Assembly: GCF_020463795.1 (NCBI RefSeq)
Contig: NZ_CP080025.1
Location: 2,049,001-2,113,000 of the forward strand
Length of the DNA stretch: 64,000 bases
Source: Echinicola marina
GTDB lineage: Bacteria > Bacteroidota > Bacteroidia > Cytophagales > Cyclobacteriaceae
Direction of reading: 5' to 3'
Position numbers and translations under genes: made by a program. Shown here in pieces: positions 1-64,000 of this stretch. Every line of letters starts with the position of its first letter. Positions within the stretch are counted from its first letter, which is position 1. The notes beneath the pieces were generated by a model, which saw only the letters and a list, made by a program, of their open reading frames with translations, was not told where the DNA came from and searched no databases.

Positions 1-149
1 GTTACGATACCAAGAAGTCCCCCTCAAGGGGGATTTAGGGGGTAATTAATTGACACGGAAACCATAATAGCAATGACGGATACGATACGGCCTTACTACC
101 GAAAATAATTCTCATGTCTAATACCTCAAATCTAAAGTCTAATTAAAAA
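1..149. repeat. Intergenic spacer with C/G-rich palindrome and TCTAA-type repeats
   Basis: This stretch before the SusD gene has no supportable reading frame. It starts with a CCCCCTCAAGGGGG-type palindrome (about 19-33) followed by another G-run, and ends in a low-complexity spacer of the TCTAAAGTCTAA type. The same spacer type returns near 21150 and 26890. No SusC tail is visible, although a SusC partner would normally sit just upstream of SusD. Confidence 0.5.
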
Positions 150-1511
150 ATGAAACATACAATCAAACTCATATTCACTATCATGATCATCAGCATCATT
201 CATCTCTTGTCTTCCTGCGAATCCTTTTTGGATGAGAAGCCAAGCAAGGACCTGGTAGAACCTAAAACCTTAAAAGACCTTTGGGCACTGTTGGACAATA
301 GTCTTGTTATGAATTCTTCTCCAGCCTTGGGGCTTTTGAGTTCTGATGATTTATTTACAGACCAAAATGGCTGGAATGCATATCGCAGTCCGGTAGAAAG
401 AAACGCATACATTTGGATGGATGATCTGTATAGCGGAGAAACCCACTCTCTGGATTGGTACTATTCCTATCAGCAGATCTTTTATAGCAATGTGGTTTTG
501 GAAATACTCCAGGAGATCGGCGAGGGAGAAACGGAATCAAAGGCCATTGAGGGTAGTGCCCTGTTTTTTCGGGCCCATGCCTATTTCAACTTAATCCAGC
601 TTTTTGCAGGCCCATATTCCAAGGAGACCGCATCTACCGATCTTGGGGTCCCATTAAGGTTATCTTCCAATCTGAACAATCGGCCCAAAAGGAGTATGGT
701 AGATAAAGTTTATATGAAAATTTTGGAAGATCTGAAAATAGCCATAGACAACCTTCCGGAAGAAGTTCCTTTTAAGACAAGGCCTTCCAAGACAGCAGGT
801 CTAGGCTTGTTGTCACGAGTTTATTTGGCTATGGGAGATTATAAGTCAGCAAAAGATTATGCAGAAAAGGCTTTGGCTCTGAATAGTAATTTGATCGATT
901 TCAGTGATTTGGATGGTCAGAGGTACTATCCTTTTGATTTATTCAATGAAGAAGTGGTTTTTCAGGCGGATTTTCTTGAATACTCTTTTTTAACCTCCTC
1001 TTCCACCTGGGTTGATAGTACCTTGTATAATCTTTATCTGGATGGCGACTTAAGGAAAGATGTTTTTTTCGATATAAGCTCAGACGGGAACGTTACTTTC
1101 AGGGGGAGTTATACAGGGAATTACCGTGTATTTTCCGGAGTATCGGTACCGGAAATTTACCTTACTTTATCCGAATGTCTGATAAGAGAAGGGGATTATG
1201 GGAAAGGTCTGGAGGTGCTGAATTCCTATTTGTTGACCAGATGGGAGGCTGGGAAATTTGTCCCATTCACTGCAATGGATCGGGATCAGGCATTGGGAAT
1301 TGTTCTGAAAGAACGGAGAAAGGAGATGGTCTTCCGTGGTCTTCGCTGGATGGATTTAAGACGTTTGAACAAGGATCCCGATCGGAAAAAAGATATCGTA
1401 AGGGAATTGGACGGGACTGATTATGTCTTGGAAGCAGAAAGCAATAAGTATGTATTGCCGATCCCGCCCGATGAAGTGGATTTGGCAGGACTGTTGCAGA
1501 ATCTACGATGA
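150..1511 (+). CDS. RagB/SusD family outer-membrane lipoprotein
   Basis: This is a SusD-type glycan- or peptide-binding lipoprotein that normally caps a SusC TonB-dependent porin at the outer membrane. The N-terminus is a lipoprotein signal with the lipobox ending LLSSC (Cys about residue 23). It is followed by the family-typical FLDEKPS segment, the TPR-like helical region (RAHAYFNLIQLFAGPYS, about 140-156) and the C-terminal KERRKEMVFRGLRWMDLRR motif (about 390-408). At 453 aa it is near the short end of the family. The first 149 bp of the window carry no SusC end, so the partner lies further upstream or is missing. The substrate cannot be inferred. Confidence 0.93.
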   Translation: MKHTIKLIFTIMIISIIHLLSSCESFLDEKPSKDLVEPKTLKDLWALLDNSLVMNSSPALGLLSSDDLFTDQNGWNAYRSPVERNAYIWMDDLYSGETHSLDWYYSYQQIFYSNVVLEILQEIGEGETESKAIEGSALFFRAHAYFNLIQLFAGPYSKETASTDLGVPLRLSSNLNNRPKRSMVDKVYMKILEDLKIAIDNLPEEVPFKTRPSKTAGLGLLSRVYLAMGDYKSAKDYAEKALALNSNLIDFSDLDGQRYYPFDLFNEEVVFQADFLEYSFLTSSSTWVDSTLYNLYLDGDLRKDVFFDISSDGNVTFRGSYTGNYRVFSGVSVPEIYLTLSECLIREGDYGKGLEVLNSYLLTRWEAGKFVPFTAMDRDQALGIVLKERRKEMVFRGLRWMDLRRLNKDPDRKKDIVRELDGTDYVLEAESNKYVLPIPPDEVDLAGLLQNLR

Positions 1512-1519
1512 ATAAATAA

Positions 1520-1545
1520 CAGTGCGGAGACTTCTCTCCGCACTG
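1520..1545. terminator. Strong hairpin between convergent genes
   Basis: A perfect 11-bp stem (CAGTGCGGAGA with its complement) and a 4-nt loop lie between the end of the SusD gene and the end of the convergent DUF6520 gene. There is no long T tract, so termination is inferred from position and stem strength. Confidence 0.6.
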
Positions 1546-1559
1546 TGATCGCATACTGA

Positions 1560-1814
1560 TTATGGATTCAACAATTCAAAAGTACCTGTTTCGTTGGGGA
1601 TGGGGTTTCCATCCACATCATCATAAAGACACTGTTCAGTGGAAGCATTGCATTGATAATCTTTACCGTACTCGAGCTCCGTCACATTATGCCAGCCGTT
1701 TTCATCCTCTCCCCAAATTTCTTCACTTACCGGAGAAGATGTATTGAAAGCAAAAGCCCCTACAGCACCCAAAAGAAATGCTAATATTGGGAGTTTTTTC
1801 ACGAATTTATTCAT
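1560..1814 (-). CDS. DUF6520-like small exported protein
   Basis: This is an 84-aa protein with an N-terminal signal sequence (KKLPILAFLLGAVGAFAF) and a mature part with two Cys (YQCNASTEQCLY). That layout, with a C-terminal acidic segment, resembles the DUF6520 family of small Bacteroidota exported proteins, whose function is unknown. The next gene on the same strand, about 400 bp upstream in its transcription direction, encodes a MauE-like membrane protein. Similar small secreted peptides and MauE-like proteins can occur together, so a shared role in exported Cys-containing peptides is possible but unproven. Confidence 0.7.
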   Translation of the reverse strand: MNKFVKKLPILAFLLGAVGAFAFNTSSPVSEEIWGEDENGWHNVTELEYGKDYQCNASTEQCLYDDVDGNPIPNETGTFELLNP

Positions 1815-2215
1815 AATTGAAATCGGGATTTTTAACCATCAAAATCCCTTAACGTTTATGGTTGCTTTGCCTACTCTTTTCAGGATTTTCAGCATCCTCC
1901 TTTTCGCTGCCAGGCACAGGTACAGATTCCACCTAGTTTACCCGTGTCATGGAATCGGGCAGTATATTTTCAAACCCTTGTCCCGATTCCGCCTTGGCGG
2001 ACGGGACTTTTAATTTAAGTCTCCTACTCACTTTCCTATTCTGGATTTATAATCCAGACTTACTTATAAAAGGCATTTGCAATGCCCAAGACTGATTTAA
2101 ATTACTTCATCCATTTTTCATAATCTAGTCATCATGCTCGTTGTCTTGTCAGTTTCATTGCAGGACTTTTTAAATTTGAGACTCGGACTCAGCTAAGCAT
2201 TTCAAGTTTCACATA
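1815..2215. repeat. Non-coding spacer with dispersed hairpin repeats
   Basis: No credible gene is seen. The spacer holds a hairpin of the type CCCG-attCCGCC-tt-GGCGG-acGGG (about 1981-2006). It also holds one copy of the two-hairpin element described at 3306-3355: stem A 2040-2058 (TCTGGATT/AATCCAGA) and stem B 2072-2086 (GGCATT/AATGCC). The rest is AT-rich. Confidence 0.55.
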
Positions 2216-2635
2216 TCAAGTCTTACTCGCCATCACTCCAAACACCCCCAAGACAATAAATCCTACATTAAACAAAAAATGCCCCTCCCAGCTCATAGAT
2301 TCGATAAATCCTGCACAGGAACATGGCACACGAGGAAAGGCTCCTATCCAGACCAAACCGATATAAGTAGTGAAGACCGTTATAAGAAGGGTTGAAAGCA
2401 ATAGTCCTAGCTTTCTAGTATTTCGTACCATCAGCATCAGCGTCAATACGAGTTCCACGATTAGAATAATATAGGCCAGTTTCCTTGCCCAAGCTAGGGG
2501 AATGGTCTGATTTTGCATGGCCTGTAGAAAGCCATTATATCCCACTAGCTTTTCCATACCCGTATATGCCCAAAGAAGGATAAATAGAATTACAGTGACC
2601 ATATAAAAATTGGATTTAGAAAAATATAATTGCAT
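2216..2635 (-). CDS. MauE/DoxX-like redox-associated membrane protein
   Basis: This 139-aa protein has four predicted membrane helices (about 10-28, 48-68, 75-95, 115-135), matching the MauE/DoxX-like fold of small quinone- or thiol-redox membrane proteins. A GAFPRVPCSCAGF segment between helices 3 and 4 places a vicinal CSC pair near the membrane surface, as in MauE-type proteins of Bacteroidota. The likely role is delivery of oxidising or reducing equivalents to exported Cys proteins. The nearby DUF6520-like protein with two Cys could be a partner, though the genes are 400 bp apart. Confidence 0.75.
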   Translation of the reverse strand: MQLYFSKSNFYMVTVILFILLWAYTGMEKLVGYNGFLQAMQNQTIPLAWARKLAYIILIVELVLTLMLMVRNTRKLGLLLSTLLITVFTTYIGLVWIGAFPRVPCSCAGFIESMSWEGHFLFNVGFIVLGVFGVMASKT

Positions 2636-3514
2636 GTTGACACGAGATTTAGTTTACTGCCAAACATACTTTTCTAATCCGGGGTTATCAAAAAAAATAG
2701 CTGAATGAGCCTTTTAAAGGGTTGAAACAGGGCTTTAACCGGTTAAGCTTTTTTAAGCTTAAATGTTACGGTTAGCGCTGATTTATTGCTGATCCCAATT
2801 TCCAATCTCCATGCATAAACGATAGTCATTTGCAATACCATTCTCCTTCGACAATTAACCAATTTCTCCTTAAAAAATGTCAAGTTCCCATTCTCAATCC
2901 TACAGTTCGACAATTCTACACTATCCCTACATCAAATCTAGGGCAAAGCTGCATCAAAGCCGGGGCAAAGCTGGGGATAGGCTGACCCCTCGGTCAATGA
3001 TTTTAACAAAAAGTACAATTTTCAGAGCTGAGTTATGTGTAAAATCATAATTCCATTTTTCTATGCTTACCCATTATCCCGCTAGCTGAGTTGCAGGATC
3101 ATTAAAATTGAGCCTGTGCCTCCCAAACTGGTCTAAATTTTTCAACTGTATATTCACTTGCATCTAGGGACCAAAAAGTATGGAGAGTTTTTATTGTTAA
3201 TGATTTCCTTACCATGCGCGAATCGTTTGAGGGAAGTAAATGGATGGCTTTCGTTTCTTATAAATGTTAATTTGTTTACAAAATCCACTCTTTCATTGCC
3301 ACGCTGGTCCAGATTTGCAATCTGGACCCATCAATAAAGGGCATTTGAAATGCCCGACAATTCCTCATTCCCAATTCTCCCAGTTTTACAGTTCTACAAT
3401 CCAACAGTTCAACAATTCCTAATTTTCCTTATTTTCCACATAGTCCACTTTCGATTTCTTCCCATTCTTCTCTGTCACATCTTGCCCATATGTTTAACTA
3501 AAAAACCATACATT
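2636..3514. repeat. Long non-coding spacer with REP-like elements
   Basis: No gene is supported in about 880 bp. Near 2739-2762 there is a small TTAAGCTT-rich repeat. A 22-nt segment at 3101-3122 (ATTAAAATTGAGCC, then TGTGCCTC) recurs with two changes at 5136-5157. A two-hairpin element lies at 3306-3355. An in-frame upstream extension of the next gene (from 3350) runs into this repeat and is judged not translated. Confidence 0.5.
3306..3355. repeat. REP-like double-hairpin element
   Basis: Stem A (3306-3328) pairs GGTCCAGATT with AATCTGGACC around a TGC loop. Stem B (3339-3355) pairs GGGCATT with AATGCCC. Copies at 2040-2086, 5019-5067 and 17908-17957 keep the order and spacing, but the stem sequences differ while still pairing. 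Confidence 0.7.
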
Positions 3515-4267
3515 ATGGCAAGACAATCTAGTTTTATCAAATTGGAAGGAACCATCGGGGATGTGACCTTCTACAAAGGAAGAAATGGCTATAATGCCAG
3601 ACAAAAAGGAGGGATTCCAAAAGAGCGGATCATGAAAGACGCAAAGTTTCAGCGGACTCGTGAAAATCTTGCGGAATTTGCTAGAGCAGCTACTGCTGCA
3701 AAACTTCTTAAAAGAGCTTTTCAGGAAATCGTTGCTAAGGCAAGGGATGCGAGAACGCATAACAGGATTTACAGTCAGACGATCAAGGTATTGAAGACGG
3801 ACCTCGTTTCGGACAGAGGAGAGAGGAAAGTGGAAGACGGGGATATCTCCCTTTTTACTGGATTTCAGTTCAGTTCAGCATCGGTATTTGAATCGCTGGT
3901 ATTTGCCGATCATACCGTGCAGGATAATGGTGCTCAACTGGTCGTTACCTTTAATCCATTTGTGCCTAACAGGTACTTGGCTAGACCTGATGGAGCTACA
4001 CATTTTAAAATGTTTATGGTCGCCGCCAGTGCTAATTTTACCGATCAGACCAAACAATCTGCAGTGGTAAGTAGCGCAGAGTACAGTATCGGTGAAGATG
4101 AGGTGGCAGACCTCATACTTACTGTGGACAAAAATCAATTGGCCGGTGCTGATCATTTTTATGCTTTGGGTATTGAGTTTCTGCAGGAGACCAATGGTAA
4201 AACCTACACCTTGAACAACGGGGCACACAATGGTGCAGCGATCATTCTTACAGAGGAGGGAACATGA
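3515..4267 (+). CDS. Conserved Bacteroidota protein of a DUF5675 module
   Basis: This 250-aa protein begins at an ATG at 3515, where the sequence becomes typical of a recurrent Bacteroidota family: MARQ.., then KLEGTIGDVTFYKGRNGYNARQKGG and FQRTRENLAEFARA. I know this opening from uncharacterised proteins that often precede DUF5675 genes, but no function is established. There is no signal peptide. The N-terminal half is basic and probably helical, while the second half looks like a beta-rich domain. The stop overlaps the start of the next gene by 4 nt (ATGA), so the genes are translationally coupled. A phage- or tailocin-derived origin is possible but not shown. Confidence 0.7.
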   Translation: MARQSSFIKLEGTIGDVTFYKGRNGYNARQKGGIPKERIMKDAKFQRTRENLAEFARAATAAKLLKRAFQEIVAKARDARTHNRIYSQTIKVLKTDLVSDRGERKVEDGDISLFTGFQFSSASVFESLVFADHTVQDNGAQLVVTFNPFVPNRYLARPDGATHFKMFMVAASANFTDQTKQSAVVSSAEYSIGEDEVADLILTVDKNQLAGADHFYALGIEFLQETNGKTYTLNNGAHNGAAIILTEEGT

Positions 4268-4713
4268 TTCTTCATTTGGATCGTGAATATTGGCCTGGGG
4301 GTACCATTGGTACCCTCACCATTGAAGGATTTAAGGTAGGCCGTAGTATTGAATGGCCATGGCACAGGAACAACCCACAGACTTCCTGTATTCCTGAAGG
4401 ACTATACCTTTTGGAGAAAGAATTTGAATCCTCTAAAGGCTGGCATATTCGTCTGAAAAATGTTCCAGGTAGGGAGCACGTTTCAATCCTCCCAGCCACG
4501 GATATCAAAAAACTTTCTCCAGGAAATATAGCTCCAGTAAAGCGGGCCATAGGAGAATACAAAGGGATACAGTCCAAGCATCTTTTTGAAAAAATCAAAG
4601 AGCTCCTCTATCAGGCCATGAATCAAGAAGAAGTCTTTTTGGAGATCAGAAGTTCTCCGGACAAGGCTTTGAATTTGTCACAGTATCAAAGAAAAATAGC
4701 ATGGATCAATTAG
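4264..4713 (+). CDS. DUF5675 family protein
   Basis: This 149-aa cytosolic protein has the pattern of DUF5675: an opening of the form LxREYWPGGTIGTLTIEGF, a middle IPEGLYLL and KNVPGREHVSILPA, with the rest of the fold conserved. DUF5675 proteins are often encoded near phage lysis or tail genes in Bacteroidota, and some annotators suspect a cell-wall role, but the activity is not established. The gene overlaps its upstream neighbour by 4 nt and its downstream neighbour by 13 nt, so the three form a compact operon. Confidence 0.75.
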   Translation: MILHLDREYWPGGTIGTLTIEGFKVGRSIEWPWHRNNPQTSCIPEGLYLLEKEFESSKGWHIRLKNVPGREHVSILPATDIKKLSPGNIAPVKRAIGEYKGIQSKHLFEKIKELLYQAMNQEEVFLEIRSSPDKALNLSQYQRKIAWIN

Positions 4714-4916
4714 TCCTTCCAGGATTATCTGAAGCGGTGGTTTCTTTCCTATTATCGGTGATTACCTACTTGTTAAAGCTATTGGTCCAGGAAATCAGAC
4801 AAATGAAACGTGACCAGTTGGAACTCCGCGATATGTTTTTATGGCTTAAAGCAGAGCAGCAAAACATCCGCGAGTGGCTAGACTCCCAGCTCAAACAAAT
4901 AAAATCAGAAGAATGA
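4701..4916 (+). CDS. Small membrane protein with coiled coil, holin-like layout
   Basis: This 71-aa protein has one hydrophobic segment (about 10-28, VVSFLLSVITYLLKLL) followed by a charged heptad-rich tail (QMKRDQLELRDMFLWLKAEQQ). A single membrane helix plus coiled coil is reminiscent of small phage membrane or holin-like proteins. It overlaps the DUF5675 gene by 13 nt, which supports co-expression. The actual role is unknown. Confidence 0.6.
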   Translation: MDQLVLPGLSEAVVSFLLSVITYLLKLLVQEIRQMKRDQLELRDMFLWLKAEQQNIREWLDSQLKQIKSEE

Positions 4917-5482
4917 CTGGAGAGTTTACTATGGATACAGAAGCAAGGGAGGTCTCCTTTGCTTCTTAAATTTCCTTAGGATTCTTGACCGAGAGCTAGG
5001 CTTGTCGAAGAACCCGCTGGTCCAGATTTGTAATCTGGATCCATAAATAACAGGTATTTGTAATGCCAAATTCCAGAATTCAATTCACAAGCCAAATTCC
5101 CCCGTTATCCCGATCCCGCCATGACTGATGGGATTATTAAAATTTAGGCTGTGCCTCTATGCTTCCCGATTACCAAATTTGCAATCTAAAATAAGGAGTA
5201 CTTGGAATGCCCGGTATTAGAAGGTGATTAACCGATTAAACATTATAACAGTTCGATGATAATACTCTTGTAGTTGACAATTTGTTAACATAAATAAATT
5301 TTAATACTTATATTAATACTAGTATTGCAAGTAATTAACCTGTGATACATGAAGAAAGTACTATTTAATTTTTAGGAAGATGAAAAAAAACTGTCTATTC
5401 CCTTGCGGTCTTGCACCGCCCATTTTGCTGTGTAGCTGTACTACAAAAATATTTTTAATGAATATTCCTATAATTATTTTTA
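4917..5482. repeat. Non-coding spacer with REP-like copies
   Basis: No gene is seen. A double-hairpin element lies at 5019-5067 (stem A CCAGATT/AATCTGG, stem B GGTATT/AATGCC with a G-T wobble). A degraded copy lies at 5172-5215. The segment 5136-5157 repeats 3101-3122. The rest (5220-5482) is AT-rich and includes an AATACTAGTATT palindrome near 5315. Confidence 0.5.
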
Positions 5483-5680
5483 ATGAAAAAAACGGAGCGT
5501 AGTGTAATATACGCCCAGGATATCATGTTCATCACTGGAAGAAGCAAGAGCTATGCTTACAGTATTCTTTCAAAGATTAAAGATTATTTTAATAAAAATA
5601 GCCACCAAGTGGTGACCTTTGAAGAATATGCAAGCTTTCATGGTATCCCTGTGGATAAGGTATTGGAATACATTCAGTAA
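5483..5680 (+). CDS. Small helix-turn-helix-type protein
   Basis: This 65-aa protein of the form 'YAQDIMFITGRSKSYAYSIL...VVTFEEYASFHGIP' matches a common Bacteroidota type of very small predicted DNA-binding or excisionase-like proteins with an N-terminal helix-turn-helix. There is no signal peptide or membrane segment. It stands alone, with repeats upstream and hairpins downstream (5692-5719 and 5750-5768). Such proteins are often encoded near mobile or accessory DNA. The target is unknown. Confidence 0.6.
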   Translation: MKKTERSVIYAQDIMFITGRSKSYAYSILSKIKDYFNKNSHQVVTFEEYASFHGIPVDKVLEYIQ

Positions 5681-5691
5681 TAACATAAAAA

Positions 5692-5768
5692 GCAGGAAGT
5701 ATTAAACTGCACTTCCTGCATGATTTTTACTGGGATTCCTTATGACCCAACCGGAATTACGATCCGGT
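5692..5768 (+). terminator. Two hairpins downstream of the small HTH gene
   Basis: The first hairpin pairs GCAGGAAGT (5692-5700) with ACTTCCTGC (5711-5719) and is followed by a T-rich stretch. The second pairs ACCGG with CCGGT (5750-5768) and is also followed by T-rich DNA. Together they plausibly end transcription of the HTH gene. Confidence 0.5.
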
Positions 5769-5895
5769 GTTATTGTTTTATCCAATTTTGTTAAATTAAT
5801 TATAATGTGGCTTACCCCATTAAAATGCCTTTTACGGTAAGCTATTTAATAAAAAAGCAAAAAACTCTTAATACCTAAAATAACAAAAGAGCGCA

Positions 5896-6054
5896 TTAGG
5901 GACCTCCAAATGTTGCAGTGGTTCTACATTCACGGGAAGCACTCATGGATTCCTGTTTTTTTGTCCCTTCCGCTGACTCTACCCTTTTTTTCCTGAGATT
6001 TTGTTGTTTACTTCTGTGAATCACAAAATCTTTTAAATCATTTTTTGTAAACAT
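5896..6054 (-). CDS. Short ORF, candidate modified-peptide precursor
   Basis: This 52-codon ATG-started frame lies upstream of and divergent from the histidine kinase gene. I read the product as MFTKNDLKDFVIHRSK, then a Lys/Arg-rich stretch, and a C-terminal part ending SASRECRTTATFGGP. The first half is charged and probably helical, like a RiPP leader. The last 15 residues hold one Cys (C43) and several Ser/Thr (S38, S40, T45, T46, T48), the residues a LanB enzyme could dehydrate. There is no signal peptide, unlike the two Cys-rich peptides further on. No family is recognised. It could be a LanB substrate or a chance frame, and only its position near LanB favours the former. Confidence 0.3.
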   Translation of the reverse strand: MFTKNDLKDFVIHRSKQQNLRKKRVESAEGTKKQESMSASRECRTTATFGGP

Positions 6055-6126
6055 ATTGAATTTGATTTGATACGACGGGAATCTATTTAAAGGGATTTTA
6101 ACAAAAAAAAATAATCTGTTAATGAG

Positions 6127-7200
6127 ATGTTTAAAGGGCTGAAATTACTTTTTGACCAGTTAAAAATAAAAAGAAGAATTCTCTCTACACATATAGTGGT
6201 ATGGGCGATATATTTTTTATATGATATTGTTTCCAGTTACTTTTTTGATGGTGCTATAAAATTGGATCTACTTCATATTTTGATCAACTGTATTACTATT
6301 ACCCTGATTTTTTATTGGTTTTCCCTAAGGTTTTTTCCTCTTATTAATAAAAAAAATTGGAGCAGGCTAATACTGGAAACCCCGTTTTTTTTATTGATTT
6401 ATTTATCCATTAAATTTATAGTCTTAAAAGGGATCCTTGTATCCTTTCCTTATGAGAACGGATACAAGTATATGATTGCCGAATCATGGAGAATGATCCA
6501 TTTTGGTCTGTATGGTTTTGGCTATTGGTATTTTGTTTCAACCATAGAAGCACAAATAAGACTGTTGAAAGTCGAAATACAAATGCTGAAAAACCAACTG
6601 TCGCCTCATTTTTTATTAAATACACTTACTGCTATTTATGGAGCTTTATCTTCAAAGCCCAATTCCTTTCAACCAACAATTATACTCCAATTGGCAACAC
6701 TTTTAAGATATGGACTAAAGTATAGAGAAGGAAATGTATCTCTATCAAAAGAGATTAAACACATTTCACGGTATCTTGAACTACAAAAATTCAGATATAA
6801 TGATTCACAGTTTGTTGATCTTATAAATGATATCCCAAAATACCAAGCTAAGGTTTTTCAGATTCCGGCTATGATCCTGGTTACATTGGTGGATAATATG
6901 TTCCAGCATGGTGTAATCAATCATCTTGATGCCCCTGGCCTTATTCATTTTTACACCATTCAAAAGAAATCATCGGAAGGAAGCTATGATTATCGTTTGG
7001 AGTTCAAAAATACCATCAAATCAAATAGAATATCAAAAGAAACATTGGGTATTGGTACGGAATATTCAAAAGAGATTCTAAAATATTATTATAAAGATAA
7101 GGTAAGTTTTCATAAAAATACAGATGCTGATACAAGCACCTTCATTTTTAGGATAAACATTAGACATGATGCAACAAATAAAGAAAATTGGAATAATTGA
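6127..7200 (+). CDS. LytS-type sensor histidine kinase
   Basis: This 357-aa membrane kinase has four predicted N-terminal membrane helices (within about 20-140), then the His_kinase (LytS/YehU) domain with its phospho-acceptor in QLSPHFLLNTL (His about 161) and the ATP-binding N box LVDNMFQHG (about 252-260). There is no separate ligand-binding domain, so the membrane part probably senses the signal. It overlaps the response regulator gene by 35 nt, making a classical pair. The pair is convergent with, and overlaps the end of, the LanB gene, which suggests it controls this cluster. The signal is unknown. Confidence 0.92.
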   Translation: MFKGLKLLFDQLKIKRRILSTHIVVWAIYFLYDIVSSYFFDGAIKLDLLHILINCITITLIFYWFSLRFFPLINKKNWSRLILETPFFLLIYLSIKFIVLKGILVSFPYENGYKYMIAESWRMIHFGLYGFGYWYFVSTIEAQIRLLKVEIQMLKNQLSPHFLLNTLTAIYGALSSKPNSFQPTIILQLATLLRYGLKYREGNVSLSKEIKHISRYLELQKFRYNDSQFVDLINDIPKYQAKVFQIPAMILVTLVDNMFQHGVINHLDAPGLIHFYTIQKKSSEGSYDYRLEFKNTIKSNRISKETLGIGTEYSKEILKYYYKDKVSFHKNTDADTSTFIFRINIRHDATNKENWNN

Positions 7201-7879
7201 TGATGATCCTTCATCATTGGATATTTTGGAGAATTATACCGATGGACTTCCTCATTTCGAATTGTCCTTTAGGATTCAGGATCCTCATTTGGTTAATGGG
7301 TTCCTTAAAAAAGAAAAGCCTGATATTTTGGTAATGGATGTTTGCATGCCCTCTTATAGTGGTCTGGCCTTGCTAGAAGATACACGTGAATTTCAAATTC
7401 CCACGATTTTAATAAGTGCGTTTAAGGAATATGCATTCGATAGTATAGAGTTAGAAGCAGTCGACTTTCTCTATAAGCCATTTTCTTTAAGCCGATATAG
7501 AAAGGCGCTTAATAAGAGTTTGAGGAGTTTAAAGAAGGCGGCAGAATCTACTAAACCTAAGGATCTGGTCGTTCAGGTCCAAAGGGGAAAGTACATCAAG
7601 GTAAAGATAAAATCAATTCTTTACCTCAAGGGTAGTCATAGTTATACGGAGATTATAACGAAAAAGTCCAAGCACCTTTCTTCCCTGCCTTTATCATTTT
7701 ATGAAGAGCATTTAAGGAATCATGGTTTTGTAAGGATTCATCGGTCGCATATTGTAAATGGTCATAAGGTATTGGGAAAGCAACCCGATGCCATTTTATT
7801 GGATAAAGGAGTTAAACTGCCAATAGGTTTACTATATAGGCAAAATGTGCAAGCTTTATTTTTTGATAATATTCCCTAA
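7166..7879 (+). CDS. LytTR-family response regulator
   Basis: This 237-aa protein has an N-terminal receiver domain (acidic pocket DDD at 12-14, phospho-acceptor Asp58 in ILVMDVCMP, conserved Lys in the LYKPF segment). A C-terminal LytTR DNA-binding domain follows (about 135-235, with FVRIHRSHIVN). It is the partner of the overlapping LytS kinase. Its last 24 nt overlap the end of the convergent LanB gene. LytTR regulators bind direct repeats upstream of target promoters and in other phyla often control bacteriocin genes. Control of the peptide operon here is an inference. Confidence 0.92.
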   Translation: MMQQIKKIGIIDDDPSSLDILENYTDGLPHFELSFRIQDPHLVNGFLKKEKPDILVMDVCMPSYSGLALLEDTREFQIPTILISAFKEYAFDSIELEAVDFLYKPFSLSRYRKALNKSLRSLKKAAESTKPKDLVVQVQRGKYIKVKIKSILYLKGSHSYTEIITKKSKHLSSLPLSFYEEHLRNHGFVRIHRSHIVNGHKVLGKQPDAILLDKGVKLPIGLLYRQNVQALFFDNIP

Positions 7880-10495
7880 CCTGTTTTTATAGACTAGAGC
7901 TCCGAGCTCTCTATAGAGCAAATAGTAAATCAGAGGCTCATAAGTATTGGCTTCATCAAGAAATGTTCTGTTGACCATCATATGTATATGGTGGAATAGT
8001 ACTTTTATGGATTTTTGATTTAGATTATAATCAGCTTGATTATAGTTAAGTAGATATGGTTTGGTGAATTCTTCTAGATAATTCATTTCTTCAATAGGTA
8101 TGGAAAGAGTTCTTATCACATCATAATAGTTTCTGTGCCATTTTGAAGTTTTTGATCCGTTGTTTTTTCGTTTTAAATATTGAAAGATTTCGTCATACTT
8201 ATTAAGCCCCTTTATTAATCTCAAGAAAATATGAACCAGTATTTTTAGTTTTGTTTCTTTTTTGGCAGCCATGATACCTTCTCTAGAAAAGAAATTGCTA
8301 CATAAAAATTCTGATTCAAGGTGATTTATTTTGTGGATGTGATCAATACTATCAGCATCGTATTTATGATTTTCAGGATAGTAGGGCATTGTTTTATAAT
8401 GGCTTACTTGGGATGATTCGGATAAAAGATAGAGCAATTCTTTTTTTAAATATTTGTTTTTAGATATAACCCTCAGTCGAATATGAAAAGCCTCATCTCT
8501 AAAGGCCAAATAATACCACTTCAATGACCTTTTTGCTCCTGAATGCTTTCTAATGAATGGAATAATAGTGCCTGTGAGAAATTCACTTGCATGTCTTGGA
8601 GTGATATAGACATAAATATTGATGACATTATTAAGGTATTCTCCGCTAATAGGATTGAGATAGAAGTTTTCTTGTCCCAAAGTAGATTTTGCTAGCGGTA
8701 GGTTGACCAAAAATTGAGGGTATAGAGGATTTCTATTTTGGTAAGTATAAGTTGAATTATATATCCATAAGCATTCTTTTAATCTAATTTTCGAGTATTT
8801 GTTGATCATAGCCAGTATCAATTCGATATCTCCTTGTTTAGTTGTATCTACTAAAAGTTCCTGGTCTTCTTCGCCAATAGTTATATATCTTGGTACATCT
8901 TTCTTGCTCAAAATATTTCTTATCGATTTCTGCTTGGCGTTTTCAGGCAAATCTTCTTTTTTTATCCACCATAGGGCCGGTTGGAGTACGATCTTTTTCC
9001 ATAAGATTCGGGGGCTAAATGAAAGTTGTTCACCGATATGCTCAAAATCCCTTGTTAAATACCGGGAGTATTGGTTGCCTATTTCCCAAAATAGTCGTCC
9101 TAATGGATGGCTAATATGACGGGGATGTATAGCGTGTTGGCTGATAGGAACAATTTTTTGTCTTGTCTTGATGTCACTGAGAATTACTTCATCCTCCCAT
9201 ATGGAAATACATATTCGATCTAAGGTGATTTCATTTTTTGAACTGGGCTGGGCCTGTAGATAATTAATGGTATAAGGAAGATAGTTTTTATGGAAAGATA
9301 AATTATTCACTACTTGAGTTTCCATTAATGGTAAATCTGCGTATATGATTTTTTCTGATCTACTTATGGGAGTTAGTTCAGAGTTTAAATACTTGCCTAT
9401 CACCTGATGATGACTAAATCGCCCGACAAGTGAATGATTTTTATTGGTACTACAGGAATCGATGATGATTTGGTTTTTGAACCCAAGCCTATACAAAACA
9501 CTTAGACTATAGTCACCAACTATTTCTTTTTTCTTAACTTCTGAATGGAGATCTATTTGTTTTAAAGACCTACTGTGTTTAAAAATTGATATTATACGAT
9601 TGTTCAATTTTAACGTAGGATGATCTATCTCATCTGTTCTTCTCACATCAGTTTTTAAATACTCCATAATTGGATCACATTGTTTGATAAGGACTTGAAT
9701 TGGGACAGTTTTATCATCATAATAGTGGAGAAATAATGATTTGAATTGCTGAAGTAGAAAGGATGTAGAAGGATCAAATATTGCACCCATTTCTTTCCTG
9801 ATGTTATCAAGTTCGTCTTTAATAGATTGATGTTGGCATACTATTGTAGAAGTATAAGAGTTTAAAAAGGAACTCTTTTCACGGTTTCTTAGATTGGTGA
9901 TGGATAAATAGGGGATGATCATGCCGGTGGCAATTATACCTTTCCAGACCTCGTGAATTTCTGATTCATCGATCTCAGGATCTATAAACCAAGATTGGAA
10001 GTCCTGAAATCCAATAACCTTATTAGAAATGCTGAACTTGTATACTTGATCGATTATTGGATTTCGTAAAACCCGGTATTCTTCCCACAGTTCACTGCCT
10101 TTATCAATGGACCAATAGATATAATGAGAGGAACTTTTCTTAATCGAGGCACTTAGGCAGTAGTGTTCATTTTTCCTACTCACCGAAATTGTATGTTTGA
10201 TAGTCTCTGTTTCAGCTTTGATTATCCAAGGTCCTTTATTGTCACTCCATTCTCCTAAACCGACACTTGCCCAATGCCCAAAGGGAATTGGACGGTATCG
10301 ACCCCGCTTAAGGTAATTATTAAAAGTTTGTTTTTCCTTACAGTTCAGTTCAGCATAAGTTTTATGCTTGATTTGTTCATAATATTCAGGAGAAGAATAT
10401 TGGATGGCCTTTAAGATGTTGGTATAATTCCTTTGAATCTCACCATCATCAGTAATATCAAAATCTAAGAGGGGAAGTCGATAAATAAAGTCCAT
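7856..10495 (-). CDS. LanB-type lantibiotic dehydratase with SpaB_C domain
   Basis: This 879-aa cytosolic enzyme has the class I LanB layout. The N-terminal glutamylation domain opens with YRLPLL (Arg6) and contains RGRYRPIPFG (64-73), matching the RxSxRPTPFG-type motif. The C-terminal SpaB_C/thiopeptide-type elimination domain lies at about 615-870, with YYLAFRDEAFHIRLRV matching the conserved H-x-R-x-R core. LanB enzymes use glutamyl-tRNA to dehydrate Ser/Thr in a leader-bearing peptide. Typical members have about 1000 residues, so this is a compact version, but both halves are present. It is on the opposite strand from the rest of the cluster and separated from it by an IS element. The substrate is uncertain. 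Confidence 0.88.
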   Translation of the reverse strand: MDFIYRLPLLDFDITDDGEIQRNYTNILKAIQYSSPEYYEQIKHKTYAELNCKEKQTFNNYLKRGRYRPIPFGHWASVGLGEWSDNKGPWIIKAETETIKHTISVSRKNEHYCLSASIKKSSSHYIYWSIDKGSELWEEYRVLRNPIIDQVYKFSISNKVIGFQDFQSWFIDPEIDESEIHEVWKGIIATGMIIPYLSITNLRNREKSSFLNSYTSTIVCQHQSIKDELDNIRKEMGAIFDPSTSFLLQQFKSLFLHYYDDKTVPIQVLIKQCDPIMEYLKTDVRRTDEIDHPTLKLNNRIISIFKHSRSLKQIDLHSEVKKKEIVGDYSLSVLYRLGFKNQIIIDSCSTNKNHSLVGRFSHHQVIGKYLNSELTPISRSEKIIYADLPLMETQVVNNLSFHKNYLPYTINYLQAQPSSKNEITLDRICISIWEDEVILSDIKTRQKIVPISQHAIHPRHISHPLGRLFWEIGNQYSRYLTRDFEHIGEQLSFSPRILWKKIVLQPALWWIKKEDLPENAKQKSIRNILSKKDVPRYITIGEEDQELLVDTTKQGDIELILAMINKYSKIRLKECLWIYNSTYTYQNRNPLYPQFLVNLPLAKSTLGQENFYLNPISGEYLNNVINIYVYITPRHASEFLTGTIIPFIRKHSGAKRSLKWYYLAFRDEAFHIRLRVISKNKYLKKELLYLLSESSQVSHYKTMPYYPENHKYDADSIDHIHKINHLESEFLCSNFFSREGIMAAKKETKLKILVHIFLRLIKGLNKYDEIFQYLKRKNNGSKTSKWHRNYYDVIRTLSIPIEEMNYLEEFTKPYLLNYNQADYNLNQKSIKVLFHHIHMMVNRTFLDEANTYEPLIYYLLYRELGALVYKNRLGNIIKK

Positions 10496-10502
10496 ATTTC
10501 AT

Positions 10503-10673
10503 TTATTTTGGCTTCCTAAGTCTATTGATAAAAAATAGTCCATAAAACCCCATAAGTACGCTTTTCTTTAAACAAAGCTTTTGGAGGGTTGGACAAGTGT
10601 TTTCACAGCTTGAATGAATTATGTGAAATGGTCCTAAAGCAGAAGTGAAACCAATAATAACTCTTGGAATCAA
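10503..10673 (-). pseudogene. ATG-less open frame just upstream of LanB
   Basis: On the minus strand a stop-free frame of 81 codons (10748 to 10503) ends 7 bp before the LanB start. It has no ATG near its beginning; a TTG at 10673 would give 56 aa. The reading includes VIIGFTSALGPFHII, SSCENTCPTLQKLC and a basic tail ending RLRKPK, with three closely spaced Cys. No family is recognised. The placement is that of an operon gene before LanB, so it may be a small gene with a TTG start, a decayed precursor, or chance. Confidence 0.25.
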
Positions 10674-10809
10674 ATCCTTTTTTGAATAAACCTTTGAAAT
10701 ATGACGTTTTCTTTCGATAAGAAAGAAAATAATTCCATTTAATATGATTTAAATTTATTAATTATTGCTTTTTAAGTGATCGATATTGTATTTCATTTCG
10801 TTGAGAATA

Positions 10810-10833
10810 AAAATACCCCAATTGGGGTATTTT
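10810..10833. terminator. Perfect 24-bp palindrome, likely terminator
   Basis: AAAATACCCCAA pairs with TTGGGGTATTTT as a perfect inverted repeat flanked by A/T runs, so it could terminate transcription in both directions. It lies between the LanB region and the IS element and no intact gene now ends at it. It may be the leftover terminator of a gene removed when the IS arrived. Confidence 0.55.
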
Positions 10834-10879
10834 ATAACATGCTTATTTTTTTTTACTTGTGCTGTAGTCAATTTTTTTT

Positions 10880-11912
10880 ATGTGTATCCGTAAGAGTGCA
10901 CGTAATAAAATATGACAATACGTGTCATTAAATTTCAAGGTATCAGGATAGTTGTTTTCTTGCATAAAAACAAGAAAAGCTATGAACCTTATAGAATTTA
11001 CGGGCCATTTCCCAGATGAGGAAAGTTGTGAACAATACATCAAGAAATACCGTGAGAAAAGCGGTATACGGTGCAAAAACTGTGAGAAGATAACCCGACA
11101 CTATTGGTTTGCCAACGGCAGGTTTTTCGAATGCAGCAGTTGTCGGAGACGTTCTTCTCTTAAATCAGGGACGGTAATGGAAAACAGCAAGCTTCCGCTC
11201 CGTATCTGGCTATTGGCCATGCTGTTTATGTCGGCGACCAAGAAAGGGTTTTCCTGCCTTGAGCTCCAGCGGCAACTGGGGCTTAGCCGATATGAGACCA
11301 CTTTCCGTCTGATGCACAGGATACGGTCAGCCATGGGACAACGAGATGAGCTTTATATCCTCAGTGACATGATTGAATATGACGAGTGTTATATGGAAAC
11401 CGTACAGGAGAACCAGATCTTGGGTCAGCTTAAACGTGGAAAAGGCAGCCAGAAACAGACCGCAGTAGCGGTGGCGGCCGAATCGGTACCCTTGGAAGAC
11501 CTGGATTCCGGGCAGAAAACAAAGCGCTGTGGCTATTTCAAAATGAGGGTCATGGACAAAGTGGACTGCGAGAGTGTCAATGCCTTTATCCGGGCCAATA
11601 CCGTAGGGGATGTGGTACTGTTTACAGACAAGAACACGGCCTACTCGAAAATAGAGGAAGTGGTGGCCACCCATTTGGCCGTTCCATCGGGAAAGGAGTC
11701 CGTAAACGACACCTTAAAATGGGTACACAAAGCAATCAGTAATCTTAAAAGAACCCTGTTGGGGGTATATCACATGATAACTTATAAATATTTACAGAAC
11801 TATTTAAATGAGTTTGTTTACAGATTGAACCGAAGATATTTTGGCAAAGGACTCTTTGAAAGGCTCGTTATTGCGGGCACTTACCCATACGTGCAGTAAA
11901 ACGGATACACAT
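10880..11912 (+). mobile_element. IS1595-type insertion sequence
   Basis: This 1033-bp element is bounded by terminal inverted repeats: the left end from 10880 reads ATGTGTATCCGT.., the right end is its complement ending at 11912, and the similarity extends through TGCACGTA on both sides. One intact transposase gene fills it. An 8-bp AATTTTTT-like sequence follows the right end (11913-11920) and occurs two bases before the left end (10870-10877). It is a possible target duplication blurred by the T run. The element separates LanB from the LytTR/sulfotransferase/peptide operon. Confidence 0.85.
10982..11899 (+). CDS. IS1595 family transposase (ISXO2-like)
   Basis: This 305-aa transposase begins at the ATG at 10982 (MNLIEFTGHF). 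The N-terminus has a zinc ribbon with CKNC (about 26-29) and CSSC (about 46-49) pairs, then a helix-turn-helix-like segment (LQRQLGLSRYETTFRLMHRIR). The ISXO2-like catalytic domain follows, with Asp in IEYDECYME, Asp in VVLFTDKNTAY, and the late WVHKAISNLKRTLLGVYH segment. The full length is present, so it is likely functional. The gene fills nearly all of the element between the two terminal repeats. Confidence 0.92.
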   Translation: MNLIEFTGHFPDEESCEQYIKKYREKSGIRCKNCEKITRHYWFANGRFFECSSCRRRSSLKSGTVMENSKLPLRIWLLAMLFMSATKKGFSCLELQRQLGLSRYETTFRLMHRIRSAMGQRDELYILSDMIEYDECYMETVQENQILGQLKRGKGSQKQTAVAVAAESVPLEDLDSGQKTKRCGYFKMRVMDKVDCESVNAFIRANTVGDVVLFTDKNTAYSKIEEVVATHLAVPSGKESVNDTLKWVHKAISNLKRTLLGVYHMITYKYLQNYLNEFVYRLNRRYFGKGLFERLVIAGTYPYVQ

Positions 11913-11922
11913 AATTTTTTTA

Positions 11923-12285
11923 ATGAAATATAGAATCATGGAATACCTTATTTTAAAAAATGAACTAGAAATAGCGAAAATTCCCATAGATGCTATTCTT
12001 TCATTGGAAGTAAATGATTATTTATTGACTTGCCGTACGGTTTGGAGCAGGGACTTTTGCTGTAGTAAAGCATTGAGTGAAATAGAGGGGCGGCTTCCAA
12101 GTCATTTTTTGAGGATCAATAGAAATACCATAGTTAACCTTAATAAAGTGCAGTTGGTCCATTTCAAAGAAAGGACCATCCGTATGAATGATCAATTGAT
12201 CTATCAAATGTCCCACAGAAAAGTGAAAGTAATAAGAAAAGCAATCAATGAATATGAATCGAATAGGCTCAATTTTAGCGAATAA
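11923..12285 (+). CDS. Stand-alone LytTR DNA-binding protein
   Basis: This 120-aa protein consists of a LytTR domain only (about 6-105, with HFLRINRNTIVNLNKV matching the DNA-contacting region). There is no receiver domain. The first ATG is 10 bp after the right end of the IS, and a second (11938) is also possible. The IS may therefore have removed its native promoter or an N-terminal part, although the LytTR domain itself looks complete. It overlaps the sulfotransferase gene by 38 nt, so it is the first gene of that operon. It is a plausible regulator of the peptide promoters. Transcription may now start within or near the IS. Confidence 0.82.
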   Translation: MKYRIMEYLILKNELEIAKIPIDAILSLEVNDYLLTCRTVWSRDFCCSKALSEIEGRLPSHFLRINRNTIVNLNKVQLVHFKERTIRMNDQLIYQMSHRKVKVIRKAINEYESNRLNFSE

Positions 12286-13174
12286 GAATTTGCTTCCAGA
12301 GGATGGTCTGGTAATTTTTGGGGAAGCGCGTAGTGGTACCACTTGGCTGATGGAATTGTTAAGTCATATACCCAATGCGATTATAAATTGGGAACCATTA
12401 CATATTGAAAAAGGAGTGGTGCCAAAAGAATTTAATTGGGGAGATCGTCCTTATATTCCATCAGATGATAGGTATAAGGAATATGGAGATTTAATCAATG
12501 ATATACTGTCCCTTCGAAAATATTCCGAATGGACCATTGGAAAGAATTCATGGGAAGGTATAGTAAATGGAAAGGTCGTTTTGACCAAGTTTGTCAGGGC
12601 CAATTTATTGATTCCTTGGATTTGTCAAAATATTAAATTCAGACATAAGCCCATATTGCTGTTGCGACATCCCATTGACACCTGCTTCTCACAGCTTAAG
12701 GCATTTGGAAGGGGAACAAACGACTATGGTGAAATTCCTTCAAGTATCCATAATGTCCGTTTTTTGCAAAAAAAGGAAATACTGAAAAATGCAAAGAATG
12801 ATTTGGAGTACAAAATCATTCTTTGGTGTATCAACAATATGCCCCTGCTAGCAAACCCTGGTTTAAAGGATTTAGTAGAAGTTATCTATTATGAAGATTT
12901 AATCATAGACCCCCGGAAGCAAATCCGTTCTATTTTAGAGAGAGTTATTCCTAACGAAAATATTGCAGAAGTAATGTCATTGATTCCCTTTAGGGCTGCA
13001 AGCGAAACCAGTTTGAATGGACTAGACAGCAGTCCTTTAATGCAGCTTTACAAAAATATGGATGCCATTGATTATAGGCAAAAAGAGCGGATCCAAATTA
13101 TTTTTGATCACTTTGGACTAGAGATGTATAATGCCTTTAGTCCATATAGAGTCTCTAGTAAAATTAAATTATAA
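12248..13174 (+). CDS. PAPS-dependent sulfotransferase
   Basis: This 308-aa cytosolic enzyme of the sulfotransferase family transfers sulfate from PAPS. The 5'-phosphosulfate-binding loop is FGEARSGTTW (24-33), and the 3'-phosphate-binding region is LLLRHPIDTCFSQL (137-150, Arg140 and Ser148). The acceptor could be a sugar, a tyrosine or another hydroxyl and cannot be told from sequence. It is followed 127 bp later by the first Cys-rich peptide gene, and an APS kinase that could supply PAPS lies 7 kb downstream. The last 89 codons are duplicated at 14801-15069. Confidence 0.87.
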   Translation: MNMNRIGSILANKNLLPEDGLVIFGEARSGTTWLMELLSHIPNAIINWEPLHIEKGVVPKEFNWGDRPYIPSDDRYKEYGDLINDILSLRKYSEWTIGKNSWEGIVNGKVVLTKFVRANLLIPWICQNIKFRHKPILLLRHPIDTCFSQLKAFGRGTNDYGEIPSSIHNVRFLQKKEILKNAKNDLEYKIILWCINNMPLLANPGLKDLVEVIYYEDLIIDPRKQIRSILERVIPNENIAEVMSLIPFRAASETSLNGLDSSPLMQLYKNMDAIDYRQKERIQIIFDHFGLEMYNAFSPYRVSSKIKL

Positions 13175-13301
13175 TAATACTTACATTCACAAGTTTAGGT
13201 ATGACGTTTACGGGCTATCTAGGTACACTTTCCCATTTCCATAGGATTATTTAATAGGTTAGGATCGATAAATAAATTATTTAATCAAAACCATTTTTAA
13301 A

Positions 13302-13538
13302 ATGAAAAAGAAAAGAACATTATCAAAAGTAGTAATGGCTGCTAGTGTTGCAGCTATGGGAGTGGGAGTTTTTCAAACGTTTGATGCGGAAGCACAAACT
13401 ACAGGTGGAGGAGCAGGGTATATGTGTTGCGCATTTGATGGCCCTGGTTGTACTGATGAAACTGGACAGTATTTTTCTGAAGATAAAAAAATCGATCGAG
13501 ATTTCCAGGGAGATTCTTGTGGTAATCATGAGGAATAA
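13302..13538 (+). CDS. Secreted Cys-rich peptide 1, NVEALA-like
   Basis: This 78-aa peptide begins with MKKKRTLSKVVMAASVAAMG, a signal-like leader, and has a probable signal peptidase I site at AEA|Q (after A31). The predicted mature part starts QTTGGG and carries four Cys (C42, C43, C50, C73), Tyr40 and Tyr57 and many acidic residues. The layout (basic start, hydrophobic stretch, xxEA motif, Cys-rich acidic tail) resembles NVEALA peptides of Bacteroidota, which have no settled function. Tyr57 sits among acidic residues (DETGQYFSED), a context that could suit tyrosine sulfation. It is followed by a hairpin and a propeller lipoprotein gene. Modification is inferred from neighbours only. Confidence 0.8.
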   Translation: MKKKRTLSKVVMAASVAAMGVGVFQTFDAEAQTTGGGAGYMCCAFDGPGCTDETGQYFSEDKKIDRDFQGDSCGNHEE

Positions 13539-13541
13539 TAT

Positions 13542-13568
13542 TTTGGGACGAATTACTTTCGTCCCAAA
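13542..13568 (+). terminator. Hairpin between peptide 1 and propeller genes
   Basis: TTTGGGACGAA pairs perfectly with TTCGTCCCAAA across a 5-nt loop, just after the peptide stop and before the propeller start at 13598. It probably acts as a partial terminator or an RNA end-protecting stem, giving more peptide than propeller mRNA. Confidence 0.65.
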
Positions 13569-13597
13569 TTTCACGAATTTCATAACTTAAATCCTAA

Positions 13598-14692
13598 ATG
13601 AATAATATCAATTTTAGTTCAACACTTTTTGTATTTGCGTTGTTAATAACAATCTTTTCTTGTGGTAAAGAAAATGAAGAGTCAAAATATTATAGATCTT
13701 TTGAATTCGAATCGGTTGATGATCCGATACATTTAAGAGCGAAAAAGTATAATTTTAAGGAATTGATAAACCCAAAAAAAATTGAGTTAAAAAATGAATT
13801 AATAATAATAGGAGAAAGTAGGAGGATTAATGATTATAATTCTCCGATTCATTTAATTGATAAACGTAATTTAAAATATTTTTCAGGAAAGGGAAAAATA
13901 GGCTTTGGGCCTGGAGAAATCTCTGATGCTTATGGGATCGATGCAAGTGGAGAAGATAGTGTATTATGGGTGTATTCATCACTCGAAAAACGGTTTTCCA
14001 AATTCAATATTTATGACAAAAAGCACCTTTCTGAGGATCAAATAAAACAAGCTGAGAATTTTTTTATGGCCACAGCAATGGCCTGGAGTTCGGATAGTTC
14101 AGTGGTATGTAGAATGGCGAATGACTCATGTAAATTTGTGGAGTTTAATATAGATGGAACACGCTTAGGTAGTTATGGCCTCTGGCAGGATTTAAATGTT
14201 GGAAAGGATCTAAACGATTTTAATATGGCAGAGCTGCATTTAGGATGGTTTAAAGGTAGTAAGAATCGTGATATTTTTGTTAATGCATCTTATTATAGAG
14301 ATCATATTGAAATTTTTAATAGAAATGAAGGTATGGTCTACTCTGTTGATGGACCACGAAATGAAATTCCTGAATTTCATTTCGTATCAGGAGGAAAAGG
14401 AAAGTCATCAGTAATAATTATTGATGAAGAAAATCCAGTAGCTTACAGGGATATTTACATTGGAGAGCAGTATATATACGGTTTATATTCTGGATATACA
14501 AGAAAAGAGATGTTAAGAGAAGGCAAATTTGCTCAGGACATTTTTATATTTAATTTGAAAGGAGAATTTAGAAGCTCTTTTACTATTGATATACCAATAA
14601 GGGCTTTGGCGGTTGATGAGCAATCAAGAAAAATTTATGGAATAACAGCTGATGAAAATCCAGGAATTGCTGTTTTTGAAATGCCTAAATGA
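13598..14692 (+). CDS. Six-bladed beta-propeller lipoprotein (unit 1)
   Basis: This 364-aa lipoprotein has the lipobox ITIFSCGK (Cys about 23) and a beta-propeller body of the Bacteroidota 6-bladed type, with the recurring KGKIGFGPGEISDAYGID block near residue 95-115 and a final blade ending PGIAVFEMPK. Such propellers often accompany NVEALA-like peptides and RND or TonB systems; binding rather than catalysis is expected. It is anchored in the cell envelope, so it could bind or sense the exported peptide. It is clearly paralogous to the product of 15506-16633 and more distantly related to the propellers at 25716 and 31951-35330. Confidence 0.82.
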   Translation: MNNINFSSTLFVFALLITIFSCGKENEESKYYRSFEFESVDDPIHLRAKKYNFKELINPKKIELKNELIIIGESRRINDYNSPIHLIDKRNLKYFSGKGKIGFGPGEISDAYGIDASGEDSVLWVYSSLEKRFSKFNIYDKKHLSEDQIKQAENFFMATAMAWSSDSSVVCRMANDSCKFVEFNIDGTRLGSYGLWQDLNVGKDLNDFNMAELHLGWFKGSKNRDIFVNASYYRDHIEIFNRNEGMVYSVDGPRNEIPEFHFVSGGKGKSSVIIIDEENPVAYRDIYIGEQYIYGLYSGYTRKEMLREGKFAQDIFIFNLKGEFRSSFTIDIPIRALAVDEQSRKIYGITADENPGIAVFEMPK

Positions 14693-15069
14693 TGGTCATT
14701 GGTGACCTGGCTTTATTATCAAATTATGAATTGTTAGAAGATAGGAGCGTGTATTCCGATAGATATTGGAAGCAAATTACACCCAGTTGGGATTTTCTCC
14801 TAGATCCCCGGAAGCAAATCCGTTCCATTTTAGAGAGAGTTATTCATTACGAAAATATTGCAGAAGTAATGTCATTCATTCCCTTTAGGGTTGCAAGCGA
14901 AACCAGTTTGAATGGACTAGACAGCAGCCCTTTAATGCAGCTTTACAAGAATATAGATGCCATTGATTATAGGCAAAAGGAGCGGGTCCAAATTATTTTT
15001 GATCACTTTGGACTAGAGATGTATAATGCCTTTAGTCCATATAGAGTCTCTAGTAAAATCAAATTATAA
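14689..15069 (+). pseudogene. Truncated sulfotransferase remnant
   Basis: The last 88 codons (from about 14802) match the C-terminus of the intact sulfotransferase with only six amino-acid differences. The whole PAPS-binding N-terminal part is missing, so the product cannot be catalytic. The first 37 codons of the frame (14689-14800) come from unrelated sequence. The ATG overlaps the stop of the preceding propeller gene (ATGA), so a 126-aa fusion could be translated, but the simplest reading is duplication debris. Confidence 0.85.
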
Positions 15070-15196
15070 TAATACTTGCACTCACGAGTTGAGGAGTGAC
15101 ATTCACGGGCTATTTAGATACACTTTCCCATTTCCATAGGATTATTTAATAGGTTAGAACCGATAAATAAATTATTTAATCAAAACCATTTTTAAA

Positions 15197-15436
15197 ATGA
15201 AAAAGAAAAGAAATTTATCAAAAGTAGTAATGGCAGCCAGTGTGGCAGCTATGGGAGTAGGTGTATTTCATTCTATTGATGCGGAAGCACAAACTACTGG
15301 AGGAGGATTCGGTTATATGTGTTGCGCTTTTAATGGAGAAGGATGTATTGATGAATATGGGCAGTTTTTTATGTTTGATGAAAAAGTAGATCGAGACTCC
15401 CAAGATGATACTTGCACAAACCATGAACAAGAATAA
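15197..15436 (+). CDS. Secreted Cys-rich peptide 2, NVEALA-like
   Basis: This 79-aa paralog of the peptide at 13302 has a leader identical to it except at residues 6 and 25-27, and the same AEA|Q cleavage site. The four Cys keep their positions (C42, C43, C50, C73), as do Tyr40 and the TTGGG start. The rest of the core differs in 14 residues plus one insertion. Its second Tyr is shifted to residue 54 but is again next to acidic residues (IDEYGQ). The promoter-proximal 80 nt are almost identical to those of peptide 1. A strong hairpin follows directly. Confidence 0.8.
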   Translation: MKKKRNLSKVVMAASVAAMGVGVFHSIDAEAQTTGGGFGYMCCAFNGEGCIDEYGQFFMFDEKVDRDSQDDTCTNHEQE

Positions 15437-15468
15437 GAAAAAAGGGGGAAACCCCTTTTTTCTTATTC
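15431..15468 (+). terminator. Strong hairpin between peptide 2 and propeller genes
   Basis: A 17-bp perfect stem with a GAAA loop begins inside the peptide stop region. Its 3' arm contains CCCCTTTTTT, so it looks like an intrinsic terminator. The sequence is unrelated to the hairpin at the same place in unit 1. Readthrough would be needed to express the propeller, LanC and downstream genes. Confidence 0.75.
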
Positions 15469-15505
15469 TTCACTTTAAAGATTATTGTTGGTTAAATATA
15501 TTGAA

Positions 15506-16633
15506 ATGAAAAGCAATCATAAGACTCTTTTTTATCTTTTTGCGGTAATATTATCATTTGTGTTTTCATGCAAAAAAAATAATTCTAGCGATGAAAATAG
15601 GTTGAAAAAAGAATATACGTTAGAAGACGTTTCACAAAGACTTAATTTAAAAAGTAAAAAACATTATTTTTCCCAACTTAAAAGACCCATGCGGATTATT
15701 CTTAAAGGTGACTATTTGGTAATAGGTGAGCATAATCGAATTGACCCAAGTAATCCACCTGTACATATTATAGATACAAAAAACTGGGAATATGTAGGTG
15801 AAAAAGGAGTAATTGGTTTTGGCCCAGGAGAGATAACTGATGCCTATATGTTAGATGTTGGTAATGAAAAAGATTCTTTTTGGGTTTATAGTGCTACAGA
15901 GAAGAGATTTTCTGAATTCTTCCTAAATGATACAATTAAACTTTCAGAAAACCAGATTAAACAAGAGGGAAGTTTTTATATGGCAATATCTATGGTCTGG
16001 TCATCCGATTCGACTGTTATGTGTAGAATGGCCAATGATCCAAATAGGTTTGTAGAATTTAATATAAATGGGGATAGAATAAATGAATATGGAGACTGGA
16101 CAAATGTATCTGTGCCTGGTAAATTAACTAATTACATGATGTGTGATTTGCATTTGAGTAGATTAAATAGCAACAATAACAAAGGTTTGTTTGTTGCAGC
16201 GGGAGTGAAAAGAGACAGACTTGAAATCCTAGACAAGAGAAATGAAGAAATAATTGTAGTCAATGGGCCAGTTAATAGATTACCTAGTTTCCATTTTACT
16301 AAAGGTGTAAACGGAGCCTCAACAGCTTTGATCATGGATAGAGATGAACCTTATAAGTACAGGGATGTTTTCGTTGGGGACAAATTTATTTATGCACTTT
16401 ATTGCGGTAGGACCAATAAGGAAATTAATTCAACAGGTATAAACTCTACAGAAGTTTTTGTATTTGATTTAAAGGGGAATGTCATTTGCGAACTAAATCT
16501 TGACAGATCTCTACAAAACTTAGTTGTTGATGAAGTTAATAAGAAATTATATGGATTGACAACTGATAAAGATCCCGGAATTGCAGAGTTTGACTTTCCT
16601 TTTAATAAAATCACCCCTGTCACAGGTAGTTAA
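15506..16633 (+). CDS. Six-bladed beta-propeller lipoprotein (unit 2)
   Basis: This 375-aa paralog of the unit 1 propeller uses the ATG at 15506 (MKSNHKTLFYLF). An upstream TTG at 15485 is less likely. The lipobox is FVFSCKKN (Cys about 22). Blocks shared with unit 1 include KGVIGFGPGEITDAY, the WSSDST.MCRMANDPNRFVEFNI region and the C-terminal DKDPGIAEF. It is an envelope-anchored binding protein of unknown ligand. It ends 11 bp before the LanC-like gene, so the two are likely cotranscribed. Confidence 0.82.
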   Translation: MKSNHKTLFYLFAVILSFVFSCKKNNSSDENRLKKEYTLEDVSQRLNLKSKKHYFSQLKRPMRIILKGDYLVIGEHNRIDPSNPPVHIIDTKNWEYVGEKGVIGFGPGEITDAYMLDVGNEKDSFWVYSATEKRFSEFFLNDTIKLSENQIKQEGSFYMAISMVWSSDSTVMCRMANDPNRFVEFNINGDRINEYGDWTNVSVPGKLTNYMMCDLHLSRLNSNNNKGLFVAAGVKRDRLEILDKRNEEIIVVNGPVNRLPSFHFTKGVNGASTALIMDRDEPYKYRDVFVGDKFIYALYCGRTNKEINSTGINSTEVFVFDLKGNVICELNLDRSLQNLVVDEVNKKLYGLTTDKDPGIAEFDFPFNKITPVTGS

Positions 16634-16644
16634 ATTTAATTTTA

Positions 16645-17718
16645 ATGATTAATTATCTTCATCTAAATTTTTCTTTTTCCGACCATTTGGGTTTGATAGA
16701 CGGAAAAAGTTCGGCTGCTATTTACTTTTTCCTCGGTAAAAACAATTATTATTCAGAAGAGATATCATTTTCATTTTTAGAAGAACTCTTAGGACAAATA
16801 AACCAGAATATTTCACTGGACTATGGAAGTGGATTGGCAGGGATCGGTAGCCTTATCAATTACCTGCACAAGAAGGGATTTTTGGAAGAAAGTCCTATTA
16901 GGCTGTTTTCAGAACCAGAAGATACCCTGATAAAGGTGCTTTTTGGTGCCAGGTGCCGTGAAATTACCTTTTCACAGGGTTTGCCCGGAATAGGGATGTA
17001 CTTTCTGTTTCGTCTTAAGGATAAAAGTTTTTCAGAAGATTCCTTTCAAGTTATGCGGTATAAAGAAGCGATCATTGCTTCCATTGACCAGCTGGATCAC
17101 CTCATCAAGGGGATGCAAATCCAGGAATTAAATCAGTATGACCTCAGCATTTGGAATGGATGGAGTGGTGTCTATCTGTATCTGTTGCAAGTAGAACAGT
17201 TGGGATATATAAAAGAGAAAATAGCTGAACTGACGCATAAAGTAAGAAAGATCATCACAGATAAATTGGCCGAAGAAAAGGTGAGCTGGTTACAGCTGGA
17301 AGCCTGGTGGACACTCTTTCAAGAACCGAGTTCTTGGCAAAATGAAAAGATGGTGGCCCGAATGGAGATGTATATAGAGCATGTATCCAAGGAGCAAGTG
17401 GATTTTTATCAATCAGCTATTTATGCCTTGTTCTTGAACTTATTGGATAAAGCTACTGGGGCATTGGCTTTATCCAAACAGCTGGAGCAATACTCAAGAA
17501 AGACATTGGAAGAGATTCCTCTCAGCCGCCTTTTTCCCGCCGACCCTAGAACGGGAGCCATCCCTATGGGTTTGGAAAGGGGAGTAGTGGGTACTGCCCT
17601 TCCCCTACAAAGCTTGGAAACGGGCAACTGCGATTGGTTGGAACTTTTGGGAATGGGAGAAATGAAGAATGGAAAATTGAAGATTAAGAATGAAAAGCAG
17701 GCTGAGGACGTCTCCTAG
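16645..17718 (+). CDS. LanC-like protein lacking the zinc site
   Basis: This 357-aa protein has the LanC alpha/alpha toroid signature of repeated Gly motifs: GLAGIG (63-68), GLPGIG (112-117), NGWSGV (171-176) and GLERGVVG (309-316). True LanC cyclases bind zinc through one Cys and a later Cys-His pair. This protein has only Cys104 and Cys329, neither next to His, and no CHG motif. It is therefore probably not a normal lanthionine cyclase and may be a scaffold or peptide-binding member. The final 20 codons (GEMKNGKLKIKNEKQ..) look like translated spacer repeat, so the original C-terminus may have been replaced. Confidence 0.78.
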   Translation: MINYLHLNFSFSDHLGLIDGKSSAAIYFFLGKNNYYSEEISFSFLEELLGQINQNISLDYGSGLAGIGSLINYLHKKGFLEESPIRLFSEPEDTLIKVLFGARCREITFSQGLPGIGMYFLFRLKDKSFSEDSFQVMRYKEAIIASIDQLDHLIKGMQIQELNQYDLSIWNGWSGVYLYLLQVEQLGYIKEKIAELTHKVRKIITDKLAEEKVSWLQLEAWWTLFQEPSSWQNEKMVARMEMYIEHVSKEQVDFYQSAIYALFLNLLDKATGALALSKQLEQYSRKTLEEIPLSRLFPADPRTGAIPMGLERGVVGTALPLQSLETGNCDWLELLGMGEMKNGKLKIKNEKQAEDVS

Positions 17719-17988
17719 CTTAGGGACATTGCGATCGTAGCGATAGCGAAGAGAAGCCTGCCTCCCGCCTGTCTTGCTGGTAGGCAGGGAGGGCAGGCAA
17801 TCTCGTTGATAGAGAACGGGATCGCTTCACTTTGTTCGCGATGACGGTTCTATTCACACATGCTGTTTCTGAAGCCTGTCCTGAGCAAAAGTCGAAGCAT
17901 TTACGCTGTTCCTGATTTGCAATCAGGAACTTCCCAATAACAGGAATTTAAACTCCTAAAATAGAAATTAAAAAAACCAATAAACACC
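17719..17988. repeat. Repeat-rich spacer
   Basis: There is no gene here. The spacer holds a GCGATCGTAGCGATAGCGAAG segment with a related TTCGCGATGACGG, and a long G/C-rich hairpin between about 17756 and 17802 (GCCTGCCTCCC with GGGAGGGCAGGC). A GCCTGTCCTGAGCAAAAGTC motif follows (17874-17893), then a REP-like hairpin at 17908-17930 (GTTCCTGATT/AATCAGGAAC). Confidence 0.55.
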
Positions 17989-18768
17989 TTGGAGAAAATA
18001 AACCTTAAAGACCTTAGCTTTCTAATACCTGTCCGGATAGACCATCCCGACAGACTATTTAATCTGGAAGTGATCATTGCATACCTTAGAAAGTATTTCG
18101 ATACTTCCATTTGGATATGGGAGAATGATGTAAATCAAAAAGTTCCCAATTGGATCAAGGAAAATACACATTATCGCTTTGAGTCTTCTCATGAGGGGGT
18201 ATTTCGGAGGACGCGTATCAACAACAAACTCATCAAAGCTTGCGATACACCCTTGGCGGTGCTTTATGATACGGATGTCATTATTCTCCCAAAGCAACTC
18301 ATAAATTCGGTAGAAATGATTCGTCAGCAAGAAGCAAGGTTCTCATTGCCCTATGATGGAAGGTTTGTACAGGTGGACCGGTACCACAGAAAGCTGTTTG
18401 CGAAATTACTTGAGCCGGCTATTTTGATGGAAAGTTTGTCAGCTTTTGCGGTAGATACCTATCTCTCTGTGGGAGGATGTTTTATTTTTGATCGTGCAGC
18501 GTACCGTAAATGCGGGATGGAAAATGAAGGTATAGCAGGTTGGGGCCATGATGATGCAGAAAGGGTAAAACGCTTAGGAAAGCTGGGGCAAAGGATCTAT
18601 CGCCCTGAAGGACCGTTATTTCATCTTTGGCATAAAAGAATGGCCAATTCTTGGTTTTATGATAATAATCAAGCTGTCAAGAGCAGTCAAACTTATCTCC
18701 AAACCTGTAAAGCAGATAAGGAAGAGCTGGAGTCATTAATCGAAAATTGGGAATGGATAAAATGTTAA
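17989..18768 (+). CDS. Beta-galactosyltransferase-like (GT7-type) glycosyltransferase
   Basis: This 259-aa cytosolic enzyme probably starts at TTG (17989), as no ATG fits. It has a GT-A fold: the nucleotide-sugar site DTD (94-96) and the GT7/galactosyltransferase C-terminal block GGCFIFDRAAYRKCG (162-176) and GWGHDDAE (185-191), with HLWH (212-215) as a likely metal ligand region. Related enzymes add Gal or hexosamine to a sugar. With the next glycosyltransferase it may build a short glycan on the peptide or on a carrier. The sugar donor is unknown. Confidence 0.78.
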   Translation: MEKINLKDLSFLIPVRIDHPDRLFNLEVIIAYLRKYFDTSIWIWENDVNQKVPNWIKENTHYRFESSHEGVFRRTRINNKLIKACDTPLAVLYDTDVIILPKQLINSVEMIRQQEARFSLPYDGRFVQVDRYHRKLFAKLLEPAILMESLSAFAVDTYLSVGGCFIFDRAAYRKCGMENEGIAGWGHDDAERVKRLGKLGQRIYRPEGPLFHLWHKRMANSWFYDNNQAVKSSQTYLQTCKADKEELESLIENWEWIKC

Positions 18769-18964
18769 TTCAATTTAACCGAAAGGAGAGTGGGGACTGG
18801 AAGATATCAGTTTCCCTAGTTCCCATAGGTGTTTTTTGCTTATATGAAATAACTGATAGAGATCTATTAATGGTGCCGAATTTAAATACCTGTTGCACTT
18901 AAATGTTTCACATTTTAATGGTTTAGACAGTGAAACAATTCGACTACAAAACAATTCTACAACA

Positions 18965-20275
18965 ATGATGAACAACACTTCACCCATCACACTCATCCTA
19001 TTTTACTGCGGACAGAGGACTGGAAACTTTGGGGCAGGATCACATATTGGAAGTCTTTTACCTTTCATTAAAGAGGAGAGAAGTATTCGTTTCATAGTAA
19101 TTCAAACAGATGATAAAGATGCTGAAAGGGTGGGGTTTGAAAAGATTGATGGCGTAGAGGTACTCCGTATTCCCCAGCCTGAAAACAAACTTTTTCTAGC
19201 TAGCGCTCAAGATTTTATACAACAGACTTACGCTAAACGACTAGTTGAAATCATATACCCCTACATCAAAGAGATCGATAATCCAGTGTTTTGGGTGAAT
19301 TCCATCGATTACTTAAATGTGTGTTTTGAGCTAAAGGAACATTTAGATTGTCAGTTACTATATGTGCATCATGCCTGGAGCTGGAAGATTCACTATAATG
19401 TTTGCGATGAAGATTTTGTAAGAATTTACAGGAAGAATGGAAGCCCAAATGCCTCTACCGCAATAGAGTTTACCCGTTACCAGCAGGCCATAGCGATGTT
19501 AGCCGATCAAGTAGTGACTGTTACTGATCAAGCCAAAAGCTTTTTTACCCGGTATTTGGATGTCCCTACAGAAAAGGTAAGTACCATTTACAATGGGATA
19601 GATATGAAGTCCAGTTCCGGAAAGATTGATAAAAGTGCGCTCCGCAAACGGCTTGGAATACCTGAAGGAGAAAAAGTAATCCTCTTTACAGGAAGAATCA
19701 AGGCAGATAAAGGACTGGGCTATTTGCTGGAAGCTTTTAAGAAAGTGTTAGAAGTAGAGCCTACTTGTAGGTTGGTGCTGGTTGGGAAAGGAGATTTTGA
19801 TGAGTTTATACCTTTGGTTTACCCGTACTCTACCAAGGTGACATTTACAGGCAAGCTACCAAAAGAAGAGGTCAATGACTGGTACCGTTTAGCTGACGTG
19901 GGTGTCTTGCCCTCCCTTCATGAGCAGTGCAGTTATACAGCAATAGAAATGCGTTTTTTCCAGATTCCCATTATTGTAAGCAGTGTGGAGGGGCTAGAGG
20001 ATATGTTTAGACATGAGCACGATGCCTTGAAGTTGACCATTCATTATGATCAAGAAGGGAAGAAGACCCTTGATTCAGATGAAATAGCCAATAATATTCT
20101 CCGCTTGTGTAATGATCAAGAGCTTGGCATAAAATTGAAAAAGAATGGTTTAGAAGAAGCTGAGAACCATTTTACCTCCCATAAGATGTGGGAGCAATAC
20201 TGGATGCTTTTACAAGAGATGCAAGGTACGCATATACCCCTCTCAGATAGAAATTTAGAATTATTAGGGAAGTAA
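18965..20275 (+). CDS. GT4-family glycosyltransferase
   Basis: This retaining glycosyltransferase has two Rossmann domains. I chose the ATG at 18965 (MMNNTSPITLILFYCG), where homology begins; a longer frame from 18893 is possible. Signatures are the linker YNGIDMK, the LFTGRIKADKGLGYLLEAF donor-domain start and a late LPSLHEQCSYTAIEMRFF segment of the E-x7-E type. It resembles the glycosyltransferases reported beside Bacteroidota radical-SAM/GG peptide clusters (TIGR04157-like), a resemblance I cannot test here. It fits glycosylation of a ribosomal peptide. Confidence 0.8.
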   Translation: MMNNTSPITLILFYCGQRTGNFGAGSHIGSLLPFIKEERSIRFIVIQTDDKDAERVGFEKIDGVEVLRIPQPENKLFLASAQDFIQQTYAKRLVEIIYPYIKEIDNPVFWVNSIDYLNVCFELKEHLDCQLLYVHHAWSWKIHYNVCDEDFVRIYRKNGSPNASTAIEFTRYQQAIAMLADQVVTVTDQAKSFFTRYLDVPTEKVSTIYNGIDMKSSSGKIDKSALRKRLGIPEGEKVILFTGRIKADKGLGYLLEAFKKVLEVEPTCRLVLVGKGDFDEFIPLVYPYSTKVTFTGKLPKEEVNDWYRLADVGVLPSLHEQCSYTAIEMRFFQIPIIVSSVEGLEDMFRHEHDALKLTIHYDQEGKKTLDSDEIANNILRLCNDQELGIKLKKNGLEEAENHFTSHKMWEQYWMLLQEMQGTHIPLSDRNLELLGK

Positions 20276-20462
20276 CCAATTTTTGATTTGTAATCATGTT
20301 CGATTTCAAAAAGAACTATCCAATAGGATGACAGTTAATTTTAAGATAGATAATGAGGTTTATCAAAATGGAATAAGAGCCCCACATGTCTTGGACCATG
20401 GTTTTGAAGTGATTTGCAAATCATAGGACTTTAGGATGGAATTGATTTTATAAGAACACAAT

Positions 20463-21002
20463 ATGAATGATCTAAATAAAGCAATATGGTTTTTTGGACT
20501 TTCAGGGGCAGGCAAAAGTACTTTAGCAAGTGCCCTCCATGAACATTTTAGAAAAGCAGGAGTCAGAAGTATTGTCTTGGATGGAGATAAAATAAGGAAA
20601 GGAATAAGTAGTGGTTTGGACTTTAGCAAAGAAGACAGAAGGGAAAATGTAAGAAGGATTGCGGAGGTTTGCCGCTTGATGTTGGAGGCGGAGGTGATTC
20701 CTATTGTGGCGGCTATTACACCGTTTGAAAAAGACAGGGATTATATTACAAGTATTTTAGGGAAAGATGTCATTGAATGGGTATTTGTAAACTGTCCTCT
20801 TCATATTTGTGAGAACCGTGATCCAAAAGGTTTATATAAAAAAGTCAGAAAAGGAAAGATAAAATCATTTACTGGAATAGACCAAGAATTTGAAATTCCA
20901 TTTGGAGATGTGCTGAGCTTAAATACTGATAAAGAAAACGTAGAGGATTGTTTGCAGAAGATTTTATCGGTCTTATCTGTGAGCGTTGTAAGAAGATCAT
21001 AA
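20463..21002 (+). CDS. cysC: Adenylylsulfate (APS) kinase
   Basis: This 179-aa enzyme phosphorylates APS to PAPS, the sulfate donor. It shows the Walker A GLSGAGKST (12-20), the DGDKIR segment (40-45), FSKEDRRENVRRI (54-66), and RDPKGLYKKVRKG (119-131) followed by FTGID (136-140), all typical of CysC. No ATP sulfurylase (CysD/CysN) is visible in the window, so APS must come from elsewhere. Together with the sulfotransferase 7 kb upstream it implies local demand for PAPS rather than sulfate assimilation. Confidence 0.93.
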   Translation: MNDLNKAIWFFGLSGAGKSTLASALHEHFRKAGVRSIVLDGDKIRKGISSGLDFSKEDRRENVRRIAEVCRLMLEAEVIPIVAAITPFEKDRDYITSILGKDVIEWVFVNCPLHICENRDPKGLYKKVRKGKIKSFTGIDQEFEIPFGDVLSLNTDKENVEDCLQKILSVLSVSVVRRS

Positions 21003-21247
21003 AAAATGCTTGCTTGAATTTATTTAAGGCATGAATGATGTAGCAAGACTTCAATATAAATAAGTAAGAACAAAGACACAATGGACCTAAAGCCAGCTCA
21101 GCGAACCTCAGTGATAACTTTGTGTCCTCTGTGGTTAAGTTTTCTAGCGTCTCGAATCTAGCGTCTAATATCTAAAATCTTACATCTCCCCAAAATTCCT
21201 TTTCTTTTACTTAATAATTTAGTTAATTAAGGTTTCGAAAGTTTTAT
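21003..21247. repeat. Repeat-type spacer before the efflux genes
   Basis: No gene is visible. The spacer contains a phrase-like repeat (CAAAGACACAATGG, CTTTGTGTCCTCTGTGG) and a run of TCTAA/GTCT low-complexity repeats (about 21140-21185), which recur at 26840-26935 and 30040-30240. Confidence 0.5.
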
Positions 21248-22336
21248 ATGAAATCTATGAAGTTAAAACCATATTTTTTACTGCCATTTTTAGCCCTTCC
21301 GCTCTGCTTTTCCTGTGACAGCAAGGGTGAAAAACAGGAAGAGATTCCCCTGGAATCCATGAGGAATGAAGTGACTGCCACCAAGGTCACCGTGGCCAAG
21401 GCAGAAAAGCGTTCCTTTGATTACCTGATCAATGCCTCTGGCAAGGTGGAGGCCGCCCAGCAGGTCAAAGTCTTTATCGAAAGGAGGGGCTATCTCAAAG
21501 CACTTAATCTTAAAGAGGGCCAATCCATAAAGGCCGGAACAGTGATGGCGCTTTTGGATAATACGGATAATATATTCAGAAGAGAGAAGGCTTTGGTGCA
21601 GCTGAAAAATGCCCAGGCCAATTATAACAGTGAAATGCTGGGTTTTTCCACCATCATGGAGGGTGACGATATAGATAAGATTTCAGAACTGCAAGAGCAG
21701 CTCAAGGCCAGCAGTGGGCTATTATCAGCTGAAATCGAACTGAAGGAAGCAGAACTGGAATTGGAAAAGTCCACCATCAAAGCACCCATATCGGGCAAGG
21801 TGGCTGACCTGAAGCTTAAGCCCGGTAGCTTGGTCAATGCGGGGGACGAGCTTTGTGAAATCCTGAGTACAGAGGAGCTGAACCTGAGGGTCAAGGTGCT
21901 GGAGTCGGACATTCCCTTTATTTCCCTTGCACAGGAGACGGAGGTATATCCTGTTGCTGCAGGAACGGGCAGCCTATCAGGCAGGGTGAGCAGCATCAAT
22001 CCCAAGGTGGATGAAAATGGCCTGGTGGAAGTCAATATCAAACTTAAAAAAGGAGAAAAATTACTTCCCGGGATGAATGCCCGGGCAGTGATCCGTGCCC
22101 CGCAAAATGATAATGTGGTCGTACCCAAGCAGGCCCTGGTCTACCGCTCAGGACGTCCGGTGGTCTTTACCCTCAATGGGAAGGAATCCAAGTGGAACTA
22201 TGTGGAGGTGGGCAAGGACAATGGCCGGGAGATAGAGGTCCTTGATGGGATTAAGGATGGGGAAACGGTCATCACCAGCAATAACCTGCAGTTGGCTCAC
22301 CAAGCACCAGTACAGATCGTCAAAGAAAAAGAATAG
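21248..22336 (+). CDS. RND efflux periplasmic adaptor lipoprotein (HlyD/AcrA type)
   Basis: This 362-aa membrane-fusion protein has a lipobox LPLCFSC (Cys about 23). A barrel-sandwich hybrid domain is split around a short helical hairpin (about 100-165, KALVQLKNAQANYNSEM.. and ELKEAELELEKSTIKAPISG). A beta-barrel domain and a C-terminal membrane-proximal domain follow (VVVPKQALVYRSGRPVVFTL). It links an RND pump to an outer-membrane channel. Its stop is 3 bp from the RND gene. No TolC-like channel gene is in the window. Confidence 0.93.
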   Translation: MKSMKLKPYFLLPFLALPLCFSCDSKGEKQEEIPLESMRNEVTATKVTVAKAEKRSFDYLINASGKVEAAQQVKVFIERRGYLKALNLKEGQSIKAGTVMALLDNTDNIFRREKALVQLKNAQANYNSEMLGFSTIMEGDDIDKISELQEQLKASSGLLSAEIELKEAELELEKSTIKAPISGKVADLKLKPGSLVNAGDELCEILSTEELNLRVKVLESDIPFISLAQETEVYPVAAGTGSLSGRVSSINPKVDENGLVEVNIKLKKGEKLLPGMNARAVIRAPQNDNVVVPKQALVYRSGRPVVFTLNGKESKWNYVEVGKDNGREIEVLDGIKDGETVITSNNLQLAHQAPVQIVKEKE

Positions 22337-22339
22337 CCC

Positions 22340-25300
22340 ATGGTCAGGTTTTTATTATCAAGGCCCATAGCGGTCACCATGGTTTTTCTGGCCCTGATGG
22401 TCTTTAGCCTAATTGGCTTCACCAAGCTGCCCATATCCTTATTGCCGCCCATAGATGTGCCGCAGATTGTGGTAAAGGTGAATTATCCCAATGCTTCTCC
22501 TGAGGCCATTGAGCAGAATGTGCTGAGCAGGGTGCGGGAAGGACTGATCACCCTCAACGAGCTTGAAGATATGGACAGTAAGGCAGGCAGTGAAACTGGT
22601 ACGCTGAGGCTCCAATTTGCCTATGGCACTTCCATGGAGCTGGCCTATATTGAAGTGAATGAAAAAATAGACCGCCTCACCAATAGCCTGCCCCAAGAGC
22701 TTGCCCACCCCCAGGTCATCCGCATCAATACCAATGACATTCCCATGGTCCGCTTACAGGTGATTCCAAAGGAAGGAACAGATTATGCCGCAGTAACCAA
22801 ATTGGCCGAAAATGTCCTAAAAAAGCGCATAGAGCAACTGCAGGGAATATCCCTGGTAGATATCAATGGCAAGCAGGAAAGGGTCATTACCGTGGAACCC
22901 AATAAGGCGGTCTTGGCTGGCTTGGGCATGACCGAGCAAAATGTCATCAATGCGATACGATCTGGAAACAGCGAACCTTCGGGAATAAGCGTAAAGGATG
23001 GGCAATATCGTTATTTTTTGCGCTTGGCGACCCGGGTGGATACCCCTGAAGATATAGCAGGGCTTCCCGTAATGGGACCTGGGGGGAATATGGTGGAGTT
23101 GAATAAAGTAGCCAATGTCCAATACCAAATGGGAAGTCCCATGGGCTACCACCTATATGGAGAGCAGGAAGGCTTGGTGATCACCATACACAAGCAGGCG
23201 GCAGCCAAGATGAATGAGCTGATGGAAAAGGTCAGCGAGTCGGTGGAATTGTTCAAAAAGGATTATCCGCAGGTGGATTTTGCCCTCAGCCAGGACCAAT
23301 CCGCCCTGCTCAATGCGGGGATCAATAACCTGCAGACCAGTTTGCTCTTTGGAGGGATTTTCGCCTTTGGGGTATTATTTATCTTTATGGGCAATTATAA
23401 GATGCCCTTGATTATTGGTGTCAGCCTGCCCACTTCCCTACTGATCAGTTTTCTGGTATTTTATGCTTTTGGGATTTCCATCAATGTGATTTCCCTAAGT
23501 GGCCTGGCTTTGGGCTTGGGCATGTTGATCGATAATGCCATTATTGTTTTGGACAATATCACCCGCAAAAGACAGGAGGGCTTGCCACTTTTTGATGCCT
23601 GCGTCAAGGGGGTAAATGAAGTCATGTCGGCTTTGATCTCTTCTGTGCTGACCACTTTGGCGGTCTTTGTGCCCTTGGTTTTTCTGAGTGGTATTTCCGG
23701 GGCCTTGTTCTTTGATCAGGCAGTGTCGGTGGCAGCCATTCTATTTGTCTCATTGCTGGTGGCCTTTATATTATTGCCTTTACTTTACCGACTTTTCTTT
23801 GCCAAAAAGCAATGGGACAGCAACCAAGAGGATAGCCGCTTTTTTAAATGGGTCTTGGCTTTATATAAAAGTGGCTACCAAAGGCTGATGACCCAAAGGC
23901 GCTTGAGTTTGATTTTATTATTGGCCCTTATTCCACTGTTTTTGATGATCGGTCTGGCATTGCCCAAAGAAGGATTGCCTCCGATCGGGAAAAAAGATGT
24001 CTTGATCGAACTGGATTGGAATGAGCCCATAGCGGTAAAGCAGAACCTTGAGCGGGTAAAGGGAATGATGGCATTGCTGGGAAATAGCTTTGAACATGCG
24101 GAGGCAGATGTGGGAGTCCGTCAGTTTTTGCTTTTTGATGGGGAAAACTCGGTACAAGAGGCCAGCATTTATATTGACTTCAGGGATCAGGCAAGCAAAG
24201 AAAAATATACGGCACAATTGGAAAAACAGCTGAGGGCGCAATATCCACAGGCCAGCATCAAGCTGATGGATGCTCCCAATGCCTTTGACCAGCTTTTTGC
24301 TTCCAATAGGCCCTACTATGAAATGCGCTGGAAGGACCTGAAGGACAAAAAGCCAGTTGATGCAGCGACCATGGAACCTTGGTTGGAGGATTTGCCGGTG
24401 AAACAGTGGAAGAAAGGTCCCGGCTTGCAGGAAGAATCTGCTGTGGTCTTTCACTTGGATTTGGAAAAACTGGCCTTGTACCAAATTGAGCTCAATGAGA
24501 TAGCGGGGCAGATTGAAAGGCTTTTCGGCGCTTATACCATTGATGAGATCAAACAGTTCAGCGAGGTGACCCCGATCCGCTTATTGGAAAATGATGCCGA
24601 TTATAGGGGGATTTTAGCAAGCAATTACCTGCGCTCCAAGGAGGGGCAGCCTTATGCCCTGGCCAATTTTATCCAAGTGGGATATGAGGACCATTATAAG
24701 TATGTGACGGCGGATAAGACCGGGATTTACCAATCTGTGGAAATTACGGCGCCCAATCCACAAAACAGGGAGAGGGAGCTTAAAAACTGGGGATTGGATA
24801 GAAATCTCAGTGTGTCTTTTTCCGGACAATATTTCAAAGATCAGGAAAATCTTCAACAATTGATTGGGATTTTGGGCGTAGCGGTACTGCTGCTTTATTT
24901 TATCCTTGCAGCCCAGTTTGAAAGTTTTGTACAACCGCTGATTGTGATCTTTACCCTGCCGCTGGGTATTGGAGGGGCCTTGCTAGTGCTCTGGTTGACC
25001 GGGACTTCCCTAAATGTGATGTCGGCCATTGGTCTGGTGGTGATGCTGGGGATTATGGTCAATGATGCCATTTTGAAGATCGACACCATTAACAGGTTGA
25101 GGGTGAAATATGCGGAGCAGGAAAGGGATTTGACGGACAGGGAGATTTTGGAACAGGCCCTTTTTAAGGCTGGGGAAATCAGGCTGAAACCCATTTTGAT
25201 GACCTCGATGACCACTATTTTGGCTTTGCTGCCCGTGGTATTCAGTTCAGGCCTGGGAGCGGACCTGCAAAGACCTTTGGTGTTCAGTGTGATGGGCGGC

Positions 25301-25411
25301 TTGACGATCGGGACGCTGACCGCATTGTATTTTGTGCCTTTGATGTATTGGGCGTTGAGTAGAAAAAAGAATAAAGAGGAAAGAAGAAAGATTGGAGTAG
25401 TTAGTAGCTAG
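22340..25411 (+). CDS. RND efflux pump, first permease
   Basis: This 1023-aa inner-membrane pump of the AcrB/MexF superfamily uses proton motive force for export. It has the usual 12 helices: TM1 about 10-30, a docking/porter loop, then TM2-6 with SLSGLALGLGMLIDNAIIVLDN (TM4, Asp of the proton relay). A second loop and TM7-12 follow, with IGLVVMLGIMVNDAILKID (TM10). It is paired with the adjacent adaptor gene. In this context it may export the peptides or their modified product, or clear a toxic intermediate. The substrate is not deducible. Confidence 0.95.
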   Translation: MVRFLLSRPIAVTMVFLALMVFSLIGFTKLPISLLPPIDVPQIVVKVNYPNASPEAIEQNVLSRVREGLITLNELEDMDSKAGSETGTLRLQFAYGTSMELAYIEVNEKIDRLTNSLPQELAHPQVIRINTNDIPMVRLQVIPKEGTDYAAVTKLAENVLKKRIEQLQGISLVDINGKQERVITVEPNKAVLAGLGMTEQNVINAIRSGNSEPSGISVKDGQYRYFLRLATRVDTPEDIAGLPVMGPGGNMVELNKVANVQYQMGSPMGYHLYGEQEGLVITIHKQAAAKMNELMEKVSESVELFKKDYPQVDFALSQDQSALLNAGINNLQTSLLFGGIFAFGVLFIFMGNYKMPLIIGVSLPTSLLISFLVFYAFGISINVISLSGLALGLGMLIDNAIIVLDNITRKRQEGLPLFDACVKGVNEVMSALISSVLTTLAVFVPLVFLSGISGALFFDQAVSVAAILFVSLLVAFILLPLLYRLFFAKKQWDSNQEDSRFFKWVLALYKSGYQRLMTQRRLSLILLLALIPLFLMIGLALPKEGLPPIGKKDVLIELDWNEPIAVKQNLERVKGMMALLGNSFEHAEADVGVRQFLLFDGENSVQEASIYIDFRDQASKEKYTAQLEKQLRAQYPQASIKLMDAPNAFDQLFASNRPYYEMRWKDLKDKKPVDAATMEPWLEDLPVKQWKKGPGLQEESAVVFHLDLEKLALYQIELNEIAGQIERLFGAYTIDEIKQFSEVTPIRLLENDADYRGILASNYLRSKEGQPYALANFIQVGYEDHYKYVTADKTGIYQSVEITAPNPQNRERELKNWGLDRNLSVSFSGQYFKDQENLQQLIGILGVAVLLLYFILAAQFESFVQPLIVIFTLPLGIGGALLVLWLTGTSLNVMSAIGLVVMLGIMVNDAILKIDTINRLRVKYAEQERDLTDREILEQALFKAGEIRLKPILMTSMTTILALLPVVFSSGLGADLQRPLVFSVMGGLTIGTLTALYFVPLMYWALSRKKNKEERRKIGVVSS

Positions 25412-25715
25412 TATCAAGTACAAAGTATGGAGTATAAAGTAGGAATCCTGTTGACTGTATTGCAGGAATTATCTTGACTCAAACCCCAAAGGGGGGTAAA
25501 CATACTTAATGGTGAAGCATCATCAGGCCTAGCGACCCTGAAGGGGTCGAATAAAATACGGGTAGAGATGTACGAGGTGGAAATATGGAGTATGAAGAAC
25601 GGAGCTATTAGAAATGTTGTATCAAGTCTCTGCCTTGGTACTGGTTAAATTGAGTCTCTGACTAAAAATATTGTTTTCGTTGTGTCGAAAATGGTATTAA
25701 ATAATAGATAAGCCT
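25412..25715. repeat. Spacer with small palindromes
   Basis: There is no gene. It contains an AGTACAAAGTATGGAG-type low-complexity spacer, a CAAACCCCAAAGGGGGG palindrome-like piece (about 25480-25497) and a GACCCTGAAGGGGTCG hairpin (25534-25549). These are common dispersed repeats of this genome. Confidence 0.5.
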
Positions 25716-26783
25716 ATGTTTTTTTTATGGAGGGTTAGCCTTGTTTTAGCTGCTTTAGTAGTAATGGGTTGTTCGGAGGAACCTAAAAATATCTTGCCGA
25801 CTATTCCAGTGTCAGAAAAGGCTGATCCAGCCCTTGCATTGAATGAGATTGCAAAATCGGTCAAAAGGATTCAATTGGAGACCACAAAGGCGGCATTGTT
25901 GGGTTATATAATGAAAGTAAAACAATATAATGAAAAGCTTTATATAGCTGATAGAGATAAAGTCTTGGTTTTTGATTTGGAAGGAAAGTTTTTATACCAA
26001 ATCGGAAGCTATGGGGAAGGACCCGGTGAGTATATGATAGTTAATACATTTGCCATGGATCCGCATAATGGAAATGTTTACATAGCTTCAAATTATAGGA
26101 TATTGGTTTATTCTGCGGATGCTGAATTATTGATGGAAAAAAAGTTTTTCCATTATATATACGGTTTGGAATTTACTGATGGTAAACTATATGAATTTTA
26201 TAATTCTCACGGAAACGAGGTGAAAGAGGGCTATGTCAATTATTCATTTCTCCATGAATTTAGCCCTCAATTGGAATTGTTGGACAGTATTACACTAAAG
26301 ACAGTTAATTTAAAAAAACACATAGTGAGTGTTTACAATTACAAGCATTTTATATCAAAAACTAAAGAGGGTACCTACCTATATTACCCCGTGCTAGTTG
26401 CTGAAAATATTAAAAGGGACACCCTGTATCAGTTTAAGGAGGATAGGTTAGTTCCTTTTTTAAAATTGGATTTTGAAAAGCCACAGTCTTCAGATGTACT
26501 AAAAATGAGGAAGGCAGTGAATATCTATAATATTAATAATTCAAATTCTTACGTGATATGTGAATATGTACAAGAAAGGGAAAATCGGTTTTTTGTTTTT
26601 AATAAGAAGGATTCTATCAGTTATAATCTAAAAGTGGGACCACTGGATGATCAAGGGGAGCCAGTCGTGCTTAGGCCCCTAGACTTAGAAAAAGACAAGT
26701 TTTACTATGCGAAAGCTTCAGAATTCATGGATAAAGAAACCGAAGAATCCAACCCTATAGTTGGTATTGTTGAATTGAAATAA
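25716..26783 (+). CDS. Six-bladed beta-propeller lipoprotein between RND genes
   Basis: This 355-aa lipoprotein (VVMGCSEE, Cys about 19) is related to that of 33314-34381. It has the N-terminal block LNEIAKSVKRIQLETTKAALLG, KFLYQIGSYGEGPGEYM and a C-terminal block with VVLRPLDLEKDKFYYAKASEFMD. The 6-bladed propeller is expected to bind a ligand or partner at the envelope. It lies between the two RND pump genes, unlike the unit 1 and 2 propellers that follow peptide genes. It may be the pump-associated recognition protein. Confidence 0.8.
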   Translation: MFFLWRVSLVLAALVVMGCSEEPKNILPTIPVSEKADPALALNEIAKSVKRIQLETTKAALLGYIMKVKQYNEKLYIADRDKVLVFDLEGKFLYQIGSYGEGPGEYMIVNTFAMDPHNGNVYIASNYRILVYSADAELLMEKKFFHYIYGLEFTDGKLYEFYNSHGNEVKEGYVNYSFLHEFSPQLELLDSITLKTVNLKKHIVSVYNYKHFISKTKEGTYLYYPVLVAENIKRDTLYQFKEDRLVPFLKLDFEKPQSSDVLKMRKAVNIYNINNSNSYVICEYVQERENRFFVFNKKDSISYNLKVGPLDDQGEPVVLRPLDLEKDKFYYAKASEFMDKETEESNPIVGIVELK

Positions 26784-26938
26784 TAATTGTTGAAAGGAGC
26801 CAACGGCTCAAGTTTGCTTGGTCCATCAGCACAGCTGAATGGACAACATGACTTGAGGCTCAATACTCAATACTCACATCTCAAGACTAATCTAAAGTCT
26901 AAAATCTTATGTCTAACATCTAGTGTCTAAAACAAAAT
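26784..26938. repeat. Low-complexity spacer
   Basis: The spacer contains a dense run of TCTAAAGTCTAAAATCT-type repeats (about 26850-26930) immediately before the TTG start of the second RND gene. No promoter is recognised. Confidence 0.4.
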
Positions 26939-29900
26939 TTGAGTCCATTTAGAATTGTCATATCGTTTTTTGTGCTGGCCATCATAGGCTTTGCCTTGGT
27001 GCCCAGGCTGACCGTGGAGCTGAATCCCAGAGAACAGCAGCCGGTGCTCAGTATTTCCTATTCCGTGCGGGATGCTTCCCCAGAGCTGGTGGAAAAGCTG
27101 GGGACGGCACCTTTGGAGGGGCTTTTTAGCCAGTTGTCCGATCTTAAGAAAATCGAATCGGTTTCCCGCTATAATGGCGGCTCTGTGACTCTGCGCTTCG
27201 ATAAGCACACGGACATGGAATTCAAGAAGTTTGAGGTGACCTCCCTGATCAGGCAGGTGTATCCATCCTTGGATGCCAAGGTCAGCTTTCCGTTGGTTTA
27301 CCAGTCTGCCCAGCGTAATGATGAACCGCCTATTCTGCAATACAGCATCAATGCACCCTTTGCGGCCTTTGAAATCAAAAAGGTCACTGAGGATATCTTG
27401 AAGTCCGTCCTTAACCGCTTTGATGAGGTGGAGGAAATCCAGGTTTATGGGGCCAGGGACCTGCAGCTTTTTGTGACCTACGATATACAAAAACTCCAGG
27501 CTTTTGGCATAAGCAGGGGAATGCTCAATTCAGTGCTGCGCAGTGCTTTTGGAACAAGTTTTCCCGGCATGGCCCTGAACCATCAAGGGGAAGCCCTTTT
27601 TATTCAGGTGGACCGCTCCTTGGTCGAAATGGAGCAGTTGGAAATGCTTAGGATTACTAATCGCGATGGAAAGGATATTTACCTCAGGGACATTGCCCAA
27701 CTGACCTTGGAGGAAGCGGAACCCAATCGCTATTACCGGATCAATGGCAATAACTCCGTGACCATGAGCATTACCAGTAGAGAAGGGGTGAACAAGGTGG
27801 TTTTGGCACAAAGGCTAAAGGAGGCCATCGAGGAAGCTTCTGAGCTGTTGCCTGCAGGATATGATGTGCGCTTGGAGCAGGATGATACCGAATACCTGTC
27901 CAAGGAACTGAACAAAATCTATAAAAGATCAGGGCTGTCCATCCTGATTTTGGTGGTCTTTATCTTTTTGATCAACCGGAACTGGCGTTACCTGACCGTA
28001 TTATTTTTGGGCATCCTGGTCAACCTGAGTGCTACGGGCATTATCCTATATACTTTAGGGACCCATCTGCACCTTTATTCGATTGCAGGATTGACCATCT
28101 CTTTTGGATTGATCGTGGACAATGCCATTATCATGATCGATCACCTGCACAAACACAAAAATAGAAAGGTCTTTTTGGCCCTTTTGGCGGCTTCCCTGAC
28201 CACCATTGCCGCCCTGCTTATGGTATTTTTATTGCCGGAAGAAGACCAGAAAAACCTGACGGACTTTGCGGTGGTGGTAGCCGTGATGCTGGCAGTGTCG
28301 CTACTGGTGGCACTCATGTTTACCCCTGCCATGTACCAATTACTATTTGGGGAAAAAGTAGGCCAGAAAAGAAGCATCACTGTCCCCAAGTTGAGGAGAC
28401 GGGTGAGGTGGTTTGGAAGGTACCGGAAGCTCATTGGATTTGCCGCTCACTACCGAAAGACCTTTGTCATATTCTTGGTCTTGCTTTTTGGCTTGCCCAT
28501 ATTTTACCTGCCGGCCAAATGGGAAGGGCAGGATTGGTACAATAAGGTCATTGGCAGCACGGTATATCAAGAGGACATCAGGCCCTATGTGGATAAGGCT
28601 TTGGGTGGTTCCTTGAGGATGTTTGTCCGAGGGGTATTTGAGAAGTCTGGCTACAGGGAAGCTGCCCAGACAAGGCTATATGTAAATGTGCGCCTGCCCT
28701 TTGGGAATACCCTCGATCAAATGGACTTTATCATTCGGGAGTTTGAGGAGTTTTTAAAAGGGGTAGAAGGGGTAGACAAGTTTGTGAGCAATGTGTCCTC
28801 GGGACAATATGCTTCCATTACCATTACCTTTAAGGAAGCTTATGAAAATTCAGCCTTGCCTTATCAGCTGAAAGGAAGACTGTCAGTAAAAGCAACAGAC
28901 TGGAGCGGTGCAAGATGGAGTATCTATGGAGTGGGCCAAGGTTTTAGTGCCGGCCCCGGCGGAGAAGGGATTCCATCCTTTACCGTGATGATGAAGGGCT
29001 ATAACTATGATGAACTGGCAAGGCAGTCCGAAGTACTGGCCGAAAAGCTCATGCAGCACAAAAGGATCCAAGAAGTCAATACCAATGAGCGCCTGTCTTA
29101 CGGGGAAAGGAGTTCTGAGGAGTTTGTACTTCGATTTGATCAGAAGAAGCTCGCCCTGCAGGGTACCAATCAATATGAGGTGATGACGGCCCTGAGTGAT
29201 AGGTCCAAACCCACTGGGGCAAGTCTTTATTTGAACCTAGAGGATAAGAATTATGGTGTGGTCGTCAGGGAAAAGCATGCAGAAGATTTCTCCCGTTTTG
29301 ACTTGGAAGAAACCACCTTGATCAGTTCGGAGGACAAAATGCTTAAAGTGTCCAGTTTAGGGACGCTGGTAAAGGAAACTACGACCAACTCCCTGCACAA
29401 GGAAGACCGACAATATATCCGGAGGGTGGCCTTTGAGTATATGGGCTCAAGGAAGTTTGGCCGTGAATACCTGGATGAAGTGCTGGAAGAGATGAAGGCA
29501 AGTATGCCCATTGGGTATTCTGCTGAGACTTCTTCCTATGGCTGGGGCTATGGAAAGACCCAAAGACAGTATACACTGTTGCTGGTCTTGATGGTGGCGA
29601 TTTTCTTTATCTGCGGAGTCTTATTTGAAAATCTCAAACAGCCTTTTTATATCATTGCGGTGATCCCTATTGCCTTTATTGGCTTGTTCTTGATCTTTTC
29701 GCTATTTGATTTTTATTTCGATCAGGGCGGCTATGCTGCTTTTGTAATGCTGGGGGGCTTGGCGGTGAATGCCGCCATTTTCATCGTCAATGACCTGAAC
29801 AATAGAGAAAATGGAAAGTATAACCGAAATGTATTGAAGTCAGTGGCAGGTAAATCCATTCCCATTCTATTGACGGTGCTTTCCACCTGTTTTGGTTTGG

Positions 29901-30040
29901 TTCCATTTATTATGGAGGGGCAAAACGAGATATTCTGGTTTTCGCTTGCCATAGGTACTATTGGAGGGCTGGTGTTCAGTATGCTAGGGGTATTTGTGGC
30001 CTTGCCGGTGTTTTTGTGGAGGAAAGAGAGTAGGAAGTAG
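26939..30040 (+). CDS. RND efflux pump, second permease without its own adaptor
   Basis: This 1033-aa pump starts at TTG (26939), since no earlier or near ATG gives a complete TM1. It has TM1 (about 5-22), porter loops, TM4 with SIAGLTISFGLIVDNAIIMIDH carrying the relay Asp, and a C-terminal set of helices with GGLAVNAAIFIVNDLN. It has no adaptor gene beside it, so it probably shares the one at 21248, as in tandem two-pump RND systems. The pumps differ enough that this is not a recent duplication. It ends before the sulfatase region. Confidence 0.93.
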   Translation: MSPFRIVISFFVLAIIGFALVPRLTVELNPREQQPVLSISYSVRDASPELVEKLGTAPLEGLFSQLSDLKKIESVSRYNGGSVTLRFDKHTDMEFKKFEVTSLIRQVYPSLDAKVSFPLVYQSAQRNDEPPILQYSINAPFAAFEIKKVTEDILKSVLNRFDEVEEIQVYGARDLQLFVTYDIQKLQAFGISRGMLNSVLRSAFGTSFPGMALNHQGEALFIQVDRSLVEMEQLEMLRITNRDGKDIYLRDIAQLTLEEAEPNRYYRINGNNSVTMSITSREGVNKVVLAQRLKEAIEEASELLPAGYDVRLEQDDTEYLSKELNKIYKRSGLSILILVVFIFLINRNWRYLTVLFLGILVNLSATGIILYTLGTHLHLYSIAGLTISFGLIVDNAIIMIDHLHKHKNRKVFLALLAASLTTIAALLMVFLLPEEDQKNLTDFAVVVAVMLAVSLLVALMFTPAMYQLLFGEKVGQKRSITVPKLRRRVRWFGRYRKLIGFAAHYRKTFVIFLVLLFGLPIFYLPAKWEGQDWYNKVIGSTVYQEDIRPYVDKALGGSLRMFVRGVFEKSGYREAAQTRLYVNVRLPFGNTLDQMDFIIREFEEFLKGVEGVDKFVSNVSSGQYASITITFKEAYENSALPYQLKGRLSVKATDWSGARWSIYGVGQGFSAGPGGEGIPSFTVMMKGYNYDELARQSEVLAEKLMQHKRIQEVNTNERLSYGERSSEEFVLRFDQKKLALQGTNQYEVMTALSDRSKPTGASLYLNLEDKNYGVVVREKHAEDFSRFDLEETTLISSEDKMLKVSSLGTLVKETTTNSLHKEDRQYIRRVAFEYMGSRKFGREYLDEVLEEMKASMPIGYSAETSSYGWGYGKTQRQYTLLLVLMVAIFFICGVLFENLKQPFYIIAVIPIAFIGLFLIFSLFDFYFDQGGYAAFVMLGGLAVNAAIFIVNDLNNRENGKYNRNVLKSVAGKSIPILLTVLSTCFGLVPFIMEGQNEIFWFSLAIGTIGGLVFSMLGVFVALPVFLWRKESRK

Positions 30041-30383
30041 CAAGTACAAAGTATCAAGTATCTAGATAAAATACGCTAGACACCAGACGCTAGACAAAAG
30101 AACAAAGACTGAAGTACAAAGTATATAGATTTTACCACAAAGGTCGCTAAGGAAGCTCAAAGGTCGCGAAGGTTGGGTTTACGAGAAACTCAGGGGCCTC
30201 TGTGAAGACTTAGTGTTACTCTGTGGTTTTTTATGTCAAGATTAAAGAGCAAAGAATAAAGACTTATAATATAACTTAGCGTATACAAGATAATATTTAA
30301 TTGAACCTTAAACTTGTATCCAGTAGATAGTTGGGTTATTTTCAGGCCAATATTCTTTTTAATTTTCTTAACCATTTTGATTC
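30041..30383. repeat. Spacer with phrase-like repeats
   Basis: It contains the repeats AAGTACAAAGTATCAAGT and ACCACAAAGGTCGC and an ACTCTGTGGT complement, plus AGACACCAGACGC. No gene or clear promoter is seen. The sulfatase gene follows. Confidence 0.4.
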
Positions 30384-31736
30384 ATGAGAGTAATCAATGT
30401 TTTTATCTTTCTGTGTTTAATAACTTTTGAGGTGCTGGGCCAAAAAAAGGAACAGCCCAATTTTATCATTATTATCGCTGATGATGCCGCATGGGATGAT
30501 AGCGGGGTATATGGCAATGATATGGTCCAAACGCCTAATATCAATAAATTGGGAGAAGAGGGGCTGGTTTTTGATAATGCTTTTTTGACTACCAGTTCTT
30601 GCAGTCCCAGTAGGTGCAGTATTTTGACTGGCAGGTATCCGCACAGTACAGGTGCGCCCGAGTTACATATGCCCTTGCCCGAGGATCAACTCTTGTTTGC
30701 TGGAGAGCTTCAAAAAGTAGGTTATTATACGGTGGCAGCAGGGAAATACCATATCGGGCCACCTCGAAAGGATTTTGACAAGATATATGGCCATCAAGTC
30801 AGTGGTTGTGAATATTGGATACAGGCATTGGAAGAGCGACCAAAAGATCAGCCATTTTTTATGTGGTTGGCCTCTAAAGATCCACATAGATCCTATGAGG
30901 AAAATATCATCCCCAATCCACATGATCCCAAACAGGTGAAAGTTCCTCCCTATCTACCCGATAACGATTCGGTTAGGAAGGACCTGGCCTTATACTATGA
31001 TGAGATTGCCCGTTTGGACAGTTATTTGGGAAAGGTGATGGAAGCATTGAAGGAACAGGGTGTAGATGAAAATACCATGGTGATCTATATGACGGATAAT
31101 GGCAGGCCATTTCCAAGGGACAAAACCAGGCTTTATGATAGTGGCATCAAGACTCCCTTTATTGTCAGATGGCCCAATCAAGTTAAGCCAGGAAGAACGG
31201 CAGCGATGATTAGTTCGATTGATATAGCTCCTACCTTTTGTGAACTGGCAGGAGCTGCTTTACCCAAAGCTTTTCAGGGGATTTCTTTTGCTTCAGTTTT
31301 GGAAGATGCTGATCATAAAGGGCGTGATTATATTGTGGGCGAACATAATTGGCATGATTACCAAGCTTATGAGCGTGCATTGAGGACGGATAAGTTCTTA
31401 TATATCAGAAATGAATTCCCTTATCTGAATGCTTCCCCTCCGGCAGATGCGGTGTCCAGCATAAGTTATCAGGAAATGATTCGCTTGCATAATGAGGCAG
31501 AGCTGGAAAAGATCCAAATGGATTGCTTTGTCCTTTCCCGGCCAAAAGAGGAATTATATGATGTGCTTTCCGATCCCTTTCAGCTTAATAACTTGGCTAT
31601 GGATGATACTTATGCTAAGGTGTTGGCAGAGATGCGTTCCAAGTTGGATACATGGAAAAAGGAATTTGAAGATGAACTCCCTAAGGATTATACGCCTGAT
31701 GGATTTAACCGCTGGACAGGAAAACGAATTAGATGA
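30384..31736 (+). CDS. Formylglycine-type sulfatase (SGSH-like)
   Basis: This 450-aa exported type I sulfatase has a signal peptide (1-20). It has metal-binding Asp33 and Asp34 (IADDAAWDD) and the active-site C-S-P-S-R (73-77), where Cys73 is the residue converted to formylglycine. AAGKYHIG and YMTDNGRP complete the site. The SSCSPSR...LTGRYPH context resembles N-sulfoglucosamine sulfohydrolase-like members. It removes sulfate from a sugar, and a formylglycine-generating enzyme is needed from elsewhere. Its position near a sulfotransferase and APS kinase is striking, but sulfatases are common in such genomes. Confidence 0.92.
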   Translation: MRVINVFIFLCLITFEVLGQKKEQPNFIIIIADDAAWDDSGVYGNDMVQTPNINKLGEEGLVFDNAFLTTSSCSPSRCSILTGRYPHSTGAPELHMPLPEDQLLFAGELQKVGYYTVAAGKYHIGPPRKDFDKIYGHQVSGCEYWIQALEERPKDQPFFMWLASKDPHRSYEENIIPNPHDPKQVKVPPYLPDNDSVRKDLALYYDEIARLDSYLGKVMEALKEQGVDENTMVIYMTDNGRPFPRDKTRLYDSGIKTPFIVRWPNQVKPGRTAAMISSIDIAPTFCELAGAALPKAFQGISFASVLEDADHKGRDYIVGEHNWHDYQAYERALRTDKFLYIRNEFPYLNASPPADAVSSISYQEMIRLHNEAELEKIQMDCFVLSRPKEELYDVLSDPFQLNNLAMDDTYAKVLAEMRSKLDTWKKEFEDELPKDYTPDGFNRWTGKRIR

Positions 31737-31817
31737 TATATATATCCTTAATTCTACCAGTAAAGATTAAAAGCGAATCAAAAGGATCCCTTCGATTAAA
31801 ATAGCAACTGCTATGTT

Positions 31818-31949
31818 TCATGCAAGTCTTTTGAAAATACTTCTAGAAGAAAAATAGGTATGCGAAAGCTTGTGGTATTTATCTGAGGATGGCGAACTGC
31901 AGGAAAGAGAAAGAAAAGTAACTGTTAAAAATAAGTAGGCGCTTTTCAT
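31818..31949 (-). CDS. Small lipoprotein, possibly truncated
   Basis: This 43-aa protein is essentially a lipoprotein signal (MKSAYLFLTVTFLSLSC) plus a 26-residue Ser/Lys-rich tail. Its start is 1 nt after the stop of the upstream propeller gene on the same strand, so it could be translationally coupled. It may be a real small lipoprotein or the 5' remnant of a lost lipoprotein gene. Confidence 0.4.
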   Translation of the reverse strand: MKSAYLFLTVTFLSLSCSSPSSDKYHKLSHTYFSSRSIFKRLA

Positions 31950-31950
31950 A

Positions 31951-33111
31951 TTAGTTGTTATCTGATTCGGTAATTTGATAAATGCCATATTGGATAAAAT
32001 CCTCTTCCTCATCTGGGTTGATCAATCGGATCAAGAGACGGTTTCCCGGTAAGGCCATGGCTATTTTTCCATAAGGAATGGATAGGTCTTTGCTCAGCTG
32101 CTTATGTTCGTCCAGTAGGATGATTTTGTGATAGTTCGGATCCTTGAAGTGGTGGTAGTTAGGATCCTCCGCTTTGTTTTTTTCGTAAATCCCAAGGGAA
32201 ATATCCTTTACATATTCCAGTGCCATCAATTCACCATCCAATTTGAACAGATTACGATTGAAGGCTGACAGGGTGATTCTTCCCTTGGAGGGCATATTGT
32301 CAAGGGAGATAGATTGGCTCTCTAGGACTTTAAACTCATCGTGGTTGATTTTTACCCTTGATATTACTTCGCCCGTATTGATATCTAAAACAGTGATTTC
32401 ATTGTCCAAAGAAGTGGTCAAATACAGCTTAGGATTGTTTTTTCCTTGCAAAGTGTATATGGGAGAGTAAACACCATTAGTGGATGGGTCAAGGGACCTA
32501 TATAGAGCCCTTTCTGCTACAGGTGCAATTTCATAGGAGTTACTTTCCTGTTCATTGGAAATCTCGATAAGGTTGGTGCTTTTAAAATCTCTTTTCCCCA
32601 TATATTTGCTTACTCCTGAAGGATTGGAAATAAAATAAAGGGAGGAAGGGTCATTGTTTTTGTAGAAATGGGCAAAAGGTCTCAAGCTGCCATAGAGGTG
32701 TATTTTTACACTGGATTTATAGGGTTGTCGCTTTTGCAAAACTAACTTTTGATCATAAAGCAATAGCTCTGTAGCCGTTAACGCCCATATATCCCCATTT
32801 TCCGAAAAACCAAGACAATTTAAGGATGCGGTGTATTTGTCAGGGGCATCGCCTTGCATGTTTTTGCTAATGAGAATTTCTCCTTTCTCATTTAGGATAG
32901 CGATTTCAGTTCCTTCGCTGCGTTTATGAATATAACCAAGATAAAGGCCTTCTTTTGGGGAGTGGTCTATGATCTCCACCGGCCAAAGTGAATTGATTTG
33001 GAACTCATCCACTTTTTCTAGAGAATATTGGGCAAATGTATGTTTAGAACAAGTAAGACTGAAGAGGAAACATATTTTGACGAAAAGTATTTTGATGATG
33101 ACTTGGATCAT
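31951..33111 (-). CDS. Exported beta-propeller-like protein
   Basis: This 386-aa protein has an N-terminal signal segment (about 5-28, ending CSKHTFAQ) followed by repeated beta-strand blocks such as LGYIHKRSEGTEIAILNEKGEILISKN and FSENGDIWALTATELLLYDQ. It resembles the six-bladed propeller group but lacks a clear lipobox Cys. It is the last large gene of a minus-strand series with the propellers at 33314 and 34347. Its ligand is unknown. Confidence 0.65.
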   Translation of the reverse strand: MIQVIIKILFVKICFLFSLTCSKHTFAQYSLEKVDEFQINSLWPVEIIDHSPKEGLYLGYIHKRSEGTEIAILNEKGEILISKNMQGDAPDKYTASLNCLGFSENGDIWALTATELLLYDQKLVLQKRQPYKSSVKIHLYGSLRPFAHFYKNNDPSSLYFISNPSGVSKYMGKRDFKSTNLIEISNEQESNSYEIAPVAERALYRSLDPSTNGVYSPIYTLQGKNNPKLYLTTSLDNEITVLDINTGEVISRVKINHDEFKVLESQSISLDNMPSKGRITLSAFNRNLFKLDGELMALEYVKDISLGIYEKNKAEDPNYHHFKDPNYHKIILLDEHKQLSKDLSIPYGKIAMALPGNRLLIRLINPDEEEDFIQYGIYQITESDNN

Positions 33112-33313
33112 GTTTTATTGGTTTAAAAGTTTAAGTAGAATGATTATCCGTTTTCACACCAGTAGCTTTATTTCTCACGGATTCCATGGATTTCCACTGA
33201 TTTAATTAATTATGTCTTTGAAATATGTGTCATTTTTGAGAGAATGTTTTGAAGGGTAATACTTACTGGTGGAATAGCGGATATACAGATTAAGTAGTTT
33301 AAATAACAGTTGT

Positions 33314-34381
33314 TTATAGCTTTACTAATACAATACTTGGATTAGGTTCTTCGGCGTCAGCATAGGTGTATTCTGCTGCCTTGATATAATAAAAGATGTT
33401 GTTTTCGAGGTCAAGTGGTCTTATGATAACGTTTTCTCCTGCTTCATCCACAAAACCTTCTTTGATATTGATGCCTTTATCTTCATTTTTATTATAAAAA
33501 TAGAGCATGCGCATCCCTTCACGATCGTACTCACAGGTCAAGAAGGAAGGAGAGTTGACCACGTTTTTGATGGCGATTTTTTTGATACCCTCTTCGCTTA
33601 TATAGGGAGGTTCGAAATTTAACTTGAGGACAGGAATTAGCTTTTCATCCTTTATTTGATATAAACTGTCTCTCAAAATGCTTTCATTGATCAGTACAGG
33701 CAAATAGAAATAGTTTTCACCGTTGAATTGAGAGAGATAGTGTTTGTAGGGAAACATGGCTGCTGTTTCTTTGTCCAATTGCATATTTCTTATAGGAAGA
33801 GAATCATTGATTTCTAGATCAGGATCAAGCTTATAAAATGTGCGCTGATTGACATATTTGCCCCCTTTTTTGATGCCATCATTACCACCGATTAGGTATA
33901 CTTGCTGTTCAATGATAGCGAGGTGATCTATAAAGAAGGGCATTGTTTTTTCCGATACGAATGTGTTGTCAAAAGAATATTCCAATAGTTTTCTGCCTGA
34001 TGCAATGTATACCATTTCAGCTTTTCCATTAATGGCAATGGACGAAACATGTCTGTATTCACCAGGGCCGTTTCCTGATTTGCCAAGTCTGTAAAGAAAT
34101 TTTCCTTCTTTGTTGAAAACAAGGATTTTTCCTGCCATATCCACCACAAAATATTTCTCCTTGGAAAATTTCACATCCTGAACCATGCTCAGAAAGGACT
34201 CTTCAGTGGTTTCCAGTTTAACAGTCTCCAAAGATTGGGCAATATCCTTCAGTGAGATATTCGGATCCCCTTTTTTGGGAATGTAAATGCTTGCCAGTTC
34301 AGTTGATTCGGAGCTAGAGCAGGCAAGACAAACCGATAGAAGAAGGCTAAGACTTGATTTTAAATAACGCAAGTGTTGCAT
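33314..34381 (-). CDS. Six-bladed beta-propeller lipoprotein
   Basis: This 355-aa protein begins at the ATG at 34381 (MQHLRYLKSS), which gives a proper lipoprotein signal (LLLSVCLACSSS). A longer start at 34411 overlaps the neighbour more. It is closely related to the product of 25716, sharing LKDIAQSLETVKLETTEE, LYRLGKSGNGPGEYR and a VIIRPLDLENNIFYYIKAAEYT end. It overlaps the upstream gene by 35 nt, so the two are cotranslated. It is an envelope-anchored binding protein. Confidence 0.82.
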   Translation of the reverse strand: MQHLRYLKSSLSLLLSVCLACSSSESTELASIYIPKKGDPNISLKDIAQSLETVKLETTEESFLSMVQDVKFSKEKYFVVDMAGKILVFNKEGKFLYRLGKSGNGPGEYRHVSSIAINGKAEMVYIASGRKLLEYSFDNTFVSEKTMPFFIDHLAIIEQQVYLIGGNDGIKKGGKYVNQRTFYKLDPDLEINDSLPIRNMQLDKETAAMFPYKHYLSQFNGENYFYLPVLINESILRDSLYQIKDEKLIPVLKLNFEPPYISEEGIKKIAIKNVVNSPSFLTCEYDREGMRMLYFYNKNEDKGINIKEGFVDEAGENVIIRPLDLENNIFYYIKAAEYTYADAEEPNPSIVLVKL

Positions 34382-35330
34382 TGTGATCTGAGGTTTTTCT
34401 TTTAAAAGCATACATATAGGAGCTTAGGTTAGTGAATTGGAGGTGATAGTATCCAGAGTCATTGAAATCATCAAATACACCAGCAGATGTTCCGGTTTTA
34501 CTTAAGTATTGTTTATTGGCAGTCAAATCATAAAAAAGGATAAAGACCTGATTTTTATGGCTGAAGTGGGTTGTGGTGTACTTTCCAACAAGTCCCCGGT
34601 AACCTGAAAATATATCCTGGCCTTTTTTGCCAGGGGATAAGTTTTTGAATTGGAAGACGGGAGCCTGAAATCTGTCGGAAGAGGAATAGATGACATTGTC
34701 CTCGCCAATAGCCGAGTACAGTTCCCCTTTATTAATTGTCAATGTTGAAGGGTTGAATATATTGATGGAAGATGATTCATAGGATAAATCCAAATGCCGC
34801 TTTTCAAACTTCAGGTCTTTGGCATTATAGCTGTCCATAAAGTATGTTTTTTCTTCAAATTCATTTGATATGCCCGAAGTATAGACTTTTCCTTTGAAAA
34901 GGGCTAGGTTATTGATGGATTCTTGAATTGAGATGGATTGGAGAATTTTATCATTTGATATATCGTATATAACGATAGAATTACTATGAGCAATCAATAG
35001 CCTGTTTTCAAGCTCGTCAAAGGCTAAGTCTTTTATAAGGTGTTCATTGTTGCGATAGATTTCTTTTAGGAATCTGCCAGCTTTATCTAATTTGCAAATA
35101 GAATAGGCAAAGCCCTTTTTATTATATTCTCCTGGGCTGATAAAAAGGGATTTTTCGGTAATCACCATGCTTTGAATATTGTGATAATCCCTGTCCATAC
35201 TGATAAGCTTCACCTCATCTGAAATACTTGAGGCATCAATCCTAGGTAAGTATTGGTGTTCGATGATAATGTCTTTTTTTACGTTATTGGGCAAAAAATA
35301 GAACCAAAGGAAAAGAAATAGAATATTCAT
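34347..35330 (-). CDS. Exported propeller-like protein
   Basis: This 327-aa protein begins at the ATG at 35330 (MNILFLFLWFYF); the longer frame to 35351 would need TTG. After a hydrophobic N-terminal segment come strand-rich blocks (CKLDKAGRFLKEIYRNNEHLIKDLAFDELENRLL, SIVIYDISNDKIL) consistent with a beta-propeller. There is no lipobox. It is the first gene of the minus-strand propeller operon and sits about 80 bp from the palindrome at 35410. Its function is unknown. Confidence 0.6.
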   Translation of the reverse strand: MNILFLFLWFYFLPNNVKKDIIIEHQYLPRIDASSISDEVKLISMDRDYHNIQSMVITEKSLFISPGEYNKKGFAYSICKLDKAGRFLKEIYRNNEHLIKDLAFDELENRLLIAHSNSIVIYDISNDKILQSISIQESINNLALFKGKVYTSGISNEFEEKTYFMDSYNAKDLKFEKRHLDLSYESSSINIFNPSTLTINKGELYSAIGEDNVIYSSSDRFQAPVFQFKNLSPGKKGQDIFSGYRGLVGKYTTTHFSHKNQVFILFYDLTANKQYLSKTGTSAGVFDDFNDSGYYHLQFTNLSSYMYAFKRKTSDHNATLALFKIKS

Positions 35331-35409
35331 GGTTATTGAGTTTGTTTTCAAAAAATCTCAGAAATATAGCTCCTTTTTTTGATTCAAAAGAATTCTATGT
35401 TTCTGGAAA

Positions 35410-35433
35410 TTAGTTTAATAGCTATTAAACTAA
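35410..35433. promoter_or_regulatory. Perfect 24-bp palindrome in a divergent promoter region
   Basis: TTAGTTTAATAG is followed by its exact complement, CTATTAAACTAA. A related half-site (TTTTTAAACTAA) recurs at about 35442-35453. The site lies between two divergent propeller genes (35330 minus and 35534 plus) and looks like an operator for a dimeric regulator. The regulator is unknown. Confidence 0.6.
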
Positions 35434-35533
35434 TAAAATAGTTTTTAAACTAAAAATTATTTTGGTTATTTTCGAAGAGTTTTCGCTACAATGGCAATTG
35501 TTTTGCATCAAAAGCTTAGTCTATAATTATTAA

Positions 35534-36733
35534 ATGTATATGAATCATTCTAAGACCAACTTCAGCTGTTTTCTTTTAATCATCTTTTTTATGGTCAGCT
35601 GTGGAGGCAGTAAAGACCAACAAAAAGCAAAAGGCCCCAATGCCGAACTGGAACTGGAGGTAGTGGATTCACTGGTGGTGGATGAGCTGGAGCCTTTGCT
35701 TATGGATGACCATATGGCTGATCTGGGATATTATATGCTTAGAAACTATAAAAGCCGCCAGCCTCTTTTAGTGGATGAAAATGGTACTGTGATTCAAGAA
35801 TATGATATTCTTAATGATGGTCCAAATGGAATTGGAAGTTACGGGGCTGGATATAGGTTGTTGAACGATACTGCTTGGCTAGCCCAAAATCTAATGACCG
35901 GTTATTATGTCTTTGACTATCAGGGAAACAGGATTAAAGAATTGCCAGCAGTGACCGAAGGGATCTTTTCCATTACCATCAATGCGACAAGAACTACTTT
36001 CCATCCCTACAGTAAAAATGGTGAGTTATATGTCCTTGGAGAGGAAAGAAATGCCTATAACCATAAGGAGATCAATGCCGAAAAACTAGGCGCAGATTTT
36101 TATAGCCAAGCGAAAACAATTTTTAACTATAATATTGAAGATGTAGAGAGTGAGCTAATTACTACCTATCCTGAGGAATGGGAGCCCAGGAAATCTGGCC
36201 GTTATGTGGGAGAGGCTTCTCCTCTGGTTACCATTAACAGGAAGAATAAGGAAATGGCTTTGCTGCCATCTGCAGGAAGTCAGCTTTTTATATATGATTA
36301 TTCAGGAGAGGAACCGATTTTAAAAGATAGTGTCAAACTGAGTCATCGTTTCCGACCTGATTTAGCGCCTGATATAGATCTTGATGCTGAGCGTTGGTTG
36401 GATGATTATCCTTTCTTTATGGACTTGAGGGTCTTAGGTGATGGGTATTTGCTGGGCTTTTATACCAGGATACCTAAGGAGATCTTGAAGGAATTACGTG
36501 CCAAAAGCGAGCAATATTATCAGCTGCCTGAATTTCAGGAGGCTTCCAAACAATATGCCAAGCCATATTATATAGTGGTTAAAGATGGGAAACAAGTAGG
36601 GGTAATCAATGAGCTGCCAGTTCATGGTGGCATCAACTTTTCGGACGAAGAAGGATTTATCTATGTTAATGACAATCTTGATCCGGAAGTGGAGCGGGAT
36701 TATAATGTTTTCTATAGACTAAAGGTAAAATAA
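35534..36733 (+). CDS. Propeller-type lipoprotein, DUF4221-like
   Basis: This 399-aa lipoprotein has the lipobox FFMVSCGG (Cys about 23). After an acidic linker, strand-rich blocks follow (LLVDENGTVIQEYDILNDGPNGIGSYGAGYRLL, and a late MDLRVLGDGYLLGFYTRIPKE) that suggest a beta-propeller of the DUF4221 or six-bladed type common in Bacteroidota. It is divergent from the minus-strand propeller operon and shares its palindrome-containing spacer. The start could also be the ATG at 35540. Confidence 0.65.
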   Translation: MYMNHSKTNFSCFLLIIFFMVSCGGSKDQQKAKGPNAELELEVVDSLVVDELEPLLMDDHMADLGYYMLRNYKSRQPLLVDENGTVIQEYDILNDGPNGIGSYGAGYRLLNDTAWLAQNLMTGYYVFDYQGNRIKELPAVTEGIFSITINATRTTFHPYSKNGELYVLGEERNAYNHKEINAEKLGADFYSQAKTIFNYNIEDVESELITTYPEEWEPRKSGRYVGEASPLVTINRKNKEMALLPSAGSQLFIYDYSGEEPILKDSVKLSHRFRPDLAPDIDLDAERWLDDYPFFMDLRVLGDGYLLGFYTRIPKEILKELRAKSEQYYQLPEFQEASKQYAKPYYIVVKDGKQVGVINELPVHGGINFSDEEGFIYVNDNLDPEVERDYNVFYRLKVK

Positions 36734-37239
36734 GTAGCTTGTATTTGGTGTCAAGACCTAAGACATTAGATAATAGACTTACAAAAAAATATGGCTTTCA
36801 CTGAATCAGCTCTTTATATTATCAGAAGATTTTTCTAATAACCAGGGTATTCAAAAGGGGATAGCTGATAGGGTTATTATTGAGGTTTGGATGTATTGAG
36901 ATAGAGATGAGTAGACTCTATGCTTGTGTGATGTGGCTAGGTTAGTGTTAAAGCTATTTGTTTTGTATGTTGTGTTTTATGTTGTTTTATTGGTTTGTTT
37001 CAAGTCATGTTTTTTCATTATTTATGTGTTTTTGTGATTTTTAGGTTAAAAAATTAATTGTTTTTGAAAGTTTTTTCATTTTCTGATATTTATAAAAAAT
37101 GTAATTTATTTGGTGATTTTTGAACTAGGCTATTGTTTGAATTGTCTGCAAACGGTTTCGGCTTGTCAATATTGAATAATTATCCAGAAATCACGAATAT
37201 TGCCAAATTGTTAATAGGAATTATTTTTTGTTGCGGTAT

Positions 37240-37270
37240 TTGTAATTATGAATCCTATTTTTTACGTTTG
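37240..37270 (+). promoter_or_regulatory. Bacteroidota-type promoter
   Basis: TTG (37240-37242) and TACGTTTG (37263-37270) are separated by 20 bp, which fits the TTG/TAnnTTTG consensus. It would start a leader of about 125 nt for the secreted protein gene at 37400. Confidence 0.7.
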
Positions 37271-37304
37271 ACTTACAATCACGTGATTAAGTAATTAATA
37301 GTAC

Positions 37305-37323
37305 CTGCCCAAAATAATTAGCC
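37305..37323 (+). promoter_or_regulatory. Shared 5' leader motif, copy 1
   Basis: CTGCCCAAAATAATTAGCC lies in the untranslated leader. The core GCCCAAAATARTTAGCC recurs at 38644-38660 in the leader of the paralog, while the surrounding leader sequence is not conserved. Confidence 0.5.
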
Positions 37324-37399
37324 TCAGAAAAATCCGACATCAAAATGATCATCGGGAGGTTTGACAAGTGTTAGTTATAACCCTTAAAATTTTAAAACC

Positions 37400-38008
37400 A
37401 TGAGATTAATTATTGCATCATTAGTAGCATTGTGCATTTCAGGAAGTGCATTTGCTTATTCAGCAGGTCAAAAAGACCTAGAGAAAGAAAAAGACAAAAA
37501 ATCAACGGTGGTCCTTGAGAAAACCGGGGACAAAAAGGTTCAGTTAAAGTTTTTGACGGAACCAAATGGAAAAATAATGGTAAGAATCAAAGATGCGAGA
37601 AATGCTTTGGTTTATAAAGAAATCATTAAAACCGATAAGGAATTTAAAAAGAGTTATGATCTTTCAGCTTTAGCGGAAGGTGATTATGAATTTGAAGTGT
37701 TTACCAGAGAAGAAGGTACCATTGATAATTTTGAAGTATCACTTGGTAAAGCAAAAGCAGCTGGTTCTAATTACTTCGCCAAAGTTAAAGTTATAGATGA
37801 CGAAAATGTAGCTTTGTTGGTGAAAACGAAGGGAGAAAGTAAAAAGACCATCCGCATCCTAGACCAAGGACATGTGGTATTCGAAGATTCTTTTGAGGGC
37901 GAAAACTATGGGAAATTATTTAAGCTTAAGAAAGTAGAATCGCTTAAGGATCTTGTATTTGAAGTAAGAGGTGACGATGGTAATGGTAAGTTCCTTTCTG
38001 CTCTTTAA
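37400..38008 (+). CDS. Small secreted protein, paralog 1
   Basis: This 202-aa protein has a signal peptide (MRLIIASLVALCISGSAFA). Two related beta-rich blocks follow: KKVQLKFLTEPNGKIMVRIKDARNALVYKE with YDLSALAEGDYEFEVFT, and then FAKVKVIDDENVALLVKT with TIRILDQGHVVFEDSFEG. This suggests two Ig-like or DUF3244-like domains. It is periplasmic or surface-exposed, with no lipobox or membrane anchor. It is close to the product of 38742 and distant to that of 40698. No function is known. It has its own promoter and terminator. Confidence 0.75.
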   Translation: MRLIIASLVALCISGSAFAYSAGQKDLEKEKDKKSTVVLEKTGDKKVQLKFLTEPNGKIMVRIKDARNALVYKEIIKTDKEFKKSYDLSALAEGDYEFEVFTREEGTIDNFEVSLGKAKAAGSNYFAKVKVIDDENVALLVKTKGESKKTIRILDQGHVVFEDSFEGENYGKLFKLKKVESLKDLVFEVRGDDGNGKFLSAL

Positions 38009-38030
38009 TAGAATTAAACCAATATGATAA

Positions 38031-38056
38031 GGCTGCCCATTGGGTGGCCTTTTTTT
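38031..38056 (+). terminator. Terminator of secreted paralog 1
   Basis: GGCTGCCC and GGGTGGCC form an imperfect stem around ATT, followed by seven T. It lies 23 bp after the stop codon. Confidence 0.7.
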
Positions 38057-38584
38057 GTGGTTTGCTTTTATAACTATTAAGGAATTAAGGGCCATTAAGG
38101 ATTGGAGATGTTTGTTGGGGAAGGGTACTTCATGCTCTTTATTTCTTTATGTTTTTTTAATTATTAACCATTATGTAGTTAAGGTTCATTAAGAGAGTTG
38201 GGTTTGCATTTGGGCTGGGAAGAAAGCCTCATGCTATTATTTCTTTATGTCTTCATGGTTCAATTCATCCCCCCCGGGACAGGTGTTAAGGCGCTATATA
38301 AAATTGGAATTGGACTTGGATTTATAGTGATGCCAATTGGTTTTGTAATAAGCAGGAATTATCGCAACCGTTTTCGGTGTTTTTCCAATTAATATTGTGA
38401 TAATATTAGTTATGATATTTTGTAAATAAATATAATTCTGCTTTTATGGTTTTTGTCGTATGAAAATTTTGGGTAAAGCGATTTGTCTATTCTCAATTTT
38501 GATTTTTTCAGGAATGTTGTGTGATTAATTTTTCGGCTAAATTATTATTAAATCGTTAAAACTATATTGTTTTGGTTGAATATT

Positions 38585-38614
38585 TTGCAATAATATTCTT
38601 GGTTTGTACCTTTG
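38585..38614 (+). promoter_or_regulatory. Bacteroidota-type promoter
   Basis: TTG (38585-38587) and TACCTTTG (38607-38614) are spaced by 19 bp, a near-perfect match to the phylum consensus. It gives a leader of about 120 nt for the gene at 38742. Confidence 0.75.
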
Positions 38615-38643
38615 TAAGGTGATCAGAGATCATCAACAATCCC

Positions 38644-38660
38644 GCCCAAAATAGTTAGCC
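38644..38660 (+). promoter_or_regulatory. Shared 5' leader motif, copy 2
   Basis: GCCCAAAATAGTTAGCC in the leader of paralog 2 differs by one base from the copy at 37307-37323. Both copies begin about 30-37 nt after the -7 element. Confidence 0.5.
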
Positions 38661-38741
38661 ACTAGAATTAGCTAAAACCGCAGGTTGGTTAAGCTAGAAA
38701 GTTTAAGAAAAAGTAAAGCATCAAATAAAATTTCTAAAATT

Positions 38742-39320
38742 ATGAGATTAATTATTGCATCCCTATTAGCGCTATGTATTTCAGTAAGTACATTTGCTAA
38801 ATCCGACCTTGACGATAAAGTTGTCAAAATCGAAAAAATCGCTGATAAAAAAGTGGAGGTGAAATTCCTCGCAGTACCAAGCAGCAAAGTTTTGGTAAGA
38901 ATCAAAGATGAAAACAGTTCAGTAGTATATAAAGACATTATTTCAAGTGAGAAGTTTTTCGCTAAGAAATATGATCTTACTGCATTGGCTGAAGGAGATT
39001 ATAAAATTGAAGTGTTTACTCCTGAGCAAGGAACATTACAAAACATGGATGTATTTGTAGGAGCGAAAAAAGAGCAGGTTGATTATTTCACCAAAGTAAA
39101 AGTATTGGGTGATGATAATGTAGCTGTATTGGTTAAATCAACCGATGATGCTAAAAAAACAGTAAGGATTTTTGATAACGGAAATGTGATCTTTGAATCT
39201 TCTTACGAAGGTAGCAAGTTCGGAAAGGTCTTTAAGTTTGAAAAAGTAACTTCAATTGACAATTTGGTTTTTGAAGTAAGTAATGAAAATGGACAGGGTA
39301 AATATTTCTCTGCACTATAA
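38742..39320 (+). CDS. Small secreted protein, paralog 2
   Basis: This 192-aa protein begins at the ATG at 38742 (MRLIIASLLALCIS), giving a clean signal peptide; the frame extends upstream to 38685, but that part is leader RNA. The two-domain layout is the same as in paralog 1, with KKVEVKFLAVPSSKVLVRIKDE, YDLTALAEGDYKIEVFTPE and TVRIFDNGNVIFESSYEGSKFGK. The C-terminal GKYFSAL matches GKFLSAL of paralog 1. It is secreted with unknown role; the pair looks like a tandem duplication followed by divergence. It ends at a strong terminator. Confidence 0.75.
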   Translation: MRLIIASLLALCISVSTFAKSDLDDKVVKIEKIADKKVEVKFLAVPSSKVLVRIKDENSSVVYKDIISSEKFFAKKYDLTALAEGDYKIEVFTPEQGTLQNMDVFVGAKKEQVDYFTKVKVLGDDNVAVLVKSTDDAKKTVRIFDNGNVIFESSYEGSKFGKVFKFEKVTSIDNLVFEVSNENGQGKYFSAL

Positions 39321-39341
39321 ATAAGATACTGAATTAAGAAA

Positions 39342-39372
39342 GGCGCTTTGAAAATCTCAAAGCGCCTTTTTT
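39342..39372 (+). terminator. Terminator of secreted paralog 2
   Basis: GGCGCTTTG and CAAAGCGCC form a perfect 9-bp stem with a 7-nt loop, followed by six T. It is between convergent genes. Confidence 0.85.
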
Positions 39373-39410
39373 GTTTCTATATTTCTATAGTAGATGATCA
39401 CCTTCTGGGT

Positions 39411-40118
39411 TTAGTTTTTAGAGATATAAAGTGCTTTTTCTAGATTGCCCATCATGGTGAGGTAGATGTTCCTGTTACCGTCCAAATTGTTCGGTTCAAT
39501 TTCTATGATGCCATTACTGTTTCCGTCTACCGCCAAGCCAAGATCTATGTTTTCAAACAATCTATTGAGGTCAAAGTTAAGGTAAATATCTTGGTTGCCT
39601 TCCAGTTGCAGGTTCCCACCATCAGCAGCCGCAGTTAGCATTTCTTCAGTATCTGTATAGATATTCAAAAGCTGACCATTGACATTTCCCTGTATATTGA
39701 TACTTTTTTCAAATAAGACATCTGTTTCCATCAGGGCATCATCTTGTTGGAATTGCAAAGTAATACCAGTATAGCTTCCAGCATCTAGGCTTAAGCTGCC
39801 CAGCGTTTCACTTTGTGGCAAAGCGCTTTGGATCAGGTTGAGGGAATAACTCATCGCTTGCTCTAGCGGTAACTGAACGCTTCCCGAGCTATTGGAATTG
39901 CCAATTATGGAAAGATTACCAAAGGAAAAATCGGCACTTGTGATACTTGCTCCGGAGATAAGGCCATTGTTTTCTTCTGAATTACTTTCGGTTACTGCCC
40001 GCGCTTTTACCGTGATATTGGCTTGAGGCATTTCATCAGAATCGTCGTTATTGCATGAGGATAAAAATCCTGTGGTTCCCAAGGCCAAAAGGGCCATGAT
40101 TAAAGTATTCTTTTTCAT
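39411..40118 (-). CDS. DUF4382-like lipoprotein
   Basis: This 235-aa lipoprotein has the lipobox GFLSSCNN (Cys about 22) and an acidic N-terminal linker. A strand-rich body follows, with ITVKARAVTES, ADFSFGNLSIIGNSNSSGSV and SYTGITLQFQQDDALMETDV. The pattern of a short beta-sandwich with a SYTGITLQF-type strand recalls DUF4382-like Bacteroidota lipoproteins, but the match is by eye. No partner is evident; it sits between the secreted protein genes and is transcribed against them. Confidence 0.55.
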   Translation of the reverse strand: MKKNTLIMALLALGTTGFLSSCNNDDSDEMPQANITVKARAVTESNSEENNGLISGASITSADFSFGNLSIIGNSNSSGSVQLPLEQAMSYSLNLIQSALPQSETLGSLSLDAGSYTGITLQFQQDDALMETDVLFEKSINIQGNVNGQLLNIYTDTEEMLTAAADGGNLQLEGNQDIYLNFDLNRLFENIDLGLAVDGNSNGIIEIEPNNLDGNRNIYLTMMGNLEKALYISKN

Positions 40119-40697
40119 AATAAATAGTTGGTTTAATTCTTCCTGAACTAGCCAATGTTTATGCCATAAATGTTGTTTTAGTTATTGTGCGGGTGATTTA
40201 GGTGCTAATGACTAGCTATAGTCAAAAATGCTTTTTAAAAGAGCTGTTTGCCTCGATGGTTTTTAGTGCTGATTTGGGCTGTAGGAATGGACTTGGAGTT
40301 ATTGGTTTTTGTGACAGAATAGTACAGTCGATTGTCCGAAATAGAACAGCTTTATAGAAATGAGATTCAATGCGTTAATTTTTTAATGGGGAAATAATAA
40401 AAAAATATTTTTTTTCTGAGAATGTCGAGTGGAAAAACTATTACGGGGAATTAAATAGAAATGGTCAAAAAACTGTATCAAATACGAGCACAATGGCGGT
40501 AAGTTATGTCAATATGATACAGTTTCTTATGAATGGTCTCTGTGCCAAAGAAAGTAGAACACTTGTTTTTTAACAGTTTTTTTAATTTTAAAATTTACAA
40601 TATACCAAATCTTAGAAGGTTGTTTTGGCATGGTACATAATTAGCAATGGAGGTGGTACAAACACAATAAAAACATTCAATTAATAAATATACCATC
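40119..40697. other. Divergent spacer with long inverted repeat
   Basis: This spacer carries the promoters of the minus-strand lipoprotein and the plus-strand third paralog. AAACTGTATCA at 40470-40480 and its exact complement at 40515-40525 form an 11-bp stem with a 34-nt loop. No gene is seen. Confidence 0.45.
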
Positions 40698-41291
40698 ATG
40701 AAAGCTTTATTAACCTCCGTTTTTGTATTAGGATTGATTTTTATCGCACAAGCTTCGGCTGATCCAGATCCTGCCGCTAAAGAAAGTCTAATGGCTGTGA
40801 CCAGCGTTGAAGCAAATGACGAAAAAGTCAGCGTTAGTTTTAAGGTACCAGTAGGTAAAGTAACCATTTCTATTTTGAATGAGCAGGATAAAATCTTAGC
40901 TCATAATAGGTACAATGCCAAGACACCAATGAATATTCCTTATGACCTGAGTGATTTGCCGGAAGGCTATTATTCTGTTAAGATCAAAACTAAGGAAGAA
41001 GTAGCTATTTATAGTGTAGAGACTAAAGAAAAGGAAAAAGTTTTTGAAAGACCCATAGTGGCTTTTGGAAAAGTTGTCGATAACCATACCATCAACCTCA
41101 CGGTGCTGGGAATTGAAAAGCCAGGGACTCAGGTAGATATTTTTGATGAGAGCAATCAGGTAATTGCTACAGACAAAGTTAAGGTAAAGGATGGATTTGA
41201 GAGAGATTATCGTGTAAGCAACAGGAAGGTCGAGGGCTTGTATATAAGGATCAAGGATGCCCAAGGGAGAAAGAAATACATCTATTTCTAA
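40698..41291 (+). CDS. Small secreted protein, distant paralog 3
   Basis: This 197-aa protein has a signal peptide (MKALLTSVFVLGLIFIAQASA). Two beta-rich blocks follow that align in layout with the proteins at 37400 and 38742: KVSVSFKVPVGKVTISILNEQDKILAHNRY, YDLSDLPEGYYSVKIKT, and a second domain with TQVDIFDESNQVIATDKV. It is probably periplasmic or secreted. Three such genes in 4 kb suggest an expanding family. A terminator follows directly. Confidence 0.7.
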   Translation: MKALLTSVFVLGLIFIAQASADPDPAAKESLMAVTSVEANDEKVSVSFKVPVGKVTISILNEQDKILAHNRYNAKTPMNIPYDLSDLPEGYYSVKIKTKEEVAIYSVETKEKEKVFERPIVAFGKVVDNHTINLTVLGIEKPGTQVDIFDESNQVIATDKVKVKDGFERDYRVSNRKVEGLYIRIKDAQGRKKYIYF

Positions 41292-41320
41292 TCCCATATT
41301 TAGCATAGGTTTGGGCTGCA

Positions 41321-41346
41321 GGCTGTCCGTTAAGGACAGCCTTTTT
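41321..41346 (+). terminator. Terminator of secreted paralog 3
   Basis: GGCTGTCC and GGACAGCC form an 8-bp stem followed by five T. The end overlaps the last bases of the convergent E1 gene. Confidence 0.8.
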
Positions 41347-43342
41347 AATATTCAAGCAGTTTTTTTAACTTTTCCTTAAACCTGTCTTGGGGCAGGAAGT
41401 TCTTTTCAAGATTGGAGGCAAAAGGTACTGGAGTATCCAGGCTGGCTTCCCGCATGACAGGGGCGTCGAGTTTTTCAAAGCAATATTCACTGATCCATGC
41501 AGCAATTTCAGCTCCTATTCCCCCAGTCAAACAATCTTCATGGAGTATGATTACTTTATTGGTTTTACTGACGGTGTCAGCTACTGCTTTTTTGTCCCAA
41601 GGCAATAAGGTACAAAGGTCAAGAATATCTGCTTCTATACCTGCTTCCTGAATAGCTGTTTTGGCCCAGTGAACTCCCATTCCATAAGTGATGATGCTCA
41701 GCTGTTCACCTTCGCTTACCAAATGGGCTTTGCCTATCTCAAGTGTATAATAGTCATCTGGTATTTCTTCACTGATGGACCTGTATAGTCCCTTATGCTC
41801 AAAAAACAAGCATGGATTAGGATCTTCAATGGCAGCGGCAAGCAAGCCTTTTGCTTGGTAGGGAGAGGAGGGATAAAGGATTTTGAGGCCAGGAGTATGG
41901 AAGAACCAGGCCTCGTTGGATTGGGAGTGAAATGGCCCAGCACCTACTCCAGCACCCGTTGGCAGGCGAATGACCACGTCAGCATGCTGGCCCCAGCGAT
42001 AATGAAGCTTTGCTAAGTTATTGACAATTTGGTTGAATCCACAGCTGACAAAATCGGCAAATTGCATTTCGACTACCGATTTAAAGCCACCAATGGACAA
42101 CCCGAGAGCCGTACCGACAATACCGCTTTCACAGAGGGGGGTATTCCGTACCCTTTCCGGTCCGAATTTCTGTAAAAAACCATCCGTAACTTTAAATACC
42201 CCTCCATAAGTGGCTATATCTTGACCCATTAGGATCAATTCCGGATAGCGTTGCATACTTAGTTCTAAGCCGTCTTTAATTGCATCAACCAGCCTTTTTT
42301 CACTTTTTTTGTTTGAAGTTGCCTTACTTAGGTGAAAGCTGAAAGGCGCATAGGTGTCTTTTAGTTCTTCTTGGCTATTGGCCTTGGGTGCAGGACTTGC
42401 AAAAGCTTTGTCAAGCCCTGCATCTATCTTATCTTGGATTTCTTGGAGGATGGACTGTTTTGATTTTTCATCCAGAATACCTTCAGCAACTAGAAATTCC
42501 TCAAAGTTTTTGATTGGATCTTTTTTAGCACCTTCTTCAAAATAATCATTTGGGACATATTTTGTTCCCGAAGCTTCTTCATGCCCGCGCATTCTGTAAG
42601 TACAGGCTTCAACTATAAAGGGCCTTGGATTTTCTCTGATGTCATTTGCGATTTCATTAAGGCTATGGTAAAGCGCTAGGATATTGTTCCCATCCACTTT
42701 AACGGCCTCCATGCCGTAACCGGGACCCTTATCGATAAACTGTTCGCACCGGAACTGTTCATGGCTTGGGGTAGAAAGTCCGTACCCATTATTTTCGATC
42801 AGAAAAATCACCGGTAATTGCCATACTGCAGCAATATTCAGGGCTTCGTGAAAGTCTCCTTCAGAGCTAGCACCATCACCGGTGAACGCTAAGGTGGCTT
42901 TATTTTCTTTTTTAAGTTTGTGTGACAGCGCTATGCCATCGGCCAAAGCCATTTGGGGGCCCAAATGTGAGATCATTCCTACAATATGATGCTCCAATGA
43001 ACCAAAATGAAATGAGCGGTCCCTGCCTTTGGTATAGCCATTGGTTTTACCTTGGAATTGGGCAAAGAGCCTATCTAAAGGAATTCTCCTACCTGTAAAT
43101 ACACCTAGATTCCTATGCATGGGTAGCAAGAATTCGTCAGGTTCCATGGCCATTACAGCAGCTGTAGAAATAGCTTCCTGACCCCAGCCGCTAAACCATT
43201 TGCTGATTTTTCCTTGACGTAATAGGATCAACATTTTTTCTTCGATTTTTCTGGGGACTAAAAGTTCTTGATAAAAAAACAATAACGTTTCATTGCTCAG
43301 GCTTTTGCGATCAAAAAACATCAAGGAATTGGCTTTATTCAT
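41345..43342 (-). CDS. 2-oxo acid dehydrogenase E1, fused alpha and beta subunits
   Basis: This 665-aa thiamine-dependent enzyme has the E1 alpha domain first (about 1-330) and the E1 beta transketolase-like domain second (about 345-665). The thiamine motif GDGASSEGDFHEALN with ENNGYGLSTP is in the alpha part, and IVGTALGLSIGG with LPTGAGVGAGPFHSQS in the beta part. It decarboxylates a branched-chain or pyruvate-like 2-oxo acid for an E2/E3 complex. The ATG at 43342 is preferred to a TTG further up. The fused form is normal in Bacteroidota. Branched-chain specificity is likely but unproven. Confidence 0.92.
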   Translation of the reverse strand: MNKANSLMFFDRKSLSNETLLFFYQELLVPRKIEEKMLILLRQGKISKWFSGWGQEAISTAAVMAMEPDEFLLPMHRNLGVFTGRRIPLDRLFAQFQGKTNGYTKGRDRSFHFGSLEHHIVGMISHLGPQMALADGIALSHKLKKENKATLAFTGDGASSEGDFHEALNIAAVWQLPVIFLIENNGYGLSTPSHEQFRCEQFIDKGPGYGMEAVKVDGNNILALYHSLNEIANDIRENPRPFIVEACTYRMRGHEEASGTKYVPNDYFEEGAKKDPIKNFEEFLVAEGILDEKSKQSILQEIQDKIDAGLDKAFASPAPKANSQEELKDTYAPFSFHLSKATSNKKSEKRLVDAIKDGLELSMQRYPELILMGQDIATYGGVFKVTDGFLQKFGPERVRNTPLCESGIVGTALGLSIGGFKSVVEMQFADFVSCGFNQIVNNLAKLHYRWGQHADVVIRLPTGAGVGAGPFHSQSNEAWFFHTPGLKILYPSSPYQAKGLLAAAIEDPNPCLFFEHKGLYRSISEEIPDDYYTLEIGKAHLVSEGEQLSIITYGMGVHWAKTAIQEAGIEADILDLCTLLPWDKKAVADTVSKTNKVIILHEDCLTGGIGAEIAAWISEYCFEKLDAPVMREASLDTPVPFASNLEKNFLPQDRFKEKLKKLLEY

Positions 43343-43481
43343 GGTATATTGAAACTTATTCAAAGCAAATTACTGTAAGTTATATTGAAAACAAAGCATG
43401 AGATAAGGTCAAGAAAAAAGAGGCTGTTGTGATAGAAGCAAATTTTCAGAACTTCAAGTAGGCCAAATCAGTTTAAAGAGT

Positions 43482-44048
43482 ATGTCGGAAATTTTAATAA
43501 AAAATATGGTTTGTCCTCGCTGTATCATGGCAGTGGAAAAGATTTTTAAAGAGCAAGGGATTCAAGTGGACAAGGTTGAGTTGGGCAAGGTGAGTGTTCA
43601 GGAGTCCGTGGATAAGGCAACCGAAGAGCTACTTGAAGAGGCATTGCAGGAGATGGGTTTTGAGCTCTTGAGGGAAAAGCAAGTGCAAACAGTGGAGCGG
43701 ATCAAGAATGCTTTGCATGCGATGATGCAGCAAGAGGAATTAGGTACGGAATTAAACCTTTCTGAATATATCAAGACGGTTATTCCGGAAGATTATAGTG
43801 CGTTAAGCCATTTGTTCAGTACCACTGAGGGGATAACGATCGAGAAATATTTTATCCATTTGAAGATAGAGAAAACAAAAGAACTGCTTTGTTATCAGGA
43901 ATTGCAGTTGAGTGAAATAGCCTGGAGACTAGGTTACAGTAGTGTACAGCACCTCTCAAGCCAGTTCAAAAAAGTAGTAGGCATGACACCTTCTGCCTAT
44001 AAAAGATTAAAAGATAAGCCCCGGGCGAGCTTGGACCAGGTGAAATAA
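43482..44048 (+). CDS. AraC-type regulator with N-terminal HMA-like domain
   Basis: This 188-aa protein opens with a heavy-metal-associated-like ferredoxin fold carrying MVCPRC (Cys11 and Cys14) and a second strand-helix pair (about 1-63). The C-terminus is an AraC helix-turn-helix domain (about 85-178, with LSEIAWRLGYSSVQHLSSQFKKVVGMTPSAYK). An MxCxxC metal or thiol site joined directly to a DNA-binding domain suggests a metal- or redox-responsive regulator. It is divergent from the E1 gene. Its target is unknown. Confidence 0.82.
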   Translation: MSEILIKNMVCPRCIMAVEKIFKEQGIQVDKVELGKVSVQESVDKATEELLEEALQEMGFELLREKQVQTVERIKNALHAMMQQEELGTELNLSEYIKTVIPEDYSALSHLFSTTEGITIEKYFIHLKIEKTKELLCYQELQLSEIAWRLGYSSVQHLSSQFKKVVGMTPSAYKRLKDKPRASLDQVK

Positions 44049-44083
44049 AAAGGAGCGATGAAATTTTCCATCGCTCCTTTTTA
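44047..44083. terminator. Bidirectional terminator
   Basis: AAAAAGGAGCGATG and CATCGCTCCTTTTT form a perfect 14-bp stem with an 8-nt loop. It lies between the convergent AraC-type and outer-membrane genes and has T runs in both directions. Confidence 0.9.
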
Positions 44084-44087
44084 TGTT

Positions 44088-44681
44088 TTAGAATAGCCTT
44101 AGACCTAGTGATAAAATAAGTTGGTTTTGCCTTTGGTCCGTTTCCAAGCCAGCAATGCTCTCAGCTTGTTTACTGAGCGAGCCCTCGTACTTCAAATCAA
44201 TGATCATATTGGCAATATCCAATCCTATACCTGCCTGGTAGCCAAGTGTGGATTTTTTATAGTCTGGCATGGGGTCAGATTGGAGCTCTTCCGAAAATTT
44301 GGAGTTGAGCAAAAAGCTGCCAACTGGGCCTCCTTGTATCCTGAATATATTTCCTAATTTAAAACCTAACATGACAGGCACGTCCAGTCGGTTAAAGCTG
44401 GCCTCGAACTTTTGCTCGTCAGGGCCATCCGTCTTGGTGATCTCACCTCCGGTGTTGACATACAGGACTTCAGGTTGTAGGTATAGGGCATTACCCCCCA
44501 TTCTTGCAAAGGCACCAATATGGTAGCCTAACTTGCTGCTACCACTTTCGTATTCACCATTGCTAACGCTTATGTTTCCTTGGGATATGCCTAGTTTTGG
44601 GCCAATGGAAAAGTCCTGGGCCTTTACTTGGGTACACAGTGCCAAGAAGGAAAATGCAAAAAGGGCCAATAATTTTTTCAT
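44088..44681 (-). CDS. Outer-membrane beta-barrel protein (PorT/OmpX-like)
   Basis: This 197-aa protein begins at the ATG at 44681 (MKKLLALFAFSFLALC) with a signal peptide. It is made of alternating amphipathic strands (GPKLGISQGNISVSNG, GYHIGAFARMGGNALYLQPEVLYVNTGG) ending in LSLGLRLF, a terminal aromatic residue typical of outer-membrane barrels. This is the PorT or OmpX-type small barrel widespread in Bacteroidota. Its role is unknown. It is separated from the next gene by a spacer with no evident operon link. Confidence 0.82.
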   Translation of the reverse strand: MKKLLALFAFSFLALCTQVKAQDFSIGPKLGISQGNISVSNGEYESGSSKLGYHIGAFARMGGNALYLQPEVLYVNTGGEITKTDGPDEQKFEASFNRLDVPVMLGFKLGNIFRIQGGPVGSFLLNSKFSEELQSDPMPDYKKSTLGYQAGIGLDIANMIIDLKYEGSLSKQAESIAGLETDQRQNQLILSLGLRLF

Positions 44682-44777
44682 CACTTAATTTTTATCCGTT
44701 GAAATCTATAATATGCTTTCTGCCAAACTTCAAATACCTTGCCAGAGCTAGGCACTCAAAGAGTGGAGAGGAGACTG

Positions 44778-46397
44778 TCACATGTTTTTGATGGCGTTTG
44801 TATATTTTTTTAGTTCCACTTTTACTTTGGGAAATAAAAAGAACAAGCCAATCATATTGGGGAATACCAAGGCCAGGATCATGGCATCGGAGAATTTTAC
44901 TACAGCATTTAAGGTTGTAGAAGCTCCAATCACGATGAATGCCAGAAATATGATTTTGTAACTCAGGTCAGCGGCCTTGCTTCTACCAAAAAGGTATTTC
45001 CAAGATTGGAGTCCGTAATATGACCAAGAGATCATTGTGGAGAAAGCAAACATAATGATGGCTACTGTCAACACATAGGAAAAGTGAGGAATCACCGTAT
45101 CATAAGCCATGGTAGTGAGTTCCACACCGCCGACAGATGCACCTCCGTCTTTAAGAATTACGTTTCCGCTTCCGTCACCACCATAATTGAAGATGCTCTC
45201 TACATTGCCAAGACCACCATCAATATTGAAAAAGATGATTACTAGGGCAGTCATGGTACAAACAATCACAGTATCGATCAATGGTTCCAAAAGGGCTACG
45301 ACACCTTCACTGGCAGGAAATTTAGTTTTAACTGCAGAGTGGGCGATGGCAGCGGAACCTGCTCCGGCTTCATTGGAGAAAGCTGCTCGCTGGAACCCAA
45401 CGATCAGCACACCTACCATTCCACCAAGTCCAGCCATTGGACTGAAGGCACCTTCTATGATCAAGCCAAAAGCATCATCGATATAGTCATAGTGAGCTCC
45501 CAGGATAATCAGGGAGGCCAATACATAGACACCGGCCATAAAAGGAACAATTTTCTCAGTAATGGTAGCGATTCTTTTGATCCCACCAATGATTACTACC
45601 GCTACTAGCATGGCAAGTACAATACCGATCCAGAATCCATTGGTTTGGAAGTTGATGCCCATGAGGTTGGACAGCTGGGAGGCAGCCTGGTTGGACTGGA
45701 ATGCATTGCCACCACCAAATGAAGCTCCTACACAAAGCACTGCAAAAAGGCCTCCGAGGAATTGTCCTAGGCGTCCTTTTTTGAGGTCATGACCTAATCC
45801 ACGGGAGAGGTAGTACATTGGTCCTCCATAAACAACTCCATCCTTGTCTACATCCCTGTATTTTACACCAAGGGTACATTCAACAAACTTGGTACTCATT
45901 CCTAGAATACCACATATGATCATCCAGAAAGTGGCACCAGGCCCGCCGATTGCAATAGCTACTGCTACTCCGGCGATATTGCCAAGGCCAACTGTGCCTG
46001 ATACGGCTGTGGCAAGGGCTTGGAAGTGACTAACCTCCCCTCCTTTGGAGTCATCCACCATAATTTCCCCAGTTTCAGGGTCTTTATAGTTTTTCTCCAT
46101 ATCATCATATTTGCCCCTTACGGTATTGATGGCCAAAGGCATTTTGGTGATCCCTGGAAGTGCGAAATAGATGGTGAAAAATGTAGCGCCACTAACCAAT
46201 AAAATCAAAACAATCGGGATATTATAGTCTCCAATTGTGATGGGGTATAGTACGAGGCTTTCCCAAGCATCAGCTACTGGTTGAAAGGATTGGTCTATTC
46301 TTTGTCCAAAACTTAAGTCTTCTGTGGGCGAGGTTTCCTGTGCATACAGGCTAATAGGTAGTAGAAAAATTAAGAAGGATAGAAGTTTTCTATACAT
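44778..46397 (-). CDS. Sodium:alanine/glycine symporter (AGCS family)
   Basis: This 539-aa inner-membrane protein has about ten helices plus a leading signal-like helix. Characteristic AGCS blocks are FQALATAVSGTVGLGNIAGVAVAIAIGGPGATFWMI, CTLGVKYRDVDKDG.VYGGPMYYL and NEAGAGSAAIAHSAVKTKFPASEGVVALLEP. It takes up alanine or glycine with sodium. It is monocistronic. Some Bacteroidota members carry this extra N-terminal signal segment, so the start at 46397 is kept. Confidence 0.93.
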   Translation of the reverse strand: MYRKLLSFLIFLLPISLYAQETSPTEDLSFGQRIDQSFQPVADAWESLVLYPITIGDYNIPIVLILLVSGATFFTIYFALPGITKMPLAINTVRGKYDDMEKNYKDPETGEIMVDDSKGGEVSHFQALATAVSGTVGLGNIAGVAVAIAIGGPGATFWMIICGILGMSTKFVECTLGVKYRDVDKDGVVYGGPMYYLSRGLGHDLKKGRLGQFLGGLFAVLCVGASFGGGNAFQSNQAASQLSNLMGINFQTNGFWIGIVLAMLVAVVIIGGIKRIATITEKIVPFMAGVYVLASLIILGAHYDYIDDAFGLIIEGAFSPMAGLGGMVGVLIVGFQRAAFSNEAGAGSAAIAHSAVKTKFPASEGVVALLEPLIDTVIVCTMTALVIIFFNIDGGLGNVESIFNYGGDGSGNVILKDGGASVGGVELTTMAYDTVIPHFSYVLTVAIIMFAFSTMISWSYYGLQSWKYLFGRSKAADLSYKIIFLAFIVIGASTTLNAVVKFSDAMILALVFPNMIGLFFLFPKVKVELKKYTNAIKNM

Positions 46398-46650
46398 AAT
46401 GTGTTTAAGTTTGATTTGTATATTTGAGCCTTATAAACTTTTGGATAAATTCTACTTTTGTTTACATTTCCCAATCCAATCTCCCTTAAATACTGATTTT
46501 CAATCCCCCGGATTTTGAATTCCGGATTATGATAAGGGGGGATTCGGTTTAAGAATACCATCCCTATAGCCATATGTACTGTATGTATAAAGGATGTAAT
46601 TCATGTTTATTAGGGATAAAATTGGATTGTTTTAATATTAACCGAATTTA
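46398..46650. repeat. Spacer with AATCCCCC/GGGGGATT inverted repeat
   Basis: It includes a diverged inverted repeat with AATCCCCC (46502-46509) and GGGGGGATT (46536-46544) around CGGATTTTGAATTCCGG, similar to the C/G palindrome at the window start. No gene is seen. Confidence 0.5.
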
Positions 46651-47583
46651 TCAATCGGCTAAATTAAGCTGTTTTGCTAGAATAGCAATCCCATTCATAA
46701 AACTTTTTGGTTGATAATTAAGCTGTTCTTTCGCTTTTTTGATAATAAATCCGGTTTTTAGGGGTCTTTTTGCCTGTTGTTGGAAGGTGCTGGAGTCTGC
46801 TTTGTTGATCTTGGTTTTGTCCAATTTGAAGTAGTCTGCTGTCTGCATGGCCATTTCATATGGGGTCAAAAGTTCCTCGCCAGAAATATTGAAAATCCCG
46901 GTGGCTTTTTGTTCCGCCATTAACAGGCAGCCTTCTGCCAGATCTTCTGCTAAAGTAGGGGTCCGGAGTTGGTCATCTACGAGCTGTAGCGATTTCCCTT
47001 CCTCGATGGAATTTTTTACCCAAAGGACAATATTGGACCTGCTCATGTCATGGGAAAGACCATAAACCAAGACGGTTCGCGCAATCCCCCATTTAAGTTG
47101 GGAAGCTTGGATCAGTTGTTCTGCTTCCAATTTGGTTTTTCCATAGTAATTGACGGGATTGGCTTCGGCTTCCTCTGTATAGGGACCTGCTTCACCGTCG
47201 AAAATAAAGTCAGTAGAAACATGGAGGAGATAGGCGCTGACCTTTTCGGAGGCCGAAATAATATTTTTTACAGCACTTACATTTTGTGCGTAGCAGGCTT
47301 CTTGTTCAGTTTCACATTGATCCACATTGGTCATGGCGGCACCATGGATGACAATATCCGGTCTGTATTTGGCAAATACTTTTTCTATGGATACTTCATC
47401 GGTGATATCCATGGGCTCGTAATCAAAGCCTTGCCAGCTCTTAGGGAGTCTGCAATCCCCTCTTCCTGTGGCTATTATTTTGAAAGTGCCTTTTTCTAGG
47501 AGTCTTTTGATCAGTTTTTGTCCTAAAAGGCCGTTGGTACCAGTGACCAAAATGGTGTCTTGATGATTGTTTTTAGTATTCAA
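46651..47583 (-). CDS. SDR sugar-nucleotide reductase, RmlD-like
   Basis: This 310-aa NAD(P)-dependent extended short-chain dehydrogenase has the nucleotide-binding VTGTNGLLGQKLI (GxxGxxG, 13-25) and the catalytic YYGKTK (Tyr-x3-Lys). Domain order and length match dTDP-4-dehydrorhamnose reductase-like proteins. The start is a TTG at 47583 that overlaps the end of the PPIase gene by 11 nt, as no ATG fits. It may act on a nucleotide sugar. Other rhamnose genes are not nearby, so the substrate is uncertain. Confidence 0.83.
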   Translation of the reverse strand: MNTKNNHQDTILVTGTNGLLGQKLIKRLLEKGTFKIIATGRGDCRLPKSWQGFDYEPMDITDEVSIEKVFAKYRPDIVIHGAAMTNVDQCETEQEACYAQNVSAVKNIISASEKVSAYLLHVSTDFIFDGEAGPYTEEAEANPVNYYGKTKLEAEQLIQASQLKWGIARTVLVYGLSHDMSRSNIVLWVKNSIEEGKSLQLVDDQLRTPTLAEDLAEGCLLMAEQKATGIFNISGEELLTPYEMAMQTADYFKLDKTKINKADSSTFQQQAKRPLKTGFIIKKAKEQLNYQPKSFMNGIAILAKQLNLAD

Positions 47584-48406
47584 AACCGTAATCTTTTGTG
47601 ATTTTCTTTTTGCTCATTTCCTCTACTTCAACGGTGATGTATACGGGGACTTTAGCTTGGTCCATTTGGTTGGTCTTTTCTGCGGAAATTTTGTCTACCA
47701 CATCCAATCCTTTGATGACTTTGCCAAAGACGGTATATCCTCCTTCGTCCAAATGTGGTGTGCCACCCTCACTGGTGTAGGCTTCAATTTGTTGGGGAGT
47801 TAATTTTTTGTCCAAATTAATATCATAGAAGTCTTCCATGATGACTTTCTTAGAAAGCATCAAGTCATTCATGGCAGAAAAATCCCCAAATGCATAAAGC
47901 TCAGCGTAGCGCTTTGCCAGTTCCTTATTGCTTTCAAGGCTGATATATTTCATGAACTGCTTTTGTAAACGTCTCATGTCTGTGGTCAGCTCCAGCGCTG
48001 TATAGACTTTGCCTTCCACGATATAGAACTGACAACCACTTGACCTTTTTTCGGGATTGATATTATCTCCCTGTCTGGCTGCGGCAATGGCGCCCTTTTC
48101 GTGAATTAGCTCCTCATTGAATTCCGCAGGAAGGGTGTACCATTCGTCTTCAGGCAATCCCTCCTTGGTGAATACATCTCCAGCTTGGATCATGAAATTA
48201 TCTATAATGCGATGGAATTGGGTGGAATCAAACCTTCCTGCTTTGGCCAATTTGATGAAATTTTCTTTGTGCTCGGGTGTCTGATCATATAGAACGGCAA
48301 AAATATCACCATGTCGCGTATGGATCTTGATCAATGAATCATTTTCGGATGAACAAGAGATCAATATGGAGAGCAGGCATGCTATCCAAAGTAATCTTAA
48401 TTTCAT
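47573..48406 (-). CDS. Lipoprotein peptidyl-prolyl isomerase (cyclophilin)
   Basis: This 277-aa protein has a lipoprotein signal (LLSILISCSS) and a cyclophilin domain with ENFIKLAKAGRFDSTQFHRIIDNFMIQAGD and the late GGYTVFGKVIKGLDVVDKIS. A long insertion (about 120-200) interrupts the domain, as in several Bacteroidota cyclophilins. It catalyses proline isomerisation in the periplasm. It overlaps the SDR gene downstream and lies 3 bp from hemC upstream, so it belongs to the same minus-strand operon. Confidence 0.92.
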   Translation of the reverse strand: MKLRLLWIACLLSILISCSSENDSLIKIHTRHGDIFAVLYDQTPEHKENFIKLAKAGRFDSTQFHRIIDNFMIQAGDVFTKEGLPEDEWYTLPAEFNEELIHEKGAIAAARQGDNINPEKRSSGCQFYIVEGKVYTALELTTDMRRLQKQFMKYISLESNKELAKRYAELYAFGDFSAMNDLMLSKKVIMEDFYDINLDKKLTPQQIEAYTSEGGTPHLDEGGYTVFGKVIKGLDVVDKISAEKTNQMDQAKVPVYITVEVEEMSKKKITKDYGFEY

Positions 48407-48409
48407 AAC

Positions 48410-49345
48410 TTATTTGTTAAGCGTATTTTTTATTTCGGCCAAAATGCGACCTCCTCCAGATTGGATTACCTTTTCAGCTAGTTCTTTGCCCAGTGCCTCT
48501 GCTTTTTCGGCAGGTCCTGTGAGAGTATGGTGGATTCTTTCCTTTCCGTCCAAGCTGACAATTCCCCCCTTGAGCGTTAATTGCCCGTTATTATATGCTG
48601 CTAGGCAAAATACAGGAATACTACATCCTCCCTCAAGCACTTTCAGATAGCTGCGTTCAGCCCTTAGCCGATAGCCTGTTGCTTCATGATGTGTAGCTTG
48701 AATGATGAGTTGCCTTAGCTCCCTGTCCAATTTATCATAAGCTTCAACTGCAATACTTCCCTGCCCAACAGCAGGGGTGAATTCATCCAAGGAAAGTTCA
48801 TGTTGGATCATTTCATCATAACCCATCCTATGTGCACCTGCATAAGCCAAAAGCAGCGCATCACAAACACCAGACTCCATTTTTTTGATCCTGGTCTGAA
48901 GGTTGCCTCTGACTTCTACCGTTTTGATATGAGGGTAGAAGTGTTTTAGGGTGGCTACTCTGCGGGTGGAAGAGGTGCCCAAAAGTAAAGGCTTCTCAGG
49001 ATTGGAATAATCTATGTTCCCTTTATGGCTCAAAATGATATCGTTGACCTTTTCTCGCTCTGTAAAGGAAATTAGCTCAAATCCTTCAGGTAAAGAGGAA
49101 GGCATATCCTTGGCACTGTGAACAGCAATGTCCACTTCACCAGATGCCAATTGATCCTCTAGTTCTTCAGTGAATACGCCTTTACTGCCTATTTTTGAAA
49201 TAGAGACATCCAAAATTTTGTCACCCTTGGTTTCTATGGTAACGATTTCCGTTTGAAGCCCTTTGGCTTTCAAGAGGTCAGCTATATGATACGCTTGAAA
49301 CAGTGCAAGTTTACTACCTCTGGTTCCTATTTTGATAGGCTGCAT
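48410..49345 (-). CDS. hemC: Hydroxymethylbilane synthase
   Basis: This 311-aa enzyme joins four porphobilinogen units in heme biosynthesis. It shows IGTRGSKLALFQA near the start, DIAVHSAKDMPSSLP (substrate site) and the dipyrromethane-cofactor Cys in VLEGGCSIPVFC (about 242). Length and motifs are normal. Its start overlaps the end of the rimK-like gene by 1 nt. The operon also holds genes with unrelated functions, a frequent situation in this phylum. Confidence 0.96.
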   Translation of the reverse strand: MQPIKIGTRGSKLALFQAYHIADLLKAKGLQTEIVTIETKGDKILDVSISKIGSKGVFTEELEDQLASGEVDIAVHSAKDMPSSLPEGFELISFTEREKVNDIILSHKGNIDYSNPEKPLLLGTSSTRRVATLKHFYPHIKTVEVRGNLQTRIKKMESGVCDALLLAYAGAHRMGYDEMIQHELSLDEFTPAVGQGSIAVEAYDKLDRELRQLIIQATHHEATGYRLRAERSYLKVLEGGCSIPVFCLAAYNNGQLTLKGGIVSLDGKERIHHTLTGPAEKAEALGKELAEKVIQSGGGRILAEIKNTLNK

Positions 49346-50253
49346 TATTGTTTGATTTTGCTTTTACTAGTTTTTTTGTTTGCAGAGGCTTCGATATACT
49401 CGATGATTTTTCCTGCAATATTAATTCCGGTGGCTTTTTCTATGCCTTCCAGTCCAGGTGAACTGTTGACTTCCAGGATCAGTGGGCCACGGGCAGACTG
49501 AAGCATATCTACTCCAGCCACAGCCAGTCCCAAGGCCTTGGCTGCGGCAAGGGCTGCCCTTCTTTCGGCACTACTAAGCTTGATGACAGAAGCCTGCCCA
49601 CCTCGGTGAAGATTGGACCGGAATTCGCCTTCTTCCCCCTGTCTTTTCATGGCGCCAACCACTTTACCATTGACCACAAAGGCCCTGATATCTGCGCCTT
49701 TGGCTTCTTTGATAAATTCCTGTACAATGATCCGGGCCTTTAAACCATGGAATGCTTCAATTACGGATTGTCCGGCCTTTCTGGTTTCTGCCAACACCAC
49801 GCCCAAACCTTGGGTGCCTTCCAAGAGCTTGATGATCAGGGGAGCTCCTCCCACTTTGTCGATCAATTGTTTTTCACCACCTTTGGAGAAATTGGTAAAG
49901 GCTGTCTTGGGCATGCCCAAACCTTCTCTAGAAAGTATCTGTAAACTCCTTAATTTGTCCCTGCTTCTTACAATGGCCTGGGACTCTACGGCTGAGAATG
50001 CTCCCATCAGTTCAAACTGCCGAACTACGGCAGTGCCGTAAAAAGTTACTGAAGCTCCGATCCTTGGGATGATGGCCTGGATGTCACTTAGTTTTTCTCC
50101 CTTATAAAATATAGAGGGGCCTTCCTGCTCGATGACCAAGTCACAGAGGGAGTGGTCGATGATGAGCGCCTCATGCCCTGCATCTTCTATGGCTTCTTTT
50201 AGTCTCCTTGTTGAGTAAAGGTTTGGGTTTCTTGAAAGTACGGCTATTCTCAT
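49345..50253 (-). CDS. rimK: ATP-grasp ligase RimK family
   Basis: This 302-aa ATP-grasp enzyme is of the RimK type, with the start [21 protein letters not shown], the ATP-site segment [16 protein letters not shown] and the metal-binding [17 protein letters not shown]. RimK adds glutamates to the C-terminus of ribosomal protein S6. It overlaps by 4 nt the gene for a RimK-associated zinc protease-like protein, a conserved pairing. Confidence 0.93.
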
Positions 50254-50693
50254 GGCTGTGAAGCTTTATGTTTTTTTGATAGGTTGGTTTCATCTACATC
50301 TACGATGAACTTTCCTTTTAGCATTTTTCGGCCTAATAGGATGGCATTGCGCATTTTAGACCGGTCCGATAAGGTGAACTCTGTTTCGAACTCCTGGTTA
50401 AACATCAGGACTTTGGTGGAGACCTTGTACCTTAATTCTGCTCCTCCAAAGGAGTTTTTTACTTTTTTCTGGCTGTATTTTTCGGTTTGTATAAGCTTGC
50501 CATTATAAAGGCGATGCTTGGGAGATAGGAGTTTGAATTCCAATATTTTTTTGCCATTAATCTCCTTTTCCTCCATCCATTCGCAATGTATGGCATTGGT
50601 ATATGCTCCAGTATCCACCTTGGAGGAAATCATGTCCAGGTCCCATTCAGGAAGGCTGATTTTTTCTCTTCTGCCGATAATGAACTTTTTCAT
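50250..50693 (-). CDS. RimB-like ATP-dependent zinc protease family protein
   Basis: This 147-aa retropepsin-like protein has the active-site region [17 protein letters not shown] (Asp-Thr-Gly) and a late AILLGRKML segment. This family (DUF785/RimB) is encoded with RimK and is thought to process its target. It overlaps both neighbours by 4 nt, so rimK, this gene and holB are translationally coupled. Confidence 0.88.
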
Positions 50694-51835
50694 TCTGTCT
50701 CTTTTTTTCTTAGGACTTTGGCCATGTTAAAGGAAAGATCAGCAAAAAGGATTTTGGCATTTGCGTTTCTTTCTAAGTGGTAGTGAGCGGTGTTCAGTAA
50801 TTGGTAAATACTGAGGATTTTATTTTCGGTCAGCGCTTTTAGACTGAAGTTTTCTATAAATTCCATGTCGTTTGGAGCGGTACGCATCAGATCTTCCAGT
50901 TGACTTCTTTTCAACAAACTTTCCCTTAGTATGTTTAGGCCAGTCAGGAAAAGGGCTTTTTGCCCTTCCTTGTCCAAGGTTTGGAAGTTGTCCGACCAAG
51001 AAAGAATATTATTGATGTCCAGTGTGAAACAAAGCCGCATCCAGTCCCGGAATTTAGCGGTGTTTTCGTCGACTACCTGATCTGCCAGTCGATAAGCTTC
51101 CCGCATGTTTCCATTGGCCAAAGGGGCGATTTGCATTCCTGCCTCTCGGGAGCAGAGTCCTTCGGCAATGAGGTGATCCTTGATCTCTTCATCAGTAAAT
51201 GCCCTTACCAAGACTTTTTGGGTCCTGGAAAGAATAGTCGTCAGCAGCTGCTCCGGTTGATGGGCAATCATTAAGAACAAGGTCTTTTCAGGTGGCTCTT
51301 CCAAAACTTTCAATAGGGCATTGGCCGAGGCGGTATGCATCAGTTCTGGGATCCAAACCAGGATCACTTTATATCCTCCCTCAAATGATTTAAGGGAAAT
51401 GGTTTTTATAATTTGCTTGGCGGCAGCTTTGGAGATGTTCAGTTGCTTCTTCTCAAATCCATTATGGTATATCCAGTCTTGAAGGCTTCCGTAGGGCCTC
51501 TGTAGCACAAACTCCCTCCATGGGCCAAGGATGTCTACTTTTTTGCCATTTCCATCATCATCTTCTTTGACAAGGCTTCCGGGCACAGGGAAAGTAAAGC
51601 TCAGGTCGGGGTGAACCAGTTTTGCCATTTTTTGGCAGGCACTGCATACGCCACAGGCATCTTGTTCGCTTGGATTTTCACAGTTGACATAAGTGGCCAA
51701 AGCCAGGGCCATTTTTAGGTTGGCAGAACCTTCTGGGCCATGAAATAGCAAAGCATGGGCCAAATGATTGTTTTTGATGGCCTTGATGAGCTTGTCTTTG
51801 GTTTCTTGTAAGCCTGGAATAGATGAAAATAGCAT
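50690..51835 (-). CDS. holB: DNA polymerase III subunit delta-prime
   Basis: This 381-aa clamp-loader subunit has an AAA+ fold with a degenerate Walker A (HGPEGSANLKMALALA), a zinc-binding module (CENPSEQDACGVCSACQ) and the KVLEEPPEKTLFLMIAHQPEQLLTTILSRTQ sensor region. The weak Walker A is normal for delta-prime. It is encoded between the GlmU-like gene and the RimB-like gene in the minus-strand operon. Confidence 0.9.
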   Translation of the reverse strand: MLFSSIPGLQETKDKLIKAIKNNHLAHALLFHGPEGSANLKMALALATYVNCENPSEQDACGVCSACQKMAKLVHPDLSFTFPVPGSLVKEDDDGNGKKVDILGPWREFVLQRPYGSLQDWIYHNGFEKKQLNISKAAAKQIIKTISLKSFEGGYKVILVWIPELMHTASANALLKVLEEPPEKTLFLMIAHQPEQLLTTILSRTQKVLVRAFTDEEIKDHLIAEGLCSREAGMQIAPLANGNMREAYRLADQVVDENTAKFRDWMRLCFTLDINNILSWSDNFQTLDKEGQKALFLTGLNILRESLLKRSQLEDLMRTAPNDMEFIENFSLKALTENKILSIYQLLNTAHYHLERNANAKILFADLSFNMAKVLRKKETE

Positions 51836-51850
51836 GTTTGTTCTTTTCGC

Positions 51851-53053
51851 TTATACTTTCTTATCCCAAATGCGATAAGCCTTGGTCATGTCATATATAT
51901 GTTGAAGCAAAGATTTTTCAGTGTCATCAAAGCTGAACCCTCTCCTTTCAATTACTTTGCTTGCAGTTTCCTCAAACTTTTTGAATTGGAAAGTGGTGAA
52001 ACCAGCTGCTCCGCCCCAAGAAAAGGAAGGTACGAAGTTTCTAGGAAATCCCGATCCGAAAATATTTGCTCCCACACCTACCACTGTTCCAGTATTAAAC
52101 ATGGTGTTGATGCCACATTTGGAATGGTCTCCCATCATCAATCCACAAAACTGAAGGCCTGAATTGGCAAAGCCGCCTTTGGTATAATCCCAGATTTTCA
52201 CTGGAGCATAATTGTTTTTTAGGTTGGATATATTGGTATCGGCACCAAAATTACACCATTCTCCTATGACAGAGTTGCCTATAAAACCATCATGGCCTTT
52301 ATTGCTATAGCCAAAGATGACTGTGTTGGATACTTCACCGCCTACTTTTGAATATGGTCCTATGGTATTGTCACCCCGCATTTTTCCACCCATATTGACC
52401 ACTGCACCTTCGCAAAGTGCAAAGGGGCCTTTGATTATAGCGCCTTCCTGGATCTGTGCATTTTTTCCAATATAGATAGGCCCATCTTCTGCATTAAGGA
52501 TGGCGGCCCGGATCTGTGTCCCTTCTTCCACGAAGATCATCTCTGGATTGTAAACGCGCGTATGGGGATCGTTTATGGCAGCAGAGTTGCGGTTGTTGGT
52601 GAGCAGGGCAAAGTCTTTCCGGAGTTCAAGGCCATTGTGTTGAAAGATGTGCCAGTTTCTATGGATAAGGGTGATTTCTCCCGTGTGTTCGATGGATTGA
52701 TATTTTTCCTTGATTTCATCTATAGAGAAATCAGAAGCTTGCGTAATAAGGGTAGCCAAAAGCGTATTGTCCTTATATAAGGCTTGGCCTTGTTGCAGGG
52801 ATTTGATGGCTGTGGTCAATCCATGATCTGGGCAGAGCCCACCATTGATGAATAATTTTGCCTCTTTCTGCTGAGGGAATTTGTCTTTTAAATAATCCTG
52901 TGTGAAAAATCCAGCTTTGGTATTAAGGTGTTTTTCCCATTTTTCACTGATTTTTAATATGCCCACCCGGATTTCTGCCACTGGGCGCGTAAAAGTAAAA
53001 GGTAATAATGAACCCCTGTATGTAGGGTCATCAAATAATGTAATTGCCTCCAT
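51851..53053 (-). CDS. GlmU family sugar-nucleotidyltransferase-like protein
   Basis: This 400-aa protein begins at the ATG at 53053 (MEAITLFDDP). It has an N-terminal nucleotidyltransferase-like part (TFTRPVAEIRVGILKISEKW) and a left-handed beta-helix C-terminus with hexapeptide repeats (AAILNAEDGPIYIGKNAQIQEGAIIKG). It belongs to the GlmU-family group of Bacteroidota whose substrate is not firmly known. It is 15 bp from holB. Confidence 0.87.
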   Translation of the reverse strand: MEAITLFDDPTYRGSLLPFTFTRPVAEIRVGILKISEKWEKHLNTKAGFFTQDYLKDKFPQQKEAKLFINGGLCPDHGLTTAIKSLQQGQALYKDNTLLATLITQASDFSIDEIKEKYQSIEHTGEITLIHRNWHIFQHNGLELRKDFALLTNNRNSAAINDPHTRVYNPEMIFVEEGTQIRAAILNAEDGPIYIGKNAQIQEGAIIKGPFALCEGAVVNMGGKMRGDNTIGPYSKVGGEVSNTVIFGYSNKGHDGFIGNSVIGEWCNFGADTNISNLKNNYAPVKIWDYTKGGFANSGLQFCGLMMGDHSKCGINTMFNTGTVVGVGANIFGSGFPRNFVPSFSWGGAAGFTTFQFKKFEETASKVIERRGFSFDDTEKSLLQHIYDMTKAYRIWDKKV

Positions 53054-53066
53054 GGTACAAAAATAG

Positions 53067-53102
53067 AAAAGTCTCTTGGAATACAATTTCCAAGAGACTT
53101 TT
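53067..53102 (-). terminator. Terminator of the L31 gene
   Basis: AAAAGTCTCTTGGAA pairs with TTCCAAGAGACTTTT, and the minus strand continues into a T-rich CTATTTTTG. It lies between the L31 stop and the GlmU-like start. Confidence 0.75.
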
Positions 53103-53131
53103 AAAACGCTTTTTTACAGAAAAGAAATGAA

Positions 53132-53377
53132 TTACTTCTTCTTGTATCTTCTGTTGAATTTCTCTACTCGACCCGCAGTGTCCAATAGCATCTTCTTACC
53201 AGTGTAGAATGGATGAGAGTTTGAGCTTACTTCTATTTTGTAAACTGGATACTCATTTCCGTCTTCCCAAGTGATCGTCTCGTTAGTTTCGATAGTAGAC
53301 TTGGTAATGAATTTATATTCACTGGAAGTGTCATAAAAAACAACCTCTCTGTAGTTTGGATGAATGTCTTTTTTCAT
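53132..53377 (-). CDS. rpmE: 50S ribosomal protein L31, type B
   Basis: This 81-aa protein matches L31 type B, with [36 protein letters not shown] and a basic end. The CxxC zinc site of type A L31 is absent, so it works without zinc. It is monocistronic, with its own promoter and terminator. Confidence 0.96.
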
Positions 53378-53422
53378 GGTAATCCCTATTTATATTAAAT
53401 GTCGCTTTTTCAAATGGAGGCA

Positions 53423-53453
53423 CAAAGTTATCCTTTTTTGTAAAAGCCTCCAA
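53423..53453 (-). promoter_or_regulatory. Promoter of the L31 gene
   Basis: On the minus strand TTG (53453-53451) and TAACTTTG (53430-53423) are 20 bp apart, an excellent match to the Bacteroidota consensus. Confidence 0.8.
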
Positions 53454-53686
53454 ATGTTTATCAATGAATTATTTAACTAGAAGGGGTTCAGCCAACTAAT
53501 CCAGTGCAAAATTGTGAAAAAAATGCCGGATATCAGCAATAGAGGTGATAAAATTTGAAAGCTTGGAGTTTGATGGTCAGCTAAGAAGACTTGATCAAAA
53601 CGCTTTTTTATTGAAAAAGCCTCGTTTTCATCTAATATTGTTTTAATTTTTGTAGTTGAATAGAAGAATTATGTGAATAATTGCCC
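53454..53686. other. Divergent spacer
   Basis: It is AT-rich with no gene visible. The RemB-like promoter should lie here; a TAATATTG / TTTTAATTTTTG region near 53636-53651 is a weak candidate. Confidence 0.35.
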
Positions 53687-55363
53687 ATGAAAAGATTTTT
53701 ACTATCTCTTACTGCTAGTGTTTTCCTGTTTCCATTTTGTTTTGCCCAGAGTGCTTATATTGATTTCAATAGGGATTATTACCATTTAATAGATCGTTAT
53801 GAAATTTTGGGAGGAAATTTTAACTCTTCCTTCCACACCGGCTATAAACCGTATAGAAGAGATGATGTGGCTGACTTTTTGGAAACCATCGATGAACAGT
53901 ATGTGTCTAAGGTGGATGCATTTAATATCAATTTCCTGAAAAACGATAATTGGGAATTTATAGAGGAGGAAACGGATTTTTCCAAGAAGCCATTGTGGAA
54001 AGCCTTATATAAAAAGCCTTCGGATTTTTATTATCACAGAGATAAGGTGGTAGATGTGCACGTCAATCCAGTGTTGTATTTCCGGGGAGGGAGGGATAGT
54101 GAACAGGATTTTATGAATTTCAAAAACTCTAGGGGTATTGCTGTCAGGGGGAGTGTGGATAGAAAAGTGGGTTTTTTCACCTATTTAAGTACCAATGAGG
54201 TGATCTTTCCCTCTTGGATAGATACCTACGCAAAGCATAACGGTGCAGTGCCAGGTGAAGGGTTTTGGAAGACTTATGGGGATCATGGTTATAGTTATTT
54301 TTCTGCAAGGGGCTATGTGACCGTTCAGGTCAGTAAGCATATTTCTGCCCAGATGGGCCATGATAGAAATTTTATTGGTGAGGGGTACAGGTCCATGGTG
54401 CTTTCTGATTTTTCCAATCCCTATATGTTTTTTAAACTGAACACAAGGGTATGGAAACTCCAGTTTACCAATACTTGGGCCCAGTTAAATGCAGATGTTT
54501 TTTTGGATAGAATAGGTAGACCTACCGATGGTAGGTATCCTAAGAAGTTTTTTAGTCTGCATCGCTTAGGTTTGAACTTGGGTAAAAAATTCAATATCGG
54601 CGTCTTTGAATCTGTAATGGCCAATAAGGCGGATTGGACTTATTTTAATCCGATTATATTTTACCGGTGGGTAGAACATCAATTAGGAACTCCCGATCAA
54701 GTAATGTTAGGGACGGATTTTAAATGGAATATGGCCAATTCCATGCAGTTTTATGGACAATTTGCTTTGGATGAATTTGTTTTTGGAGAATTTTTTGGAC
54801 AGGATGGAAAAAACTCTAGCAGAAATAAGCATGGTTTACAGCTAGGATATAAGTATATCAATGTATTCAATATTCCCAATTTGGATCTGCAGTTGGAGTA
54901 TAATCAAGCAAGGCCCTATACCTATCAGGAAAAGGAGGAATACCAGGCTTATACCAATTACCGTACTCCGCTAACCCATCCCAGAGGGGCTAATTTCAGG
55001 GAAATGATTGGTATTCTTCGTTACCAGCCGCTTCCAAAACTATCATTCAATTTTATAGGTGTTTACCATTATTATGGAGCAGATCCCAATGAGGAAACCA
55101 ATATGGGTGGTGATTTGTTGAAAAACAGATTGGAAGGAACTGATGGTTTGGGACTTTATGGGCATACCATAGGACAGGGGGTGGAAAGCAGGATGCTTAT
55201 TGGAAACTTTAGGGCTTCCTATATGCTGCGACATAATTTGTTTTTGGATGCGGGGCATAGTTATCGCAAGCATACAGCCCAAAATTTGGATAGTCCTGAA
55301 GTAAGTCAGTATTCGCAGCTATCCTTAAGACTGAATATAGCCAGAGAAGATTTTAATTATTAA
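53687..55363 (+). CDS. RemB-like outer-membrane protein (gliding/capsule type)
   Basis: This 558-aa protein begins at the ATG at 53687 with a signal peptide (MKRFLLSLTASVFLFPFCFAQ). It is built of amphipathic strands of an outer-membrane barrel, including HISAQMGHDRNFIGEGYRSMVLSDFS and YHRDKVVDVHVNPVLYF. It resembles the RemB family of Flavobacterium gliding proteins and related Wzi/CapW-type capsule-assembly barrels. RemB contributes to surface adhesion and motility; whether this species glides is unknown. It is followed by an MsbA-type exporter. Confidence 0.72.
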   Translation: MKRFLLSLTASVFLFPFCFAQSAYIDFNRDYYHLIDRYEILGGNFNSSFHTGYKPYRRDDVADFLETIDEQYVSKVDAFNINFLKNDNWEFIEEETDFSKKPLWKALYKKPSDFYYHRDKVVDVHVNPVLYFRGGRDSEQDFMNFKNSRGIAVRGSVDRKVGFFTYLSTNEVIFPSWIDTYAKHNGAVPGEGFWKTYGDHGYSYFSARGYVTVQVSKHISAQMGHDRNFIGEGYRSMVLSDFSNPYMFFKLNTRVWKLQFTNTWAQLNADVFLDRIGRPTDGRYPKKFFSLHRLGLNLGKKFNIGVFESVMANKADWTYFNPIIFYRWVEHQLGTPDQVMLGTDFKWNMANSMQFYGQFALDEFVFGEFFGQDGKNSSRNKHGLQLGYKYINVFNIPNLDLQLEYNQARPYTYQEKEEYQAYTNYRTPLTHPRGANFREMIGILRYQPLPKLSFNFIGVYHYYGADPNEETNMGGDLLKNRLEGTDGLGLYGHTIGQGVESRMLIGNFRASYMLRHNLFLDAGHSYRKHTAQNLDSPEVSQYSQLSLRLNIAREDFNY

Positions 55364-55394
55364 ACAAAAGTGGAGGAGGTTTTTTCCTAAGTAC

Positions 55395-57227
55395 ATGAGG
55401 ACCTATTTAAGAATTCTGGCCTATGCCAGACCATACAGACAATATTTTCCTTTTTATATAGTATATGCATTTCTGGCAATCATTTTTGGTTTGCTAAATT
55501 TCACTTTGCTCAAACCCTTGTTTGATGTGATTTTTGAACAGGTGAATCCGGAAGAGCTGGAAAAATATGCCCATCAGCCCGATTTTTCTTTTACCATAGA
55601 TTATTTTATGCACCTTTTTAACCATTATTTTATTCAGGTAGCAGAAATGCATGGGAAGTTTGGGACTTTGGTTTATGTCTGTATTATTATCGTGGTTTCG
55701 GTATTCCTCTCCAATCTATTTACGTATTTGTCTGGAGTGGTTCTGGCCAAGGTGCGTGCTGATGTGATCAAAAAGATGCGTATGAATGTCTTTGATCAGG
55801 TGAGTCGAATGCATATCGGTTATTTTTCCAATGAGCGGAAAGGAGACCTGATGTCCAAAATGACCAATGATATTCAAGAAGTAGAAAATAGCGTGGTTCA
55901 ATCTCTGAGGGTTGTTTTTAGAGAACCTGTTACCATTATTTTATACTTTGGAGCCTTGTTTTTTATGTCAGTAAAGCTGACCATTTTTACTATTTTGATT
56001 ATTCCGATTTCAGGGGCATTGATTGGAGGGATTACCAAGCGACTGAAAAAGAAGGCCATTGAAAGCCAAGAGTCATTGGGGAGGATTGTAAATATTTTGG
56101 ATGAAACCATAGGGGGAATGCGTGTGGTGAAAGCCTTTGGTGCAAGGAATTATGTTTATGATAAATTTGACGAGGAGACAGGAAAGTATTCTTCTATTAA
56201 TGTTTCAATGGCACGCAGGAATGAGCTGGCCTCTCCAATGTCTCAGTTTTTGGGCGTTTTTGTTGTGGCAGGTATCCTTTTGTATGGAGGCAGTTTGGTT
56301 CTTAATAATGCTTCAGATTTAAGTGCCAGTGAATTTTTGGCTTATATTATTTTATTTACTCAGGTACTTAATCCTGCAAAGGAAATTTCTAGAGCCATGA
56401 GTACCATTCAAAGGGGCTTGGCATCTGCAGAAAGAATTTTTAAGGTGATAGATACTCCTTCGGAAATCCAAGATGCAGTATCTCCCAGATCTCTTGCTCA
56501 ATTCAATAGTAAGGTGGAGTTTGATCATGTCAATTTTGGATACGAGCATGTGTTGGTATTAAAGGATATTCATTTTACCTTAGAGAAGGGGAAAACCATC
56601 GCTTTGGTGGGGCCATCCGGGGGAGGGAAATCTACTATTGCTGATTTATTGCCTAGGTTTTATGATCCTCTTGATGGCATCGTGAAGTTAGATGGAGTGA
56701 ACATCAAGGATTACAAAATTGCTGATTTGAGAAACTTAGTAGGGATTGTTACCCAAGAGTCAATACTGTTTAATGATACAGTATTTAATAATATTGCTTT
56801 TGGGCTGAAAGATGTGTCCATGGATGCGGTGATAAAGGCTGCAAAGATTGCCAATGCGCATGAGTTTATAGAGAAATTGGAGGAGGGGTATCAGACCAAT
56901 ATTGGAGAACGTGGCAGTAAATTGTCTGGCGGGCAAAGGCAGCGGTTGAGTATTGCACGGGCAGTTTTGAAAAATCCACCTATCCTGATACTGGATGAAG
57001 CCACTTCAGCATTGGACTCCGAGTCGGAACGTTTGGTGCAGGAAGCATTGACCAATTTGATGAGTCATAGGACTACACTGGTGATTGCGCACCGCTTAAG
57101 CACCATACAGCATGCTGATGAGATATTGGTGATACAGCAAGGTGAAATAGTGGAAAGAGGAACGCATGAGAGCCTGATGGAAAAAGAAGGTTTGTACAAG
57201 AAGCTTTCCTCAATGCAGTCAGTTTAG
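55395..57227 (+). CDS. MsbA-like ABC exporter (fused permease-ATPase)
   Basis: This 610-aa half-transporter has six membrane helices in the first 330 residues, then an ATPase with Walker A GPSGGGKST, Q-loop VTQESILF, signature LSGGQRQR and Walker B ILILDEATSALD. It is of the lipid A/lipid flippase type. GGAGG-like DNA precedes the start. It is 31 bp downstream of the RemB-like gene and may be cotranscribed with the following small membrane protein. Confidence 0.93.
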   Translation: MRTYLRILAYARPYRQYFPFYIVYAFLAIIFGLLNFTLLKPLFDVIFEQVNPEELEKYAHQPDFSFTIDYFMHLFNHYFIQVAEMHGKFGTLVYVCIIIVVSVFLSNLFTYLSGVVLAKVRADVIKKMRMNVFDQVSRMHIGYFSNERKGDLMSKMTNDIQEVENSVVQSLRVVFREPVTIILYFGALFFMSVKLTIFTILIIPISGALIGGITKRLKKKAIESQESLGRIVNILDETIGGMRVVKAFGARNYVYDKFDEETGKYSSINVSMARRNELASPMSQFLGVFVVAGILLYGGSLVLNNASDLSASEFLAYIILFTQVLNPAKEISRAMSTIQRGLASAERIFKVIDTPSEIQDAVSPRSLAQFNSKVEFDHVNFGYEHVLVLKDIHFTLEKGKTIALVGPSGGGKSTIADLLPRFYDPLDGIVKLDGVNIKDYKIADLRNLVGIVTQESILFNDTVFNNIAFGLKDVSMDAVIKAAKIANAHEFIEKLEEGYQTNIGERGSKLSGGQRQRLSIARAVLKNPPILILDEATSALDSESERLVQEALTNLMSHRTTLVIAHRLSTIQHADEILVIQQGEIVERGTHESLMEKEGLYKKLSSMQSV

Positions 57228-57259
57228 TATATTAGTTAGTAAAACCCAATTTTAAACAT

Positions 57260-57625
57260 ATGAAAAAAATAACAAGCATATTTCAGCTTTTGGTAGCGCT
57301 ATTTTTTGGAGTTGCATTGGTCTTCTTTTTAGCGTTTGATAGTGTGAAAAACGGCTTCAATATCGAGGAGCTTACCGCTGGGAAAGTGGTGGTTTGGATG
57401 CTGGTCGGATTTGTGATTTATTTGTTGGCTTGGTTATTTCAAAGCATGTATGCTGGCGGGCTTAATAAAAAGATCATGAAAATGGAAAGTGAAAATAATA
57501 GCTTAAAAGCCAAACTTTATGATATCGAACAAGGAAAGAAATCAAGGGTGGGTGAAGAGGTGACGAATGCTTCAGAGGAGGAAAAGGATTCCTCAGTGAT
57601 TAAGCCCCGTCAAAACATCAAATAG
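57260..57625 (+). CDS. Small two-helix membrane protein with coiled coil
   Basis: This 121-aa protein has two membrane helices (about 8-28 and 44-66) and a charged coiled-coil tail (KKIMKMESENNSLKAKLYDIEQ), ending in a disordered acidic region. The layout recalls LapA-like or DUF1049-type proteins, but there is no firm match. It lies 33 bp after the ABC exporter and ends before a terminator. Confidence 0.55.
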   Translation: MKKITSIFQLLVALFFGVALVFFLAFDSVKNGFNIEELTAGKVVVWMLVGFVIYLLAWLFQSMYAGGLNKKIMKMESENNSLKAKLYDIEQGKKSRVGEEVTNASEEEKDSSVIKPRQNIK

Positions 57626-57661
57626 TAGAAAGTAAAACACTAGTATAATAATTAGTATATT

Positions 57662-57690
57662 AGGAAATCTCGAAAAGAGATTTCCTTTTT
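57662..57690 (+). terminator. Terminator before the YifB gene
   Basis: GGAAATCTC and GAGATTTCC form a 9-bp stem with a short A-rich loop, followed by a T run. It ends the upstream operon just before yifB. Confidence 0.8.
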
Positions 57691-57713
57691 TATTATCAAG
57701 AATAAATTATCAA

Positions 57714-59252
57714 ATGGTAGCTAAAACTTTTGGAAGCACGGTGTCCGGAGTCGATGCCAAGCTGATTACAATAGAAGTAAATGTAGGTCAGGGAACAAGT
57801 TTTTATATGGTAGGCCTACCGGACAGTGCGGTAAAGGAAAGCCAGCAAAGGGTGGAATCAGCCTTGAAATATTTTGGTTATAGGATGCCCCGGCAAAAAG
57901 TAGTTGTCAATTTGGCCCCGGCAGATATCCGTAAAGAGGGCTCAGCTTATGATCTTCCCATTGCCATGGGGATATTAAAAGCATCTGAGCAGGTCGGCTT
58001 TCCGGAATTGGAGCAGTATGTCATCATGGGCGAATTGTCCCTAGATGGTCAGCTAAGGCCTATCAAGGGCGTATTGCCCATAGCCATAGAAGCAAGAAGG
58101 TCAGGTTTCAAGGGGGTGATCTTACCTAAAATGAATGCTTCGGAAGCCTCTATCGTTAATAATTTGGATGTGATCGGTGTAGAGACCTTGGAAGAGGCAA
58201 TAGGTTTTTTGGATGGGGAATTGGAGATCGAACCATTGGTGACCGATACTCGGGACATATTTTACCACAGCCTGGAGGATTACGAATTTGACTTTGCGGA
58301 TGTCCAAGGGCAGGACAATATCAAAAGGGCCATGGAGATAGCCGCAGCAGGAGGCCATAATGTGGTGATGATTGGCCCTCCAGGTGCTGGTAAAACCATG
58401 TTGGCCAAAAGGCTGCCTTCCATTTTACCTCCTTTGACTTTACAGGAAGCTTTGGAAACCACTAAAATTCATTCTGTCGCAGGAAGACTAGGAAATGAAG
58501 CAACACTTATAGCACAAAGACCTTTTCGCTCTCCCCATCATACCATAAGTGATGTGGCGTTGGTCGGTGGAGGGGGCAATCCCCAGCCGGGAGAAATCTC
58601 CCTTTCGCATAATGGGGTGCTATTTTTAGATGAATTGCCGGAGTTTAAAAGGACGGTGCTTGAGGTAATGCGCCAACCTCTGGAAGAGCGTAAGGTAACC
58701 ATCAGCCGGGCAAAAGTCTCTGTGGACTATCCTGCTAATTTTATGTTGATTGCCAGCATGAACCCATGCCCATGTGGCTATTATAATCATCCTGATAAGG
58801 AGTGTGTTTGCGCACCAGGGGTAGTTCAGCGATATTTGAACAAGGTAAGCGGTCCCTTATTGGATAGGATTGATCTGCATGTGGAGGTAACCCCCGTGAA
58901 GTTTGAAGAAATGACTTCCATGAATAAGGCAGAAGACAGTTCCTCTATTAGGGAAAGGGTGATTGCGGGAAGGGAAATGCAGGTGAAACGTTTTGAAGAG
59001 CATAAAGATATCTACTGCAATGCCATGATGCCATCGCATTTGGTTAAAGAAGTGTGTCAGATCAATGAAGGAGGAAAAAAACTGCTGAAAACCGCTATGG
59101 AAAGATTGGGGTTGTCTGCCCGAGCTTATGATAGGATCTTGAAAGTAGCGAGGACGATAGCGGATTTGTCAGGAAGTGAGCAGATTAAAGTAGAACATCT
59201 GGCAGAGGCTATTCAGTACAGAAGTTTGGATCGTGAAGGATGGGCAGGTTAA
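57714..59252 (+). CDS. yifB: YifB/ComM family Mg-chelatase-like AAA ATPase
   Basis: This 512-aa ATPase has an N-terminal Lon-protease-like fold (about 1-170) and a Mg-chelatase AAA core with Walker A GPPGAGKTMLAKRLP, Walker B VLFLDELPEFKR and a zinc-like CPCGYYNHPDKECVC insert. A C-terminal helical domain follows. ComM in other bacteria promotes branch migration during natural transformation. Length and motifs are complete. It is monocistronic. Confidence 0.93.
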   Translation: MVAKTFGSTVSGVDAKLITIEVNVGQGTSFYMVGLPDSAVKESQQRVESALKYFGYRMPRQKVVVNLAPADIRKEGSAYDLPIAMGILKASEQVGFPELEQYVIMGELSLDGQLRPIKGVLPIAIEARRSGFKGVILPKMNASEASIVNNLDVIGVETLEEAIGFLDGELEIEPLVTDTRDIFYHSLEDYEFDFADVQGQDNIKRAMEIAAAGGHNVVMIGPPGAGKTMLAKRLPSILPPLTLQEALETTKIHSVAGRLGNEATLIAQRPFRSPHHTISDVALVGGGGNPQPGEISLSHNGVLFLDELPEFKRTVLEVMRQPLEERKVTISRAKVSVDYPANFMLIASMNPCPCGYYNHPDKECVCAPGVVQRYLNKVSGPLLDRIDLHVEVTPVKFEEMTSMNKAEDSSSIRERVIAGREMQVKRFEEHKDIYCNAMMPSHLVKEVCQINEGGKKLLKTAMERLGLSARAYDRILKVARTIADLSGSEQIKVEHLAEAIQYRSLDREGWAG

Positions 59253-59674
59253 AACAAAATTTTCAATAAGTTTTGAGCTAAATTTGAATAATTATATGAT
59301 TAGAAAAATGATATTATATTTCCAGTATTTGTATTTTGAAAAAGTAGTATTGAAATATTCTTATAAAATTATTGTACTTTAATGATTGTTAAGTTTTGCA
59401 AATAAATATGAAATGCTTTTATTTGCAGACAAAGTTGTTGTCACCCTTATATATACAATCCAACTAATTCAACACACTTTTTTCTTTAGAAAGTCAGTTA
59501 AAGAAAGGGGCCATCCGCTTAAGCGGATGGCTTTGTTGTTTTGACCCGAAATTATTCTTTTTGGGTACAATCATAGGGTAAATGCAAAAAATGGAGAGAA
59601 AGAATATTCAGATCAAGCCTGGCCTGAAAATAGGTTGTTAATCGCTTACCTTTCTCATAATAATTCAATTTCGA
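59253..59674. other. Spacer with an orphan terminator
   Basis: No protein gene is supported. A strong hairpin with a T run at 59510-59536 ends a 260-bp AT-rich stretch, which could encode a small RNA. Only a 28-codon frame occurs in the stretch. Confidence 0.45.
59510..59536 (+). terminator. Orphan intrinsic terminator
   Basis: GCCATCCGCTT and AAGCGGATGGC form a perfect 22-nt palindrome followed by a T-rich stretch. The nearest upstream plus-strand gene (yifB) ends 258 bp before it. Confidence 0.7.
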
Positions 59675-60787
59675 TTAGTTCTTGATTTTTTTGAAAGCCT
59701 GTTCTAGGTCTTCTAGAAGGTCTTCCAAATGTTCCAGGCCGACAGAAACACGGATAAGATTTTGCGGGGTTTTGGTATCGGGGCCTTCTACTGCAGCTCT
59801 TCTTTCAATAAGGCTTTCCACACCGCCCAAGCTAGTAGCATTACTGAAGAATTTGAGGTGGGAGATGAATTTGTCCGCATTTTCCGGTCCTCCTTTTATT
59901 AGAAAAGAAAGGATTCCCCCAAAACCAGTCATTTGATTTGCGGCTATCTGATGACCGGGATGCTGTGTTAATCCTGGATAAAAGACATTTTCGACCATTG
60001 GATGCTGATTCAAGAAGGTGGCGATAATCCCAGCATGCTCGGCATGGCCTTTCATTCTATAGGCCAAGGTTTTTATGCTTCTGGTTAGGTAATAGCAGTC
60101 AAAAGGAGAAGGGACCGCTCCCCCGGTTTTTTGAACATTTAGTATTTGATCCCAAAACTTATTTTCCTCTTTTGTAATCAATGCCCCTCCAAGAATATCA
60201 CTGTGCCCCCCGAGGTATTTGGTCGTACTATGCATCACCATATCGGCTCCTAGTTTCAAAGGATTTTGGAATACAGGAGTGGCGAAGGTATTGTCGCAAA
60301 TAGAGATAATATCATTTTCCCTAGCCAATTTACATAGGGCCTTGATGTCACTGATTTTTAGTAATGGATTGGAAGGACTTTCTATCCAAATGAGTTTAGT
60401 ATTGGGTTGAAGGCTTTTTTTGAGTTTTTGGCTATAACTAAGGTCAATGAATGTAACTTCCAGCTTATCATGGAATATTTCAACCAACTGTTTTTTGAGA
60501 CCATGGTACATGTCTGATGGGGCGATTACATGGCTTCCGTGAGGGAGAGCTTGAAAAACAGCCATTCCTGCGGCATTTCCTGAAGAGAAGGCTGCAGCGG
60601 ATTTTCCCATTTCAAGTTTGGCCAATAGATTTTCCAGGGCCATTCTATTGGGATTATTGGCTCGGGAATATATCAGGGAATCTTTTTGGTGTTCAAAAGT
60701 GGTGGATAGGGTAATGGGTTGAACTACCGGTCTGTGGCTGTCCGTTATCAAATTCCCTCCATGAATGGCTATGGTCTCGAATTTCAT
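59675..60787 (-). CDS. Cystathionine gamma-synthase/lyase family PLP enzyme
   Basis: This 370-aa trans-sulfuration enzyme begins at the ATG at 60787 (MKFETIAIHGG). It has SSGNAAGMAVFQAL near residue 68 and the PLP-binding Lys in VMHSTTKYLGGHSD. The C-terminal LIRVSVGLEHLEDLLEDL is typical of the Cys/Met metabolism PLP family. The exact reaction (synthase versus lyase) cannot be told by eye. It is monocistronic. Confidence 0.92.
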   Translation of the reverse strand: MKFETIAIHGGNLITDSHRPVVQPITLSTTFEHQKDSLIYSRANNPNRMALENLLAKLEMGKSAAAFSSGNAAGMAVFQALPHGSHVIAPSDMYHGLKKQLVEIFHDKLEVTFIDLSYSQKLKKSLQPNTKLIWIESPSNPLLKISDIKALCKLARENDIISICDNTFATPVFQNPLKLGADMVMHSTTKYLGGHSDILGGALITKEENKFWDQILNVQKTGGAVPSPFDCYYLTRSIKTLAYRMKGHAEHAGIIATFLNQHPMVENVFYPGLTQHPGHQIAANQMTGFGGILSFLIKGGPENADKFISHLKFFSNATSLGGVESLIERRAAVEGPDTKTPQNLIRVSVGLEHLEDLLEDLEQAFKKIKN

Positions 60788-61081
60788 GATTGTCAATTTT
60801 ATTTAAAATTAATGAATTTGGACCAAAGTGGGGTAAGATTTAGTTATCTGCTCATGGCTAATTAAGAAAATTGTAGGTGATCAGCTTTAATAAGTAGATT
60901 TAAGAGCCATGGGCTGCTGATTTGTATTTTGGAGTTAGGGAGACATTTGTTTAAAAGTGGTCTTATGATTGTAAGAATAAGTGTCCCATCCATTAGAATT
61001 TTTAAATTGTAATAAGAAAAATAGCAAGGCTTTCCAACCATTTCCAATAAAACAGCCTCTTTATAGTGGAAACCGATTAGA

Positions 61082-61612
61082 ATGAAGTCAATTTTTGAAA
61101 AAGATCTTATTGCTGCATGTATAAGGCAGGATCGAAAAGCCCAGTTTGAGCTCTTCGAGCGATATAAGGTGGCCTTGTATTCCACAGTGTATAGAATTTT
61201 GGATGATGAGGCTGAGGCACATGATGCCCTACAAGAATCCTTTATTGAGATATTCAAGGGGATTAAAAAATTTAGGGGGGAGAGTACTTTGGGTGCATGG
61301 ATGAAAAAAATAGCAGTGAGAAAAGCGATTCATATGGCGAAAAAACGGATATATTTTTCATCATTGGATCAGGTGGATGCCTTTTCTGAAGCAGGTGTTC
61401 TTGATGGTTGGATAGATGGGGAAATGCTGGATCAAGCCATAAGGAAATTGCCGGTGGGATGTAGAAGTGTCTTTTTGATGATAGAAGTGGAGGGGTTTAA
61501 GCATGCAGAATGTGCCCAAATGCTGTCTATTTCAGAAAGTACTTCCAAGTCCCAGCTGTTTTATGCTAAAAAGTTATTACGAGAAAGTTTAAATCAAGTA
61601 CTGAAGGCATGA
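61082..61612 (+). CDS. ECF-type RNA polymerase sigma factor
   Basis: This 176-aa sigma-70 family regulator has a region 2 (about 20-85, DAEAHDALQESFIEIFKGIKKFRGESTLGAWMKKIAVRKA). A region 4 helix-turn-helix follows (about 120-170, FLMIEVEGFKHAECAQMLSISESTSKSQLFYAKKLL). It overlaps the next gene by 4 nt, a probable anti-sigma-type membrane protein. The target promoters are unknown. Confidence 0.9.
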   Translation: MKSIFEKDLIAACIRQDRKAQFELFERYKVALYSTVYRILDDEAEAHDALQESFIEIFKGIKKFRGESTLGAWMKKIAVRKAIHMAKKRIYFSSLDQVDAFSEAGVLDGWIDGEMLDQAIRKLPVGCRSVFLMIEVEGFKHAECAQMLSISESTSKSQLFYAKKLLRESLNQVLKA

Positions 61613-62310
61613 AAGAGAATTTTGATTTACCGGAATTTCAGCCCAATAAGAATTTTTGGGATAAACTGGAAAGCGAAAGAAGCTTTGAAAAGCAATTGTC
61701 CAGAGAATTGCCGCATTTGCCTTTAGTCGCTCCCAAGGAGGAGGCTTGGCAAGGAATCGAGGAGGAATTGAATAATCAGCATTCAATCCGTCCTTTTTGG
61801 ATAGGCGTAGCTGCGGTTTTCCTTGTTATGGTGGTGGCTTATATACTCTTCATGACGATAAAAATGGACTCTTTTTCCAATGATCAGGAATTTCTTTTGA
61901 CCAATACTTATTCCGAGATGGAAATTCCGTTAAAAGTGCCAAAGATGAATAAGCTGAAAGTTACATCGGTTCCGGCAGTAAAAGAAACGGCAGTACAGAA
62001 AGCCCCAAAGGAAAATTTCATGATCAAAAAGGAAATAGCATTAGGTGAAATAGAAGTTCCCGAATTGTCCATGCCCGTGTTTATTACAGCAGCGCCATTG
62101 GCTGTGAATGAGCGCCCAAGGCCTGTTCAAGAGGATGAAACCGCGGAGGAAAGCTTTCATGAGGTAAGGGTTTCATGGGGGATTAATGAGAAGATCAAGA
62201 TCAATACAGCTTATTCAGCTAAAAATAAACGCATTGATACAGAAAGGGAGCTGAGTAAGTTGAGAAGCAATCCTGGGAAGCTTGTTTTGAGGTTTTCCAA
62301 TGGGCAATGA
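61609..62310 (+). CDS. Probable anti-sigma membrane protein
   Basis: This 233-aa protein has a cytoplasmic N-terminus (1-60), one membrane helix (about 62-82, WIGVAAVFLVMVVAYILF) and a periplasmic C-terminus. The overlap of its ATG with the sigma stop (ATGA) supports an anti-sigma role. No zinc-finger HxxxCxxC motif is visible. Confidence 0.75.
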   Translation: MKENFDLPEFQPNKNFWDKLESERSFEKQLSRELPHLPLVAPKEEAWQGIEEELNNQHSIRPFWIGVAAVFLVMVVAYILFMTIKMDSFSNDQEFLLTNTYSEMEIPLKVPKMNKLKVTSVPAVKETAVQKAPKENFMIKKEIALGEIEVPELSMPVFITAAPLAVNERPRPVQEDETAEESFHEVRVSWGINEKIKINTAYSAKNKRIDTERELSKLRSNPGKLVLRFSNGQ

Positions 62311-62370
62311 AATTGACATTTTTTTTGGTTTCCAACTAAATGAATTAATCATAAAAAAAGATAAGAAAAA

Positions 62371-63129
62371 ATGAAAAAGGCAGGTTTAATAGTCATGCTA
62401 ATGGGGATTGTTATGTCTTCAGTTTTGGCCCAAGAGGTAGAGAATACACTTTCCCATAGCCAACAAAATTGGTTGGATAAGGATTGGCCGATTACTGATA
62501 CTTTGCAGTTCAGTTTGCCCAATGAAGGAAAGGTCTTGTTCTACTACAATGAAGAGGAATTTTCCACCGAGGAGCTGAAAGCAGCATTGGAACCCTTGAT
62601 GAAAAGGGCTACTAGATTCCCCGAGTTCGAAACCAAAGCATTTAGGTTGGCCAATAATTTCGCCCCAACGAGTTTGGATAATGTGAAGAATAAAATTGAC
62701 CGGAACTATGTCCGACATTTAGAGAGTATCGAATTGGGGATCCCAGTGGGGATAGATTTTACTGCGGGCTATTTTACACCTGAGGTAGGCTTTAGGGCAC
62801 ATCTGAATTTGCCAGGTTACAGTTTGGGCGCTTCTATCACCAATACTGTTTATTTTCCTGACAGGGAGGCAGGGGAATTGGAAGTGAACAGTAATTGGTT
62901 TTTGAATGGAGAGTTTTCTTGGAATAAGGGACAAGCCATTGTCAATAATGAACAGACGATTCAAGTGGGAATATTATTGAATCAGGGCAGTTATAAACTG
63001 TTTCAAGGAACAACCATAAGGGCCGTTTATAGGCATAGATTGAGCAAGCATCTTTTTATTCAGGCTGGGCTGGTAGCAACAGATAATTTGAAAACGTTTT
63101 ATCCGACTATAGGTGTGCGGTTTTGGTAA
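62371..63129 (+). CDS. Exported barrel-like protein of the sigma operon
   Basis: This 252-aa protein has a signal peptide (MKKAGLIVMLMGIVMSSVLAQ), a helical N-terminal part (about 40-110) and a C-terminal strand-rich part ending TIGVRFW, with a terminal aromatic as in outer-membrane barrels. It is the third gene of the sigma operon and may be its target or signal protein. Its family is not recognised. Confidence 0.6.
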   Translation: MKKAGLIVMLMGIVMSSVLAQEVENTLSHSQQNWLDKDWPITDTLQFSLPNEGKVLFYYNEEEFSTEELKAALEPLMKRATRFPEFETKAFRLANNFAPTSLDNVKNKIDRNYVRHLESIELGIPVGIDFTAGYFTPEVGFRAHLNLPGYSLGASITNTVYFPDREAGELEVNSNWFLNGEFSWNKGQAIVNNEQTIQVGILLNQGSYKLFQGTTIRAVYRHRLSKHLFIQAGLVATDNLKTFYPTIGVRFW

Positions 63130-63150
63130 ATTAGGGCGTTCAGCTAACAC

Positions 63151-63178
63151 AAAAGGCTAACCGATCGGTTAGCCTTTT
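63151..63178. terminator. Perfect bidirectional terminator
   Basis: AAAAGGCTAACCGA and its exact complement form a 28-bp palindrome between convergent genes. Both sides end in A/T runs. Confidence 0.9.
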
Positions 63179-63200
63179 GTGTTTTTAAAGCTGTAATCGC

Positions 63201-63680
63201 TTATCGAATTCTGTCTACTGACTTTACCAATAATTCGTCTTTTCTGATAAACCTATTGGCCACAATATTGAAGATCATTGCGACAATAATGGTATAGAAA
63301 CCCAGCATAAAGGCGCCACTGGCCATAGGGTTAAAGTCTAAATTATAGCTATAAGTAATGTATACGATGATACCTAGGTTGATGACCATCACTAAGGAGT
63401 TGATCATATTTAGGAACATTTGTTTTGTTCTGGTCTTGAACTGGCTAAGGCTGTAAAGGGCAATTAAGGCTGCAAGAATAGCCAATGCGCCGATATAATA
63501 AGTACCAGTTTCTTCTATTACCGAATCGCTGGTCACATTCATATGGGTCATTGACCAAGCCGTCAGTTTAAGGCTTTCAGTTTGATCTACATTTACTTGT
63601 GTCCAAATAGGGAAATAAGTAACCAAAAGCATGGCAACGGCCACAAGGAATAAGAAGATAGTTTGAACTCGCTGTATCAT
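63201..63680 (-). CDS. DUF4293 family membrane protein
   Basis: This 159-aa protein begins MIQRVQTIFLFLVAVAMLL and has four membrane helices with a short periplasmic loop (WTQVNVDQTESLKLT) after the first. It matches the DUF4293 family of Bacteroidota, usually encoded next to core genes and of unknown function. It is divergent from truA. Confidence 0.9.
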   Translation of the reverse strand: MIQRVQTIFLFLVAVAMLLVTYFPIWTQVNVDQTESLKLTAWSMTHMNVTSDSVIEETGTYYIGALAILAALIALYSLSQFKTRTKQMFLNMINSLVMVINLGIIVYITYSYNLDFNPMASGAFMLGFYTIIVAMIFNIVANRFIRKDELLVKSVDRIR

Positions 63681-63772
63681 TATTAAATTTTAAAACTTTT
63701 GACAAAGAAAGGGGGTAATTTGAATATTAGCAAGGAATCATTCATTTCCCAAATTATATTCATTGGGAATAG

Positions 63773-63780
63773 TATCTTTG
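63773..63780 (+). promoter_or_regulatory. -7 element just before truA
   Basis: TATCTTTG fits the TAnnTTTG consensus 7 bp before the truA ATG. No clear TTG lies 19-21 bp upstream, so this is a half-supported promoter. If used, the mRNA would have almost no leader. Confidence 0.4.
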
Positions 63781-63787
63781 TGGATTC

Positions 63788-64000
63788 ATGAAAGCACAAA
63801 AAAGGTATTTTCTGGAGGTGGCCTATAAGGGAACTCGTTATCACGGATGGCAGGTGCAGCCCAATGCTGTTACTGTTCAAGAGGAAATAGATAAGGCGCT
63901 TGCTACTATTTTGCGAAGAAAGATTGATACCATGGGCAGTGGTAGGACAGATACAGGGGTGCACGGTAAGCAGCAATATTTACATTTTGATAGTGAAGAG
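63788..64000 (+). CDS. truA: tRNA pseudouridine synthase A, 5' part
   Basis: The first 71 codons are present and the gene runs off the window. The reading MKAQKRYFLEVAYKGTRYHGWQ and the catalytic-loop segment GSGRTDTGVHG, with its active-site Asp, are diagnostic for TruA, which makes pseudouridine at tRNA positions 38-40. It is divergent from the DUF4293 gene. Confidence 0.93.
   Translation, partial: MKAQKRYFLEVAYKGTRYHGWQVQPNAVTVQEEIDKALATILRRKIDTMGSGRTDTGVHGKQQYLHFDSEE

Follow-up and report, generated by a model that had tools for sequence, protein, structure and literature searches.

A candidate secreted-peptide cassette with a sulfotransferase and a LanC-like protein devoid of zinc ligands in Echinicola

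Sulfation of bacterial peptides is, to our knowledge, exemplified mainly by RaxX. As described in the text of PMC6637879, the RaxX-RaxST system of Xanthomonas comprises a small secreted peptide and an adjacent sulfotransferase with PAPS motifs, encoded in a 5-kb raxX-raxSTAB cluster; RaxX carries a double-glycine leader and leaves the cell by type I secretion, and the genes for PAPS supply are termed housekeeping (PMC6637879). Another type of system is represented by the Bacteroidales RiPP clusters BGC3-BGC5, in which the main text of PMC10352776 describes LanC-like proteins that lack both the zinc triad and a LanB; these clusters also encode radical SAM and pseudo-radical SAM enzymes, and their leaders are of the GG type. 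BGC3 has a glycosyltransferase, BGC3 and BGC5 are described as devoid of C39-ABC, and the word sulfotransferase is absent from the main text by word search (PMC10352776).

The locus described here lies in a 64-kb stretch of DNA, hereafter the window, from an Echinicola sp. (Cyclobacteriaceae). A sequence-only reading had named genes at 5896-30040 and taken them for a single pathway encoded in one AT-rich cluster. Each named gene was found in place by family-model scans and inspection of the sequence, but together they make up three modules rather than a single pathway. The cassette proper (11923-20275) holds a LytTR gene, a sulfotransferase, two peptide/propeller pairs, a LanC-like gene and two glycosyltransferases. 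With the APS kinase next to it, it would make a secreted disulfide-rich peptide, probably bearing sulfate and possibly sugars, a reading drawn from sequence to which we give roughly an even chance (0.5). An IS1595-family insertion (10878..11914, + strand; PF12762, with inverted ends) precedes the cassette, does not belong to the system, and its site is empty in E. salinicaeni (G001), whose alignment with the window is interrupted near 10.5 and 21.2 kb. In most genes at 6-16.6 kb the GC content is 0.31-0.37; it is 0.36 for the APS kinase, 0.40 for peptide 1, 0.40-0.41 for the LanC-like gene and both glycosyltransferases, 0.46 for the insertion and 0.47-0.49 for the HlyD/RND genes. With such uneven composition, an insertion inside and alignment breaks, the description as one AT-rich cluster is not confirmed.

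The module upstream of the cassette (6127..10495) contains a LytS-type kinase (PF06580) and a LytTR response regulator beside it, both on the + strand, and a LanB (PF04738 and PF14028) on the - strand. The trio, together with the same upstream genes, was found in three genomes without the cassette (G008, G009, G050). In a survey of stretches around LanC-like genes, no LanB was present in any of the 22 that lie outside the window (7.7-39 kb each), a count restricted to these 22 because the window stretch began at 10001 and excluded its LanB, which lies 6 kb from the LanC-like gene. Since the trio stands apart in relatives and an alignment break separates it from the cassette, LanB was rejected as a partner of the LanC-like protein. 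Downstream, at 21248..30040 on the + strand, HlyD and two ACR_tran (RND) proteins were confirmed together with a propeller (DUF5128). The second RND is present in 10 of 11 Echinicola genomes, four of which have neither cassette nor sulfotransferase, so that this operon was judged non-specific and abandoned as a dedicated exporter.

The first cassette gene (11923..12285, +) encodes a solo LytTR DNA-binding protein of 120 aa (PF04397, 51 bits) and overlaps the next one, which encodes a PAPS-type sulfotransferase of 308 aa (12248..13174, +; PF13469, 39.3 bits, cut-off 27). In 15 aligned proteins, R28-S29-G30, T32-W33-L34-M35-E36, R140 and S148 are invariant and E49 is kept in at least 90%. The AlphaFold model has a pLDDT of 85, and the 50 PDB matches listed are all sulfotransferases, the best TM-score among them being 0.52 with a tyrosylprotein sulfotransferase (8w5z); at the sequence level, the profile gave a best E of 0.65 against the PDB. 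With dN/dS of 0.10-0.31 across five genomes, the gene is by this measure under purifying selection. Five other Echinicola genomes share the arrangement, with LytTR directly before the sulfotransferase and peptide genes further on, which points to more than a chance neighbourhood. The sulfotransferase of one of them, G005, is broken, and G003 carries an extra gene between sulfotransferase and peptide. A truncated duplicate of the sulfotransferase C-terminus (14689..15069, +), without Pfam match, belongs to a partial duplication (12896-13195 versus 14791-15090, 94% DNA identity) that accompanies the second peptide/propeller pair.

The two Cys-rich exported-type peptides reported earlier are indeed present, each with its propeller lipoprotein. 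Peptide 1 (13302..13538, +; 78 aa) has a Sec-type leader ending in DAEA followed by a core starting with TTGGGAGYMCC, and peptide 2 (15197..15436, +; 79 aa) has a similar leader and a diverged core; in both, a basic start and a hydrophobic stretch precede an AxA site and four Cys. Their partners are TolB-like propeller lipoproteins at 13598..14692 (+; six-bladed; PF15869, 49.3 bits; lipobox-like IFSC) and 15485..16633 (+; PF15869, 88.7 bits; start probably at 15503), the second of which gave a single PDB match by sequence (E 0.075). A scan of five window proteins with PADLOC for anti-phage defence returned no match. The peptides had been called NVEALA-like, presumably the name of the TolB_like peptide-propeller pairs of Bacteroidota, a term that a literature text search did not retrieve; this is a resemblance only, as a search of Pfam and NCBIfam at E <= 0.01 gave no match for either peptide.

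The leader of peptide 1 is conserved among relatives and the cores are more variable. Between peptides 1 and 2, dN and dS are 0.065 and 0.50 in the leader and 0.244 and 1.20 in the core; dS being higher in the core too, this divergence is no sign of positive selection. The core of peptide 1 aligned with a peptide of G261 with a score of 141, whereas 1000 shuffles gave no more than 47. Tyr occupies no fixed core position, and its content did not discriminate between peptides from stretches with and without a sulfotransferase. Asp plus Glu had a median of 8 in sulfotransferase stretches (n=9) and 4 in the others (n=6; Mann-Whitney P 0.012, or P 0.047 once a third G000 peptide joins the latter), a difference confounded by relatedness and set aside as evidence.

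The LanC-like protein (16645..17718, +; 357 aa) reaches 20.5 bits (E 2e-4) with PF05147, below the 23.2 cut-off. When it was aligned with five relatives and the two true LanCs of its own genome, the Cys and Cys-His zinc motifs of the latter had no counterpart, and no invariant or near-invariant Cys or His column was found among 20 aligned family members, the absence of ligands covering these aligned LanC-like proteins. Its single-sequence structure prediction was unusable (mean pLDDT 33.7). Judged by its residues, the protein is not a classical LanC cyclase. The same genome encodes at another locus (L042) a LanB/LanC system with a class I lanthipeptide precursor matching NF038153, and the window peptides match no NCBIfam model for such a leader. 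Zinc ligands, a linked LanB and a class I leader are thus all missing from the cassette.

Next to it are found a GT7-type glycosyltransferase of 259 aa (17989..18768, +; PF02709, 24.5 bits, cut-off 23), with homologues in 15 of the 23 LanC-like stretches, window included, and a GT4 glycosyltransferase (18893..20275, +). The APS kinase that follows (20463..21002, +; PF01583, 173.6 bits; TIGR00455, 201 bits, above cut-off) has an intact P-loop that aligns with human PAPSS1 and is the only full-length one in a scan of the genome. Outside Echinicola, such a kinase was found in all seven genomes where the locus has a sulfotransferase and in 7 of the 12 where it has none (P 0.11). It had been presented as a local PAPS supply proper to the system, but it adjoins the cassette in the window only (1 of 23 stretches), and an intact copy is missing from three Echinicola genomes whose sulfotransferase is open (G001, G003, G006). 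It was consequently dropped as a defining feature.

Outside Echinicola, relatives of the LanC-like protein occur in 19 genomes at 29 places (E < 1e-40). The survey covered 23 stretches, two from Echinicola (window included) and 21 from elsewhere, of 7.7-39 kb each, which bounds all absences; it omits G311 and G001, G003 and G006, where the LanC-like gene is truncated. Each open reading frame was labelled once, giving seven sulfotransferase stretches, or eight with a fusion in G246, G122 being a remnant; peptide counts are low because overlapping reverse frames hid some. Propellers were present in 16 stretches and LytTR in nine. Sulfotransferases of other types stand beside the LanC-like gene in 6 of the 21 non-Echinicola stretches, from two genera, one being a remnant and one fused. 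In G261, a 299-aa Sulfotransfer_1/3 protein occupies the order LytTR-sulfotransferase-peptide-propeller, and the peptide core is the one matching that of the window; in G335 and G291, Sulfotransfer_3 proteins of about 500 aa with a glycosyltransferase-like part are found; in G286, a Sulfotransfer_4 adjoins the LanC-like gene and in G246 it is fused to it in an open frame. No sulfotransferase was found in the other 15, including three with Sec-leader peptides (G028, G160, G281). Co-occurrence is partial: peptide, propeller, sulfotransferase, LanC-like and glycosyltransferase genes are found together in G010 of the same genus and, with a different sulfotransferase, in G261 of another, but most non-Echinicola stretches showed no sulfotransferase.

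Sulfotransfer_3 genes within 5 kb of a LanC-like gene outside Echinicola numbered 5 against 0.13 expected under uniform placement, a null that disregards the tendency of sulfotransferases and glycosyltransferases to cluster; the five pairs include sister genomes (G261/G311 and G291/G335) and hence three lineages at most. The count used 51 of 55 rows (the other four being second fragments of a frame already counted), 45 of them outside Echinicola, and the 29 places in 19 genomes; the G261 and G311 proteins fell below the Pfam cut-off in that scan, which the former passes when scanned alone. In parallel, leader type goes with exporter type: C39-ABC was present in none of the six Sec-leader stretches versus 9 of 10 with double-glycine leaders only (Fisher P 0.0009, sister genomes counted separately). 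A further search of 390 genomes matched nine at E <= 1e-20, the own included; the five strong matches outside it (E < 1e-90) all fall in the same family, and since four were already known (G570 being new), this is no fresh test.

From these data, a mechanism can be proposed. Expression would be controlled by the solo LytTR protein, and the peptide, whose leader and AxA site are visible in the sequence, would be modified in the cytosol by the sulfotransferase with PAPS that the local kinase supplies from APS. The sulfate may be placed on a residue of the core, for instance Tyr, or on a sugar that the two glycosyltransferases have attached, while the LanC-like protein, having lost its ligands, may act as a peptide-handling scaffold or as a non-lanthionine enzyme. 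The peptide would then exit through Sec, be cleaved by signal peptidase near DAEA and acquire its disulfides outside, where the paired propeller lipoprotein could bind it as receptor, carrier or immunity protein. Within a cassette type that extends more widely through the Cyclobacteriaceae, the window cassette would represent the branch with Sec leaders, the other branch relying on double-glycine leaders together with a C39-ABC exporter. It would be unusual for a peptide bound for Sec to be sulfated in the cytosol ahead of export, which counts against this model, as do the three Echinicola genomes that combine an open sulfotransferase with no intact APS kinase. The 15 non-Echinicola stretches that showed no sulfotransferase, the local APS kinase found in 1 of 23 stretches and the absence of a fixed core Tyr also speak against it.

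The alternative that survives best, although we consider it unlikely, is that a surface glycan or glycolipid bearing sulfate is made by the sulfotransferase, GT7, GT4 and LanC-like protein, the peptide/propeller pairs being unrelated genes that share a hotspot with them. A sugar substrate is plausible, given that sulfotransferase homologues at 26-34% identity, as well as the closest one outside Echinicola (Bizionia arctica, 40%, with neither LytTR nor a peptide match nearby), sit among genes that look polysaccharide-related, by eye and without family scan. The APS kinase of G010 likewise lies in a similar-looking cluster (L083), and in G004 a peptide and a propeller stand alone directly upstream of HlyD. 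On the contrary, the cassette holds no polymerase, flippase or capsule exporter gene, in other genera the LanC-like protein and GT7 are accompanied by a C39-ABC exporter and double-glycine peptides, and two genera have a sulfotransferase placed between LytTR and peptide.

Less probable still is a peptide exported with disulfides only, as a toxin or signal with the propeller as immunity protein or receptor, amid decaying or hitch-hiking enzyme genes. The truncated LanC-like genes and the broken sulfotransferase mentioned above, the minimal G004 locus, the variability of the cores and the occurrence of one core under two leader types are in line with it. Against it, the LanC-like and GT7 genes appear constrained (dN/dS 0.09 and 0.11 between G000 and G010, with saturated dS), and two further genera have sulfotransferases at the LanC-like locus. 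As for the original proposal, in which LanB and the LanC-like protein make a peptide that is then sulfated and pumped out by the RND proteins, proximity within 24 kb speaks for it, but it is very improbable and largely refuted by the missing zinc ligands, the break and insertion between LanB and cassette, the conservation of both the LanB trio and the RND operon in genomes devoid of the cassette, and the separate lanthipeptide locus; what stands of the single pathway is the co-occurrence of peptide, propeller, sulfotransferase, LanC-like protein and glycosyltransferase in some relatives, without LanB, RND and APS kinase as general parts.

Returning to the sulfated peptide, the other sulfotransferase types in the same kind of cassette may reflect an unrecognised class of sulfated bacterial peptides. 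More tentatively, and with the balance leaning somewhat against it, Cyclobacteriaceae might harbour a modular family in which at least four sulfotransferase types, one of them fused, were recruited separately to a zinc-less LanC-like/glycosyltransferase cassette, while cores passed from one leader type to another, the cassette switched between the Sec and C39-ABC routes and the LanC-like fold served to dock the sulfotransferase instead of making thioethers. If true, this would be a new tailoring chemistry for Bacteroidota peptides, based on a zinc-less LanC-like protein and interchangeable sulfotransferases. It would suggest a role for LanC-like proteins without LanB and zinc triad and turn the propeller lipoproteins into testable partners, and the open G246 fusion would make the sulfotransferase/LanC-like link directly testable in vitro.

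Compared with known systems, the window resembles the TolB_like/NVEALA pairs by a short Sec-leader peptide adjoining a TolB-like propeller lipoprotein and differs by peptides without family match and by the adjoining modifying enzymes. The TIGR04149/TIGR04157 cassettes of Bacteroidota are approached by the window GT4, whose nearest NCBIfam model is TIGR04157 (glyco_rSAM_CFB; 273 bits, cut-off 400), and by double-glycine peptides of two relatives with weak TIGR04149 matches (19.7 and 20.7 bits, cut-off 25); all scores are below the curated cut-offs, and the window has Sec-type leaders and no C39-ABC exporter in the cassette. With BGC3-BGC5, as described in PMC10352776, it shares a zinc-less LanC-like protein, no linked LanB, for BGC3 a glycosyltransferase and for BGC3 and BGC5 the missing C39-ABC, whereas the sulfotransferase, APS kinase and Sec-type leaders set it apart; among the window proteins scanned, part of its open reading frames, no radical SAM maturase was found. 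As in RaxX-RaxST (PMC6637879), a PAPS-binding sulfotransferase adjoins the gene of a small secreted-type peptide and a PAPS supply gene is at hand, but the leader is Sec-type, in a branch where C39-ABC was seen in 0 of 6 stretches, and the phylum differs.

The Echinicola marina chromosome (Cytophagales, Cyclobacteriaceae) is a single contig of 5.69 Mb, in which the window spans positions 2049001-2113000. Among named relatives, E. salinicaeni P51 is the closest, with a sulfotransferase identity of 89%. Every gene listed by the sequence-only reading was located, but what it called one AT-rich cluster is not uniform, GC varying from 0.31 to 0.49 between genes: 0.31-0.37 in most genes of 6-16.6 kb, 0.40-0.41 in peptide 1, the LanC-like gene and the glycosyltransferases, 0.46 in an IS1595 copy (10878-11914) and 0.47-0.49 in the HlyD/RND genes. 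These genes form three modules, namely LytS-LytR-LanB (6127-10495), HlyD-RND-RND (21248-30040) and a cassette proper (11923-20275) that holds a LytTR gene, the sulfotransferase (12248-13174), two pairs of Cys-rich peptide and TolB-like propeller, the LanC-like gene and two glycosyltransferases, GT7 and GT4. An APS kinase (20463-21002) adjoins it. The single pathway first proposed does not hold as drawn, as LanB, RND and a general link to APS kinase drop out of it; what is left is more than a chance neighbourhood.

A nearly full-length LanB of the window type was found in three other genomes, two of Echinicola (G008, 32%; G009, 30%) and G050 (24%), each time with LytS, LytR and homologues of the window genes at 3350-5680, and the sulfotransferase cassette is absent from all three. 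Any LanB match occurs in 11/118 genomes, the window's own included, and the five other Echinicola genomes having the sulfotransferase gave none. No LanC or exporter adjoins the window trio; its LanB is an orphan accompanied by a two-component system of its own. Elsewhere in the same genome, a class I lanthipeptide locus (4240000-4259999) contains a precursor (NF038153), a LanB match and two LanCs with Cys and Cys-His motifs; an ABC transporter of C39 type and an HlyD-type protein were recognised there by eye. The DNA alignment to E. salinicaeni ends leftward at window position 10510, fifteen bases from LanB, and the IS1595 copy corresponds to an empty site in that species. A border stretch of 324 bp (10510-10833) has a second copy in E. 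salinicaeni (L033:16473-16796), and 264 bp of it lie upstream of HlyD in G009 (L165:15767-16030). These copies of 264-324 bp are 94-95% identical and lie near peptide/propeller loci in Echinicola, and we infer that the repeat is a possible substrate for the rearrangement.

As for the second RND gene, it is present at E <= 1e-150 in 10/11 Echinicola genomes, four of them without the sulfotransferase. A peptide and a propeller immediately precede HlyD in G004. Lipoprotein-like genes take this place in G007, G008 and G009, propeller-similar in the latter two, and no peptide match was found in these three genomes. The E. marina genome holds a second HlyD-RND copy at 4.27-4.29 Mb (L166:3586-4963 and 15678-19832; second RND 91% identical). 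About 11 kb upstream of it lies a further pair of Cys-rich peptide and propeller, with an IS1595 transposase (99% identical) in the interval. To the right of the window operon, 30384-36733 holds genes for a sulfatase (PF00884) and for four proteins of secreted or lipoprotein-like type, one with DUF5128 and three without a Pfam match at E <= 0.001.

A LytTR gene immediately 5' of the sulfotransferase, with peptides downstream, is common to six Echinicola genomes, the sulfotransferase being open in five (G000, the window's own, G001, G003, G006 and G010), broken in G005 and absent from 5/11. Among the stretches read, only G000 and G010 have a full-length LanC-like gene and both glycosyltransferases; the LanC-like gene is truncated in G001, G003 and G006. 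One G003 stretch (L036) repeats a unit made of a peptide, a propeller and N-terminal pieces of the LanC-like gene, which looks like a cassette that was duplicated and has since decayed. Among the six genomes, an intact APS kinase is again found only in G000, where the cassette copy is the sole full-length one, and in G010, where it sits in a cluster that looks polysaccharide-like; it is broken in G003, a remnant in G006 and missing from G001 and G005. That APS kinase tracks the full cassette (2/2 vs 0/4, Fisher P 0.067) is suggestive in this small sample. CysD is present in 11/11 Echinicola genomes, so that APS can be made. Sulfotransferase dN/dS lies at 0.10-0.31 for each of the ten pairs, also where a genome has no APS kinase, a constraint that we cannot reconcile with a strict need for PAPS unless the kinase was lost recently.

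In the wider family, a LanC-like profile matches 35/295 genomes, the weaker matches including true LanCs. Flanks were read for 23 stretches, 21 of them non-Echinicola. Propellers were found in 16, GT7 in 15, other glycosyltransferases in 13, C39-ABC exporters in 13, double-glycine peptides and VKOR/C39 proteins in 11 each, LytTR in nine, sulfotransferases in eight (seven by script and a fusion in G246; one is a remnant), Sec-leader peptides in six and APS kinase in one; two G019 stretches contain the LanC-like gene and none of the others. The exporter follows the leader, being present in 0/6 Sec-leader stretches vs 9/10 with double-glycine peptides only (P 0.0009). Of the genes predicted to co-occur in relatives, those for peptide, propeller, sulfotransferase and LanC-like protein do so in some (G010 within the genus; G261 in another, with a different sulfotransferase), while APS kinase does not as a rule. 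Sulfotransferases of other types lie beside LanC-like genes in two further genera (6/21 non-Echinicola stretches). In G246, a single 583-aa frame (L145:10453-12204) fuses a Sulfotransfer_4 domain to a LanC-like domain; G286 has the same pair divided by a stop, and G122 a remnant. G261 encodes a 299-aa Sulfotransfer_1/3 protein in the order LytTR-sulfotransferase-peptide-propeller. In G335 and G291, a Sulfotransfer_3 protein of about 500 aa with a glycosyltransferase-like part adjoins the LanC-like gene, and G291 has one more Sulfotransfer_3. The G261, G335 and G291 enzymes have no BLASTP match to the Echinicola one at 1e-3. Outside Echinicola, five Sulfotransfer_3 genes lie within 5 kb of a LanC-like gene vs 0.13 expected, and the P of 2e-7 under uniform placement is optimistic, given sister genomes and the clustering of such genes with glycosyltransferases, the safe reading being three lineages at most. 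APS kinase is present in 7/7 genomes concerned (G122, G246, G261, G286, G291 and G335, with flanks read, and G311) vs 7/12 others (P 0.11). The core of the original idea, that secreted peptides would be sulfated, gains support from these genera.

Two substrates can be considered for the Echinicola enzyme. Its predicted model (pLDDT 85) retrieved SULT1A1 variants as the first three PDB matches by E-value, and the best query TM-score among the 50 matches listed was that of a tick tyrosylprotein sulfotransferase (8w5z; 0.52, rmsd 6.7; others 0.34-0.45). R28 and E49 are separated by 21 residues, as are the Arg and the catalytic Glu of human TPST2. Together, this TM-score and spacing weakly favour peptide Tyr as the acceptor. 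At least one Tyr is found in 9/9 compared peptides from sulfotransferase stretches, but also in 5/6 others. Conversely, a 40% homologue in Bizionia and homologues of 26-34% lie among polysaccharide-like genes, settings that would favour a sugar substrate.

The peptides have conserved leaders and variable cores: between the window copies, dN is 0.065 and dS 0.50 in the leader, vs 0.244 and 1.20 in the core. Another peptide in the G261 stretch has a core scoring 141 against the window core (at most 47 in 1000 shuffles). A G010 core, under a short leader, scores 122 against a G001 core, under a longer leader resembling NVEALA (at most 67 in 1000 shuffles), which indicates that cores can move between leaders. 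At 0.63 Mb in the E. marina genome, a stretch of 3.1 kb (L185) contains a third Sec-leader Cys-rich peptide, then a lipoprotein-like gene (1363-1644 and 223-1350), and no modifying enzyme was recognised in it.

The open-access literature, without subscription journals and preprints, was searched for propellers with double-glycine leaders, RaxX, sulfotransferase or LanC with RiPP or Bacteroidetes, Echinicola sulfotransferase and TIGR04149/TIGR04157. No description of this gene combination was found in the titles and abstract openings of the papers listed, and no paper was listed for the word NVEALA. A profile of six members of the LanC-like family matched LanKC, LicM2 and NisC in the PDB (best E 1e-6). 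The LanC-like protein and five relatives have nothing corresponding to the Cys and Cys-His motifs present in both true LanCs of this genome, and no Cys or His column is conserved among 20 aligned members. Class III LanKC cyclase domains likewise lack the zinc residues (PMC7268733), so that zinc loss alone is no proof of inactivity, but none of the 22 LanC-like stretches other than the window has a LanB match. Finally, LanC-like proteins lacking both the zinc triad and a LanB, a pattern shared by this family, have already been published for Bacteroidales (PMC10352776).
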